Notes under the pieces: generated by a model | Database searches by the model: none | What the model was told of the DNA's origin: nothing | The model's input: the letters and a program-made list of their open reading frames with translations, nothing else | Source: Diaporthe sp. PMI_573 | Lineage: Eukaryota > Ascomycota > Sordariomycetes > Diaporthales > Diaporthaceae | Reading direction: 5' to 3' | DNA: 64,000 nucleotides | NCBI GenBank assembly: GCA_021399435.1 | Contig: JAJTUP010000013.1 | Span: forward strand, 372,001 to 436,000 | Made by a program: the position numbers and the translations under genes | Part shown: piece after piece, positions 1 to 64,000 of the stretch | Layout: every line of letters begins with the position of its first letter | Position numbering within the stretch: the stretch's first letter is position 1

Positions 1-3000
1 GATTATATGCCCCCTTCACCTGGCTGCTCAAGTCCGGGCTCGAGCTTGGCTGTGTTTCTTGTTCACCTCCCTTAAAGAGCTTCTTGAGGTCGCCAATTGA
101 TGGGTACTCCATGACCATTGACGTGGAGTCAATATCGATATCTAGTTCCTCGCGGAATCTTGCGGTTATGGTCAAGGACAATAGGGAATCAACACCCAAG
201 TCGCCGAAAAGGCTGGAGTCGGTTAGGTCAGAAACGGCAATGCCGCTTTCCTCTGAAATTATATGCAGCGCAGAGGAAGCCTTGCTTGGCCCGGCTTGAG
301 TCGATGTGACAGCAGGTGCCGGTGCAGCGAATGGGGCGGCTCGCGGAGCAGCTGACGGAGCAGATGATGTGAGTTGAGGCTTCTGAGCCTTCTTACCGCT
401 TTCCAGAGACAGAATTACTGATAGTACGCGCCGAGGTACACCTTGTATCTACGGAAATAGTCAGAAAGCTCCTCAGTCAGAGACGAATATGCAGATTGGA
501 ACCACTTACCGCTAGTTGCTGAAAGCTTGCGACGATCTTGTCACCATCAAAAACGGCCACGTCCCCATGCCAAAGCCTGTCTTTGCCCTCCTGCATGCGC
601 GTGTAAGTCGTGTACGCCTTTTCAAACTTCATTTCCTCATAAATCTGGAATGAACCCCATCCATGATTCATGAAAACCTCAACATCGAGATCACAGCCGT
701 CGTTGCAGTTCATAACGAATCCGCAACTCTGCGACAATGCATCGATGATGGCCGGATGAGTGTGGAACCTGTCGTCGATGTTGCGCTTGACGCTTCCAAA
801 ACTGACCCGACTTGAAGCTTCGAGTGTGTTGCTGTTCAGGACAAACTCATCAATCGCGCGATAGTCGGTGTGGAACTGGGCCAGAGGACGGATCATCCGG
901 TAGACCATAGGTCGGTTGAACCTTGCAGTGGTCTCAGATGCGATGCCTTTTCGGAGCGCCTGCATTTTCTCCTTGATTAAAGCGGCCTCCCCTTGCAGCT
1001 TCCGTTGGTAAGCTCTGTCCTGGAAGCGGATCACGCAACGAGCGTGCTCCTGAAGCTGCCCCTTGTTGTCGAACGACAAAAATTTGCATGTGGCTTCTTT
1101 CGAAGTCCAGTCCACTTCTGCATGCGCTTGAAGTGGCTGAGGTCCCTGAGGCTTTGCGATCAAGGCCTTTGATATGGTCATGTCCCCGACGTCAACCACC
1201 AGCTGGTCGTCACTTAACTGTGGTTGATACTTTTCCACGAGGTATTTCCCGAGGGAGAGGGCCATGTCCGCATAAACCGAAGGAGTACACAAGGGAATGT
1301 TGTCGACCATGTGCCCCTGGATAAGGGGGTTCATGTCTGGCCGGGTAACGTCGGCCTCGACCACGATATTGACACTGTTCCCGTTGAACCCAGAAGTCTC
1401 ATCCACGATTCTATGAATTGTGGTGGTGTCCAGACGGGAAGAACTGCCCAAGATTAAGGGAGGATCGCCCTTTCTGAGTGACCAGTCATTCACATATTGG
1501 ATCCAGTAGTCTTTGAGATCCCAGCTGTAAGCGGGCAAGGGCACAACCTTGTGTGCCGACGTAAAGTCACGATGGTACTCAGCCCACCGGATATCCGTGC
1601 CCACGGAGTAAAGTCGCTTGAGCGAATCGGTGAGGACTTGCCAAGGCGACTTCGATTGCTTGGCAGAACTGGTGCGCTGAGATGTGGGCAGGGTCAGAAG
1701 GTGGGATCCAAGAGTTGCTTTGACCATGGCTGAGACAGCTGGGTGGGGGCCGACCTCCAAGATCACGGTCTCATTGGTGATAACACGCTCCTCTTGGGCG
1801 GTCTGAAGTGCCTTGAGCATGTTTACTGGCTCGCGACAGTGCTTGGCCAGGTACTCAGGGCTGAAGCCCACGTCGGTGTCTGTTGGCAAAACAGTGGTAC
1901 CGCTCAAGGGTCGAATGACAGGCACACTCGGCGCAGAGAACGTTGCACCTGAAGCAACTTCACTGAACTTCTCCAAGATAGGCTCAACCTGAGATGAGTG
2001 AAAGGCGTAAGGGACCTTGAGTATGGTTGTCCTGATCCCAGACTTGTCAAGGACCTTTTCAGCCTTGTCGACTTCGGCTACACTGCCGGCCAGGACCGTC
2101 TCGGTGGGAGAATTGACACAGGCAAACTCGTACTTGATGTCTTTATTGCGGAGGGCATCCTCAATTTCGTTGGCAGAGGCCCTGACAACCAGCATCGAAT
2201 GAGTTCCCTGTGAGCACTTCTCCTGGATCAACTCCGCTCGTCTGCCCACAAGATAGATTGTGTCCGCATCCGAGAGTACACCAGCCGCATTCAAGGCGGC
2301 ATACTCTCCGAGGCTATGTCCGACAACGGCAGCTGGGAAGATGTTCCACGATGCAAGGAGCTTTGCCAGGGCGATTTGCATGCAGATGCTTGCAAGCTGG
2401 ACCGCCACCGGCGAGGAGTCGAGAATATTCTCAGACTCGTCTGCTTCAAGGACGGGTATCACGGATGGGAATCCTAGACACTGCCCAAGATGGTCCAGCC
2501 GACGGATTTCAGTTCGGAAGGTTGAGAAATTCTCGAAATAGAGTCTTCCCATACCCGCGAACTGAGCGCCTTGACCAGTGAAAGCGAAGACGATCTTGTG
2601 GGCCTTAGGTCGGTTGGCCCCTGCTTTGTCCCGAATCGCGGCTTCAACCTGAATTCTCAGATCATCGATGCAGGGAGTTGCCAGCATGACACGGTGCGGA
2701 TGATGGATACGGCGTGCAGTAGTCGTGTAAGACAGCTCATTGATTGAAGCTTCGGGATTCTGCTGGATGAAGCGCAACAAGGATTGAAGATTCCCCTCCA
2801 AAGAGAGTGCATTCTTTGCGGAGATGGCGACAAGGTGACTGGTTCTCGCGTCATTCCCCCGAGAACCAGGCAGAGCACTGATCAGAGGTGCGTCCTCTAC
2901 CAACAAGGCCGTGTTTCCTCCGGCTGCACTGAAGTTGTTGACAAAGACTCTTCTGGGCTGAGAAGCGGATCTCTGCCAGGGCACTGGGCCTTCTCGAGCA

Positions 3001-5541
3001 ATCCTGACATTGCGCTCGTTCAGATCCTTGGGAAACTTGTGGTTGATCCTGGACTTTATGCCGCAATGAGGAGGAATGGTGTTTTCGCGCATCATCAACA
3101 TGATCTTGATGAGACTCGACACGCCAGAAGCTGCTTCTCCGTGCCCAATATTGGCCTTGGCGCTTCCGAGGTAGAGCGGTTGAGTGTCGTTTCTGACTCC
3201 GACCGAAGGTGCAAACGTTTCCAGTACGCTCTGCATCTCGGAAGCATCTCCAGCCTGCGTCCCGGTCCCGTGCATCTCAATGTAGCTGACACTTGACGGA
3301 TCAACAGCATCTTGGGAGCTGTTGAGGATCTTGTTGAACATCGCCCTTTGAGCACCAGAGTGCGGACGGGTGATGGACTCGGCTTCAGCTGAGTGGTTGG
3401 TATAAGCTCCAAGAATCAGGCCAAGAATTGGGTCCTTGTCTGCCACAGCATCTTCTAAGCGCTTTAGAATAACGGTTCCGACACCCTCGCCGCGGCAATA
3501 GCCGTCTGCCGCATCATCAAAGGTCTTGCAATTGCCAGTTCGAGAGAGGAAATAGCCTCGATCCAATCCAGCCGTAAAGTCAGGGTTCGTCAGGATGTTG
3601 GTACCGCCGGTGATAGCAGTATCAATGTCCCTGGCCCACAGAGAGTTGCACGCAATATGGACCGCAGCAAGGCTAGAAGAACAGGCAGTATCCACGGCAT
3701 AGCTAGGGCCGCTAAATTTGTAGAAGTAGTTAATCCGGCCGGGGATGAACGCCCTGTTGCCGCCCGGAATGAAGCTTTGGCGGCTGATATTAGTGATGAC
3801 CCTTGGCACAACGATCGGGATGCAACATACTAGGTATCAATCTTCTGCGCACTATTCGTCTCCATCCAATCGTTGCTCGTTACGCCATAGAAAACACCGA
3901 CCCGGTCCCGTCTCGTAGAAGGGGTTGCGTCAGGGACTATCCCTGCTTGCTCAATGGCTTCGTACGCGGTCATCAAAGCAATACGTTGCGCAGGGTCAAT
4001 CTGTGGTGCTTCGCGGGGGCTAACATTGAAGAACCGCGCGTCAAAAGCAGCGGGATCATCCAACCAACAACCAAAAGGGGCGGCGGAGGTGTTCTTGCCC
4101 GCACCTGTTGGATCATAATGTGTTGCTTTGTTCCAGTGAAGGGGAGGCACTTCCTTGTGTACGTCGAGACCTTCACGAAGGAGGTCCCAGAATGCCTCGG
4201 TGCTGTTTGCTCCAGGAAAACGCCCAGACATGCCCACTATGGCAATCTTGGATCGTTTCCCCGGAGTAGAGGCTGCCTCTGGAGGGCTAGGCGAGAACGA
4301 CGGTTCTTGCTTGAACGATGGCTTTGATCCCGATGGCGGTGCCGGGAGAGAAGATCCCAAGGTGGTCTGCTTAAGACCCGATTGGATCAGCTGGTCCGCA
4401 GCCGTTCCAAATGGAAGAACCCTGAGTTGGGCGTTTTTGAAACCTTCGAAAGTGGTCTGGATGCCGCCCAAGATTTGAGCCCATTTGATTTCCTGCACAA
4501 GAATTCCCTCTACTGCGGCCTTCAACAGCGAGTGGAAATTGTTGGCCTCGAGGGCTTGGCCACTGCTTGCTGACAGAACGGGAACATTCGATGCGAGGGC
4601 CAATTCTGAGTCGGGGAGCTGCCCAAGTGCCTCTCGTACATCCTCCTGGGAGAACAAGTGTTTTGCATGATATGGGGCAAAGATGGGGATGTCCTTGTAT
4701 TTAACACTCTTGAACTCTTCCGAAGCAGTAAGCTGAGCGAGCGAGGATGGTGGACCAGTGATCGTGATCCCATGCAGTGCATGAGCACTAACAAATGGCC
4801 TAGCTGTCAAGGGAAGTGTCTAAACGTGCACTGTCAGCCAAATGGTTCAGAAATGATGAAGAGGGTAGAAAGAATTCTCACGCTTCGCTCGCCAAACTCT
4901 TTGACTGCCTGAGAAGCAGCCTGGCCGGCCGCAACGAGAGACCACGATCTCGAAATACCGGACTGAGAACTGGATCGATCGACCGTTTTGGAGCGCTTGC
5001 CTGCGCTTGCAGCCGATACCCCCGTTCTGAAGGCGACCAGAACGGAGTTCACTGCCAAAGGAAGCAGTTCGACTACATTCTGAGCGCAACTAATCGCAGC
5101 AGCCGCGAGGGCACCAGTGCAAAGACCCAAAAGGCGGCTGTCACGTGAGCTCGGATACTCATGTTTGGCTTGACTGTATCATCTTGTTGTCAGGCCTTAT
5201 TCTTAGATTGGGCAACACTGGTGAAGTACTCACGCGATGAAGGTGGCTATGTGATACATGCAGGTCAGAGACATGTCGAGAGGTATACATTGTCTCGCCT
5301 CCTCCGGAGAAGTCGACCTCCATAGCACCAAGTCCTCGACGGAGGTGAAACGCGGTAGGGACTCTCGCTCCTGAACCGAAAGTTGATATAACTCCTTGCG
5401 AAGACCACTATAGGCCCTCTGGAGGAAATCGCTCAGAAGCACATTGCTACGCTGAGACTCCAGAAGTAGTGTCTTGAGGTGGGGACCGATGTCATAGGTC
5501 TGGTCCCCAAATAGATAAAGGTTGACTTGCGTTGAATGCAT
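1..5541 (-). CDS. Non-reducing polyketide synthase (SAT-KS-AT-PT-ACP), 3' end beyond the window
   Basis: Iterative type I PKS that builds an aromatic polyketide from acetyl/malonyl units. Spliced model on the minus strand: 5541-5234, 5173-4882, 4819-3831, 3783-510, 448-1, open to the edge, at least 1,770 aa. All four introns have GT-AG ends and keep frame. SAT: GLCTG with Cys about 121. KS starts near residue 391 (KIAIVGMSGRFPG); the active Cys is in DTACSSS (about 564), with MHGTGT and NIGHGE histidines. AT: GHSLGEYAAL (Ser about 1020). Product-template domain: IQGHMVDN (His about 1354) and HPAIIDALSQ (Asp about 1544). ACP: LGVDSLL, phosphopantetheine Ser about 1709, after an Ala/Pro linker. 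A second ACP, thioesterase or reductase domain may lie off the edge, so release mode and product are unknown. No disabling change is seen. The P450 and 14-TM pump next door suggest one cluster. Confidence 0.95.
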
Positions 5542-8095
5542 GTTGACTGAGGCCCAGGTGTTTGGTTACAGAACGGGTTGTGTCGACAGCCTGGTGTTTG
5601 AATTGAATAATCTCTGGTAACACATCCGCACGCAAAACTTTGGTACACGTCCTTGAGCAAGTGGTATGGCAAGCCAATATCTATATACCAGCGACGAACG
5701 AGCCTCACCGCCGATTCCCATTACTATTGTGCCGATAGATTTCAATTGTTCCAGAATCCTGTTGTAGGTCTGACTGTGTCTTTGGGTAGGGAGCGGGTGT
5801 TCCGTAAGGCGGAGAGTATGAAAATAGCTTGGAATATGAAAGTCCGACAGCAGCGCCCGACAATTCCTGCCGAGGCTGACATCATGCCGTACTCCCCGAG
5901 ATAGTACACCTTGGAACCGGAGAGCTATATGCCATTATTGGGTGGAAGGAGGCGTACTAGACACGATAGACCTCGGCTGGGGCGACAAGCCTGTGATGAG
6001 ATGCTCACCCATCTTGTCAGCCACCACCGGAAACAGGCGTGTAAGAATCACCGAGTTAAACCCCACCCACATTTCTGGGGTCTCGAGCTCTGAGGAACTA
6101 TCTAGAGAAGTCCGTTGGTACCTACCTGATACTTAGTGATCCCGGCTGAAATTAGAGGCGGGTGGGGCCAAGAATAATGTTCAACACCATCTCTGCCGTA
6201 GTAGAGTGATAGCAATAATAGGACTAGACCCAAGGGATATCAAGTAAAAAGAACAGGTTTGCTTGTACCCCAAGTAGCTTTGGGTTATTTCCTAGTGATC
6301 GAAGTAGTATCCCGAGCAGGGGAATTGCCTACAGAACGCCACCCCTTTTCACTTCCGATTGATCATAGCTCGGAACGGCCATCGTTGGGGTCTCCGCTGT
6401 GTGAATTCTATTCGGAGCCATTCAGCCTCGGCCGCCGTCATCTCCGTCGAAGTGGCCATAATTGAGCCACTTTCTGTGATACGATGAATGCAGGATCCAA
6501 TTATACAACCTGTGATTTGTCACGTGGAAATGCCCGCGATTTTGGGCACTGACAATCTAGTTGCTACTCCTGCAAATTCTAGACTCCTTTTCACGTTTCT
6601 CAAGTTATGCAGGAACTGCACCTGTGTTGCATGTGAGTTAGTAGACACGGGATCCTCACAGGCAGAACGGCCTCGTGACTGACCCCCATTCCATCAAGGT
6701 TGTGACTCACTGTATTGTCTAACTTAATGGTACTTTATCACAGTCATCCAAGCCTGGCTCCGAAAGCCAGGGTCTTCGAGATGGATCTCCCCTCGTCACG
6801 TAGCCTCGAGTCAATACAGAGAACAAAATCCTTCGCGTCATGTGGCATTAAGGCGGCTCCCCATTATTTGGGATCGTGTTGCTGCCAATCACTTGGTTGC
6901 AATCAAGCATGATGCAGCCAAGAACCCTCTCAAGAAGCTGGAAATCCCCACGATCAATTTCCGGCGGAGGGACCGTCATTTGAGGTTCCCGAAAGTGAAG
7001 ATCAGATTTGTCTCGGAATCTGTAGTTATCGCCACAGTACGACATGAAATGCTCTGGACCACCAGGTATGGCCGAGATTAGAAGCCGAGTGTCACTAACG
7101 GATGCCGAGTGCCACAGACGAAAGCTGGGAATCTAATAAAAAACAAGGTAAATGATACATACCGATTTTTGCGTCATCCTAAGCATGTTGTAACTCTTTC
7201 AAAGCCGATCAGATGGGTGCTACAAGAGCCCGAAATGATAAGGCAATTGATACACAACATCCGCGTCATACGGCCACGCATTCTTAGTGGCTCACAACCT
7301 CGTGCACAAGAATCTCTCATCAGCAAGCCCAAATGCTTAAAGATCATCAGTATCACAGAAGCTCAAAGAGACAGGGGAAAAAACGTCTTCATATTTGACA
7401 ATGCCCAAACGCCAAGCGTCGGGCACTCGTAAACACGATACAACCGAGACGCAGCTTCGGCACTATGGAAACATGTAAGCCCATATGCCAAAGGTGGATA
7501 CACCAAAGCTTCTCGGTGATGTAGGTAAGATATCCCGGTATTACAGTCAGCACCGTATTGGTGCCACGAACAGGTACTGGTCTTGGTTTTGGTACAACCC
7601 GACTTCAGTGCGGGAATGTTGTGTAAAGTTGCCTCCGCCTCGGACGGTCTCAAAGTAGGAACCCGCTTTAGACGCAATTGTGCCCTGTACGACCAATTGC
7701 AAGTTTGAGTCATGTCCAGCTGCGGGTGCCACATCAATATTACACTGGTTGTGGCTTCCAAGTCCCGCCGTCGTATGCACATATCGGCTAGTACAGAGAC
7801 TTCAAATGACGTAGCACCAAGATAGATTCTCGTTGCTGGGATGTCTACCTATACGACATATTGTTCCTGTTCAAAGCTGGGAGACATGTCACAGCAGGAA
7901 ACTACCACCCCATGCCCAGTGCCATGTATTTAGCACATGGCCCAAGGACCTCGAGAGCAAGCTCAATCAACGATTGTCGCAAAAAGGTGGTTGAATGAAA
8001 TCTCTATGTTTGATGAAGAAGGCCTGAACAAGCAGCGAAACCACCCGCGTGTTATCTAGAACTGTTGGCGACCAGAACGAGCAAGTCAGATGGGT
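5542..8095. other. Intergenic, PKS promoter side; no gene recognised
   Basis: About 2.5 kb between the divergent PKS start and the 3' end of the P450 gene. Both strands hold only short frames without recognisable domains. A 77-codon frame on the minus strand (7780-7547) looks slightly protein-like but has no upstream exon or family that I can name, so it is not called. The PKS promoter must lie at the left end. Confidence 0.5.
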
Positions 8096-9881
8096 TCAGT
8101 GGTCCACACCAACTGCAGTAACATGATTTTTGCCGAGCATGTAGCCTTCCTTCAACCCTCTCTCCCATTGCTCCTGCACCATGCGCAACGTCTTTTCGCT
8201 GCGTGGCACGAATCTCACCGCGAATGGTTTAGGCGCTGCAAATGCGGTCGGCTCGAAAGCAGTGTCAAAGTCCATGTTCATAGCGGTTGCCTCGGTTCCA
8301 TCGTCCATCAAAGGTGGCCGCACCTCGAAAGCCCACAACAGATTCATCAGGCCTATGTCAAGCGTGTTCTCGCCAAGCTTGGCGCCCGGGCAGATGCGTC
8401 TTCCAGCGCCGAAGGCTGCCGTAGTGTCAGTCCGCGGACGTGCCCGTGGGGAAGGATCCTTGAAGTATCACAAAAAAACAGGGAACTTACCGAAGTGGTC
8501 GCGCTTGTAAGGGTCCCCAGCAGCATACTCTGCACTGTACTTGGGATAATTCAAGAAGCGCTCCGGTCGGAACGTGAATGGTTCGTCGTATCGTTGAGGG
8601 TCCTGGCCGAGGAAAGAGGTATTTGCAAGAAGAACTGTTCCCTTCGGAATCACATAATCCTTGTACTTTACATCTTCGTCGGTGAAGTGCTTGGTGCCCC
8701 ATATTGGAACGGGCCGCAGCCGAAGCATTTCTTTTACGCAAGCGCGAATGTAGGGCAGATTCTGCACGTCGTCAAACCCTGGAGTCCGATCCGGCCCAAC
8801 GACACGCATCAACTCCTCGTAAGCCCGCTTCTGCGCATCTGGAGAAGCAGCCAAATGGAGAATCATGTTGTTCATCGTGACAAAAGATGTCTCGGACCCA
8901 GCCTCGGCCAGACCGCTGATGTTCCACGCAGCGTCCACTTCGGCCAGACCCTGGCCCTTCCATAAAGATTCGTTCTCAAGCAACTCGCGGCCGACACATT
9001 TGGGCGCATAGCCAGCCTCCAACTCCTTTTTGAGGCGGTTCCAGAGTCGCAACCTGGCATCGAGAATCGGCTTTGTGTAGCTCGCAGCGCGTGATCGACC
9101 AGGCTGCAGGAATGGGGGCAGGTTCGCTAAGAAAGGTAGCTCATCCACCAGGAAAGATCCCGGCTTGGACACCTGGCCCAGGATTTTTGAAGTCTTGTTG
9201 GCCTGGCGGACGTCTTCGTGCTGCCAGCTGTTCACACGACGGCCATACGTAGCGGTCATGTGGATGCTGAAAGAGAAGCGCCTTACATGCCAGTAAAAGT
9301 CACGTTGGTTTTTGTTATCGAAGGCAATGTCGTAGAGAAGTTGTTTAGCTTCAAATTCCTGGGCGGGGATGAACGAAGCAGTCATCGGCGTAGAGAGAAC
9401 CTGGTGCGAGACATGACGATAGGCCCGCCATTGAGGACCATATCGCATGGTAAATTGGCGTAAACCCCCAGTAACAACATCGTGAGCCAAAGGGGCAGGG
9501 ACCTTGGAAGAGGTATGGATTGACTGTATTCAAGTTGTGTGAGCTGAGCTTGAGCATGGATGAAATTGGCAGATACCGGGGACATCTTCACACCTGTTTA
9601 TCCATGATCTCCTTAATGGCCTCTGGGCTGTTCAGGACGACCCAGTTGTACCAACCCACCCGGAGCTTGAACACCTCGCCATATTCGAGGCCCCACTTGT
9701 GCATGAAGGCACTCTGTTTTGGCAGTCCAAGTCCAATGCCAACAAGAGGCCACCCCTTCGGCCCCGGCATTATATCGAGCCGACGATCACGACGAATCCA
9801 TATTCCGATCGCAATGGCTGCGGTCACGAGAATGGCCAGAACCGGCGCCCTGAGGAATGGGATGAGCACCTGACTAGCCAT
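8096..9881 (-). CDS. Cytochrome P450 monooxygenase
   Basis: Membrane-anchored microsomal P450. Spliced model: 9881-9594, 9523-8491, 8415-8096, giving 546 aa, normal for fungal P450s. The start is the ATG opening MASQVLIPF; a TTG further upstream was not used. One N-terminal membrane helix is followed by the proline-rich hinge (MPGPKGWPLVG). The K-helix ExxR lies in KEMLRLRP, the PERF-type motif in FRPERFL, and the heme loop FGAGRRICPG carries the Cys ligand at about residue 449. The second intron interrupts just before the heme loop; splicing it restores the motif exactly. It lies between the PKS and the 14-TM pump and is divergent from the pump, so it probably oxidises the polyketide. The CYP family cannot be assigned without a search. 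Confidence 0.93.
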
Positions 9882-10533
9882 GATGACTTTGTTGATTTCT
9901 AAAGAGATCGCGACACTTGAACTCAAGAAAACATCGGGACATCATTCACATTGCATTCAGATGCGCTGGAAATTTTGGTTGGTGGTATATAAGGCGTGCT
10001 ACCTTCGGGTACAATACCATGTCAGACGCCGACCACCAGTGGAAAAGATCGACCCGGATATCCGCGCTTGGACTTGTTGAAGTCATTTGTTCCTCTTGAA
10101 TCGCCAGACTACCAAGTCTGCCGTCAGCCATTCCGGGAATAAGATTTCTCACCCGCTTGCGTGGCACCTTTTGGCTTTTATGGTTCGGTGTCACCTCCGT
10201 TGTCTTGATCATGCATGTGCAAATGCCGTACTATCCAATTGAGTCCGCAGATTTACAGAAATTGCCTTCAGCTTCTGTGTAGATTACTTATGGTGTCACA
10301 CATGGAAAATCATGGCTGGCAAGCGGTGTGGTGTGCCTCGCCTCGGGAACCGATCCAGTCGTACGCCAACAATACGAGCAGCTGAAGCCTTGTCTCTGGT
10401 CTCTGTAAGCCTATCCCTCCCACCTTTCTACCTTCCCCCAATGAATGATTTCCCATAACTCTGGGAAAACATCTCACCACCTTCGTGAGAAACAATCGCC
10501 TTCTCACGTCATATCAGCACAGCCGTACTCAAC
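9882..10533. promoter_or_regulatory. Shared promoter of P450 and efflux pump, with candidate Zn2Cys6 sites
   Basis: A 652-bp divergent promoter between the P450 (minus) and the pump (plus). It holds CGGATATCCG at 10055-10064 (CGG-N4-CCG inverted repeat) and TCGGGAACCGA at 10343-10353. The latter fits TCG-N5-CGA, the pattern known for AflR-type regulators of aromatic polyketide clusters. Both are symmetric sites of the kind bound by Zn2Cys6 dimers. Short motifs like these arise by chance, and no pathway regulator is seen next to them. Confidence 0.3.
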
Positions 10534-12597
10534 ATGTCACAGAAGAGACCACAGATCGGCATCCAAGAGGCTAACTCATCTAGCCGCTCACCTTCCAAGC
10601 ATGAAGGTGGCGATGATATTCGAGGCGGCCAACTTGCGCGGTCGCAGCCTTACGAAAAGTTGTATCCATCTACTTTTAGAGTGGGTCTGACAATCTTTGC
10701 CCTCCTGATCGCTGTCTTGTGCGTTGCCCTAGACAGTACCATTGTCTCGACGGCAATTCCCAGGATCACAGATGACTTTCATGACCTCCACGACGTCGGA
10801 TGGTATGGTTCTGGTAAGCTATATCATCTTCATCACCAAATGATCTGTAGCAAACCAAGACTAATTGCCTCTCAGCTTATCTGCTCACGAAGTGTGCGTT
10901 CCAGCTGTGCTTCGGGAAGGTATACAGAGCTTTTAGTCTGAAGACGACTTTCCTTGCCGCATTACTGCTCTTTGAGATTGGCTCAGTCGTCTGTGCCACT
11001 GCGCCCACGTCCGAGGCATTGATCATCGGGGTAAGTGACTTCGATGGATCCTCCCTCAGCCTGTCTCGGTCTTCACGTTGTCATTGGATCGTCAGTGCTG
11101 ATATTTGCATGTGATTGAAGCGAGCTGTGGCCGGGGTTGGCAGTGCTGGGGTGACGGGTGGGTCGTTCATCATCATCGCGCATATTGCACCCATGGAACA
11201 GCGACCTATGTATCAAAGCTTGACAGGTGGCATGTTTGGCATAGCCTCAATAATAGCTCCTTTGGTGAGTGCCTCTGATGCTGAGGAACACACAGGTGTC
11301 TCGACGGTCTCAACTAACGTCCACGCAATAGGTCGGAGGAGCCCTGACGGACCATATCAGTTGGCGTTGGTGTTTTTGGATTAATCTACCACTCGGGTAA
11401 GGCAAGACTAAAAGTGTGACGACGGCCACTAACGAGACGTTTTGTAGAGCTGTAACTGCCCTTGTTCTCGTTCTAACCCTACGGCTTCCGTCAAAGGACA
11501 GCCCTCTCAAGGATGAGGGCATCATGACAGTCTTGTGGGGCTTGGATCCCCTTGGATTCATGACATTTGTGTCAAGTATCACCAGTCTGCTGCTAGCTCT
11601 AGAAGTGGGTTTCAAGTTCAAAATAAATTCCGAGCATTTCTCGATGTTCTTCAGCTGACAGTCCTCAGTGGGGTGGCACAACCTACGCCTGGGGAAGCGG
11701 CCAAATCATATCACTTTTCGTGGTGTTCACCGTCGCGCTCATAGCCTTCATTGGTATCCAGATCCGGCTTGGCGACAAAGCAACAAGTCAGTCACACCAA
11801 AACGATTCCCAGTTCCCCCTTGCTCGTGAGCTTGAGCGGCACTGACAGCAATCTATGCAGTATCACCTCTCATCGCAAGCCACCGTACCATTTGGTCTGC
11901 TTGTACCTACACTCTCTGTCTCACGGGGTCGTTCTTCGTCGTTGTCTACTTTCTTCCAATCTATTTCCAAGCCGTCAAGGGGGCTTCAGCGCTGCAGTCA
12001 GGCATTGATACTATCCCCCTAGTGGTCAGTCAGGTGCTGGCTATCATCACGGTGGGCGTCCTCACCAGCAAGCTTGGGTATTACATGCCATTCATCTACC
12101 TTTCGGTAGCTCTCTCAGCTGTTGGTTCGGGATTGTTCACTACGCTGTCTTCTGAAACAAGTACCGCCCGGTTGATAGGCTACCAAATCCTGTATGGCGT
12201 TGGCAGTGGGTTTGGGTTCCAGGTTCCACAGATTGCAGCCCAGACTGTGTTGTCATTCAAAGACATACCGACTGGCATTGCCATCACCTTGTTCTTCCAA
12301 AGCCTGGGTGGCTCAATCTTCGTCAGCGTGGGGAACAACGTCCTCAATGACAGGTTGACACGTTACATCGCTTCTCTCAGGCTGCCAGGCGTAGACGCGG
12401 AGCAGGTTGTCCAAGCCGGTGCGACGGCTTGGCACAGAGTGGTCCCCGTACAATACCTTGGCGCTGTGACGAGCGCGTACAACCAGGCGGTAAGACAAAC
12501 GCTTCAAATCGGGCTGATCACAGCATGCTTGGGTTGCATTGGGGCCGCTTTCATGGAGTGGAAGAGCGTCAAGCCGAAAGGTATTGCAGCAAAATGA
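10534..12597 (+). CDS. MFS efflux pump, DHA2 type with 14 membrane helices
   Basis: Proton-coupled exporter of the plasma membrane. Seven exons: 10534-10813, 10876-11030, 11121-11264, 11332-11396, 11448-11604, 11669-11786, 11861-12597; 551 aa; all six introns GT-AG and in frame. A polar N-terminal tail is followed by the first helix and the DHA2 loop ([17 protein letters not shown]). Motif C follows ([12 protein letters not shown]), then [14 protein letters not shown] before the central helices. Length and motifs match the 14-TM drug:H+ antiporter-2 family, which includes cluster pumps exporting aromatic polyketides. It shares a promoter with the P450, so self-protection or export of the PKS product is the likely role. 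Intron 2 (90 bp) has a GGATCC/GGATC arrangement that might be a diverged relative of the mobile introns described here; that is weak. Confidence 0.92.
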
Positions 12598-13949
12598 CGA
12601 CAGAGGAAAGACAGGAATCGTTTCATAATTACATAGTGTGGGAATTAGTGTAGAAGCAGATGGTGTACAACTCTGAACTCAGGAATCACCTCACATAATT
12701 GAGTAACACATTCTAAGCACACCATAATAATTAAAGCTATTCTGTCTACTCAGCCCTCCTTGGTATGAGGTTGAAAGACCTATTATTATGTTTTTAACTA
12801 ATTTTATTTAACTATGTATACTCTACTAGTACATAATGTCGATGTTCAGCATGCCTCCATTTAATCGGACTCTGGGACCCGCGTTTCTCAGCCACCAGAC
12901 ATGCCCCTAAACTGGAGCCGCGCATCAGCTCTGGTCATCCTTGTATGCAAGAAATGGCTCAACATTTTTACAACAGAAGTTCTCATTGGGTTACCAAGAG
13001 AACAAGGCTGCTAGGTGGATTCGAAGATATCCCGATGTATTTTAAAGTCGAGGCATAAGCACACTGTGCCGGAGAGAAGCGCAAGTAACTTGGAGAAGGG
13101 CCATCCGAATTGGGCACCCTGTGTCAAATGCGCACCCAACTCCATGGCAGTCTCCGATCACATTGATGGAGCAATTGCTGCGGTGTATATTGAACTCTCC
13201 GTTCTAAGTTATTACTGTGATACTAGCGAGTAATGCCCTCAACGCGACGTCAGGCCAAGCACGGAGATTGAGCCTCTCATCTAGTGGCATCGTGCAAGCA
13301 AGGTAAGCAAAGGTATCGAGCACTTCAGTCTGCTGTCCACATCCACGGGTATTCCAACATCGTAATCCAGACAAATTCCGTGGGGCTCGCACCACTGGCA
13401 TGCTTTTCCCATTTTTCTTGTCTAGGCTGCAGACAGCTAAAAGTCCTGGAAGGACGGAGTTGGCCGAATGCGTTGGGACGTGCCTTGGGTTATTGTAACT
13501 AGTCACATTGACAGCTCCAGGGTTTCATTCCCTTCCCACTGAGGGTTTCAGGTCGTCCGCTCCGCTCCGCAAATTTCAAGCCTTGGTTTTCCTGCAGACG
13601 ACACCAGCGGAACAAATCGAGGTCCCACGCTCATCCAATGAAAATTGCCGTCTCGTTTGCGAGGACTTGGGAAATCATCTCACTTGCGGTGAGCCTTTCG
13701 GCCCGGCCGGCCTCAATGCAGCATCCGCTCCCAATGCACCCCTGAGGCTTCAATTTGTGGATCCTCGAGTCAATCCTAACCTTAGCTGCCACCTTAGCAG
13801 ATTGGGTCCCCTAGCGGACGTTCGGGGCCGTACAATTATAAAGAAAATGTCTGGGCCGGGGCCTGAGGGAGGTGTGCATCCGTACCAGCCACTGCTGTGC
13901 CAATACACTCGTTGGGAACCCTCAGTTCTTCTGTACTGCACTTGCCAGC
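12598..13949. other. Intergenic between efflux pump and pectin methylesterase
   Basis: About 1.35 kb. The first 250 bp after the pump are AT-rich and look like its 3' flank. The rest has mixed composition. A 220-codon frame at 13508-14170 overlaps the pectin methylesterase start in another frame, has no domain and is not called. Confidence 0.5.
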
Positions 13950-15163
13950 ATGTTTACGTCAAGTATCGCTTTTGCGGCCCTCGCGGCCTTGCAAGTAATG
14001 CCTGGAGTTCTTGCCGATCCCGCTGCCGCCGCGGCTCCCGGCTGCGACGGACCCGATTCCCGGGTCTATCCATCAACTGGCGCGGTCGTGATCGATCCCA
14101 GCGGCGCCCACACTGGCAGTCACAAGACCATCAACGCAGGAGTTGCCACACTGAAGAACCAGACGGCTGAACAAACAATTTTCATCCTACCGGGCATCTA
14201 TCACGAGCAGGTCCTTCTCTCTCCTCTGCAGGGCCCGCTCGTTCTTCAGGGCTACACTTGCGATTCAAGCTCGTACGCGCACAATGAAGTGACGATCACT
14301 TCTGGGCTCGCACAAAAAGATATCCCCCCGGAGGTCACCGGTGAAGCTCGAAACGACCTCACGTAGGCATCCTTGTTCTCCTTTTACGGATCCCCGTATT
14401 TCTTGTTTTGGAATGTTCCAGAAAGAACACTTTAGGCTCGGTAGCAGATGATTAAGAATTAGATAGAAGCACCGTACGGCTCAAATCGGACAACATCAGG
14501 GTCTACAACCTTAACATTGCCAACACCGCTGGCAATGTGGGCCAAGCCCTGGCAGTGAACGTCAATGCAACAAACAACGGCTTCTATGGAGTTAACTTTA
14601 CGGGTGAGAAGATGCGTCTTTGCCTGCAGTTACAAGACAATTACTAACGCCAAGCAGGGTACCAGGACACAATCCTTAGCGACAAGGGTCGCCAGCTCTA
14701 CGCTAACTGTTACATCAACGGCGCCATCGATTTCATTTTCGGCCGCTATGCGCAGTCGTGGTTCGAAGGCTGCGATATCGAGTCGATCGGGCCTGGATAT
14801 ATTACAGCCAGCGGGCGCGAGTCGGACGATAGCTCTGCTTTCTACGTCTTCAACAAGGCCACGGTCACGGGTATTGCTGGCAAAGGTTCGACGTACCTGG
14901 GTCGTCCTTGGCGCCCTTATGCACGTGTCGTCTTCCAGAACAGCGATTTAAGCGATGCTGTCAACCCCACAGGATGGACAGATTGGAATGGAGACAACGT
15001 CACCGACCACGTTTACTTCAAAGAGTTTCAAAACACTGGTGCCGGGGCGGACCTGTCACAGAGAGTGGCCTATAGTGGTGTTTTGGAGGACGCTGTCAAG
15101 ATAACCGATATTCTTGGAGAAGGTTTTGAGGAGGAGTCTTGGATTGATGCAAGTTACCTGTAG
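13950..15163 (+). CDS. Secreted pectin methylesterase (CE8)
   Basis: Removes methyl esters from pectin in plant cell walls, preparing it for polygalacturonases and lyases. Exons 13950-14362, 14467-14603, 14658-15163; 351 aa. The N-terminus is a signal peptide (MFTSSIAFAALAALQVMPG) with likely cleavage after VLA. Family motifs appear in order: GIYHEQV, QALAV, GYQDTI (catalytic Asp region), DFIFGR (second Asp) and LGRPW (substrate Arg/Trp). Length fits fungal enzymes. Intron 1 (14363-14466, 104 bp) is one of three near-identical introns in this window and is the most diverged copy. No close partner gene; with the alpha-L-rhamnosidase downstream it points to a plant-associated life style. Confidence 0.95.
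14363..14466 (+). repeat. Introner-like element copy A (intron 1 of pectin methylesterase)
   Basis: A 104-bp intron with the shared core: ACGGATCCCCG from offset 24, then TTGTTTTGGAATGTT, then AACACTTTAGG and GGTAGCAG, ending in TAG. The order and the distances from both splice sites match copies B (25200-25304) and C (52123-52226, minus). It is more diverged than B and C: the second GGATCC arm reads GGCTCGG and the CTAAC branch site has become GATTAAG. Confidence 0.85.
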
Positions 15164-16055
15164 ATACGGTTGCATACTGGGAGGAAGGCTCTGCGCCGGG
15201 TACTCTATCGATCATGTACACCATTAGGTATCGAATATTCTTTGTGCCATTATGGTGTGCACGACTGGAGTTATCTTCTCCCACGATGCATTTTCAATAG
15301 GAGCTTGCTATGAAAGAAACTGCTGTCATCATCTTAATCCAAATGCATAGAGTTCAACAGAAGATGAAACATAATACACAGAGAAAAGAAGTCAAAAAGC
15401 AAAGCAATAAACTCAATACATTACTAAAAATGTAACCTATACTATTTTAACCTTAGGAATCATTCTATGTAAGTAGTAATTTCTTTTTTAATCCATATAT
15501 ATATATATATATATATAAGATCTGTCTCTGCTCTAATTTGCCACTACGGTTGACTCCCCCTGCCTCCCTTCCTTTTTCTTCCCCGCCCCCCCCCCCCCGC
15601 CGTGTTGTTGCCACACAACTACATGGCTTGCTTTACGAAATTTAGCTAAAAGCAGCCTCGACTTCAGAATGAATCTGACCCGCCTGGCTAAACAGATTAC
15701 TATGTCGAAGAACTGGGACATTTTTTGGCGCGTCACACTGATTCAGTGACTTGAAAAGCCCTGACAGTGCTCAGCCACAAAGTGTTCGCCGGTTTGACGG
15801 AGATGATGACAGAGTCGATGAATCCGGGATACCTGGAGACAAATTGAATGCGCCTTCGAGATTTGTGCTTTACTAGGCTTCCGAAAAATGTGCGTCAATT
15901 AAAATAACAGTCGCAAATCGTTTCACTTGCGCCAAGGGCAATTTATTCGACATTAATTTGCGTCCGCTGAGTAATGAGTCCGGATTTCCCATCATGAACC
16001 GGGCTGCTGAGGATGACTTTTACTCAATTAAATGTTTACCAGTATGGACAAGGGT
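15164..16055. other. Intergenic with (TA)n and poly-C tracts
   Basis: Between the convergent ends of pectin methylesterase and an MFS gene. It holds an AT-rich stretch with a (TA)n run near 15496-15518 and a C-run near 15585-15598. No gene is recognised. Confidence 0.6.
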
Positions 16056-17902
16056 TCATTGTAGCCTGCTCTCCCTCTTCTGCCCATCGGGTGAACTTTT
16101 CCCTACCCTTTCTGAACCTTGCTCATCTACAGGCACCGAAGATTGGTGTGTCCCATGACCCTTTACATTCAGCCTTCTCTGTCTCCACTGCAGCCCTTTC
16201 CAATGCAGAGCAAGGAGAAAAGTCGCGGACAAAAGCAGAATAGATGCCAAGAGCAGAAACGTCCAACCAGGTCCTGTGGCTCGCAATAGACTACAACAGT
16301 CAGAGTCAGCTCTCAAAGGACCAAGGGACTGGTTTCATACAGATTGGAGGAAGGAAAAGATCACAAGGTTGGAATAGCCGAATTCAAAGCCAGCAGCGTA
16401 GCACCTTCTTCGGCCCGTAGGCCACAGATGGTAGAGGTTTCTTCTTCAAGGGGTTCAGATCTTGTTTAAAGACTTACGGATCAAGTGCTGCAAGATAACC
16501 CGCAGCCATTTCGCATCGGACAAGATTGCAAGCGGCTTGTGCGGTCGACGGACATTCTTGGTTCACATCGACGAGTAGAGTGCTCAATGCCGTGAACATT
16601 GTCTGAATGGTTAGACCAATAAAGAATTGGGTAACAAGTGGGCCAGCCATTACTACACCTGCCTGCAGTTGCCAGCCATAGGCCAGGATGAGGCAGGCGC
16701 TAACGGAGACGAGTGGGACGATCGTTCGGAGTCTTGCTTTTTCGATTGGGAAAGTCGACAGGTTGTCAGCTTTGTTGCGAGTGACAGGAACACCTAACTC
16801 GGCGGCTGTCTTCCGGAAGTTTCTGTCGAGTAGCCTTCCAGTAGCAAAAGCAGATAGAGCACATGCAATACCAAAAGGTATGTAAACGAGCCCACTAGCG
16901 AGCCCTGTAATTTCGTAGATATCGAGAAATAACGAAGACAGTGAGGCTTGGAGACATGAATAAGTCGCATAGCCCACGCCGTACGCCGCCATCACCAAAG
17001 CGGTGCCGGGGGATCGAAGCAGCTTTATGGACGTCAGTGGATTCATTGAAGCTCTCCCTTGGTCTTTCTTTTGATCCGGTGCTTCATCTGCAGACCTGGC
17101 TGCCACCTTGGGGAGAAGAGGAGGTAATAGTGGTCGATTAATACCCCGGGCTTGTATACTTCCGTTGCCAACAATGCCTCGGCTGGTCTCTGGCAAGAAC
17201 AATGCTATCGGTATGAGGCAGCACGGCGTAGCAGCTGAGAGGAACCAGAAGATGGAGCGCCATGACCACCGCAACAGCAACAAGCCACTCAGAAGGGGAC
17301 CGATACTAGGCGGCGTGTTTAGACTGACGTAAGTGTCAGCGCGATGGATCAATTTCTGTGCCAAGGAGAGATTTGAGTTGAATTAAGAGGCTGTTCACAT
17401 ACAAAAAGGATATGACGCCTGCGTATCCGCCTCTCTCAGCAGGCGTGAAGAGGTCACTTAAGACACCGTACGTGACGGAGAACGTCCCTGAAATACCTGC
17501 ACTCTGAACCATCCGCAAGAAGAACAGAAGTCCAAAATCAGACTGCAGGGCCAGGCCAACATTCGATAGTAGGTAGACTGTCAAAGCAATGAGAAATACG
17601 GGTCGCCTCCCGAAGCGATCCGCCGCGTTTCCTGTAATAGAAGGAAAGATTCCCGACACGATGAGGTAAGATGTGACCGTGAGATTGATTCTCTCGATGC
17701 TTTCGTCAAGGTCTTGGGCAATGGCCGGTATGGCCGGAAAATAGATAAAGCTGCTGGCAGATGAGAACCACCCTGCGAACGCCGAAAGGCCAATGATGTA
17801 TTTCTTCTGTGTGTGCGAAAACGCCGAATACCCAGGTGCCTCGTCAATGTGAGACTGGGCCTGGATGGCGTCTTCTGGCGAGTTTTCCTCCTTGCTAGCC
17901 AT
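16056..17902 (-). CDS. MFS multidrug transporter, DHA1/QDR-like with 12 helices
   Basis: Predicted plasma-membrane exporter. Exons 17902-17403, 17323-16478, 16290-16056; 526 aa. The start is the ATG opening MASKEENSPEDAIQ; in-frame sequence further upstream has no ATG. Features: a first helix after a polar tail, the motif-A loop NAADRFGRRPVF, a motif-C region TPPSIGPLLSG, a long central loop rich in charged residues, and a short cytoplasmic tail. Splicing intron 1 joins VISFF to LNTPPSIGP; splicing intron 2 joins AALDP to LLRATGPGW, as the last helices require. Intron 2 is unusually long (187 bp) and is homologous to an intron in the Zn2Cys6 gene 36 kb away. Substrate unknown. Confidence 0.9.
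16291..16477 (-). repeat. Second repeated intron family, copy 1 (intron 2 of MFS gene)
   Basis: A 187-bp intron beginning GTAAG. On the minus strand it carries a GATCTGAACCCCTT block near the 5' end, a CCATCTGTGGCC block, and at the 3' end TTTGAGAGCTGACTCTGA followed by CTGTTGTAG. Copy 2 (external intron in the Zn2Cys6 gene, 188 bp) has the same blocks in the same order, including GCTGACTCTGA as the likely branch site and a TGTAG acceptor. Confidence 0.75.
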
Positions 17903-18428
17903 ACCCGGGTAGTTCAGGTAACAAATTGCGTGAGCCAACGAGCTCAAGAAAACGCGACGTTGAGAAGAGCGCCGACACAGAGAAGTTGGACGTCAGCACG
18001 AGTGGATCCACCCTGAGCCTGGGAGAACCAACACCAACTTAGAATAGTGGGTCCTCGCATCCTACGGCAGGGTTCTCGGTGTTATTAATGCTACAGTGGA
18101 GGCGGGTCCTCGTGGAAACCAGATCACCTAATCCATGTGAGGTACTCAGCATCCGCCAATCCTGCATATCGGGGGCATAGAAAATATTGTAGCTGGAATT
18201 GGCGCTCGGGGTCTGGGACTTTCAAATGATTGGGGTATACTGTATAGCGAAATCTCGGCTTACAAACCAGAATGATTTCACGGCGAGCTTGATGGATTTC
18301 CAAGTCCTGCCCCCCGCCTTGCTACTACCTAGAGACGTCATCAAAGCTTACTGCCCGAAGATTCACCGACTAGGTCACAACCGCGGACTCGGAGGATTTA
18401 CAAATGTCAACTAAAGGCTAAAATTTAT
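17903..18428. other. Intergenic; no gene recognised
   Basis: About 0.5 kb upstream of the MFS gene, presumably containing its promoter. No domain-bearing frame is seen. Confidence 0.5.
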
Positions 18429-19120
18429 TTGCTTAAGACTCAAGTCATTTCTAACAATTTTGCCTTGAAAACAGTCAATGACGCAGACAGATGCACCATG
18501 GTACTCGACATTGATCCGGCCGATGTCCGGCACCAGCGAGACCTGGAAACGGTGGAGTACGACCTGTATAGATATGCAGCTGAGCTCGCTGTCCTGGACG
18601 TCGGGGAAGTTGAGAGTGCGCGCAATTTTGTGGGTATTTTGTATGAGGAAGAAGCGCCAACTGGGCAACTCTTTTGGGCGGACTGGCGACTGATGGTGGC
18701 CTGGAAGTCATGGGGGTTAGTGACCAGGAAGTATATCGGGCAGCAGAAACTTTGAAAGGAAACTATACAGATGTTCCTGAGGAAGTATATCTTTTCAACC
18801 TTTTGCCTTCAAAGATGGGAACGCCGGTACTCCCTGCCCGATGATACAATTGTCAAAGCTCTCGGTATCTCTATGAAGCTCAATTCACAGGCCAAGCTAG
18901 GTGCAATATCTTTACGAAAAAATACCCAAGACTACTGAGAACTTCAGCCGCCGCCTCGGCATGTTTGAGCTTGATGAGACCAGTGCAGATTTGGTCAAGA
19001 TGTTTATAAGTGGCTGGAGTCGCAGAACGGTCGATGATTATGTGGTAGCCGAAAAGCTATGGCCTATTATATTTGAAGCCGTGGTTATATGGGAGACTGG
19101 CTTGAATCGAAGATGATAAA
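18429..19120 (+). pseudogene. Decayed gene remnant, family not recognised
   Basis: Several consecutive plus-strand frames read like real protein but are broken by stops and frame changes: around 18501-18755 (ending near WADWRLMVAWKSW), around 18768-18900 (RYSLPDDTIVKALGIS) and 18901-19116 (RRLGMFELDETSADLVK). No single intron set joins them, so I read this as an old dead gene. I do not recognise the family. Confidence 0.3.
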
Positions 19121-19559
19121 GGAATTGCTCGAGATTGGTGAGAAGAATACCGTTACTGGTCATAGTATACGGCACTGGAAGAAATGGGCGGTAGTAGCCC
19201 AGAGAGATTGTTTAAGTATCTTGGTTTTTAATCTAAATATATCTGTTTCTGAAACATGTTAGTGCCAATAATCTGCAATGGCTTTTTCTTGCCTTGCGGT
19301 TGCTTTCCTTAATGCCCCGGGGCTTCGGTGTCCCAACCTGGATTGGTCACCTCGGGCATTCATCTCGATTTGCACCGCACAGCAGCATTCAGCAACTCGT
19401 GCGGGTGGGCAATTTGAGCGCAATGACCAGCCTTTACCTGGCTGTCCACAATGTTGATAGGAAAACTATGTTCTTATCCATTACAGACGTTCGACCTCTA
19501 GATCAATCTGGTATCCACTGGTTCTTCCATCCGGTATATAGTCAGCACATGTTAGCTCG

Positions 19560-19990
19560 GTGATTTCACTCAGACGCTTGAGAAGAAGTGATGGTGCCAC
19601 GGGGGCGTTGGAGAGGTCTCAATCAAGCAGAATATCTCCTGAGCCATATGGCGTATATGCCCTTGCGAGAAGCCGTATTTGTGTCCAGGGTAGTGTACAT
19701 CGCAATTGCGGAGATTTCCGATATCTCACTGAAGACCAGTGCTCTTCATCTATTTTATGTTAGCCTTGACAAGAACTTTCAAACATAACCTCCTCCGACA
19801 TGATGTTGATGGCTGCGCGAAGCTTGATGAACGGAGAAGACATGTACCCTGTACTACTCTGCGAAGTTGCGGAGCTAGTAAGAATGACATGCGGACATTC
19901 TTCTTTGAGATGATGTGCTATCGCTGTAATTACCTGGGCATTGGATCTCTGAAGTCCTGCCTTAGGTTATCCCCGTGAACAACTGGTCCA
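19560..19990 (+). pseudogene. Possible MFS transporter remnant
   Basis: The plus strand at 19594-19788 encodes a hydrophobic run (AVFVSRVVYIAIAEISDIS) resembling the helix plus SD-x(n)-R loop in the middle of MFS proteins. In another frame at about 19800-19890 there is MMLMAARSLMNGEDMYPVLL, resembling the following helix. The frame changes and stops mean it cannot be expressed as such. The assignment rests on pattern memory only. Confidence 0.25.
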
Positions 19991-20885
19991 TTCACGCAAC
20001 ATGGGAAGGAAAACTTCAATGGTTAGTATACCTGGCACATTTGAAACCATCAAGTCCTTAAATTCACATCATTTGTCTTGTTCCCACCGAGTACGTCGTA
20101 GGTCTGCTTTTTCCACGGGGCTCTGGGTATCCAGATTTCCCGTTGCCTTCCGTGGGGTTCTCAGTGCTACCTAGGTAACAATACCAAAGGGTCTTGAACA
20201 CTTGGGAGCCTCAAAGCTGATCTCCTCGTTCCTGCAGGCCATTCTCCATTTCAATCCCATGGATGAGTTGCAAGGTTGCTCCGGGTTGGCTAGGTTACCC
20301 AGCATGCCCTCTCTCCTCCACGATCTACAGGTTGCTGATGTTCATCAAATGGTGAAGGAAAATTGTGCGTTTCAAACATTCCGGACTGATCCATGGTCCA
20401 TCCTAACGGGTCCTGCCTGACTGACGAAAAATAGATTTGTTTGAATACTGGCAGTTCTCAGTTGTGGGTCGGTAAGTACTGTGCCTAGTTAGAACGCGTT
20501 AACCTACCTACACTACAAACCCTAACCCCTCTTGGCCTGAAGAAGGCGGCCAATCCACTCGGCAAGGTTCCATGGAAGGAGTTTGCGAGCTGTGGGCGGG
20601 CCGATGGGTCTGTTCGCCCCAGCCGCGTCCGCCGTAGTCTTGACTCGGACCGGTAGCAGCGTATCGGGACGAGGTCGAGAACGGAAAGAACGGCCCCCAA
20701 GGTCTGGAACTTTGCTATTGATGCCTTGATTACCCAAAGCTGACCTCGTGGACCTTCGAGTCGAGGCGGTGAGCCAGCCAGGCTGATTTGATTACCTCAG
20801 GGGCGTTGGAAGAACGCCGTCTGACATAATATGTGACAAGAGCCGCCGCCACATAAAATGCGACTGTGAGTCGGCGTTCAGCTCC
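19991..20885. other. Intergenic before the ATP-grasp gene
   Basis: About 0.9 kb with no recognised gene. The right end is GC-rich and should hold the promoter of the ATP-grasp gene. Confidence 0.5.
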
Positions 20886-22451
20886 ATGTCCCAGCGACAG
20901 ACTTCGACTGGGAGTTCAAAAGGATCGCCTGGACCGCAACAAGAATCAACAGCATCGGCGCGCTTACCCAGTACGGTCTCTTTTGCAGCCAACATGAAGG
21001 TCGAGCAGCCCAGGGCTCATGCATACACGCTGCCGGGCAACATCGTCACGCTGCAGAATGCGGCACAGCAGCCACCGCCACCACAGACAACCGCCCCGCG
21101 GACACACGCGCGGACGGTGACGGGCCCCCAAGAGACGCACACCGCCAACACTATACAGCTGGACACCACTCTGGCCGAGCTCTACCAAGCCAATGGAATA
21201 CAGGGGCCATTCATCGTGACCATGTATTGCGTCTTTGGACACATGGATCTGCACCCAGCATGGACGCGTGAGTTGGTCTATCCGGAGGACGAGGAGCCCG
21301 TGCCCTATTCCACAGAAAACGAGCAGGAGATTGCGAGATTGCGCAAGATCATATTGGGCATGAAGCCCCTCCGCAGGGCGTTTGGGGTGGGTAACATGGA
21401 TGTGCTCCTGTTCGGGCCAAATGTCACGGCCGAGGGGATGGACAAGGCACTCTCGCAGCTAGCGCCAAGCCAGCGACATCGACCCGTGATTGTGGATCTG
21501 GACGGGCACGACGTCGGCGCGCAACTGAGGCGGGCCACCTCGGGCAAGAAACTCCTGTTCTGGCGGCCACAGGGCTGGATGGACGAACACGACTGCCTTC
21601 TCGACCCGAGGGAGATGTTTGATATCAACAGCAAGGGGTTCCTCCTCGAATCCGGCATGCACACTCCACCATCCGAGGTCATCAACCTGCAGACCTTGGA
21701 TCTGGCTGACAAGTCCTGCCTCTTCTGGGCCAGGCCGCTTCCGTTCGTGGTCAAGCTATATCGCGCGGGATGTAGCTTCGGCACCTACATTGTCAAGACG
21801 GAGCGCCAGCGAGACGAGATGGTGGGGGCCATGGCCAAGTACAAGGCACGCGGAACGACCGAGGTGCTGCTGAGCGAGTATATCGATCTGGTGCAGGACC
21901 TGAGCGTGCACTTCTTTGTTGGTGCGCCGGGGACGGTGCATGACAGGGATAATCCTCAAATTCTTGGAGTCACAATCCAGACGCTGACTGATGCCGGGAA
22001 GTGGGTTGGGGGCCACATAGACTTTAGCATGCAGGAGGAGCTGCAGAAGCTGGTGTGGGATAGCGTGCGGGAAACCACGAGAAGAATGCCCAAGACATTC
22101 ATGGGCTGGGCTGGGGTGGACATCGTCGTGGACAGAGAAGGTGGGCAGTGGGTCGTCGATCTGAATGCCCGTTTCACTGGCTCCATGCCCATATGCCTCA
22201 TGTCTGGCCACTTCTGGAAGCAAAGGGGCCTGCCATTAGCCCAATTTTCGGCAGTGGACTATGGCGGGGACGTGGATTGCATCTACGCCAGGCTCGGAAC
22301 GCTGGTGCAGACGGGCCAGATTGTGGTCACGGCAACGGCGAGCATTGAGGAGGGTGGGAACATGGCAGATGTAGTGTGGGGTGGGAGAAATATGAAGGAG
22401 CTGGCGGAAGTTCAGACATGGATTAGACAGGCGCTTGCGAGAGCATCCTAG
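20886..22451 (+). CDS. ATP-grasp domain protein
   Basis: Intronless, 521 aa. A low-complexity, Pro/Gln/Thr-rich N-terminus (about residues 1-90) precedes a folded region. The C-terminal half has ATP-grasp features: the Lys/Gly-rich ATP-binding strand-loop in VVKLYRAGCSFGTYIVK (about residues 285-300), an acidic hinge in LLSEYIDLVQDLSV, and the metal-binding signature VVDLNARFTGS near residue 420. ATP-grasp enzymes form amide or thioester bonds through acyl-phosphate intermediates. Relatives in filamentous fungi are often stand-alone and associated with secondary metabolism or solid-state growth; that link is family knowledge recalled, not tested. It stands tail-to-tail with a GST gene. Substrates cannot be inferred. 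Confidence 0.85.
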   Translation: MSQRQTSTGSSKGSPGPQQESTASARLPSTVSFAANMKVEQPRAHAYTLPGNIVTLQNAAQQPPPPQTTAPRTHARTVTGPQETHTANTIQLDTTLAELYQANGIQGPFIVTMYCVFGHMDLHPAWTRELVYPEDEEPVPYSTENEQEIARLRKIILGMKPLRRAFGVGNMDVLLFGPNVTAEGMDKALSQLAPSQRHRPVIVDLDGHDVGAQLRRATSGKKLLFWRPQGWMDEHDCLLDPREMFDINSKGFLLESGMHTPPSEVINLQTLDLADKSCLFWARPLPFVVKLYRAGCSFGTYIVKTERQRDEMVGAMAKYKARGTTEVLLSEYIDLVQDLSVHFFVGAPGTVHDRDNPQILGVTIQTLTDAGKWVGGHIDFSMQEELQKLVWDSVRETTRRMPKTFMGWAGVDIVVDREGGQWVVDLNARFTGSMPICLMSGHFWKQRGLPLAQFSAVDYGGDVDCIYARLGTLVQTGQIVVTATASIEEGGNMADVVWGGRNMKELAEVQTWIRQALARAS

Positions 22452-22758
22452 ATATCACTCTGTCCCAGGACAGGACACAGCCTCAGAATATTCATCAGGC
22501 CTTGGCATGTTCCGACCAACATGGGGCCAATCATTGCGGAGTTGGGGTTCATTAGGAGGCACACTGTGTCACCAAGTATCTAGTGCTAATACTAGGTACG
22601 TGAGCTGGGTGCTCCATGCTAGCTAATTCTAATCGCGACCTCTCGCAAAGTTGCTAGCCCACCAGCTGCGATAATCGATACCTCTACAAATCTAGCAGCG
22701 GTGGCCGGAAAGCAGCGGATTAAAGATAAAGATCAAGCTGCGTTGTGTTTTAAAACCA
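22452..22758. other. Short convergent intergenic region
   Basis: About 300 bp between the stop codons of the ATP-grasp and GST genes. No feature recognised. Confidence 0.6.
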
Positions 22759-23543
22759 TCAGTCCAGTCCTGCAGCAGCCCTCATCCTGGCTCTCTTGGC
22801 CACAGACCGCTTGACTATCACATCTTCGTCAAAGACCCTTGTGATACTCTCGTGTCTGGACGTGGCATTTGCCCATTTGTGAAAGTTTGGCGCCTCTGCC
22901 TCTATCCGCCTGTACAAACTCGTAGGGTACACGCCGTGCCTGCTCAAAATGAGCGCGCGGATCACAAACGGCCCTGTGATCACCTCCGCAAGGGTGAGCT
23001 GTTCACTTCCACCCCAAAAAGGTGCCGCATCAGCTAGTAGTGGCTCAAGTTCCATCTTGATGCCATCAACAGCATCTTCCACCACTCTTTCCTCGTCCGC
23101 GGCCATGGGTGATTCAAACAGCCGGAACAGAATCGTGTGGTACTTTGTCCAGTAGGCATCGATGAAGAAGTTCATCTTTGCTCGTTTCAGCGCCCCAGCA
23201 GTGGATGTGGGAGGAGGACATAGGTGTGATGGGAAGACATCACAGAGGAACTGGCAGACGATGTGAGACTCGACGATGACTTGGTCGTTGAAAATGAGTA
23301 CCGGTACAAGGCCGCGGGGATTCAGCTTGAGGAAGTCGGCAGGGCGGGGTCCGTCCACATTGATGACTCGCTCTTCATAGGAAATCCCCAGCTCGGCGAG
23401 ACACACGTCCGCGCGATTTGCCCCTTGTTCAATTAGTCGTGGAAGATCAGGGGACTATCTTTGTATGAAGACAGGATCCACTCACACGTGCATGTGTGGT
23501 TAGTGTAGAGGACTATCGCGTTCGGGTTCTCTGATGAACCCAT
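22759..23543 (-). CDS. Glutathione S-transferase-like protein (omega type, Cys active site)
   Basis: Exons 23543-23486 and 23423-22759; 240 aa. The first exon encodes only MGSSENPNAIVLYTNHTC plus one base. Splicing at GTGAGT and CAAG joins it into HTCTWANRADVCLAELGISY, equivalent to the CPWAHR active-site motif of omega/Cys-type GSTs, with Cys18 in the catalytic position. The thioredoxin-fold half continues with LNPRGLVPVLIFND and VESHIVCQFL (the usual SNAIL/TRY position reads VESHI). The helical C-terminal domain follows. Likely cytosolic, with thioltransferase, dehalogenase-like or conjugation chemistry. GSTs occur in many fungal biosynthetic clusters, and the adjacent pumps and ATP-grasp enzyme make that possible here. 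Confidence 0.88.
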
Positions 23544-24503
23544 ACTTGTGGTTGAGGCTATGTCGGACAACGCAGTTAAGCTCATGGGAGATATCCCAAG
23601 ATACTAGCAACAGTACGATTCTTTCGACTGAATCTGATCTGGCACAGTGCACGATGATAATGCCGTCAGAATTTTGCTTAAAGCGTTATGGAAAGGATGA
23701 GGCGAACGGGGGAAGGAAGCAGACACCGTCTCAGGTAGTCATGGTAAATTGTGAACCACGTGTTACTCAGCGCTCCGCAGCGTCGCCCCGTCGTTGGCGA
23801 AGACCGCTACTGCAGGTCATCCCCACACGCGGGCGCCGAAGTGGCAGGAGTCTGCGAAGCTGAGTGACCAATGAACTTGCCCGCGAAATTCTCCGAGCAA
23901 GTGGCACCTTTGTGCGCCTTGAGATGCTGCCCTAGCTACCAACGAATCGGGATATATGCAACGGCAGCTAAGATTCGACACCAACACAGGTATTGCAGCG
24001 TCGCATCACATCTTCACGATAGCCTTGCATTGCTTTACGGGCTCTCTGCACCTAGATTGAGAGAATGGGATGGATGGGTCGCCTCTGCCTCCCTATCAGA
24101 AACTTCTTCAGTTGGTCTTCACTCCTGCCAGACACCTTGCTCCAGACGCCTCTGCCGGCTCCAGGACTGGCTGAGCCTGAGCCACCAACATGCCTCACCT
24201 GCCTGAATCAACATGATCTGCCCGGATGAAGAGCCAATGATCTCATTCCTGTGGGTTCGATCACATCCTACAGTGCCACCAACACTCACGGCTCTATGTG
24301 CATGTGGGTCTTCAAAGCCCGCGCCGTGTCGGGATGGAGTGGTGTTATGGATGTGTTGGGAGTTGCGCCAAGGAAGCTCCTTCCATGGGAATTCGGGAAT
24401 GAATGTCTGTGTTTCTATTTATCATATAGGACCACATCCCGTCTCGGCTGGGGGGTGGCCAGAACGATGTTGAAAAACTCCTTATTACTGTCCTGCTGTC
24501 GTC
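23544..24503. other. Divergent promoter region between GST and MFS genes
   Basis: About 960 bp upstream of both the GST gene (minus) and the next MFS gene (plus). No gene is recognised. It should contain both promoters. Confidence 0.55.
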
Positions 24504-26369
24504 ATGGAGAACAAGAAGCACTTGGCGGACCCAACGGTATTGGCGTTGGGCGATGATTTGAAGACTCCATCGTTGCAACATGCACCATCTCTCAGCAGCG
24601 ATGAAACCCCCGGAGAAAGCTTTGAGATTTCCACCCATTCAAAGGTGTCTCAAGCTAGGGGTGTCACAATGATAGTTACCTTGTCCGGCATAAGTTTTCT
24701 CAACACAATGGGGTCCGGCATCCTGATCGCAGCCTTGCCTCGCATCGCGGAGGACGTGGGCCTGGACAAAAGTTTGATATTGGTGAGCTTGTCATTTTCT
24801 CCAGCTTCGGGATAAGACCGACACGTCGAAGACTCGATACGTACTACATGCGACAAATTAATTGACGAGATCAAATCATCACTCAGTGGCCAGCGGCTGT
24901 CTATGCTCTCGCAGCAGGTTGCCTCCTCCATGTCTTTGGCAGCATCGCCGACATCCTCGGACCCAAGCCCACCTGGATAGCCGGTAGCTTTCTTTTCATC
25001 ATTTTCACCGTGGCTCTAGGCCTTGCGACCACGGGCATTCAGGTCATCATGTTCCGCACGTGTCTCGGCATCGCCATGTCTATGTGCCTGCCTACCACCG
25101 TGTCCCTGATCACAAACACATTCCCCAAGGGCAAGTGGAGAAACACGAGCTTCGCAATGAATGGAATGGCTCAGCCCCTGGGTTACGCCCTAGGCCTTGG
25201 TAAGCTCACTCTTCTCCTGTCACGGATCCCCGTCTTTCATGTTTTGGACTGTTGTAGAATGCAACACTTTAGGATCCGTAGCAGGACTAACGTCATATTG
25301 TAAGTGCTCGGCGGCGTGTTCACCGACACAATTGGGTGGCGATGGTCATATTGGATCATGGCCATTGTCAACTTTTGCTTGTCCACCGTCTCGATCTGGT
25401 CCCTCCCTAATATTCAACACATGTCGTCAAAAGCTTGGACGAGGCGGCTCATCGAGGATGTGGACTGGATCGGAGTGGCAGGGTTGAGCATCTCGCTAGG
25501 ACTATTGATGTACATACTCGCAGGTAAGCTGACCACCACCATCACCGCCTGGACACCGTGCAACAAGGAACGGGCCGCGCTGACAGGTCGTGCTCCACAT
25601 AGTGGTGACATCCGATTACCGAAAGATCAGTCAGCCGGCGACCATCGTCCTGCTAGTTGTGTCCTTCCTGCTCCTTGCCGCCTTTCCATTCTGGATGCGC
25701 TATCAGGTTCAGCATAATCGGCCAGCTTTGGTTCCTAACCGTCTCTGGCGGCAACCTGCCTTCACGGCAGCATGCCTGGGTGTATTCTTCTGTTGGGCCT
25801 CTCTGAATGGGATCGAGTACTTCACAACGCTTTACTTCCAGCAAGTTCAAGGACTTTCAGCGCTCGACTCGTCGCTCCGCTACTTCTCCCAGATAGTCAT
25901 GGGCACGTCCATAAATATCGCACTCATCTACCTCATCCCTCGCGTGCGGGTGGTTACGCTCTGCGTTGTCACGGCGGCAGTCACACTGGTCTCTCCTGCG
26001 CTCATGGCTACGGCCGCGATGGACGAGAACTACTGGCTGCGGCCATTCTGGGCGCTGCTCCTCTGCCCTACCAACCCCTGGGTCCTCTTCAGCGTGTGCA
26101 ACCTCGTCATATCCGATGCATTTCCGCCCGAAATTCAGTCCCTCGCGGGCGGTGTGTTCAACGAGGTTGCGCAATTTGGAAACTCGGTGGGACTGGCCGT
26201 GACAGCGGCAATCGCGGCATCCGTCACCGAGCACTCCACCAGCACCTCGGAAAGGACGGCGCTGATGGATGGGTTCCGAGCTGCCTTCTGGACGGTCTTT
26301 GCGAGCACGGGCATGGTATTGCTTGTCACATTTGTTGGTTTCCGGAAAATCGGCATCATTGGGAAGTGA
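24504..26369 (+). CDS. MFS drug transporter, DHA2-like
   Basis: Exons 24504-24782, 24887-25199, 25305-25523, 25603-26369; 525 aa. A polar N-terminal tail of about 55 residues is followed by a long series of hydrophobic helices. Recognisable elements: SGILIAALPRIAEDVGL in the first loop region, DILGPKPTW at the motif-A position, a motif-C-like GLVLGGVFTDTIGWRWSYW formed across the second splice junction, and a C-terminal helix block ending in GFRKIGIIGK. Size and WRWSYWI loop fit DHA2-type exporters. Intron 2 (105 bp) is a mobile-intron copy; intron 1 (104 bp) is similar in length but only weakly similar in sequence. Divergent from the GST gene; substrate unknown. Confidence 0.9.
25200..25304 (+). 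repeat. Introner-like element copy B (intron 2 of MFS gene)
   Basis: A 105-bp intron with GTAAGC donor and TAAG acceptor. It shares with copy C the blocks CACGGATCCCCG / CATGTTTTGGA / TGTAGAATGCAACACTTTAG / GATCCGTAGCAGGACTAACG. CTAAC is the branch site about 15 nt before the end. The ACGGATCC and GGATCCGT blocks are inverted relative to each other and can pair as a stem. Confidence 0.93.
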
Positions 26370-26542
26370 TGGTACCCATCAAGATCCATGTATGACATGT
26401 TTATGGCTCCCAGGAAGGTCAGCTAGTATGGGTAACTACAGATCAGCCTGGGCTCGATGCGACCGAGGCTCTGGACGGTCTTTACTCTCAATTTGGTGTG
26501 GTTTTATGGTTATTCGCGCTTCTGTTCGCTACGCTATAGTCT

Positions 26543-28722
26543 TCATGCTATGAACACGAAAAGCAAAATTGCAACAAGGGATGACGACAGTGCCCAATTT
26601 CTCTCTGTCAAGCTGGAGCCGCTGGTGACATATTGCCCACTGGTCACAAGTTTCCAGCTTCCTCCCTGCACCCCAGTTGCCTGACCATTCGTCAAAGCCA
26701 CAACGTTCCCACTGGCGTCTTGCAGGCTGCCGGTCACACCTGATCCGAGGTCAACTGTTCCCGTCGTCCCGGTGGGCGTGGTGAAGTTCAACGCCGTGAC
26801 AGCTCCTGACCTCGAGTCTCCCTCGACACTGACAGAGAATGCGCCAAGTGGCGCAGTATAACCCGCCTCGACGGTGCTCAGACCTCCAAGTCGCGGTGCA
26901 ACCGCCCACGTGGCTCCGCCAGCCGACTCAATGCGCAACCCAGCCGTGTAAAATGTCAACAGGCTCGTCGGGCCCGCTGACCAGCCGTGTGCGTGGCTCA
27001 CACGCGCGTCGTTTGTATATGGGGCGTAGTGCAGACTGCCGTCTGCGCTGTAGCCCTCTATGAAAGTGCTGTTTGTCATCCGCGGGTCGTCCAGCATGAA
27101 GCCCCACTCCGTACGCATAAGCTCGTGGGAGGCACTGGCGTTTCCGGCCATGTAGTGGGCCATGAGCTCGAAATATCCGATGAAGGGTGAGACTGTTTCT
27201 GGGAAGCCTCCTGCCTCAGGCGCTGGTGCTCCATACGGTCCCCAGCGGGACTTGAGGGCGTCAGAAATCGCGAGTGATTGGGAGGTGGACAGTGTCAGAT
27301 TCGAGACAATGGCCCAGGCGTTTCCGTCTTGTGGGTGAAGGGTGGTCGTCTCGTTGTCACGATACAGAGAGGTAGAGTCGTCCCAGAGCAGATCGTTAGC
27401 CGCGGTTTTGATGCCAGCGGCGTAGCTGGTCCAATTTGACGCAGATCCCGTGTCGTTGAGGACGTGAGCAAGACCAATACCCTTGTTCAGCGTATAGTAG
27501 AGGATAGCGTTGGCTTCGATGTTGTGGCCGCCCATGCCAATGCGCAGCCAGTCCGCGTCCGTGGCTACATCCAGGAGGCCGGTCTCATCGACGTAGCTGA
27601 GAGTGAAGCTCAGACCCAAGGTGAAGTTGCTCCAAACGCTCTGCAGATACGTCAAGTCGTTGGTGTACTCATAATAGAGTGCGATGTCTAGGAGATTGTG
27701 GAGGTGGTAGGTGAAGCTATAAAGCTTAGTGACCTGTATGAATGGCGAACCGGCGTACGGCAGGGCACCTGTAGAGTTCTGCAGGCTGAGAAGAGAGTCC
27801 AGCGCGTTCCGAATAGAATCCATGTCGCCGGTGCTGACGAAGATACTCGGTGCTGCCACGACGAGATCACCCGGCCAAACGAGACGGTCTCGCTTGGCGC
27901 CGTCGACAAGAGCCGTCTTGCCGCCGGTGATAGTGTAGTTACTCCACCATCCAACAGTTTCTGGCAGCTCGATGACTTGGGTACTGTTAATGACCCTCAA
28001 CCATACAAGTGTGTCGCCATGGGTGGGGTCGATGCTGCAGATCTGGCACGTGTAGGCGCCTTGATTTATTTAGTTATTGTCAGCTTTTTCTTTGCCTTCT
28101 TGGTGTCCCCGGAAGAGGTGAGGATTTACTTACCAGCATACCATATTCGGTTCAACAATTCGTCATTGCTGTGGAAGTACCCAGTGTACGAAGTTAGATC
28201 TTCCTGAGTCGGAGCCGCCCTGTAGTCTACAACGACACTCTTGACCTCGACCGTGCCAGTCGAGTTGCTGACCACGCTCAGGTATCTGAAAGCACCTCTC
28301 TCAAACTCGTCGCCAACTGTATACGTGCCAGGTCCAGCCCCCACGGACAAATAGAGGGGAGTGTCCAGGCCAGCATCCGCAGTGCCGTCACTCGCCTTCC
28401 CATTGATCCAGAGACTAGACTCCGTGAAGGTCAGGGCTAGCACAGCATCCGGGGACGAAGAAGCGCCAACAGTTATGCTGACGATTCCTGCGATGTTTTT
28501 GCCATAATCGAAGGTGATGGTGGAGTTTCCTCGCAGGATTGCAGTTGCATTCGAAGGCGAGTCGACGAGAGACTGGGCATCGGAGACAGTTCCGTTGACG
28601 CGGTAGACCGAGGCTGGATAGACGGTCCTCGAAGTCGGGGCTAAGATGTATTCACCGTACGGCGCCGCCGCAAAAGCGAGCTGGCCGAACAGGAACAGCG
28701 GGAGGGCCAGAACGTGCAACAT
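26543..28722 (-). CDS. Alpha-L-rhamnosidase-like glycoside hydrolase (GH78-type), secreted and probably GPI-anchored
   Basis: Exons 28722-28134 and 28059-26543; 701 aa. The start is the ATG opening MLHVLALPLFLFGQLAFAAA, a signal peptide; in-frame sequence upstream has only TTG. The N-terminal part is a beta-rich module. The C-terminal part looks like an (alpha/alpha)6 barrel followed by a beta-sandwich, with family-like stretches ADWLRIGMGGHNIEANAILY and GGFPETVSPFIGYFELMAHY. Many N-glycosylation sequons are present. The extreme C-terminus is a Ser/Thr-rich linker plus hydrophobic tail (WALSSSLVAILLFVFIA), typical of a GPI-anchor signal. Expected to release terminal rhamnose from rhamnogalacturonan or glycosides at the cell surface, which fits the nearby pectin methylesterase. 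Exact family and activity are inferred by pattern. Confidence 0.85.
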
Positions 28723-31700
28723 GATCGCGGCTCCGAGTGACAAAAGGCGCGCAGATTGATGCTCACACAGCCGTGGGGTCACCGTATGGCACTCCCCGGG
28801 GAGGCTTGTATTATATACAATCAACTGTCTAGGGGTAGTCTAACTGCTCATCAATCGCGAGGGCCGGGCCAATGCCCTCCCGACGTTGTTGATGCCAAGG
28901 TGGTCGGTCGCGATGAATTTGACCGAGGCCATGCGGAGCTGGTTGGGCAACCCATGGCAGGATCTCAGAGGCGGTGATGAGTACACAGTAGACTGGCATA
29001 GCACCATGTGTCGACCGAGCTACTGTGTACAACCTACGACTGTGTAGAACCCACGTGCAGGCACGCAGACGCGGGGAGAACTGTGAGATCGCTCGACTCA
29101 GGTGCCCAGGAGCCCTGGTGCTGATTCGGACCGAGCAAGGACGGATCTCCCCCGAACTTGGCCTAGCCCGCTCATGGCGGTCTTTAGCGGCGTGGTGTTG
29201 CAAGGAACGGGTGGGCATCCCCACACAAAGTGCCGTGACCGTCGGCCGGTTTATTAGGCACGACAGGCTACTCCAAGTCATGGTGTGGGGGTGGGCTTTT
29301 TTCTTGTTGTGGGGAAGCTGGGGTGGGGGAGCGCACAAGCCCAAAGCAGTTCGGGGATGATGGAAAATGCTGGGGGTACTGTTCTCACCCAGCCAGGTCC
29401 AGCCTGCGCTCGAGTCTGATGAAGCTGGGACCGCGACTGCAGTTGTCCGTCCAGAATTCTTGTCTTGTTTGGAAAATGCGGCAATGCAGCAACGCAGATC
29501 CGTCCTCGAAAGCCTGCGCTTTGTGCTCCAGAAGTCCACCTCAACGTCTTATGAATGTGTGGCAGGCTTGAGGCTCGGCATGGGCGGGAATTCCGAGCCC
29601 GCCGTTGTTTCGCTGCAGCTAATAAACATGGACTTGGGCGTGAAATGTAGACGCGGATTGTAGACCGTGTGGGCGAGATGGCTGCCCGTGAGAGAAACCA
29701 CAACACAGGGCTCAGGAAGCAATACAACATATTAAATATTCTGGGGCGTTCAGCCGGGGGGTTTGGATCAAATCTTCATGACAAACGTGCGGCAAATGAT
29801 TACACGTGGACTAGACATGTGCACATCGTCATTGCTCCTCCGTGGCGACGACGGCTTGGCCTCAAATTCCATGCTCCTGAATTCTGGTCTGTCGGTGCTT
29901 TGGGCCGTGAGGAGAGCTGAATTCGCTCCGGCTGGCTGGCTGATCGAAGAGTCGAACTGGGTCCTAGCGACTGGAGGGGGCCACAATAGCAAATGCCCCG
30001 GTGTCGACATGCAGTCGTCGACCCAACCCCCATGGTGGTTAACCATTTGATCCGCGTGGGCGTGGCGAGTGTGGTCCGATCTGGATCCAGTTGCTGACTT
30101 TAACAGCCTCTCCGCACCTGGAAGTGGGCGCCTGTTAAGCACGGGCCTTTGCACACATTTTGTCTCACCCAACCCCTCCGTCTTGCGCTGCCCGGTGCTG
30201 TTTGAAAGGGATTCATTCCTCCGAGTAAGCTGGACCTCGACATGCCATTGGCAAGCCTTTTTACATTGTGTGTGGGTGGTGTATGGGTTGTCAGCACTGG
30301 CAAGTTGGCAAGCAGCGAGACAAAAGTTTGGTGGTCGTTGCACGTGTAAACTGTCTCGTGTATATCGTGGCTTGTTGGAGTCGCGGTGCCAAGCTGGGCT
30401 GGCCTGGCCTGGTTAGCCCATTCCTTCCCTGTGCTCCCCTTCCCGCAAAGCCTCACACCTTGGCGAAGGCTTGATCCGCACCAAGCCCATTGGCGAGGCC
30501 AGCCCGTCCTCCCGCCCACCCTAGTTGTGAGCCTCATCGACCCCAAGGACCGTGGAACGTGGAGATGGCAGTTTACAAGCCGGAGGAGAGGGACTGACCG
30601 ACATTCGACGACCATCAGCAGGGTTGCAGCAACGGAAATGTGTGCCTGCAGGTAAAAGGGTAATAAACATGTCCTGAGACGTGACACTTGCCTGTTTCTC
30701 GCCGGGAGGGACCGAACCTTGCCTCCTTCTGCACTACACTACTGGACTACCTTGGGTAGGTACCTAGGTACCCACCCAAGGTGGTCACGTAGTATCTTTC
30801 GTGCCTGGTCATCGGCAGAAAACAGACTTTTTCCCAACTGACGTCATCCATACGGTCCCGACCTTGTGCCTGGCATGTCACAGATATCAGTGCGTGCGCC
30901 TTCCCGTCCAGCAGGTCAACAGGCTGCTTGCTGCTCTGGCAATCGGCCCGGCAGAGGTAGAGGCCCACCATGACGCAACAGACATCTGGACCAGAAAGAC
31001 GTTGAACGGTAGTCGCGAGGGGTCCGTTCCTGAGTGGAAACTTCAGAAGAGTCCCTGGTTTGGTGTATATCGGCCATGTTCCGCCCGCCGTGGCACGAGT
31101 TGCACGTCTGGCACGACTGACTGATCTTGCAGTGGTTGGCAGTTCTGGTGGTGGATTGGATGGACTGCAGGATCGATATCGCCTCCCCCCTCCCCCGACC
31201 CACGGCTCTGGAATCAGTCAACCATCCAGATTCCTCCGCAACAAAGACGATCCAGCCGAGCTCTGCAGCAGACTCCAGACTCCAGACTCCAGACTCCAGA
31301 CTCTTCCCCACTGGCCTCAGGAATTCCCCACGGGCATATCACACACAACAAACCACAACACACCATATCCCGCCTTTCTGTGTCTGCAGGTGTCTGCACG
31401 CAGGCATGCATCTCGCGGTAGTCCTCGCTCGGTCTTGACCGTGGGCGCCCGTGGGCATGCAACCAACAAGCCCGCCATCCTGTCGATCCCTCCTCCATTC
31501 CATGGTGCAGCAGTGTGACCAGCCCAAGCTGGCTGGCTCCTTTCACCGTCACCGGCCGCCAGCCTCTCGCAACGCCAGGCGCAGTCCGCCCAGGGATCTT
31601 TCTTCCGGCCTGGCCGTTCCTCACTCACCTCGAACACCGTCATTATCTAATAATTCTTCTCTTCGCCTTCCCCAGTCCCCACGCAGGTTGCATCCGTCAT

Positions 31701-32161
31701 CCAAACCTGTGATGTGACGTCTTGCTCACCACCACGGCCCACGCTACTTCGCCCATGTACCGATCCTCTACACTACACGAAATGCACCTTGGTAGTGCCC
31801 CATCCCCCCTGCCGTCATGCATGTGTTCATGTTCTCGTACCACCTGCCCACTTGCACTCCGCTCAGTCCAGCTTCCGTCCTTCCCACAAATCTATATCTT
31901 CCCCTCCCTTTCCTCATGGGATCCCGCTGACCTGGCGGTGCCCATTTCGCAAACCAGCCCTCCCAGCCCTCCCAGCCCTCCCAGCCCTCCCAGCCCTCCC
32001 AGAAAGGTGCACCCAGGCTTGCAATCCAACTTGCCCGGATTTCACGACAGCCTCGCCCGGTCTGCTCTGGTCGGTCTCCGAGCATCGACTCCAGTAGCTA
32101 CTAATATATCCCGACCCCACCCCGTCGCCTATCCCTTGGCTCGCCTTGTCGTACAAACACC
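28723..32161. other. Long intergenic region with two short tandem repeats
   Basis: About 3.4 kb between divergent genes. Overlapping frames of 100-236 codons occur on both strands but are Arg/Pro/Ser-rich, mutually antisense and domain-free, so none is called. Simple repeats: GACTCCA x4 at about 31271-31302 and CAGCCCTCC x5 at about 31955-32001. The last 500 bp before the MFS gene are strongly C/T-rich, like many fungal promoters and leaders. Confidence 0.55.
31955..32001 (+). repeat. 9-bp tandem repeat (CAGCCCTCC)n
   Basis: About five perfect head-to-tail copies in the presumed 5' leader/promoter of the downstream MFS gene, 160 bp before its ATG. Confidence 0.8.
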
Positions 32162-34162
32162 ATGTCGGCTACCACGACGCAGCCTCCTCCGAGAGGCCGC
32201 AATGCCAATGCTCAACAAGAGATGTCACAATCGGGCTCTGGATCTGAAACGGCCGTCGTCGACGAGAAGGGCGACCATCACTCCTCGGCCAACCACAATG
32301 ACAACCGCCCAGGTCCTCGCGGCGCCAAGCGAGAGCTTACCGCACAGGAGTGCGAGAGTGAGCTGGCATTTGCGTACCCAGAGCTGAAGAAGTGGTGGAT
32401 CTTGACTGTCATCTTCTTGGTCCAGACGTCCATGAACTTCAACACCTCCCTCTACTCCAATGGCCTGGCTGGGATCTCCGAGGAGTTCCAGGTCAGCGAG
32501 CAGGTCGCCCGTCTCGGCGCCGCCCTCTTCCTCATCCTCTACGCTTTTGGCTGCGAGCTCTGGGCTCCTTGGTCCGAGGAGTTTGGTCGCAAACCCATAA
32601 TGCAGGCCTCTCTATTCCTTGTCAACGTCTGGACCCTGCCTGTCGCCCTCGCCCCAAACTTCGCCAGTGTCATCGTCGGTCGCTGTCTCGGCGGTCTGTC
32701 CTCGGCCGGCGGCAGCGTCACCCTCGGTATGATCGCTGACATGTTTGACTCGGACCACCAGCAATATGCTGTCGCCTACATCGTCTTCTCTTCGGTCGGT
32801 GGCTCAATCCTCGGGCCCATCGTCGGCGGCTTTGTCCAGCAGTTCCTTCCCTGGCGGTGGTGCATATGGATCCAGCTCATCTTCGGTGGGTTCGTGCAGA
32901 TTCTGCACCTGCTCACTGTCCCCGAGACGCGCACTACCATCATGATCGACAACATAGCAAAGAAGCGCAGGAAGAATGGCGAGGACGTCTGGGGCCCCAA
33001 TGAGATTGAGCCGTTTCGTGAGCGCTTCACCTGGGGCGAGCTCATGCACACCTGGATCCGTCCATTCTCCATGTTCCTCACCGAGCCCATCGTCCTGGTC
33101 CTGTCGCTCCTGTCCGGTTTCGCAGATGCTCTCATTTTCATGCAGATCCAATCCTTCAGTCTCGTCTACACGCAATGGAACTTCAACGACTATGACATCG
33201 GCCTGGCCTTTATCCCCATCGGCATCGGCTATGTTATTGCCTGGCTTTCCTTCATCCCCGCAATCAAGCGGAACACACACGAGCGGAGATCCAGGCCTGA
33301 TGACGAGCATGCGCAGTATGAGAGCCGCCTTTGGTGGCTTCTCTACCTGGCGCCGTGCCTCCCTCTGGGCCTCTTTATCTTCGCGTTTACATGCAATGGG
33401 CCACCAATCCACTGGGTTGGCTCCATGTTTGCGAGTGCCATCATAGGCATTGCGAACTATGCCATCTACATGGCTACTGTCGACTACATGATATGCGCTT
33501 ACGGTCCTTACTCTGCCTCTGCCACCGGCGGCAACGGCTGGGCGCGCGATTTCCTTGCCGGCGTGCTCACCTGCGCAGCCACCCCTTTTTACGAAAACAT
33601 CCCAGGCCAGAACGAGAAACCCTTGTTCAACGCGTCCATCATTCTCTTCTGCATCTCGTTTCTGCTTGTCATCGCCGTCTATGTTATATACTGGAAGGGC
33701 CCAGAGCTGCGTAAGAGATCTCCCTTTGCCGAGAATCTTGCCAAAGGCGTCGATACCGAGCGACAGCGTCGCCCATCGACAGCCACGGGCCGTGAGATGC
33801 CAGCTGCCCATGAGCCTGAGAAGCAAGGTGCCATTGCCCCAGGTGGCACTCGTCCTGCTCAGCGACCACCCTTCGGACCTGGCTCCCGCACCAGCTCTTA
33901 TAGCGCTGCCAAGGACGCGTCGTCGCGCAATCAGTCACGTAACGCTTCAAGAGCAGCGTCGAGAGCGCATAGCTACGAGGAAGAGAGGGATGGCCAGGCC
34001 AATCCCTACGCCTCGCCACCATCGGGAAAGCATACCCCTGGCAGCCGCACGCCTGGGACTCGAACGCCTCGCACGTCCAACGCAGCCGCGGAACATGTCC
34101 ACCCCAGCCAACTTCAGAGCAGACTGGCGCCGCTAGCGAAGATTGAGTCTGAGCAACCGTAG
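32162..34162 (+). CDS. MFS transporter of the DHA1 family (polyamine/drug type) with long cytoplasmic tail
   Basis: Intronless, 666 aa. A polar N-terminus (about 75 residues) precedes twelve predicted helices. Elements: the ELKKWWILTVIFLVQ entry to TM1, SLYSNGLAGISEEFQVSEQV, EEFGRKPIMQ (motif A), GRCLGGLSSAGGSVTLG, a WRWCIWIQLIFGG loop, a large central loop, and RDFLAGVLTCAATPFYENI near TM11, typical of fungal TPO/FLR-like DHA1 proteins. The C-terminal tail of about 120 residues is Ser/Arg/Pro-rich with SRNASRAASRAHS and GSRTPGTRTPRTS runs, probably disordered and phosphorylated. GC-rich and well preserved, so likely a core gene. A decayed second copy of part of the tail lies just downstream. 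Confidence 0.93.
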   Translation: MSATTTQPPPRGRNANAQQEMSQSGSGSETAVVDEKGDHHSSANHNDNRPGPRGAKRELTAQECESELAFAYPELKKWWILTVIFLVQTSMNFNTSLYSNGLAGISEEFQVSEQVARLGAALFLILYAFGCELWAPWSEEFGRKPIMQASLFLVNVWTLPVALAPNFASVIVGRCLGGLSSAGGSVTLGMIADMFDSDHQQYAVAYIVFSSVGGSILGPIVGGFVQQFLPWRWCIWIQLIFGGFVQILHLLTVPETRTTIMIDNIAKKRRKNGEDVWGPNEIEPFRERFTWGELMHTWIRPFSMFLTEPIVLVLSLLSGFADALIFMQIQSFSLVYTQWNFNDYDIGLAFIPIGIGYVIAWLSFIPAIKRNTHERRSRPDDEHAQYESRLWWLLYLAPCLPLGLFIFAFTCNGPPIHWVGSMFASAIIGIANYAIYMATVDYMICAYGPYSASATGGNGWARDFLAGVLTCAATPFYENIPGQNEKPLFNASIILFCISFLLVIAVYVIYWKGPELRKRSPFAENLAKGVDTERQRRPSTATGREMPAAHEPEKQGAIAPGGTRPAQRPPFGPGSRTSSYSAAKDASSRNQSRNASRAASRAHSYEEERDGQANPYASPPSGKHTPGSRTPGTRTPRTSNAAAEHVHPSQLQSRLAPLAKIESEQP

Positions 34163-34189
34163 GGTAGTGGGGGCTCTCATCATCGTGCC

Positions 34190-34335
34190 GCATGTCCTCG
34201 GTTCGGGCCTGGCTCAAGGAAGTCCTCGTACGCTGCTGCGAAGGCGCAGGCCAGCCGAAACGCCTCACGTGAAGCCTCGCTGGAAGCATCCAGGGCGGCT
34301 AGTTTTGAAGAAGAAAGGGAAGGCGAAAAGTGTCT
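34190..34335 (+). pseudogene. Partial duplicate of the MFS C-terminal tail
   Basis: Read from 34205 in frame, this stretch encodes GPGSRKSSYAAAKAQASRN, then SRAASFEEEREGE. The matching part of the upstream gene's tail has GPGSRTSSYSAAKDASSRN and SRAHSYEEERDGQ. It lies within 200 bp after the stop codon and in the same orientation. It looks like a tandem duplicate (or displaced alternative 3' end) of the tail, no longer joined to a transporter. Confidence 0.75.
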
Positions 34336-35053
34336 GTCCTCGCCTGTCTCCTCAAGTTTAAGAATGGCTGCTGCAAAGCTTGATTCGTGGAATCACCAAG
34401 GTCGCGTTCATGCACCGTCGACTTTAGCTGAGTGCAGTGAGTCCGGAGAGGGGCCATCACAATGCGGCAAGGAGTGAATTTGACTTTTATATGTATGAAG
34501 ATGACCCTCAGTTGTCGAATGGTGCTCGCCGGTCCCATGCGCTGCGAAACATATAATGTGCTTCGAGAGTTCGTGGCTCGCACTACGCATCAGCCTGCTA
34601 CCAAACGGCAGAAAGGATTCGCGATGATGGCGAAGGTTATGGAGATTTGCATACAGCGGCAAGCAAACAATTGGCTTTGATATGCATAAGCTCTAGATAT
34701 AGATGCATGACTGCACGGTCGATTACATATAGATACCCAATCCCACGAGGATTTTACAACAGGCCTTTCAAGTCTAGAATGGCCGTTTCCCCCCGTCTGC
34801 GTGAAAGAATTCCGGGACCCGTTCATATTCACACGAATGCCATGCAACTCGGTGATTAGTCTTGAACTTCCACATTGGGATAATTATCATTTACCAGTGC
34901 ATGCGCAATACAAGGATCAGCAATCACAACATTCTCAAGGATCAAAATTGCCGGCAAATATCAACATCATGGGTGAGTAGCCTAAGGCTAAGAAACTGGC
35001 AATTGTGTTCGCTTGGATTCGTTTCAAATCATTCGCACGACTGTAATCTCATC
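34336..35053. other. Intergenic; no gene recognised
   Basis: About 0.7 kb between the convergent MFS transporter and the hydrophilic small protein. No domain-bearing frame. Confidence 0.5.
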
Positions 35054-35620
35054 TCATGTTTGACCCCCATGGGTATCGTTTGCCCCAGTCCAGCCGCTTG
35101 TCTCATCATGTGTGCTGCCCTCGGTCTCCTGGCGCGAAGTGCGCGGAGCAAATGCGTCCTCGCCCCGCACCTCGTCGCCGGGGACTCGGCGGGGCAACTC
35201 CGAGTCCGTCTCGGTGACCGTATGTCTCCTCATCGTCTCCATCTCCTGGTCGGGGAGGTGCGACTCGCGCAGCCGCGATCCGTCAAAGTACGATGCCAAC
35301 GGGGGCACCTCGCCGGCCGGCGTGGGGCCCGCGGACGTGACGGCCGTGAAGTCGAGCATGGAGGGCCCGCGGTTGAAGACGGGCTTCGCCTGCTTGCGGA
35401 GGGTGTCACGGGCCGAGTGGTCCGGGCCTGGCACCCCTGGTGGTGCGTCGTCGTAGTTCTCTGCGTGTTGTACTGTGGCGGCCGCGGGGACTTTGAAGTC
35501 TCCTGCCTCGTGCTGCCCGTGAGTTGTTGGGCTTGGCTTCGTGTCTGTGTACCTCTTCTGTGCGTCGTTGATCCCGAGGCTGTTTGGGCAGGGCTTGGTG
35601 TTGTCTGTTTTGCTCGACAT
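35054..35620 (-). CDS. Hydrophilic orphan protein, probably disordered
   Basis: A 188-aa frame starting at an ATG in good context (A at -3), MSSKTDNTKPCPN. It is strongly polar with no membrane segment. It contains a compact conserved-looking core, RGPSMLDFTAVTSAGPTPAG followed by PLASYFDGSRLRESHLPDQE, and then acidic/Ser/Thr-rich sequence to the stop. Codon use is GC-rich like the real genes nearby. No intron is needed. A CA/TG-rich leader precedes the start. No family recognised; the core could be a peptide motif of a stress or sporulation-related protein, but that is a guess. Confidence 0.6.
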   Translation of the reverse strand: MSSKTDNTKPCPNSLGINDAQKRYTDTKPSPTTHGQHEAGDFKVPAAATVQHAENYDDAPPGVPGPDHSARDTLRKQAKPVFNRGPSMLDFTAVTSAGPTPAGEVPPLASYFDGSRLRESHLPDQEMETMRRHTVTETDSELPRRVPGDEVRGEDAFAPRTSRQETEGSTHDETSGWTGANDTHGGQT

Positions 35621-36569
35621 ATTTTTATGTTTGTTTGTTTGTGTGTGTTTTCTCTGAGAGCTGGCTCGGTAGTGGCTAATGATGGCTTCAAAGTTCACGG
35701 CTTGGTGGCTACGGAATCGGCGTGCCTGCGTGGGTGTCAAGCAGCTTTGGTGGGTCAATGGTGGTCAAAGGGATGCTTGGCTTGATCGCAAAATAATTAT
35801 GAAATCTGGGATTATTTCCGTCGCGGGATCGTTATATATTTCCAACGGCATGGCATGGTGAAGGAACGGGCGCCTTCAACGTAATGATCTTCGTGTCGCC
35901 ACAGGGACTGTGGATCATTGGCAGGACGGTGACGTACGTCAGCCCACCCGTAAGGCCTGTCAAAACGTCAGTTGCCGAGATCGACCGGGTAAGACCACGA
36001 AAATGACCGATGCTGGCCGCAAGGCAAATAATTTCGTACCTCGCTGTCTTCCTTCCGCGGTCTGCGGTGCAGTAGTTGCCCGCACCAGACAGTGTGATAT
36101 CTGTGGGTGATGCTTCAGCCTCCGTGCTGCGTGGGCGCGCCGTTGGTCGTCTTAACACTGCCCCATATAATCTGGAGTGGCACATCAAGTGTTATCGCAA
36201 ATGAAGTTCAATATGCCTCGGAACATAATTTGCTTTGGGTTGAACAATCTGCTGCAAGACCATTATCGACGTGGGAAAGGCGCATGTGCCCCTCGAAACT
36301 CCATATCAATGCCTTCCAAGGGTGGCCCCGGGTGTCGTCCTGGAGCCCCCAGCTTGCCAGCCCTAACCATACATTTTAGCGTTTGAGTCGTTCGGAGCTG
36401 CAAGAGCCGCCAACTACCTGTACCTCAGTTCTTGGGAGTAGTTCACCGAAACCCGTGACGTGTTGTCAGGCGATTAAGTTTGACCCCTCGCCAACCTATC
36501 GTGGTAAGTACCAGTATATTTAAATATCCGGCTTTTATAATTATAGCAATGAAGATTGTTTTTAAATAA
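35621..36569. other. Intergenic; no gene recognised
   Basis: About 0.95 kb. A 118-codon minus-strand frame (36188-35832) has no recognisable feature. The right end grades into AT-rich repeat sequence. Confidence 0.5.
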
Positions 36570-36990
36570 TATATTTATAAAGATTATAAATACTTGCTTA
36601 AATAAAAAATTTGTAATTTTTGTTATTTTAGTCTTTAAGCTTTAATAAAAAGACGCTAAGGGCTTTTATTATAGTATAATCAGCTATTTTTAAATTAGCT
36701 TAAGGTAGTAAAACTCTTAATTATTAAATTTTGTACCTAATTATATATATATAGTTAATAATTTATATATAATTAGAATTGGGTCGTTATTATGTATATT
36801 GTGTTTTCCTACCTCCTTTTTGGTAGTTATTCCTGCTTTAAAGGGCTGGTTTTGTTATCTAAAAAGTAGGTACCTTAGGTAGGCCCCTTAACAAAAAGCG
36901 GTCTATAGCGGACCGCTATTTCTTAGCGTCTTGCCACTATACCGTTACATCTAACAGAAGTTGTTATATTCCATAGCAGTATATAAGCTC
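36570..36990 (+). repeat. AT-rich dispersed repeat, copy 1
   Basis: Decayed AT-rich DNA homologous to 44780-45180. Shared anchors in order: TAGTCTTTA, AAGGGCTTTTAT/AGGGTTTTTAT, TATATAGTTAATAAT, GTTATTATGTATATT, TTTGGTAGTTATT, GGGCTGGTTTT, TATCTAAAAAGTAGGT, TAGGTAGGCCC. Differences are mostly C/T and G/A, as left by RIP. A palindrome-like GCGGTC...GACCGC lies near 36900-36915. The element class is unknown (no coding capacity seen). Confidence 0.7.
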
Positions 36991-37151
36991 CGTACCGTCA
37001 CAAGCGTAATTTTTAGCGAGCTACCACCCAATTTCGTGCCTGCCATCGTCCAGGCTTCACGAGAAAGGCTTCTTGAATCCCAATCCGTGTTCCAAACCAC
37101 GAGCCAACCACATTACGACAAATGACACCGGGGGCTCATGCGCCAGCCACG

Positions 37152-38313
37152 ATGGTGCTCCCAAAGTCTCTTCCCTTAATTACGAGGTACCATATGCCTT
37201 CGGTCGGACTCGGCACTTTCCAAGCAATTGCGGGGAATGATGCCTGACAGAAGTCATATATAATGCTCGAGCTGTGGGATATCGCCATTTTGACACTGTT
37301 TTTCAATGTGAAACAAAAGGGCACATTGGACAGGCAACTCGAGAAAGTGGCTTTTCAAGGGAAGAAATCTTTATCACCTCAAAACTATATGTAGACCCTT
37401 CGAAGGTCCTTGTCCAAGAAGTATTCGAGATAACCGTACTAGATGGAATACCTGGCACAACCCGGCAGACGTGGAAGAGACCTTGGATCACAGCCTGAAA
37501 TCGCTGAGCACAGATTATAGTACGCCTGGGCCTTAAAAACTTAAAGAACTCGAAGCTAACCTTATTTCTTATTTGATTTACACTTGATTCATTGTGAGTT
37601 ATGCTCGATCTTGTAACTCACAACTGGACAGGCTTCGATATATGTCGCATTGATACAGTCCACCAGTTCCCCACGCCTACCAAATTGACTGTCAGCACAA
37701 CGCTTTACGGAAACCGGACGGTAGCAGTAGGCCAATAATAAATTTCGACTTATCCCGAGACTACCAAGTTAGTTAGGCCGCAGTGTAAGGCCTAGTGCAC
37801 AGCGGCAAAGCTCGCGCGATTGGACTCGCGAACTTCAGCATCACCAAGACAAAACGCATACTGTCGACATGCCGAATCATCCCGCCAGGTACACCAGTTG
37901 AGCTGCACCCGCTTCTTCCGCAGCACAATATCGTTGAAATTTGTCAGAGACATGACATTCCCGTTGTAGCTCATCAGCCCTTGGGTGGCGAGCCAGTTAA
38001 TAATGGCCGTGATGGCAATGATATCGCAGCGTCATCTTTGAACAATGCAATGATCGCTTAGGTCGCTAGTCTGTGCGGGACAGCTCCCGCCCAAGTCTGC
38101 GTATTCTGGGATGTACAACGTGGTATTCCAGTCGTGCCCAAGACAGTGACCCAGGCGCGCATGATCCAAAACAATACTCTTACCAGACTTCCCGAGGAAA
38201 TGTTTGAGCAGGTGAACAAAATGTATCTAGAACCCGGGGAAGTACACTTTATGAATGTTGCAGCTAAGATCGGATTTGACATGTTCGAAAAGACGGCAGA
38301 CGAACCGGTGTGA
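37152..38313 (+). pseudogene. Aldo-keto reductase pseudogene
   Basis: Starts with an ATG and MPSVGLGTFQ, then a frameshift, then VGYRHFDTVF (the catalytic-Asp segment of AKRs) and REEIFITSKLY (Lys segment). It continues NTWHNPADVEETLDHSLKSL up to about 37520. The middle, including the barrel strands with the catalytic His, has decayed between about 37520 and 37790. The C-terminal half follows: GKARAIGLANFSITKTKR, VELHPLLPQHNIVEICQRHD, AHQPLGG, then QRGIPVVPKTVTQARM and a terminal GFDMFEKTADEPV before TGA at 38311. At least two frame changes and one unalignable segment rule out a working enzyme. Confidence 0.85.
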
Positions 38314-38485
38314 GCAGGAAGCAAGACTTGAATGCGATTCTCGAAGAAATGACTACGATTGGCCTCGAGTTACCCAATCGCTTAGGCAGATTCACTCCCC
38401 GGGGATGAAAATAGAATCATGGTGATCCATTCTATTGCCCACGAAAGAAAGATTTTGATTCTTGTTTGATACTATTCCGTCTTTA

Positions 38486-39498
38486 CTACAGAAGCTTCTT
38501 CGCCAGACCCTGGGTGGCTGCAAGAACAACGCCCTCGGTCACCTGCTCCGGCATGCTCATGAAAGGCGAATGAGAGCTGTTCATTGTGTAAGAGACGTAA
38601 CCACTGGGGAACTGAGAGGCCATAGATTGCTGAGTTGCGAGCGGTATGGCTTGGTCCTGCTCGGTGAAGAAGAATCCAACCTCAACACCGCTGTTCCAAG
38701 GCTCGTATTTGTTGTCATCGGAGAAGATACGGGCAGGCTCGGCCTCGAGTGTAGCAACGGCTTCCGCGACAAGGATCTCGTTCGCCACATCCGCGTAAAA
38801 GACCTGGGTTGCATTGCTCGCGGTGATGAAATCGCCCTGTAGTGATATTTCCCTAGTCAGTTCATCTAGTGTTCCTTTTCCAAGAGAGACGAAAGAGAAG
38901 GAGGTACTCACGCTTGCATCTGGGGTCATCCACCACAAGTACTCGCCGCCGAGAGCGTCGAGGAGACTGGTCTGAGCTGGCACCGCGAAAGCAGTCATCT
39001 ATCTTATGTTAATTGCCAGCTACGGAGCATAAAGAACTGCGTTCCGGAGATCTCCAGAGCACAAAACCTAGGAAATCGTAGAGGGATGAGAGTTGTGCTT
39101 ACATAGACCAACATGATAACTCCATTGTCACCAAGTCCAGCGGTGGATCGGTCTTTGTACCCGAATCCCTCCACAGCTGAAGATGCAACCACACCGCCGT
39201 AGCTATGGCACACCATCACGACATCCTTGCCTGCGTCCGTGAGCGTAGCCAGCTCGGCCGCGAGGGCGGCGGCATCCTCCGCGACACCAACGGAGGCATT
39301 GGTATTGCCAACTGAAGGCAGTGCCACGGCCTCCGTGGGGTAGCCAAGAGCCTCGAGCTGAGAGCGTACTGTGTCAAAGGCCCAGGTTCCATGCCATGCG
39401 CCGGGGGTGAAGACAACGGTCGGCAGGATGTCACGCTTAGCGGGTGCTGCGAGGCCAGCCGTTATCATGACGGCGAGGGCGAGGTTGGCGAGATGCAT
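38486..39498 (-). CDS. Secreted alpha/beta-hydrolase
   Basis: Exons 39498-39103, 38998-38912, 38836-38486; 277 aa. The signal peptide MHLANLALAVMITAGLAAP is followed by a dibasic KR (possible Kex2 site). The fold is recognisable: FTPGAWHGTWAFDTV (oxyanion loop), MVCHSYGGVVAS (nucleophile elbow, Ser about 99), FFTEQDQAIPL (acid-residue region) and NSSHSPFMSMPEQV (catalytic His). This is the pattern of the small esterase-like AB-hydrolase 6 group common in fungi. Both introns are phase 0. Substrate unknown. It stands tail-to-tail with the dead aldo-keto reductase. Confidence 0.88.
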
Positions 39499-40914
39499 GT
39501 TGGCTGGACCTGTACGATAGACACAAGAGACTGGTGATGATGAATGGAGCCCTCACACTGGGTAGGATTGACTGGTGAGCGGCGGCTGGGCAGGAGAACG
39601 AGGACAGAGTGCTGTAGGGAACATCCAAGAGAGACAAGGACGTTGCTGGGGATCTGCTTTCCATGATATACTGCTGGTCGTAGGTTCGGCAAAGACCCGA
39701 TTCTGATTTCAAAGGCTCGCATCCGACTGATATCGAGCTATAACTTGGCAGGTCCACTATAGGGTACTTTGATCAATATTCAACGGATGAGGAACTGAAC
39801 CCCGAGGCTGAGCGGGAACCCACCCCTGCCTGGGAGACAGAGGAGCCCACATGCTCAATGCCTCTCCCCGCCGATTCAAGTCAGCGATTCAATGAGGGCT
39901 ATACCGAGACAACTGGATAAGTCTGTCAGCCGAGTCACTTGCAAAGGCGAGAACTAGCCAAGATGTCAAATATAGGGCGAGTCTGGGGGGTTCATAAGCG
40001 AGCGCGGATGATCAACATGAAGGACCCATGCCAGTGTCACAATGGAACGGCAGAACGGCTGGCCCCTGCAGGCTCATGGCAGCGTCGGAACGGGCCCCGC
40101 CACGAGTCAATTCATAGCCGCACATCGGATAATAGGTGTCATGGCTGGATATATGGCCACATATGGCCCCAGGCTAACGAATTCCAGTCATCAATTTCAA
40201 GCTTTTGGGGCTCCCGGGCATTGCATCGGCCAGCTGCCTCAAACCACGTGGGCTTGACCCACCCCGGGCAATAGTGTTTGTCGGTGCGGAACGCTCGTGG
40301 TTCTCTGGCCGCCTCGAAGCGTTTCTGCGGTGGATCTCGGGTCTCGCGACGAGTAGCCGATGCCGAGTACACTGTATGGTAATTGAACGATTGTTTGTAA
40401 CATCGCTTTGACAGATTGCTTGGCTCATTAATTGGCCTCTGTCTCGTTCACACGCAGGTTGTGGGCTGGAAAGCTACGTGATGTGACGAGAATCTCCTTG
40501 GTTGATTCGTCAGGTGGCCCTAGTCCGCCCACTGCATAATCAGAGGTTGCGTAAACAAGGGCTGACAGTGAATGTCATACGCGAAGAATAAGGCGTGAAT
40601 TGTCATGTTAAACAGGGCGTGGTTTGTCATACTAGATGAAAAGGGCGTAATTCGTTCTGGCAAAGCTTATGACAAGGCGCAAGCATCTCTATTCCCATCC
40701 CTGTTCGCATCCCGATTCGCATCTCTATTTGAATCCATTCGGCTTAGGACTTGGTGAGAGGTAGGAATTCTCGTTGTTCAGTCTTTCTGGCGAGTCAGGC
40801 AATCAGATGACGATCAATCTCTTTGATTTCAGCTACGAGCCTACCTCGCACATCTCCTTCGGCAGCCAAGCGTGACCGATTGATAATCAGTGCTCTGTTC
40901 AGCACTGGCTCATA
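39499..40914. other. Intergenic with short imperfect repeats
   Basis: About 1.4 kb before the transposon block. Around 40585-40680 a degenerate motif (AAGGCGTGAATTGTCAT / AGGGCGTGGTTTGTCAT / AGGGCGTAATTCGTTC) recurs three times at about 35-bp spacing, followed by repeated TTCGCATC words. No gene recognised. Confidence 0.5.
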
Positions 40915-41687
40915 AGTCGGCCACTGCACATTCGGCCCACCCCCCCATTCGGCCCACTCCACACCCGCGACCGCGTCAGGTCCACATCTGCACAAAAAAC
41001 GCGTTTTCTCAACAAGTAATTTTTTTCTTCTCTTCAAACTTTACAAGCACGCTCCCTACCCTTCAATAAAGCCGTATACCGAAGATAACGTACAGTCGGC
41101 CCTTAAGGCAATCTCGGCAGGCACCGGCGCACAACAGGCCGCCTCACATTGGGGCATTCCGAGAAGCATACTTTATAATTGTTGCCACGGCGCCCAAAGC
41201 CATTCTAATGCTTCAAATTGGCAAATAAGGTTATTATTAAATCAGGAAACCGAATTAACCCAATTTACACTTAATCAGGCAACTCTGGGGCTACCGTTAA
41301 CCCATTTTAAATTAAGGTCCTTTGCCGGCCGGATAACTACATCTCAGGCACGACTACTACCGCTTAGCCGCAACTGGCTGGCCGCTTTTCTTGTAAGAAA
41401 TCTAGAGATTTAAAGTATTCAAAGCCGTCAGATGTACTTTAGCCGCATTAATGGCGCCAAAACAGAGATAATTAAGCCGTAGTTTAACCTCCTTCGCCTT
41501 CCGGCTATCCTCAAGGTTTAGCTAAAGAATTGCCACAATGCCGACAAAGGAGGCATTGCTAAGGGCGAGGGATCTAACGGCATGGTCATTAGGCCAGAAG
41601 GAAGAAAGCTTGTTTATTAAAAAAGCAATAGAGGGAAGATATAGACCTTATATCTTAAATGCATCTTGGCTACAGGCAAGGCATGCC

Positions 41688-42858
41688 CAGTGATGTTATT
41701 GGATTGGATTGGAGCTGGATCCGAGCCTCGATCCAATCCAGTCCAGACGTGGGGACAGGCAGCCTCCAGGATATCCAGAACCGATCCAGTTCATATTTTT
41801 ACCCTTTTGGGACAATCAATGAGCCGCTGAATAAGCAGACTTGGAGTAGAACTGTTCTTGTCCTTGGGTTATGACACCACCTAACTACGGAGCTCATGTT
41901 CTCTAGCAACTTGCGTCTCCAGTATGTTCTTCTCGCTTCCATCATCTTCGCCGCCTTCCTCTCCCTCACCCAGCCCATCCGCCCCAACTGTACTCCCTGC
42001 CTCACCCTCCATCAAACCGATGGCAGAGTCATCAAATGCCTTCTGCTCCGGGCGACCATACCAAGCTCGTAAGCACTCGCTGGCTTCAATGACGTCCATC
42101 CGGAGCCGTGAGCGATGATTTGGTGTTTCGATTCCAGGTGGTTTAAGGTAGTACAATTGCCCTTGCCGGAAATAGGAAGTCCCTGTTGGCGCTGCTGCTG
42201 TTCGCACAGATAACAGTACCAGAACGTCTTCGTCGGGTCCTGCTTGAGTTGTATGTCTTCACCATACTGCCAGACGACTGATGTCCTTTTCTTGGTGTGC
42301 TTTTGGGACTTTGCCACAACAGAGTAGCGTACATATTGCTTCCCATTCAGCTTGAATTCGTCGGGTTCGATCAGGGTTCCGTCGGGGTCGTTTGGGCGAG
42401 GACTAATATATGTTGGAGCAAGAATAACTCTGTCAGAATCAGGACGGCGACCGCTGGCAGCACCGAAATAGCTGGAGATAGTGGCCATGGTGTAGCTGGT
42501 GAGTGGACTGTTCAGACACGTCTGCCACAGTAGAAGGACTGCTGAAGTCGCGAGCGACGCGTTTGCCTCCGTGCTTTTAATAGCGTAGCAATCTGCACGC
42601 GTTGGATGTTAACCCAATAGCGGAACGATAGTTCGCGCGTCGTGTCGTGGTCTGCGACGGCAGCTGCGACGGGAGACTCCTCATGACCACTCAATTAGGC
42701 TTAGCTCTTGCCTTATCAGGTTAGACCATTGGAGCTCCAGGAGCTGGTTGCCAATCAATCCAATCCAGTCCAAATCTTCGAGAAACCCAAATCCAGTCCA
42801 GCCATTTTCCGACAAATCCAGTCCAATCCAAATTGCCTCCAATCCAATAACATCACTG
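41688..42858 (-). mobile_element. hAT-type element, deletion derivative
   Basis: Terminal inverted repeats CAGTGATGTTATTGGATTGG at the left and its complement at the right, flanked by a perfect 8-bp duplication GGCATGCC (41680-41687 and 42859-42866). Both are diagnostic of hAT elements. The terminal regions are rich in TCCAATCCA-type subterminal repeats. At 1,171 bp it is far shorter than an autonomous hAT and keeps only the N-terminal BED finger part of a transposase. It interrupts the pogo-like relic inside the codons before LVIFKG. Confidence 0.93.
42012..42488 (-). pseudogene. BED zinc-finger fragment of hAT transposase
   Basis: An open frame of 158 codons from MATISSYFGAASGRRPDS to a stop at 42012, all inside the hAT element. 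It includes WQYGEDIQLKQDPTKTFWYC followed by YLCEQ..., and later LNHLESKHQI, i.e. the CxxC...HxxxxH arrangement of a BED finger that binds the transposon ends. The catalytic RNase-H-like and dimerisation domains are absent. It could still produce a small DNA-binding protein, but nothing shows that it does. Confidence 0.7.
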
Positions 42859-42974
42859 GGCATGCCCTCTACTTGTCATCTTTAAAGGAAAACACGTCTA
42901 ACAGCAATAGTTTAAGACCCTTAAAGGGCATAAGGATTAAGAGTTTACGGCAACAAAAAACGGCTGGACTGATA

Positions 42975-43508
42975 TCTGAAGGTTGGTGGATCGAATGGGA
43001 ATCAGGTAGCAGTAGGGTGCACTGAGGTCTTGTTGGGACGCTTGAGAATGGTTTGGACAACTTTGCATTGAATTTGAGTGGGCTTCTGTCAGCCCTCCTC
43101 ACAGTCCCTCCGACATCGTCTCAACCCTGGGCACGCTGTGGTTGGCTCTGGTGCGCAGATAGGGAGGCCGGAAAATTCGGCCCCCAGACCCACTCTCTTC
43201 AGCCATGAATAACTAGCCAACCCTAACCCTGATAGTAACCAAACTAAATACAGATAAACTTCAGAAATCAGGCTATCTAATAAACTAGGTTACATGCTTT
43301 TTGGGTAAGAAATAAGGGGAATGCAGAGGTTCGAAGTTAGGGTCTTACAATAGCCCAAAAAATCGGCTCACGGCCACCAAACTCATCTGCCGGCGCGCAC
43401 GCCACATAGGCACTTAGCCGAAAAAGTGCCAAGTCTAGGGTAACTCCCTACGTGAAGTCTAGGGTAACCCCTTACGTGCAGCGCCCACACAAGCGTTTCC
43501 GTTTAACA
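42975..43508 (-). mobile_element. Solo LTR of 534 bp, copy 1
   Basis: Runs from TCTGAAGGTTGG to CCGTTTAACA on the plus strand (TGTTAAACGG to CCTTCAGA on the minus). It is flanked on both sides by the 5-bp duplication TGATA. Two other full-length copies of exactly 534 bp lie at 45647-46180 and 55775-56308. Excising it with one TGATA restores the interrupted transposase frame of the host pogo-like relic. Inside is a tandem 24-bp duplication (43431-43454 and 43455-43478, unit AAGTCTAGGGTAAC...). This copy differs from the other two at several sites around 43165-43215. Confidence 0.95.
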
Positions 43509-44489
43509 TGATAATGCCGTGGCACTTAAATGGCTTCAAAAGATCTTCATTCCGTAGACTGCCCCTAAGGACTCTTCCAAGTAGCATTTATTAGTCCTTA
43601 ATGGTTATAAAAGCCACTATACCTTTAAATTTATGTAGAAATGCTTCTCAAATAAGATTTATATTGTTTACTTACCGCCACATACATTGCATATACTTTA
43701 ACCTCTTGATGTTGGTGTATTTTTGTTGCTAAAAGCGGCATATAAGTACAAAGCCGATAACCTTAGCTTCTGCTTTAAAGATACCTTTACGGGCAAGCAA
43801 CTTTTTCTATAGTGCTTTCAAAAGGCACAATTATATGCCTTCTTGGAAAGAAATATTACTAGTAGGTGGCGAGGAACTGGTTTATGGCCAGTCAATATGG
43901 CAAAGCCACTAATAAATGCTATTCTTGCCGAGAATGCGGTAAAGGAGGCAAAAGAGGCTAAAATAAAGTCTACCACGAGAAAGAAAAGGGTCAAAATAGT
44001 CACTCCAGTACCCATTACTGTAAAAAAGTTGTTGTTGTCAATGCTAAGGGCATCCCAAAAGCTACAGGTATTGCACGGGGTTTTTAACCAAAGCAATCAC
44101 TCAAACTATACACAACGGCTTTTCTTTAGGAAGATTGAAAAAAGATACAACAAGAAAGATTGGCAATTAAAGATGCTACTCTGTGAGAATAAGATCCTTA
44201 AGGCAAGGTTGGAAGCCGCAGTATCTATAAAGAGAAGGAAGGTTGAAACCAGCCCCAACTCGAGGTTTGTCAACATTTGGGCCATTTGGAGGGCGTAAAT
44301 TGCAGCCGGAGCAATTAAGGCTGAGTTAGCGGACAAAGAAGGGTCTGATAAAGAGGAAACACCAGAAAATTGCATCGTGGTGGCGACGACGGGCGTTGTT
44401 GACGAGGATAAAGTCGAAGGGTAGTTGTGGCGGGTGGGCGATTTGGGTGGGCCGAATGGGGGGGTGGGCCGAATGTGCAGTGGCCGACT

Positions 44490-44779
44490 TATCGCCAAAA
44501 GCTGAGCTTGACGGTGCTGAAAACAATGCTTCGATGGAAGCAGATTGATTACAGGTACAAGCGTTGATCCTAAAGCTATTAGTTTATAATAGTATAAATA
44601 TGTCTTTATAGTATTTTTATAAAAATATCTTAGTTAATTAGGGTAGCTATATATAAAATAAAGTTAAAAAACAATTTATAGCCATAAATTACAATAGGTT
44701 GTCTAAGAGGAAAATAAGGTTTTATCTTAAAAAGGACTGTAAATAGAAGATAAAGTAAATGGGTTTATAAAAGATTAAA
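44490..44779. other. AT-rich flank, no gene
   Basis: AT-rich non-coding DNA between the pogo-like relic and the second AT-rich repeat copy. It may be part of the same repeat. Confidence 0.4.
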
Positions 44780-45180
44780 CATAAGGTAATATTAGACATA
44801 AGGTAGTAGACTACATTAGTCTTATAGTTAATATATTTTAGTCTTTAGTCTTAGATAAAAATATACTAAGGGTTTTTATAGTAAGATAACTAATTATTTT
44901 AAATTAATTTAAGATAATAAGACTCTTTATTATTAAATTATCACTTATTTAGGTATATATAGTTAATAATCTACGTTTAATTATAATAGAGTTATTATTA
45001 TGTATATTATATCTAATCTTCTATTCTTTGGTAGTTATTTCTACTTTAAGGGGCTGGTTTTATTATCTAAAAAGTAGGTGTTTTAGGTAGGCCCATTAAA
45101 AAAGGGCGGTCTGTGGCGAACTACTATTTTATAGGGTTTTACTACTATAATATTATATCTGAGAGTTGTTATTAATAAGA
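44780..45180 (+). repeat. AT-rich dispersed repeat, copy 2
   Basis: Homologous over about 350 bp to 36570-36990 (same anchors in the same order and orientation). More AT-rich than copy 1, consistent with stronger RIP. Confidence 0.7.
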
Positions 45181-45646
45181 TAAATTATTCTTTGTCTTTG
45201 TAGGATACTCATTGCTGTTCCAGCTTACTAGAAGGACTTAAGGAATATAATAGTTTATATAGTACCGTGGGGAATTTCGCGGCCAACTTAAATTGGCACA
45301 TTAAGACTTCCGCCCTCTTGGCTCTTTCGCGCCACAGCGGTGAAGAATGCAAGGCTATACTGGTAGGCCAGTGTTTGGGTGAGATCCTGCGCAGTTTTGA
45401 AAAGCTTACAGACGTCAATTGAAACTTTATTAACCGTTGCGTGCCACCTTTCTGTCAAGGCACGTGCTCCGGACTGAGACTGTGAGAATGTGAGGCTGGC
45501 GAATTGGCGTCAGCTTCCACCTACCCCCACCGCCCCCCTCCAGTCCTTGGGCGGACGAGGTGACGGCAGGATTGTATATACAAGCAGGCAATCCGACATT
45601 TCTATCTTCAGACATTTATGTCATGAGAAGAGCCTGAGGCTGTGGC
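45181..45646. other. Non-coding DNA before the LTR
   Basis: About 470 bp of moderate GC with no recognised gene. Its last five bases, GTGGC, are the outer half of a target duplication whose partner now lies at the far end of the inverted island (55770-55774, as GCCAC). Confidence 0.6.
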
Positions 45647-46180
45647 TGTTAAACGGAAACGCTTGTGTGGGCGCTGCACGTAAGGGGTTACCCTAGACTT
45701 CACGTAGGGAGTTACCCTAGACTTGGCACTTTTTCGGCTAAGTGCCTATGTGGCGTGCGCGCCGGCAGATGAGTTTGGTGGCCGTGAGTCGATTTTTTGG
45801 GCTATTGTAAGACCCTAACTTCGAACCTCTGCATTCCCCTTATTTCTTACCCAAAAAGCATGTAACCTAGTTTATTAGATAGCCTGATTTCTGAAGTTTA
45901 TCTGTATTTAGTTTGGTTACTGTCAGGGTTAGGGTTGGCTGGTTATTTAAAGCCAAAGATAGTGGGTCCGAGGGCCGAATTTTCCGGCCTCCCTATCTGC
46001 GCACCAGATCCAACCGCAGCGTGCCCAGGGTTGAGACGATGTCGGAGGGACTGTGAGGAGGGCTGACAGAAGCCCACTCAAATTCAATGCAAAGTTGTCC
46101 AAACCATTCTCAAGCGTCCCAACAAGACCTCAGTGCACCCTACTGCTACCTGACTCCCATTCGATCCACCAACCTTCAGA
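45647..46180 (+). mobile_element. LTR of 534 bp, copy 2 (left inversion junction)
   Basis: TGTTAAACGG to CCTTCAGA, in opposite orientation to copies 1 and 3. The flanks do not match each other: GTGGC on the left, GAAGC on the right. The same two pentamers, complemented, flank copy 3, but paired the other way round. Confidence 0.95.
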
Positions 46181-46800
46181 GAAGCTTTTGTATTAAGGTT
46201 GCAAGAGGCTATAGAACTTGTCCAAGCTGCCATGGTGTCTGCCCAGGAGAGGCAAGAGCACTATGCAAACTAAGCAAGGGCCTTATCTAAGTAGTTTAAG
46301 AAAGGTGATAAAGTCTAGTTATGTCTTAGGAATATAAGGACACTAAGGCTGTTAAAGAAGCTAGACTGGCTAAATGCTAAATATACGGTGGTGGAAGTAA
46401 TTGGATCCTATAACTATAGATTAGATACGCCGCCTGGGATCTACAATAGGTTTTATGTATTGCTTCTCTGTTGGGTACCTGAGGACCCCCTTCCTTTCTA
46501 GACCTGCGATGACTATTAGCCCCTAGCCTTTGTAAATAAGAATGATCCTGATTAGGCCGAATATAAGGTGGAAGAGATACTAAACCACCGAAAGAGAGGC
46601 CATAGAGTCTAAGTGCTCATTAAGTAGAGAGGCTATGTAAGGCCTACGTGGGAGCCGATATAGAACCTGTTAGATACGGCAGCTCTCAATATATACAAAC
46701 TAGCCTGTAGAGAATTTACATCTGATCAGGGCTAGCAACCAGTTGTCCCCAACCTATATGCTTAATAGCGCCTTGAGGATGGTCCGCCGCGGACCGACAA
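46181..46800 (+). pseudogene. 3' end of Ty3/gypsy pol: integrase C-terminus and chromodomain, RIP-damaged
   Basis: From the LTR junction the plus strand reads EAFVLRLQEAIELVQAAMVS, then AQERQEHYAN, followed by stop-interrupted sequence containing FKKGDKV, LNAKYTVVEVIGSYNYRLD, YKVEEILNHRKRGHRV and RGYVRPTWEP. The last two form a chromodomain, typical of fungal chromoviruses. A purine tract (AAAAGAGGGAGAGGGGGGG) just before the next LTR is the polypurine tract. The frame continues exactly from the integrase part at 56309 once the island is re-inverted. Confidence 0.9.
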
Positions 46801-46821
46801 AAGAGGGAGAGGGGGGGTAGT

Positions 46822-47029
46822 TGTAATAGGCTGAGGCCTGGATGGCTTGGCCTTGGAATCTCTCGGCCCGGAAGGGCGTACAGACCAAACCAATGTACAG
46901 ACCCTTCTATGCAGATACTTATGGGCGGGGACATGTAGTTGCCTTTAGTTGTTTCCTTTATTCTGCAAGTTTAGTTATACTCATAGAGTGGCCTAGCTAG
47001 TTGTAATATACTACCTTGAGACCGTTACA
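46822..47029 (+). mobile_element. 3' LTR of the gypsy chromovirus (208 bp)
   Basis: Starts TGTAATAGGC right after the polypurine tract and ends ACCGTTACA, giving TGTAA/TTACA terminal inverted repeats. It is distinct in sequence and length from the 534-bp LTR family. The 5' LTR is not visible in the window. Confidence 0.75.
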
Positions 47030-48483
47030 GTATTATCTAATTAAAGTTATTTATATTATTAAAACATATTAATTAACTAGTTAAAAGTATATAATATAGA
47101 TTCTCATAAGAGCTATTAGTGTCACAAGAGGGGATATAGAGACAAGGCAACTATTTAAAATACATTAATTAAAGTTAAGTCGGTGCTATCTTCCATGTAT
47201 GGGAGGGAGCTGCCAGGAATGAAAGGGATAATGTTTAAATCGTTGAGGGTGTGGGCACACGGGCCACACACACACTCACAATTAGCTACTGGGTGCAATG
47301 ATAAAGGTTGCCTGACTTGGTGGGTGTGCACGGCAGCCACAAGACGTCGGAATTTGGCGCGTGGCGGTCAGGTCGCCGCTGCCGTTTGACGCGCTGTGGG
47401 GCGGAGTGCCAGTCTTAGTCCCGGGGATTGGCAGCTGCACCAATTTTTGGGGGTCCTGCTAGCTCCGCTGTTACCCGCCGAGGGCAGGATTTGCCGGATT
47501 GAGACAACCTTTGCCGATTACATTGTCAAAATCAACTGCATCGAATCCAGCTCTCAGCAGCAGTGGCCCGTCTGTTTGACAGCAGCTCACGGTCAATGCT
47601 TCCAAAGTGAATCCAGTCAACTGCCTTGGCGTCCCTGCTCGATCCATCCACTTGGTTCTGGTCCAAGGATATGCTGAGACATCTTTGGATCCCGCACATG
47701 AGATGAAGTGACTACACACTCCATTTGATACCGTCACAATCGCAGCAAATTCTGCACAAGACAGAACAGAATGTACCGCTACCTTTTCCAAAAACCTTTG
47801 AGATTTCCTACGTGTGGTGGCGCTGGCTTCCCCCCCCCCCGCAGCACAGGGCATGATTGAAAATAAGTGGAGAGTCTCTGACCAGTACCAATCCCATGGC
47901 TGGTGTCTAGGTAGGTACCTGGTCAAGGAGCACTGCAGCCGGAGGAGTGGATTGTAGCAAGCTGAATTGCAGGTACGTGGCTACGTACCGTCACAAGAGG
48001 ACGGACAACTGCAAATGTATGTACCAAGGTACCACATCACCCTTGCGTGCTGGTCAAGGTCAAAAGTGCAAGTGTATGAGACACCTTCCCTGATCGGGAC
48101 GGTTCAGCAGTTTGGCCCCACTCAAATCAGATGCCCATAGCAATAGCAATCCAAATGCCGATTTCTCATTGGTGCTGATTTTCCATGGGTGCTGACTGCG
48201 AATATATTTAAACCCAGCGCCCCCTGCCCCCTTCCCACCTCTTGCCCCCTGGTCCTATATGCGGCTCTTGAGCTTTTTTGTGAGTACTACATCAATGATT
48301 CTATTTCTAACATCTCCCAGCATACCATTCTTCCCCTCTCCATTAGATTCTTGTGCTGCAACCCATCTTACCAACCGCATAATACTGTTGCCCTCTAAGT
48401 CTTATAGTTGCCTCTCATTTCTCCCATCTAAACACTACTATCTCAATACTCCCCTCTTCACTGCCATCTCTTGACGCTTCTGT
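47030..48483. other. Intergenic; no gene recognised
   Basis: About 1.45 kb. A 151-codon minus-strand frame (47926-47471) has no domain. A TATA-like ATATATTTAAA lies near 48203, upstream of the minisatellite and the small candidate exon. Confidence 0.5.
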
Positions 48484-48679
48484 CTCTATACTCCCATCTC
48501 TACACTCCCATCTCTACACTCCCATCTCTACACTCCCATCTCTACACTCCCATCTCTACACTCCCATCTCTACACTCCCATCTCTACACTCCCATCTCTA
48601 CACTCCCATCTCTACACTCCCATCTCTACACTCCCATCTCTACACTCCCATCTCTACACTCCCATCTCTACACTCCCAT
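48484..48679 (+). repeat. 14-bp minisatellite, 14 copies
   Basis: Fourteen head-to-tail copies of CTCTACACTCCCAT (the first reads CTCTATACTCCCAT), perfect over most of the array. Because 3 x 14 = 42, one frame encodes a repeating 14-residue pattern (SLHSHLYTPISTLP), but this is a by-product of the repeat. Confidence 0.95.
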
Positions 48680-48770
48680 CTCTTCCCTGCCATCCCACCC
48701 TCGGTGGCTTAATACTATTAAGATATTCTTTATGGTTCCTTATACCTCCAATATGGCCAAGTAGTCTATA

Positions 48771-49289
48771 ATGTCTAAGCAGAAGGTCACTTGCTAATAT
48801 AATTCTATTCTAGCTATACCACCCCAGAGAGTATTAACCACAAGTGCAAGAAGATTGAGCAAGCTACTATCTGATCATCCTTTCCATAGATCTCGCTGAC
48901 GTCATATACAGATACCCGGACAAAAGAAACGAGGTGGCTCCTCCCACCAGGGAGGTTCGAACAAGAGGGGCCGGGGCGGCAGCAGCAGCAACAATAACAA
49001 AAACGGCGGCGGCGACACCATCAACATCCCGGCCAGGTCTTGTATTCAAGGGGCCTCCGAGCGGGTCGTCGTCATCCTCCCAGGCGACAACATCTTCAAG
49101 CCTGCCCCCGTCCCCGTCGCGCCGTTGGCGGCGGCTCCTTTGGAGCAAATCAAGCTCCTTCCAGGCGACACCATCCTCCCGGGCAGCAACACCCTGCCAA
49201 AGGACTCCAAAAAGGAGTCAGGTCAGCCCGTCCCTGGCAGCATGACCCTCCCAGATGGCGGCATCACCAGGCGGCACTGCGGTGCCTGA
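48771..49289 (+). CDS. Candidate small RGG/LPGD-repeat protein (tentative two-exon model)
   Basis: The frame 48912-49289 is open for 125 codons and ends in TGA. It reads KKRGGSSHQGGSNKRGRGGS, then DTINIPARSCIQGASERVVV, then a repeated motif ILPGDN / LLPGDT / LPDGG. The low-complexity Gly/Arg start and regular LPGD repeats look like protein rather than chance. It has no ATG of its own. A possible first exon is MSKQK at 48771-48785, with an intron 48786-48911 ending in CAG, but its donor GTCACT is poor. No family recognised. It could also be an exon of a decayed gene. Confidence 0.3.
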
Positions 49290-50458
49290 GAAGTTTTGAA
49301 TTTGGTTTTCTTTTTGCCCTCCCAGAAGGTTTTTTTTTTTTTTTAGTTTAATGAAGACAAGTCTACCTGCTCAGATAGCTCTCTCAAGTGCAGTGATTGT
49401 GACATGACCCGTGAATGTGTAATGTGTTGTAGATGATGATTCTTAACCCGCTGTACATATGGAAATTAAGAGGGGTGGAGATTGACGGAGCGGGGAAAGT
49501 GATGTTGTAATTTGAACGCGTGTGCCACGGAACGAGACTGTACCTCGGCACAATGCACTCCAATCTCAGCCAATGATCTTATACGTTTTATGTTCGTTTT
49601 CCAAATCGTTCCCGAGCACTGTTCTTATAATGGTCCACAAACGGGTAAATGCTACTGACTGAGATTATGACTGCGACTATTCCGCACACAGTAGGCATTT
49701 CCAATCGTTGAAGTAGGGAGGGACACAGAGATGCAAAACCAAACAGCGCGCAGAGACCATGAGCATGAGTTATACTCTTGCTTATTATATGCACCCTTTT
49801 CACATTGAAAGACCGGTCCTTCTTTGTATAGACGCGAAATATTGTTTCATTGATTCCCGGATGATGGTTGGAAACTTTCCGATCACCGGGTCGGGCACTT
49901 CCGAACCGCCACATGGATTGTATTCTAAACCTACTGTTATCGGTATTCATTTTTTTTTTTAACGCTGGGTGTTTAAGCATTCACTACTATATGAAGAGAC
50001 CGCCTATATACTGCTTAAGAAGCGTATATACATGGATTAAAAACGAAACCACTTAGGTGAATTCTTCAAGCCCTATTTTTGAGCCGCTTTAGCGGCGCTC
50101 GGAAATCCCCGTCTTTCAACTTCATACTCTAGTAATTTTCGCGGGGCGACGGTTCTGGGGGTCACGCTCTACCGGCAAGAGCTTGCATTCTTCAAGGCGC
50201 CTGAGACAGTCCTCACATCTGAATGGCAGAAAGGCACAGGTTGACTGTGAAGAATTGCTGATTCACGATAATGGCCGTCATGGGTAGAAGAGGGCGTTGA
50301 GCATCGATGAGCATGCACTGCCGAGACATGAGACATAGAACGTCACCGAGTATCTTTGCTCACATCGCGGTCAAACTTGCAGGAGTCTTCAGAGTTGTAG
50401 AGTGTACTAAAATGTTAAGATTTCGTGAGGCGAACATGAATGGCCGGTGTCCACTTGC
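49290..50458. other. Intergenic with poly-T tracts
   Basis: About 1.2 kb without a recognised gene. T-runs occur near 49329-49344 and 49950-49961. Confidence 0.5.
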
Positions 50459-50620
50459 ATCGCCAACGGCGAGATGCTGCGCGCCATCGCGGAACCCTCC
50501 GGTGGTGGGTGGATCGCCAGTTCCGCGGTCATCACCGACCCAGAGCGTGTGTATCACCTCCCCGGACGGAACGTTCCCGGGACAGCAGACCCGATCCCCC
50601 AGGATCTGAAGTATATGTAG
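50459..50620 (+). pseudogene. Orphan C-terminal exon fragment
   Basis: The plus-strand frame reads IANGEMLRAIAEPSGGGWIA, then SSAVITDPERVYHLPGRNVP, and ends with QDLKYM and a stop. Composition and phrasing are those of a real enzyme C-terminus. Nothing upstream continues it and there is no start codon, so it appears to be the last piece of a lost gene. Family not identified. Confidence 0.4.
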
Positions 50621-50717
50621 TCAAGCATGCATCCCAATGCAGTCATTAAAACGACGACTTGTTTTCAGCAGACATCCACGCGAACTATTACCAAATTATT
50701 CATGATCTGCAGGAAAA

Positions 50718-51825
50718 ATGGCGCGCAAAGAATACATTTTCAAAGGCGAGGGGAATCAGGGAATTGCAGCTGATGTGTTCTATCCGGATGGAGACTCATC
50801 CACGACGTTTCCTATAGGTTCGTGGGCGATATTCACGCCGCTACTGGCAATTCTTTTGGTTGGCTGACATCCGCTTGTTTGCAGCATTGTATTTCCACGG
50901 TGGAAACTTCACGGTCGGTTCAAAGGAGCTGCTCTCCCAGAACTATGTCCAGAGACTTCTCGGCTTGGGCTTCGTTGTCGTCTCGGCAAATTATAGGCTC
51001 TGCCCCACGATTTCTGTATTTGATGGCCCAGTTACGGACGCCTTGGACGCGTATAGCTGGACCGGGAGTGTGTTGCCAGCTCTGTTGCACGAAGACGTTG
51101 GTGTGCGCGTTGATGGTTCCAAGATCGTGGTATTAGGCCACTCAGCAGGTGGCCTTCTAGCCCTGTTAACGGTATGTCCTGGCAGAGGAGCGTACGGTAG
51201 AGAGCCCCCGAATCATGTCTGGTTTAATTCTGCAGCATGCGATACAGCGGGCTGACTTCGGAACTCTGCGATACAGGCTGGCTCCCCCAACCCACCTAAA
51301 GCGCTATTGGACTTGTTCGGCATGAAGTATCTGCAGGATGCATCTTTCCACACGCCCAGTGCTGCCTTCGCAAAACTTCCCCCCTTTGACAAGACCTTCC
51401 TCGACCAAGTACACGAGCAATATCCGCCCCCGAGCAGCGGCCCATCTCCTATGACGGCGAAGGGGCCAGACCTTTCGAACCCTAGAGTTGCATGGATGTT
51501 TAACTTCGTTAATGAGGGGAAACTTTTCTCGACCGTCGTGGCTGACGGCAAATATGATCGGGTCGACCCTGCAACTTTGTTCGCCCAGTTGGGAAGGAAC
51601 TTCCCACCAACATATTTTATTCACGGGACCGCAGACACACTCGTGGATTGGAAACTGTCACGACGCGCACACGAAGAGCTGCAAGCCAATGGGGTCGATA
51701 CGAAAGTGAGTCTTGTGGATGGAGCGCCCCACGGCTTCGATGCCAAAGCCCAACCAGGCGACGAGACGTTCGCCATTGTTGAGAAAGGGTTTGAGTTCCT
51801 CAAGGCCCATATATCTGTGGAATAG
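50718..51825 (+). CDS. Alpha/beta-hydrolase, esterase/lipase (HGG) type
   Basis: Exons 50718-50817, 50885-51171, 51277-51825; 311 aa, no signal peptide (MARKEYIFKGEGNQGIAADV). The oxyanion-hole motif LYFHGGN (about residues 35-41) and nucleophile elbow VLGHSAGGLL (Ser about 120) define the hormone-sensitive-lipase/carboxylesterase group. The Asp/His part of the triad fits YFIHGTADTLVD and DGAPHGFDAKA near the C-terminus. Splicing restores frame at all junctions; intron 2 (105 bp) does not resemble the mobile-intron core. Likely a cytosolic esterase or metabolite hydrolase. It lies within the inverted island, convergent with the Zn2Cys6 gene. Confidence 0.9.
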
Positions 51826-51882
51826 GTCGGTTGCTGTGCTGGACCTCAGAAGGGAGTAGCTCATGGTAGCACCAAGTAGCCG

Positions 51883-54569
51883 CTATATCGGGTTAGACAG
51901 GTAATCAAGCTGTGTGCTAACCATGCCAAGGATTGCCTACAGCATTCAGAGTCAGCTGTCAAAGAACCAAAGAAATATCTTCATGCTGATACAGTGAGAA
52001 GTGAGCCACAAGGTGGCCATAACCTGTTTTAAAACCTGCAGCCCATAACGTCTTTGTTGTATAGGCTAAAGATGGTGTATGTTTGTTCTGGAAGGGGCAA
52101 AGATCGTATCCAATAGCTGCTTCTAATGGTGACGTTAGTCCTGCTACGGATCCTAAAGTGTTGCATTCTAGAACATTCCAAAACATGAGAGTCGGGGATC
52201 CGTTGCAAGAGAAAAGTGACACTGACACCATGTAATTGTCTTCTGTTGCGTCAAACGTGCCAAATATATCATCCTCGACACACTGCCCGGAAATGTCTAA
52301 AAGGTCGACTGCTGTTGACTCAGAAGACGCGTCCATGCCGATGGCGTTGGGCGTGGGCTTGTCCGGCGTCGGCATCTGGATTAATTCACCGAGCCTCCGC
52401 ATCTCGTCTAGTGAACACCAGAGTCTCGGTTTCGACCCAGCTCCCGTGTAAGGAGAGGCCACCAAGAAATCGATTGCCGCGTGAAAGGCGGCGCGGCAGA
52501 TGGGTCCGTATGCAGTAGGGTTGCAGGAGGCGGCCAGGAACATGCAGGATGCCGACCCCATGATGAAGCGGTCCGCTAGAGGTCCCTCGAGACGATTCAA
52601 ACCCTGGTGTCCTGCGGCGTGCATCATCTTCCCATACAATGCAACAAGTGCCTTGGGGAGGGCAATGGTGGCCTCTGCAGACTGCGGTCGGCAAGCAAGC
52701 GCCTTGCAGGAACTAAGAGATCTGAAATGCGCCAACATCCTCAGATAGGTTGCGCGCATTTGGAAGAAAGACTCCAGGACGACCCGCTCGGCAGGTGGAG
52801 GTACCACGATGCAATCTGGAGGAAACAGGTCGATCCGTGACGTTTCCTCGGCCAATTTCTGGATGCGATGGTCCAGGTAGTCCATCCGATCGTTGGTTTC
52901 TTTCGACTTGTAGCCACCGCTTTCGGCCTTGGTCGTGCGGATTAGTTCGAACAGCTCCGCCTGGATAACGTTCAGATTGACCATTGCCGACAGCAGCGGA
53001 TGGCGCCCGTGCTGTCATTACTCCAGTTAATTATGTTGTCATGGAATGGATGGAGTGGTTCTAATTTTGGGTTTGATAAACAAATAAGATGTCGTACCAA
53101 GTCCAAGACGCTGTCATCTACTTCCCTGTCGTGCAGATGATAGGGTAAGGTCGCGAGGAAGCTGCATCGCTTGTCGAGGTCAACAACGCACGCCATCAAC
53201 CTTTTGAGAAAGATCGAGCGCTCGATCGTGGCGTTAACGTTTCGGTGATATCTCTCTTTGGGGAGCCCGACCTCGAGAGCAGACTGGACCATGAGGCCAG
53301 CCACTCGCCACGCCTTCCGGACCTCTTGTCGCAACGTGTAATAGATTGTCTGCAACGATTTTCGCATATGAGCTTCTCGTCCTAGCGAACGCCAACAAGT
53401 TCGAACTGAGACTCACCAGTAAAGCACCCATAATTACGTCCTCAATCTGGGCCTGGTCTCGCCTCATGATGTTGTCGGCGTTCCAGATGAGACGGGACTC
53501 CAGGGAAGAGCTCAACGGGCTTGTGTCATCACCCTCAATAAGCATGCCGATAGCCAAGACCGCCTTGGTGGCCTCGATGTCAATCAAGTCCACGCCCAAG
53601 TCCTGGGCGGCGTCCGCGAAGGAAAGCAAAGAGGTCCTGAAGAGCGAATCTATGTTCTTCTTTGCGATTGACAGGTCGATACAGGGGTATACGGGGAAAA
53701 GGTGATCGCGGAAGGCGGCAAGGTGAGCCAGGGCGTTCTCGTAGCCTAACTCGAGTACCGGCCGGGCAACCTCGAGTGCGGCTGAGGGGTTCTCGTCAGG
53801 TAAACTAGGCTCTTCCGGGGCCGGTTGGACCGGCTCGGCGTGGTTAGCGGCGTTTGGAGCTGTGATTATGCCTCTCTGCTCTAGAATCCGTCTAGCCTGG
53901 TCCAGGGAGTCGACGAAGGTGATAGACTCGCTGTTGCTCGCCGCGTTGGTGCTGGCCGTGTCGCTCCGGCGGCGTCTGAGAGAGGATCTCAGATGGGAGG
54001 GGCTTCCGAAGCGCTTGGTGGAAGACTGGATGTCGTCGCATATCTTCCTCATACTGGAGAGGAGTTGGCCGAGGTCTTGTTGAGTGGTGCACAGGTCGGC
54101 TGCCGTGCAGTCCTTCCGGGGTGCCGCATTTGCGCGCCTGAAGGGGTGCCGCACATTGTCAGCGATTTCGAGCCTACGTGCTTATGGTCAAATGGGGTCT
54201 ATGCACGGGGTCCAGCCCAGGGGAGAACGGGGAGGCGTATGGAACAAATATTTTGTCGTACGCGGTATCTGGCTGCGGCACATAGTCGTTGTATTTGCAA
54301 TTGGCGTTGAGCTCCACACATCGGCTGCAGGGCAGGCTACCGCTGCACTTGACCTTCCTCGTCTTGCAGGATTCGCTTGGTGAACATTATTGTTAGCCTG
54401 TAGTCTAGCCAAAATGTCACGCATGCCCTGCATGTGAGCACGGCGTGGACTGTCTGTATATGCAAGAGAGGACTAACCAAGCGATGCGCGTGTATCTCTC
54501 TCGCTTCCGGGTGCGCCGAGTCTCGTTTCCCTCTGCGTCATGGGTTTGAGATCGCTTCTCACTGGGCAT
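51883..54569 (-). CDS. Zn2Cys6 transcription factor with fungal-specific regulatory domain
   Basis: Exons 54569-54478, 54375-54262, 54137-53417, 53349-53098, 53011-52229, 51936-51883; 671 aa. The first intron splits the zinc cluster: joining GCTTG to CGAATCC yields ACESCKTRKVKC, then SGSLPCSRCVELNANC. This is a perfect C-X2-C-X6-C-X5-C-X2-C-X6-C (Cys31-Cys57) after a basic stretch. A coiled, Ser-rich linker follows, then the all-helical fungal TF domain (residues about 200-480; YYTLRQEVRKAWRVAGLMVQ, LDKRCSFL). The last intron (52228-51937, 292 bp) is composite: a mobile intron inside the donor of another. If only an inner 106-bp piece (52228-52123) were removed, the protein would end after 18 other residues with a stop at 52066. 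Targets unknown; adjacent to an esterase gene. Confidence 0.9.
51937..52228 (-). repeat. Stwintron: second-family intron (copy 2) split at its donor by copy C
   Basis: The outer intron consists of GT at 52228-52227 plus 52122-51937, 188 nt in total after removal of copy C. It then begins GTAAGC, has GCTGACTCTGA as the likely branch site about 17 nt from the end, and ends GCTGTAG. It is homologous end-to-end to the 187-bp intron at 16291-16477 (minus), including the GATCT...CCCCTT block and TTTGACAGCTGACTCTGA. Flanking codons stay in frame after two-step removal. Confidence 0.75.
52123..52226 (-). repeat. Introner-like element copy C, internal intron of a stwintron
   Basis: A 104-bp unit on the minus strand from GTCAGT to CATTAG. 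It has the blocks CAACGGATCCCCG / CATGTTTTGGAATGTT / CTAGAATGCAACACTTTAG / GATCCGTAGCAGGACTAACG, near-identical to copy B. Pairing arms TGCAACGGATCC and GGATCCGTAGCA match at 11 of 12 positions. CTAAC is the branch site. Its excision joins GT to AAGC, recreating a canonical donor for the surrounding intron. Confidence 0.9.
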
Positions 54570-55774
54570 TATTGACGATTTTGTTTTCTAGTAGGAGAAG
54601 GGGGAAGTGATTAAGAAAGGCTGAATTCAGGGCTAGGACGAGGAGTATCGAGTGAAGCGTTAAAGCAGGTTTGGACTTGCAGCCCGGACAAGGCGAGCGT
54701 CCAATCGCTGGCGGTGAAATGTCTTCGCCGGACACATGTGGGCCGGGGCCCGGGGAACGACTTAACCCCGCAGACTTGGGCTCGCTGCGTAAGGACATAT
54801 ACGCGAATTCGTGTTACCGACCGCATGTACGCCGTACCACACTACAGTAGCCTTCACCCCAGAAGCTCAAGCCCACGCTAGGACGGCAGGCCAAGCCCTG
54901 CTTGTCGCCCTCTTGAGTCGTTGCAGACTTGTCCGAAACGCAACGGGGATCAAGACTAGTCTCAACGGCCATCGCTGCAGCCCCCTGGTCTCGCCCTTTT
55001 CCTGCCCTGTTGGCCCGGAACGGTGGAGCTTCCCCGGAAACATCGTGGTGATCCCGTGCCGCCCCATGGGCCCATGGGGCTCCCTTTGAGCTTGTGCATC
55101 GGCCAGTCCACAGTCTTGGAACAGATTGAAGCCGCTGGCTGGGTCCTGCGGTATTTGGGAGTCCCTTCTTCTGCCCGCCGGCCGGAACTGCCCGCGGAAA
55201 CGAATGTGGAGGGCTAAGCCCGCGGCGTCTGCTGCTTCGACGTGTGTGGGCACGCCGTTGCTGGCTAAGCGCTGTCCGGGCACCGCGCTGGTGGTCCACG
55301 GGACCATTGGCGAGTGGATCCCATAATAGGCCCGCCCACGTCATATGGCAAGCGAGGCATTGGTCAGCAGCAGCAGCAGCAGCATTAGTAGGCCAGACTG
55401 CCCGGATAGGTGGAGGTGGGGGGAGGGGGGGAAAGGGGGTTGCGAAGAAAGGCTAGCTACAGCTTGAATCAAAGCCGGTGAGAGATAGGACATCGCCCCC
55501 CGGTGCGGTGTTTCAAGGCTCACTGTCTGGCTCGCTATTCTTGCCAATTTCACAGGTAATCCTTTGCGAGGAACACCACTGCCTACGGGCCGTCAGCGAC
55601 CACTGCTACCTTGCCAACCGGCAGAGCTATCACTATCAATTTCTGCCCACGCTCGCCTGTCTTAAAACACCGGCCCCCATAGTAATCAGGATTCACTCAA
55701 TTGCAACCTCAACACTAGAATCCGCTCATCCGACCAGAGCTTCCAAGCTTTCACGTTAAATTAACAAGGGCCAC
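54570..55774. other. Intergenic, promoter side of the Zn2Cys6 gene; (CAG)n tract
   Basis: About 1.2 kb. Overlapping antisense frames of 100-176 codons without domains are not called. A short GCA repeat lies near 55361-55375. The last five bases, GCCAC (55770-55774), are the displaced partner of the GTGGC at 45642-45646. Confidence 0.55.
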
Positions 55775-56308
55775 TCTGAAGGTTGGTGGATCGAATGGGA
55801 GTCAGGTAGCAGTAAGGTGCACTGAGGTCTTGTTGGGACGCTTGAGAATGGTTTGGACAACTTTGCATTGAATTTGAGTAGGCTTCTGTCAGCCCTCCTC
55901 ACAGTCCCTCCGACATCGTCTCAACCCTGGGCACGCTGCGGTTGGATCTGGTGCGCAGATAGGGAGGCCGGAAAATTCGGCCCTCGGACCCACTATCTTT
56001 GGCTTTAAATAACCAGCCAACCCTAACCCTGACAGTAACCAAACTAAATACAGATAAACTTCAGAAATCAGGCTATCTAATAAACTAGGTTACATGCTTT
56101 TTGGGTAAGAAATAAGGGGAATGCAGAGGTTCGAAGTTAGGGTCTTACAATAGCCCAAAAAATCGACTCACGGCCACCAAACTCATCTGCCGGCGCGCAC
56201 GCCACATAGGCACTTAGCCGAAAAAGTGCCAAGTCTAGGGTAACTCCCTACGTGAAGTCTAGGGTAACCCCTTACGTGCAGCGCCCACACAAGCGTTTCC
56301 GTTTAACA
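55775..56308 (-). mobile_element. LTR of 534 bp, copy 3 (right inversion junction)
   Basis: Same length and ends as copies 1 and 2 and almost identical to copy 2 (they share the variants that set copy 1 apart near 55970-56030). Flanks: GCCAC on the left, GCTTC on the right, which do not match each other but are the complements of the two flanks of copy 2. Confidence 0.95.
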
Positions 56309-59245
56309 GCTTCTCTTATGGCAATAGATATATTACCCAATGTCTATAAGTCTCCCTTATCTTTAATTAGTCTAAGGATGTCTATATAGTAGCTATGAGT
56401 AGTAAAAAAGGGGCTAATCCCGGTAGATATTACGTCTCGGTTATTAGTTACTAGCATTACAGCTAGCAGCATCTTATCCCAGTCGTCTTACCAGTATATA
56501 GTAAACGTTTATATGTAGTCTTTAACAACTTAGTTAGCTTATTCTATTACTCCGTCTATCTCTAGGTAGTATGCTATAGATAGTCTCTGCTTAATCTATA
56601 ACAACTTGCATATTTTCTTCTAGATCAGACTAACAAACTACAACCCACAATTTAAAACAACTACCAAGGAGACTCTATAGTATCTAATCAGGCACTCTAG
56701 TAGGCGCTAGGCTACCTTTCCAGCCATAGTAGATACTATAGACTTAAAGATTACATTCTTAAATAGTCGATCTATAATAACCATAATGTTAGTAGCTTAA
56801 CCAGTGCTAGTTGGTAAGAGCTATGTAATAAAATCTACAGATATCTCTAACTATGCTTAATCTAGAACAGGGAGGGGCTTTAGCAGCCCTTGCTTCTTCT
56901 CTTGCCATACTACTTTTTAGCTATATATATTACAATTATGTAAAAACTTCCAAATGTCTTAACTAAGCCCAGGCTAAGTAAAATTGCAGCTAATTAAGGC
57001 TCTCGTTATATCTCTGCCTGGGTGACCTATAAGGAATAAATTATAGGTATCTTGTATGATCTTAGTCTGTAGAGGTTTGTAATGTAGAACCTAAATGCAA
57101 CCTTTCTAACACAACTGCTGCTGTTTATCTATAGAGCATTCTAATATAGAGATAGGTAATTCTTATTGATGGGGGAATTAACGCTCTTCTCTAATCATTG
57201 CTTCTCTAATTAGCTAGTAACGATTGTTAACTTGTAGTAATTATTCCCACAAGTCCTTTAATAACGGGTCTTTAAATAGGGGTGCTGGGGGATCTAAGTA
57301 ATCAGCCCCTAGGTCTGATTCTCTATCCTAATCTCCCCCAGTAATAAATCCAGTCTTAATAGATACTTGTTGGGCTCTAATTAGAGCAGCCTGGTTTACA
57401 ACAAATATTTTTCGGCCCTGTAGCTTGAGAAGTTAAATATGCCTTTCTACTAGTTGGTTATCTTAGGCATTAAGGGGTATATCTTATTTCCTTCTTAATA
57501 GGGCGTCGGGCACTATAGCTTCTTTGCCTGCCCGGTAGTGTAATTTAAAATTATATCTCGCTAAAGTCTCTAACCACCATACCTATTGCTTGCTAAGCTA
57601 TCTCTTTTTCCTAAAATACTCTAGATTCTTATGGTTGGTAAGGACTTTAAAAGAGGGTATGCTTTAGAGTTTAGCATCCCATTATTCTATATAGTAGATA
57701 ATTACTAATAGTTCTTTGTCGTAGATTAGGTAGTTACATTTAGTAGGCAAGTTCTTCTTTAAATAAAATGCTATAAGCCTTAGCATTCCCTTATCATTAT
57801 ACTATAATAGCGTACCACTAATAGTATATTTTAAAGAATCAGTCTTAAGCACCGTCTGTTTCTCTGGGTCCTACTATGCTAAGATAGGAGCGCTAATTAA
57901 AAGCCGCTTAAGTTCCTTAAAGGCCGATCTATAGTCTATGGTCCATACAAACGGCACTCCCTTCTTGGTAAGGGCCGTAAGGAGATAGGCAATATTTGAG
58001 AATTTTGGGACAAAATCTTAGTAGTAGTTTGTAAATCTAAGGAATCCTTAAACTCCTTAAACTAATCGGGGGCGTTTCTATAGCTTGACTACCTTGATTT
58101 TCTTAGGGTCGACTTAAATCTCTCTACCCGCTTCTATTATAAAGCCTAGATACTTAATACTCTTAGTCTTAAAGTTGTATTTATTAATATTAACCTATAG
58201 ACCTGCTTCCTAGAGTCTTATAAGCACCTTCTTAACCTTTGCCTAATAATTAGACAGAGAGCTATTAGAATAAATTAAGATATCGTTAATATAGGCTGAG
58301 TAGAATTTATTAAGGTATTCTTGTAGCGTTGTATTAATATATTGCTAAAACATTGCTGGGGCTCCTGTAAGCCTAAACGGTGTTACTAGCTATTTAAAAA
58401 GCCTATACTGAGTATAGAATGTAGTCTTCTATTTATTGCCTTCTCTAACTTAGATCTTATAAAACGCCGTAATTATATCTAGCTTTATAAACTAACGTGC
58501 TTTAGATAAAGATTGAAGAGTCTCGCTAATTAGTGGAAGTAGATACTAGTCTTTCTGTGTAATCTTATTAAGACCATGGTAGTTAATGTAGAATCAAAGG
58601 CCACTACCTGGTTTCTTTATAAATAACACTAGAGCAGAGGCGGGGGAGTTGCTCACATAAATAAAGTTCTTCTGTAGAAGCTTAGTAAGTATTCTTCTAA
58701 GTACTATAAGCTCTTCCCTTAACATACCATATAAAGGCCCCCACGGGACCGACCTCCTTCTCCTTCCTATCTAGGCCAACTTCCAACAGAATACTGTAAT
58801 TACTTCCATAGTAATAAGGTAGGAGCTAATCAGCCTTCTAGTAATCAAATAATGGCAGAAACTCCTAGTATTAAGGTAGCAGCTTCTCCTATAAATTGCC
58901 CTTCTTCTTAGGTACTAGTGCCTTCTCGATGTCATATAGGCTAGCTATAAAGATTAATGGATCTCGGCTTTACTAAGGTTCTAATCAGACTGCTACTAGT
59001 AGGCTCTCTATACTAGTCTAGCAAATATAGAGGCAGTATGCCTAGTAAGGAGGTAGGAGTCTTCCTTCCCAAGGCTTCATTCCTTAACCTTTAGCCTAGT
59101 TAAACCAAAGGTAATCTTACCCTTTGAGGGATTCAGTAATATCCCCTCAAGGTTTATCTATAGTCGTCCTAAAATCACGTTCTCCTTCTAATTAAGAATT
59201 ATATAGAAGAAAGCCCTATCTCGTTTATACCCGTCAATATTAGTA
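56309..59245 (-). mobile_element. Ty3/gypsy chromovirus pol (RT to integrase), RIP-ruined
   Basis: Minus-strand reading, interrupted by very many stops. The reverse-transcriptase block LVLFIKKPGSGL...YHGLNKI lies near 58640-58570. The catalytic YxDD motif appears as SAYINDILIYSNSS near 58300-58245 (Asp changed to Asn, an expected RIP change). An integrase region lies toward the left end (QRLSIAYYLEIDGVIE, DDWDKMLLAVMLVTNNRD, STGISPFF) and stops at the 534-bp LTR with IREA. The sequence is strongly AT-rich. The missing 3' end of this pol is the fragment at 46181-46800. Confidence 0.88.
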
Positions 59246-61570
59246 ACGTGGTTGGACAGTCAGCCGCGCAGGACACATGCCCGCGCACTTTTGCTAACTC
59301 CGCCAACTTTAGCCAGCCCTGGTACCCACCTAGGGCAAAGGAATTAATGAAAGTTGGCACCAATTGGTGCCAACTGATTTAAATTCCTTATTTCTAATCA
59401 ATTTAGTCAATTTGGAGGCATGGTGGGGTTGCAGTGCTAGTCTGAAAACTTAAAGTTTTGGTGAGCGGGTTTGTTTTTGGTGCGAATCGCGTCCCCATTT
59501 TTCGCGTCAGTCTCGCATCACTCTACCTACTTAAATATTCAACACGCTAGAAATCAACATCCACAATGCCAATCTACTCGAAAGAAGATAAAATCAAACT
59601 ATCACTTCAAGCAATCGAGAATTCTAAAAAAAACCAAAAGAAACCCTTGAGTAGACGTCAGGCTGCTCGGATCTTTCATATCCCTGAATCTACTCTACGT
59701 GACAGGATGAACAACCGACCCCGGCGTGAAGAATCACGCGTCGAGAAGCATAAACTTGACCCAATTGAAGAGCAAACACTTGTTCAATATATCATTGAGC
59801 AAGATGCACGAGGATTCCCAATGCGACTTTCTGGTGTGGAAGATATGGCCAACCTCCTGCTGGCGTCGCGTGATGGCAAGCCTGTTGGCACCAGATGGGC
59901 ACGACGCTTTGTGGATGCACAACCAAGCTTGAAAACAAGATTCTCTCGGCCTTACGACTACCAGAGGGCCCTCTGCGAAGATCCTGAGGTCATTGGAAAC
60001 TGGTTCCGACTACTTCGCAACATGATGGCCAAGTATGGGATCACAGATGACGATCTCTACAACTTCGACGAAACTGGCTTCATGATGGGCCAGATAACCT
60101 CAACCCTGGTTGTTACACGCTCTGATCGGCATGGAAAGGCTAAATCTATACAGCCTGGAAACCGTGAATGGGCAACAGCTATTGAATGCATCAATGCAAA
60201 GGGCTGGTGTATCCCGCCATTCGTCATTGTCCAAGGCGCCTACCACCTTGCAAACTGGACCACAGAGTCGGGTTTTCCTGCCGATTGGGTAATCAAGCCT
60301 ACTCCAAATGGATGGACGGATAACAAGACTGGTCTAGAATGGATTCAGCACTTTAATAAGCATACAATTAAGCGAACAATGGGCAAATACCGGATGCTCA
60401 TCCTGGATGGACACGAGAGCCATGTATCAGCAGAGTTCGAACAGTACTGCAAGGAAAACAACATTATCCCTATTAGCATGCCACCACATTCATCTCATCT
60501 ACTCCAGCCATTGGATGTTGCATTATTTTCGCTATTGAAGCGTGCATACGGCGATGAGATCAACCTCTTCATCCGGGCCTCGATCAACCACATCACCAAG
60601 TCCGAGTTCTTCATTGCGTTTAAGGCAGCCCACGACAAGGTCTTTACGGAAGAAAACATGAAAGCTGGGTTCAGAGGGGCTGGAATTTCTCCATGGGACC
60701 CAGATTCTGTCATTTCCAAGCTGGATGTCCGCCTACAAACTCCAGTACAATCCCTCCCTGTGTCACCATCGAAATGGGAATCACAAACACCTTCCAATGC
60801 CCACCAGACTGTCCAGCAATCAAGTTTTATCAAGGGCAAGATCTCAGCCCATCAGGGCAGCTCCCCTACACCAATTATCCAGGCAATTGAGAAGTTTACA
60901 AAGGGTGCACAAGCAATGGCGCATCAGATTACTCTTTTGAATGATCGGGTCCGTACCCTTGAGAAGGCTAATATTGGGCTCGCCAAGCGCCGGAGGGCCA
61001 AAAGAAGTCGGGTCCAGCTTGGAGGGGCACTTAGTATTGAGGAATCTCAGGTGATAATTGAAGAAAAACAAAAGGGGAAGCGGCCGGCTGGTGAAATGGC
61101 TGGTGGTGCTGAGGAGGCGGACCGCGGCGGACCGAGCAAACGACGATGTGGCAACTGCGGCGAGACTGGGCATAACGCAAGAACTTGTGAGAAAGATGCA
61201 GAAGAGTCTAGTCAGTCAGATTCAGAGTGTATAATAGTACATTCTTAAGCGGACCGCGTCGGACCGCCAAAATAGTTGATTTGGCTGGTGTAGATTGAGG
61301 TTGATTCTGCATGGTTGAAATGCTCCATTTTGGTGGGGAAGCCGATTTTCCCACCAAAAGTCGGCCACTTTAGACTGGCACTGCAGCCACGCTAACGTCT
61401 CTAAATTGACTAAGTCGATTGAAATTGAGCAATTGAGACCAGTTGGCACCAATTGGTGCCAACTTTTATTGATTCTATTGCACTAGGTGGGTGCCAGGGC
61501 TGGCTAAAGTTGGCGGAGTTAGCAAAAGTGCGCGGGCATGTGTCCTGCGCGGCTGACTGTCCAACCACGT
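59246..61570 (+). mobile_element. Intact pogo/Fot1-like DNA transposon (2,325 bp)
   Basis: Terminal inverted repeats of about 88 bp starting ACGTGGTTGGACAGTCAGCC, nearly perfect between the two ends (one T/C difference near the inner edge), flanked by TA on both sides (59244-45, 61571-72). An additional inner inverted block GTTGGCACCAATTGGTGCCA follows in both ends. It carries one uninterrupted transposase gene. It is inserted between the gag and pol parts of the gypsy relic, whose AT-rich decay stops sharply at the transposon ends, so the transposon arrived after most RIP of its host. Confidence 0.96.
59566..61248 (+). CDS. Pogo-type transposase with CCHC zinc knuckle
   Basis: An open 560-codon frame filling the transposon. 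An N-terminal psq-type HTH (LSRRQAARIFHIPESTLRDR, about residues 29-48) is followed by a CENP-B-like HTH region (residues about 65-125; GTRWARRFVDAQPSLKTRFS). The DDE catalytic core follows: YNFDETGFMMGQ (first Asp), MLILDGHESHVS (second Asp) and HLLQPLDVALFSLLKRAYGD (third Asp), in standard order and spacing. A coiled-coil-like stretch comes after the core. The C-terminus has a CCHC knuckle, CGNCGETGHNARTC (about residues 533-546), which is unusual for classic Fot1. No stop or frameshift is present, so the enzyme may be functional; activity is not demonstrable from sequence. Confidence 0.95.
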   Translation: MPIYSKEDKIKLSLQAIENSKKNQKKPLSRRQAARIFHIPESTLRDRMNNRPRREESRVEKHKLDPIEEQTLVQYIIEQDARGFPMRLSGVEDMANLLLASRDGKPVGTRWARRFVDAQPSLKTRFSRPYDYQRALCEDPEVIGNWFRLLRNMMAKYGITDDDLYNFDETGFMMGQITSTLVVTRSDRHGKAKSIQPGNREWATAIECINAKGWCIPPFVIVQGAYHLANWTTESGFPADWVIKPTPNGWTDNKTGLEWIQHFNKHTIKRTMGKYRMLILDGHESHVSAEFEQYCKENNIIPISMPPHSSHLLQPLDVALFSLLKRAYGDEINLFIRASINHITKSEFFIAFKAAHDKVFTEENMKAGFRGAGISPWDPDSVISKLDVRLQTPVQSLPVSPSKWESQTPSNAHQTVQQSSFIKGKISAHQGSSPTPIIQAIEKFTKGAQAMAHQITLLNDRVRTLEKANIGLAKRRRAKRSRVQLGGALSIEESQVIIEEKQKGKRPAGEMAGGAEEADRGGPSKRRCGNCGETGHNARTCEKDAEESSQSDSECIIVHS

Positions 61571-62920
61571 TATTTGTATATACTACATATATAATCGCTT
61601 CTTCCAATATAAAGTTCACTTGCTCCAAATCTCTAAGAATAATAGGAATATAAAAAAGGCATAGCTTTTTGGTAAAGGATTTGCTAATAGATATATAGTA
61701 TAAATAGCTACTATCTACTAAGGCTTTAGTATAGTAGGTTCCATCAAGTCTAAAGTTAATATAAAACTAATTACTATCTATTTTCTTTTTAAACCTCTTC
61801 TATTGGCTTATAGCCTTTTGGTCCCCCTAGTATCGACTTTTACCAGAGGCTACTCTTTTCCCAACTCCTTGCTCTGATCAGGCGTAGACTCATCAACTAA
61901 GCTATAGGCTACATCTTCTATAGCAGCCCTTTCCTTCGGCTTGCTGCATTAGCCCTTAGTAACTTCCTATTTCAGGGCCTCAGGGCGGCGGGGTGGCTTA
62001 AGTAGGCAGCGTTCAACTCGGCACTTATTACAACCATAGCGAAAACAACGTCCCTCTTCTTTCCTACAGTCGATTTCTTTCTAATCAACCCACTTAGCTC
62101 TCTTGCCCCTAATTTTCTCGTTTTCGCAAAGCATAGAGTGGGAAATCTTAGTAGGCTCCCAATCTATCTTATTAACTATAGTAGTTGTTACTACTAGATA
62201 CTTCTTAGCCTCCTGCCTCTAATCGGGAGACGGGGACTATTATAGTGCCTAGTTCCCTTTTTACCTATACTCTAGGCTATTAATACGGGAGCCCAGGATT
62301 TATAGTACGCAAACATACTACCTGTACTCCCTGGATAGCTCTAGGTAGGTAATCAGCCTCTCTTTTATCTTCTAGTTGAGGGCCCCTTCTAGATAGCTAA
62401 TCTAGGAAACAGCAAGCCACTCACTGCCTCCACTATCGGCAAGCTCTTTTTCAAACCAGGAAAGGAATACTGCAAAACTCTTATTATCCTTCTGCCGGAT
62501 AGACCTTAGGTGGTCTAGAGCTTGCTTCTAAGCATTAGGGTCCCTATAGTACCTATATAGGTACTCTAGGTAACCCTCCGGATTATACTTACCATTGGTA
62601 CTACCTCTTTTTATAAATATAATTGTCATATTCTATAGTGTCCTCTCGAGCCTTGAATAGATATAGGTAAACTGGTTAGAAGAGGATCTAATCACCTACC
62701 TATCTACCCTTAGCTTATTCTATACTTTAAGGTGCTAGGCTTAAAAGGCTAATCGGGTTCCGTCAAACTTTAGAGGGTTGGAAAGTATCGTGCGCCTCTT
62801 AGGGTCTCTAATCATTGCCAAATCCTTATCCTAGTAAGGTTTGGGAGTGGGGAGGGTTGTAGCTCTGGTTGGAGATATTTGGTGTTCTTCTTAAATAAGT
62901 GCTAGCCTGCTTTTAAGGTA
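61571..62920 (-). mobile_element. Ty3/gypsy gag part, RIP-ruined
   Basis: The 5' part of the same gypsy relic, separated from pol by the intact transposon. The minus strand near 62060-62000 encodes a degenerate zinc knuckle (GRCFRYGCNKCRVERC, the second Cys reading Tyr). The rest is AT-rich and stop-laden. It ends at the TA of the next pogo-like copy. Confidence 0.65.
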
Positions 62921-64000
62921 ACGTGGTTCACCAGTCAGTGGGTCATACTAGTCAGTGGGACACTTTTGCTAACTTAACCAACTTTTGCCAACCCCAGCAC
63001 CCACCAGGTGCCAAAGGGTCAGTTAAAATTGGCACCAATTGGTGCCAACTGCTTCAAATTCCTTATTTCCAATTAATTCGGTCAATTTAGAGAGGTTGGT
63101 GCTACTACAGTGCTAGTCCAAAGTAGACGACTTTTAGTGGGAAAATCAGCTTCCCCACCAAAATGGAGCATTTCAGCCATACAGGATCAACCTTAATCTA
63201 CACCAGCCAGACCAACTATTTAGGCGGTCCGCCATAGACTACTTGAAAATATACTATTATTTACTCGGAATCTAAATAACTAGACTCTTCTACATCTTTC
63301 TCACAAGTTCTTGCATTATACCCAGTCTCGCCACAGTTACCACATCGTCGTTTAGACGGTCCGCCATAGACCACCTCCTCGCCATCACCAGCCATTTTAC
63401 TAGCTAGCCGCTTCCCCTTTTATTTTTCTTTAATTATCACCTAGGAATCCTCAATACTAAGTACCCCTCTAAGCTGGACCCAACTTCTTTTAGCCCTCCA
63501 GCACTTAGCAAGCCCAATATTAGCCTTCTCAAAGGTACAGACCCAATTATTCAAAAGAGTAATCTGATACACCATCGCTTATACACCCTTTGTAAACTTC
63601 TTAACTACCTAGATAATTGGTATAGGAGAGCTACCCTGGTGTATAGATATCCTACCCTTAATAAAACTTAACTACTAGATAGTCTAGTTAGCGTTAGATA
63701 GTGTTTATAATTCCCATTTTATTAGTAATATAGGGAGGGATTACACTAGAGTTTGTAGGTAGACATCTAGTTTGGAAATCACAGAATCTAGGTCCCATAG
63801 AGAAATACCAGCCCCTCTAAACCCAGATTTCATGTTTTCTTCCATAAAGACCTTGTCGTGGGCTACCTTAAACATAATGAAGAACTCAGACTTAGTAATG
63901 TAGTTAATAGACACCCGGATGAAGAGATTAATCTTATCACCATATACATACTTTAATGGCGAAAATAATATAACATCTAATAGCTAAAGCAGATAAGATA
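62921..64000 (-). mobile_element. RIP-damaged sister copy of the pogo-like transposon, cut by the window edge
   Basis: Begins ACGTGGTTCACCAGTCAGTG after a TA. It then follows the 3' half of the intact element in reverse orientation: the GTTGGCACCAATTGGTGCCA block, TCCCCACCAAAATGGAGCAT, and the zinc knuckle read on the minus strand as CGNCGETGYNARTC (His changed to Tyr). Transposase sequence continues to the edge with numerous stops. Differences from the intact copy are largely C-to-T/G-to-A. Confidence 0.92.

Follow-up and report, generated by a model that had tools for sequence, protein, structure and literature searches.

By what means genomes gain introns has long been an open question, and it is raised in concrete form by a 64,000-nucleotide stretch of the genome of Diaporthe sp. 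PMI_573 (the window), in which a pectin methylesterase gene, an MFS transporter gene and a Zn2Cys6 gene appear to share one intron. The host is a plant-associated fungus, which we take to belong to the Sordariomycetes and not to the Dothideomycetes. A sequence-only reading had described near-identical introns in the three genes (copies A, B and C); their full-length alignment holds, as does the statement that the hosts are unrelated, the Pfam matches being to Pectinesterase (1.1e-49), MFS_1 (4.7e-37) and Zn_clus (9e-10). With up to three mismatches allowed, the window contains the 26-nt core CGGATCCCCGNNTNTCNTGTTTTGGA at exactly three places and 100 shuffles contain it at none; the three copies are related along their full length, as members of a single repeat whose ends are GT..AG. 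To these we add a fourth copy (39102-38999), which the earlier reading had missed. The family 1 members of the window are:

14363..14466, forward strand: copy A, old, in the pectin methylesterase gene (nhmmer 5.4e-23)
25200..25304, forward strand: copy B, subfamily Ib, in the MFS transporter gene (itself and 40 scored relatives)
38999..39102, reverse strand: fourth copy, the oldest in the window, in an alpha/beta-hydrolase gene (nhmmer 8.3e-06, seed model)
52123..52226, reverse strand: copy C, subfamily II, young, in the Zn2Cys6 gene, putative internal intron of a [D2,3] stwintron

Judged by translation, removal of the tested copies would restore a conserved protein. Without copy A (14363-14466) the product reads NDLT|S, identical in all five aligned homologues, and without copy B (25200-25304) it reads GYALGL|VLGG, identical in all six. 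Once copy C (52226-52123) is taken out, the 617-residue query matches P0121, a public protein from Diaporthe sp. PMI_573, at 100% identity. For the fourth copy, whose ends were read by eye and which scores 44 bits after model iteration, an Abhydrolase_6 match (28-260) extends across the junction. Elsewhere in the genome, junctions were gap-free in all three proteins tested, a polygalacturonase (PG), an amylase and a cyanamide-hydratase-like protein, and uninterrupted paralogues run across the insertion site in both genes tried (PG, C113 and C149; OPT, C57 and C143). The prediction that family 1 is spliced draws on homologues, on reading frames and on a single public gene model (P0121, for C). 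The ages proposed earlier, with C recent and A older, agree with identities to the nearest relative of 99% for C and 79% for A; the fourth copy is 63% identical to its nearest relative among 80 aligned copies.

A whole-genome search, which the earlier reading had called for, found the 3' core at 136 genome sites and the 5' core at 109, with none in either control. Flank-based counts cover 89 family 1 copies, and as the family was found by similarity, decayed intergenic copies may escape them. The length is exactly 104 nt in 49 of the 89. When the copy is removed, each side keeps 60 nt or more of open frame in sense for 80 copies, the other nine failing, and in antisense for 59. Coding sense and phase agree upstream and downstream in 49 copies and fail to do so in 40, against 6.5% agreement at random window positions, and neighbouring introners share a strand in 30 of 30 pairs. 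As a set, the 89 copies fit predicted sense introns of genes, and a MITE lying mainly outside introns, the outcome that the earlier reading had named as its refutation, was absent among them. Selection could purge antisense copies within genes, but not intergenic ones.

The donor of family 1 is mostly GTAAG or GTNAG and the acceptor mostly TAG, with CTAAC as a branch-site-like motif. An automatic rule taking the first AG after the branch site misplaces the end of A (14462, should be 14466) and of the fourth copy (39003, should be 38999), and probably those of C138:6457 and C196:1136069. Subfamilies were assigned by patterns that we chose ourselves, which placed 8 of 88 copies in the class 'other', and the family alignment took 80 of 86 distinct copies. 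Subfamily II copies in different genes are up to 99% alike, and a G directly precedes subfamily Ib copies in 17 of 17 cases. Target-site duplications (TSDs) were sought at 85 of the 89 copies, those with duplicate flanks or short frames being dropped; 3-nt matches numbered 0 (1.2 expected) and 2-nt matches 9 (5.6 expected, shuffles up to 15). The GT and AG in these counts arise by construction, since the automatic AG rule set the ends.

The window also holds two copies of a second introner family, about 188 nt long, unrelated to family 1 and present at 151 genome sites. One lies in an MFS-type gene, where MFS_1 matches the preceding exon (9.2e-16) and the domain match ends short of the junction; the other surrounds copy C:

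16291..16477, reverse strand: family 2, second window copy, 187 nt, in the MFS-type gene (nhmmer 2.6e-37; ends and open frame)
51883..51936, reverse strand: last Zn2Cys6 exon (AILGMVSTQLDYLSNPI*), absent from the public model P0121 (orthologues P0122-P0125)
51937..52122, reverse strand: body of the putative external intron (family 2) of the Zn2Cys6 gene, with 40 genome matches; orthologues run on NYM|AILG..
52227..52228, reverse strand: GT of the external family 2 intron, split from AAGC by copy C

Family 2 favours CA|TG sites, as counted in 25 of 35 hits, namely those with GT..AG at the expected ends, and these counts gave no TSD for it either. The targets of the two families are therefore not wholly random, as family 2 prefers CA|TG and subfamily Ib follows G. 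A masked all-against-all comparison of the retrieved stretches yielded no third introner family; one region matched by two others was left unclassified. The window had no Rfam matches, and viral contigs had no exact matches to the 20-mer searched.

The stem predicted by the sequence-only reading was recovered in B and in C, each with z about -3. Copy A lacks it (z 0.25) and is the exception among six folded family 1 copies, the other five having z from -3.05 to -5.25. In copy B its arms are:

25215..25229, forward strand: 5' stem arm (fold, z -3.05)
25272..25286, forward strand: 3' stem arm, just 5' of the CTAAC branch-site-like motif

Consensus folding of the 80-copy alignment with RNAalifold returned no structure, probably because of scattered gaps, and the named stem was therefore counted instead; it is paired in 86.5% of cells over the 80 copies, while its six doubly changed pairs are not above shuffles (6.6). 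Family 1 also has imperfect terminal inverted repeats (TIRs), the 31-nt ends being 60% alike against 26% in shuffles (47 copies of 104 nt), whereas TIRs in family 2 are at control level only. The subfamily consensus is symmetrical at 30 of 52 positions, with the TTCTAGAA palindrome at its centre (54-61 of 104 by our own count).

Copy C had been called the inner intron of the Zn2Cys6 gene. The wording fits, but C is not a simple intron, as it sits within the donor of a longer one. Once C is removed, the external family 2 intron measures 188 nt, and copy C in its 5' splice site makes what reads as a [D2,3] stwintron. A [D1,2] case is found in the OPT transporter gene on C160, where the alternative of the two parses tried shifts the frame. 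The reading frame supports both cases of family 1 within a family 2 donor, and an exact-motif search for further nested cases found these two only. Family 1 thus entered family 2 donors twice, at G|TAAGC and GT|AAGC and with two different subfamilies, apparently independently. Junctions spanning donors number 4 of 89 against 2.1 by chance, two being the nested cases; C141 and C35:559689, considered as further donor insertions, were judged by eye to be chance, and donor insertion outside family 2 finds no support. None of 36 family 2 matches has an insertion in its interior. That the insertion machinery of introners recognises 5' splice sites as targets is a tentative and rather doubtful proposal. 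To our knowledge, described stwintrons are almost all of the donor-disrupted [D1,2] type, a predominance that such targeting, if true, would help explain, and spliceosome-linked reinsertion of intron RNA would then yield stwintrons as its direct by-products. That one family lies within a splice site of the other points to a way in which new introns, and compound ones, can come into being.

Given the above, family 1 is probably an introner-like element: a spliceosomal intron that is mobile, non-coding and short (about 104 nt) and that would have spread through spliced intron RNA. The earlier proposal of a propagating intron is supported by the 136 sites, the open frames (80/89), the phase agreement (49/89) and the shared strand (30/30). 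Each copy brings its own donor, branch-site-like motif and acceptor at its ends, and insertion into an exon would therefore be silent after splicing. Excised intron RNA, which the hairpin may hold compact with its ends near each other, could be reverse spliced into transcripts or transcription-opened DNA, or could be captured at DNA breaks, and inserted RNA would then be converted into DNA. Where the target was the 5' splice site of another intron, a stwintron would result, as at copy C.

Insertion that is seamless, sense-only and free of TSDs favours such an RNA route (reverse splicing, or RNA captured at breaks) more than it does DNA transposition, despite the imperfect TIRs of family 1. Those TIRs, a mark of DNA transposons, cover both donor and acceptor, and family 1 could be a MITE-like DNA transposon with inverted ends that include splice sites by chance, as in algal introners; it would move by cut and paste, and genes would tolerate it in the sense orientation only. 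The insertion-site preferences (CA|TG; G before subfamily Ib) and two polygalacturonase paralogues hit at the same nucleotide would suit this reading. We nevertheless consider it unlikely, given 85 sites without a TSD, 89 copies of which none was shown outside genes, and a family 2 that behaves alike at insertion without TIRs; moreover, the element contains both of its splice sites and has no need to co-opt one. Ordinary, mostly intergenic MITEs resembling introns in three cases only would account for the inverted arms of the repeat, but for the copies read they are contradicted by frames, phase, strand and conserved junctions, which makes them the least credible reading of all.

Spread by gene duplication or by gene conversion between paralogues is hardly more credible. 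It does describe C161:136250 and C177:247204, a single pair whose host gene is duplicated in near-identical form, but the unrelated Pfam families of the hosts of A, B and C contradict it. By our own sorting, 26 similar flank pairs among the copies read with flanks comprised 11 same-gene neighbours, 6 due to translated introner sequence in the flank and 9 between different genes. Four of these 9 align as far as the insertion point, which coincides in two of them, namely in the duplicated gene and between the PG paralogues. The two introners in PG are not each other's closest kin, as 48 and 72 other copies are closer.

The likeness to Dothideomycetes introners drawn by the sequence-only reading stands for the kind of family but not for the host, which is Diaporthe, and the closest cases also include Xylariales. 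In the sections of Collemare et al. 2015 (PMC4457414) that describe them, the introner-like elements of the Dothideomycetes Fulvia fulva and Dothistroma are likewise near-identical canonical introns in different genes that degenerate with time, and gains made in parallel at identical or neighbouring sites are a further likeness. Compared by description, Diaporthe differs in fungal class and in having two families and nesting. Reverse splicing has been argued for the Dothideomycetes elements, as cited in PMC8469720. A search of the open-licence PMC literature (outside subscription journals and supplements) found no paper combining 'Diaporthe' and 'introner'.

The sister (stw)introns of Hypoxylaceae resemble family 1 in their cropped introns (about 93 nt vs 104 nt), self-complementary ends and central TTCTAGAA palindrome, and in being seamless, without TSDs and functional on the coding strand only. 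By description, the stwintron itself propagates there and cropping yields canonical introns, whereas in Diaporthe canonical introns would propagate, and two stwintrons, one of them [D2,3], look like an introner within another's donor.

Huff and colleagues reportedly described transposon-type introners in 2016. To the extent that the accounts of such introners (Huff et al. 2016; Gozashti et al. 2022) describe them, they are alike in being repeated introns with TIRs and unlike in that family 1 has neither a TSD nor a co-opted splice site. Ascomycete introner families are given as without TIRs or TSDs in the part of Gozashti et al. 2022 (PMC9860276) that treats them, to which the imperfect TIRs of family 1 are contrary. 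With two recent families, one with TIRs and one without, inserted in the same seamless sense manner, DNA and RNA routes become comparable in one host.

The stwintrons described from lipS, bioDA and the reticulon-like genes of Lipomyces (PMC5639578, PMC7138796) also have, as far as those accounts describe them, an internal intron within an external intron's splice motif, and PMC7138796 proposes new splice sites arising inside an intron. Those were followed in single genes, whereas in Diaporthe the internal intron belongs to a repeated family that can be recognised as such. Both nested cases can be recognised as putative stwintrons in which each partner, the internal and the external, is a repeated intron.

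Copies A, B and C, the family-1 introner-like introns of the window, aligned end to end over all three stretches and lie in genes with the Pfam domains Pectinesterase, MFS_1 and Zn_clus, respectively, upholding the sequence-only reading of them as alike over their whole length and hosted by unrelated genes. The 26-nt core common to them has exactly three window sites at up to three mismatches (0 in 100 shuffles), and the splice junctions of copies A and B are kept in homologues. A fourth copy lies in an alpha/beta-hydrolase gene, the domain of which spans the junction:

39102-38999, minus strand: fourth family-1 copy, 104 nt, 63% to its nearest aligned copy

For the pectin methylesterase gene that hosts copy A (about 14000-15162), Phytophthora pectinesterases (up to 65%) are numerous among the best 120 homologues listed, where Diaporthe and Gnomoniopsis come first and Phytophthora stands above Colletotrichum (54%); horizontal transfer between fungi and oomycetes would be a possible reading. 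The window also holds an array of 14-nt direct repeats at 48379-48722 and a 530-550 nt repeat, perhaps a young transposable element, in three copies 95-99% alike and in both orientations (42975-43508, 45645-46191 and 55764-56310).

Diaporthe is a Sordariomycete of the order Diaporthales and not a Dothideomycete. With three mismatches allowed, a search of the 83.7-Mb assembly located the family-1 3' core at 136 places and the 5' core at 109, with none for the reversed pattern of either, so the many genome copies expected of a propagating intron were indeed found. Copy B as genome query gave at least 41 matches, itself included (best 40 of 270 candidates scored). Merging 90 loci with the window yielded 70 stretches (275 kb) and 89 distinct copies, 49 of them 104 nt long by automatically set ends. 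The main differences among subfamilies are at the ends:

GTAAGCATCAC..CATACTTAG: family-1 subfamily ends
GTAAGCTCAC..CTGTAG: family-1 subfamily ends
GTCAGTGTCAC..CACCATTAG: family-1 subfamily ends, 41 sites at up to one mismatch
GTAATA type: 57 sites at up to two mismatches, a set that overlaps other subfamilies

The density is uneven, as 71 of the first 100 listed sites (of 136) fall on 10 contigs making up 8.1 of the 83.7 Mb, these 10 being among the 16 of 24 site-bearing contigs of known length. Contig C35 has 15.5 sites per Mb versus 0.5 on C1, where both sites are in the last 7%; this is possibly an accessory or subtelomeric compartment. At C161:136250 and C177:247204 a gene and its introner are near-identical on two contigs, either a recent segmental duplication or a duplicated assembly.

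Judged from their sequence context, family-1 copies appear to behave as introns and to be novel members of the introner-like elements. With the copy removed, a sense frame stays open for 60 nt or more to either side in 80/89 cases; the antisense count is 59/89, which makes this test weak by itself. By codon usage, trained on six window ORFs and compared with 2000 random window positions, both flanks are coding in sense for 60/89 copies (31% at random) and their phases agree for 49/89 (6.5% at random). A Pfam scan covered ten spliced flanks, picked from the 47 whose frames are longest: in seven a domain crosses the junction (one slightly under the curated cut-off), in one there are domains on either side only, and two have no domain. 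Against solved structures the junction is gap-free in all three proteins compared (polygalacturonase, alpha-amylase and a cyanamide-hydratase-like protein), and introner neighbours less than 1.5 kb apart share a strand in 30/30 pairs, two of them nested.

Copy C itself interrupts another intron. The spliced Zn2Cys6 query (617 residues) is 100% identical over its whole length to P0121, a public protein of the same fungus. Its orthologues P0122-P0125 have NYM followed by AILGMVSTQLDYLSNPI or near variants, and the window encodes such an end:

51936-51883, minus strand: last exon of the Zn2Cys6 gene, as in orthologues

As this orthologue-like exon is encoded there, the last intron is placed at 52228-51937 (minus). 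Copy C sits between its GT and AAGC, and taking it out leaves a 188-nt intron, GTAAGC..CTGTAG. In the model of P0121 (F5883DRAFT_713106) copy C is spliced out and translation continues into the outer intron; the protein ends MVSSYWIRS.., unlike the orthologues, a difference that seems to come from a failure to recognise this stwintron's outer intron.

On sequence evidence the outer intron belongs to a second family of introners (family 2), about 188 nt long, unrelated to family 1 and absent from the sequence-only reading. Its 186-nt body has at least 40 genome matches, itself included (best 40 of 111 candidates scored), and a 24-mer near the 3' end of that body has 151 sites at up to three mismatches (control 0). 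GT..AG stands at the expected ends in 25 of the 35 matches examined, and each of these 25 has an open frame to either side. The window holds a second copy:

16477-16291, minus strand: family-2 copy in an MFS-type gene

A family-1 copy at C160:334177-334280 separates G1 from T2 in the donor of a further family-2 intron; when two parses were compared, the [D1,2] one alone yielded an intact OPT transporter. The OPT gene (stretch L015, C160:332560-335649) carries a family-1 introner, this stwintron and a family-2 copy at 335295-335471. Genome-wide, the exact joint motif, a search that changed motifs escape, is found in these two composites only, both examined in full; the forward control returned 1 hit and the reverse control 0, which means that chance hits can occur. 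Of 36 family-2 matches examined, the two composites alone lie 60 nt or less from a family-1 match, and no family-2 match is split by a family-1 match. Since the internal introners belong to differing subfamilies and occupy differing donor positions, independent insertions would be favoured over copying of a ready-made stwintron.

The predicted stem held for five of six folded copies, which are stabler than shuffles (z -3.05 to -5.25), but not for copy A. The 31-nt ends of 47 copies of 104 nt have 60% inverted-repeat identity versus 26% in shuffles, and 86.5% of the cells of the named stem are paired versus 27-39% when it is slid. Covariation (0.126 vs 0.097) and cells altered on both sides (55 vs 28) exceed all 500 shuffles; doubly altered pairs show no excess (6 vs 6.6), and RNAalifold predicted no structure from the same alignment. 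The two-sided change mostly divides subfamilies and is therefore not independent evidence pair by pair.

How the introners spread may be weighed from their insertion sites. Among routes of intron gain, reverse splicing has been proposed (cited in PMC8469720), as have the repair of breaks with intron RNA (PMC8469720; PMC12403724) and DNA transposition (PMC9860276). DNA transposition may apply here, as family 1 has terminal inverted repeats (TIRs) and there are insertion-site preferences: a G directly precedes 17/17 subfamily Ib copies, and family 2 prefers CA|TG (-1 A in 13/25, +1 T or G in 23/25). However, at 85 family-1 sites no target-site duplication (TSD) was found, flank matches of 1-8 nt never rising above the highest shuffle (3 nt, 0 vs a mean of 1.2; 2 nt, 9 vs 5.6, highest 15), and the 25 GT..AG copies of family 2 have neither TIR nor TSD. 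Insertion phases 0, 1 and 2 are even (28, 31 and 26). The sense-only placement of the copies examined, ends that are splice sites and the lack of TSDs in either family point instead to RNA, and an RNA route is fairly probable.

In the polygalacturonase gene at C35:468918 and its paralogue at C163:1405051 (stretches L111, C163:1404900-1405450, and L022), 52-55% identical in protein, family-1 copies sit at the identical nucleotide and phase. Neither element is the other's closest kin: of the other aligned copies, 48/79 are closer to the C35 element than the C163 element is, and 72/80 are closer to the C163 element than the C35 element is. This looks like parallel insertion, whether as parallel gain or at an insertion hot spot, and resembles the parallel insertion reported for Dothideomycete introner-like elements (PMC4457414).

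PMI_573 is one of the Diaporthe assemblies listed in PMC12526002, and no paper in the open-licence PMC literature has both 'Diaporthe' and 'introner'. Close to the centre of family 1 lies the palindrome TTCTAGAA, and the cropped sister introns of Hypoxylon likewise have a near-central TTCTAGAA (PMC8469720); this is a lead toward common descent, not proof. The cited portions of the introner and stwintron literature gave no precedent for an introner family nested in the donor of another. There, PMC5639578 infers that an internal intron may arise inside a pre-extant intron, and PMC12403724 deems insertion of intron RNA within one possible; to this our analysis adds an internal stwintron partner that is a member of a recognisable repeated family.
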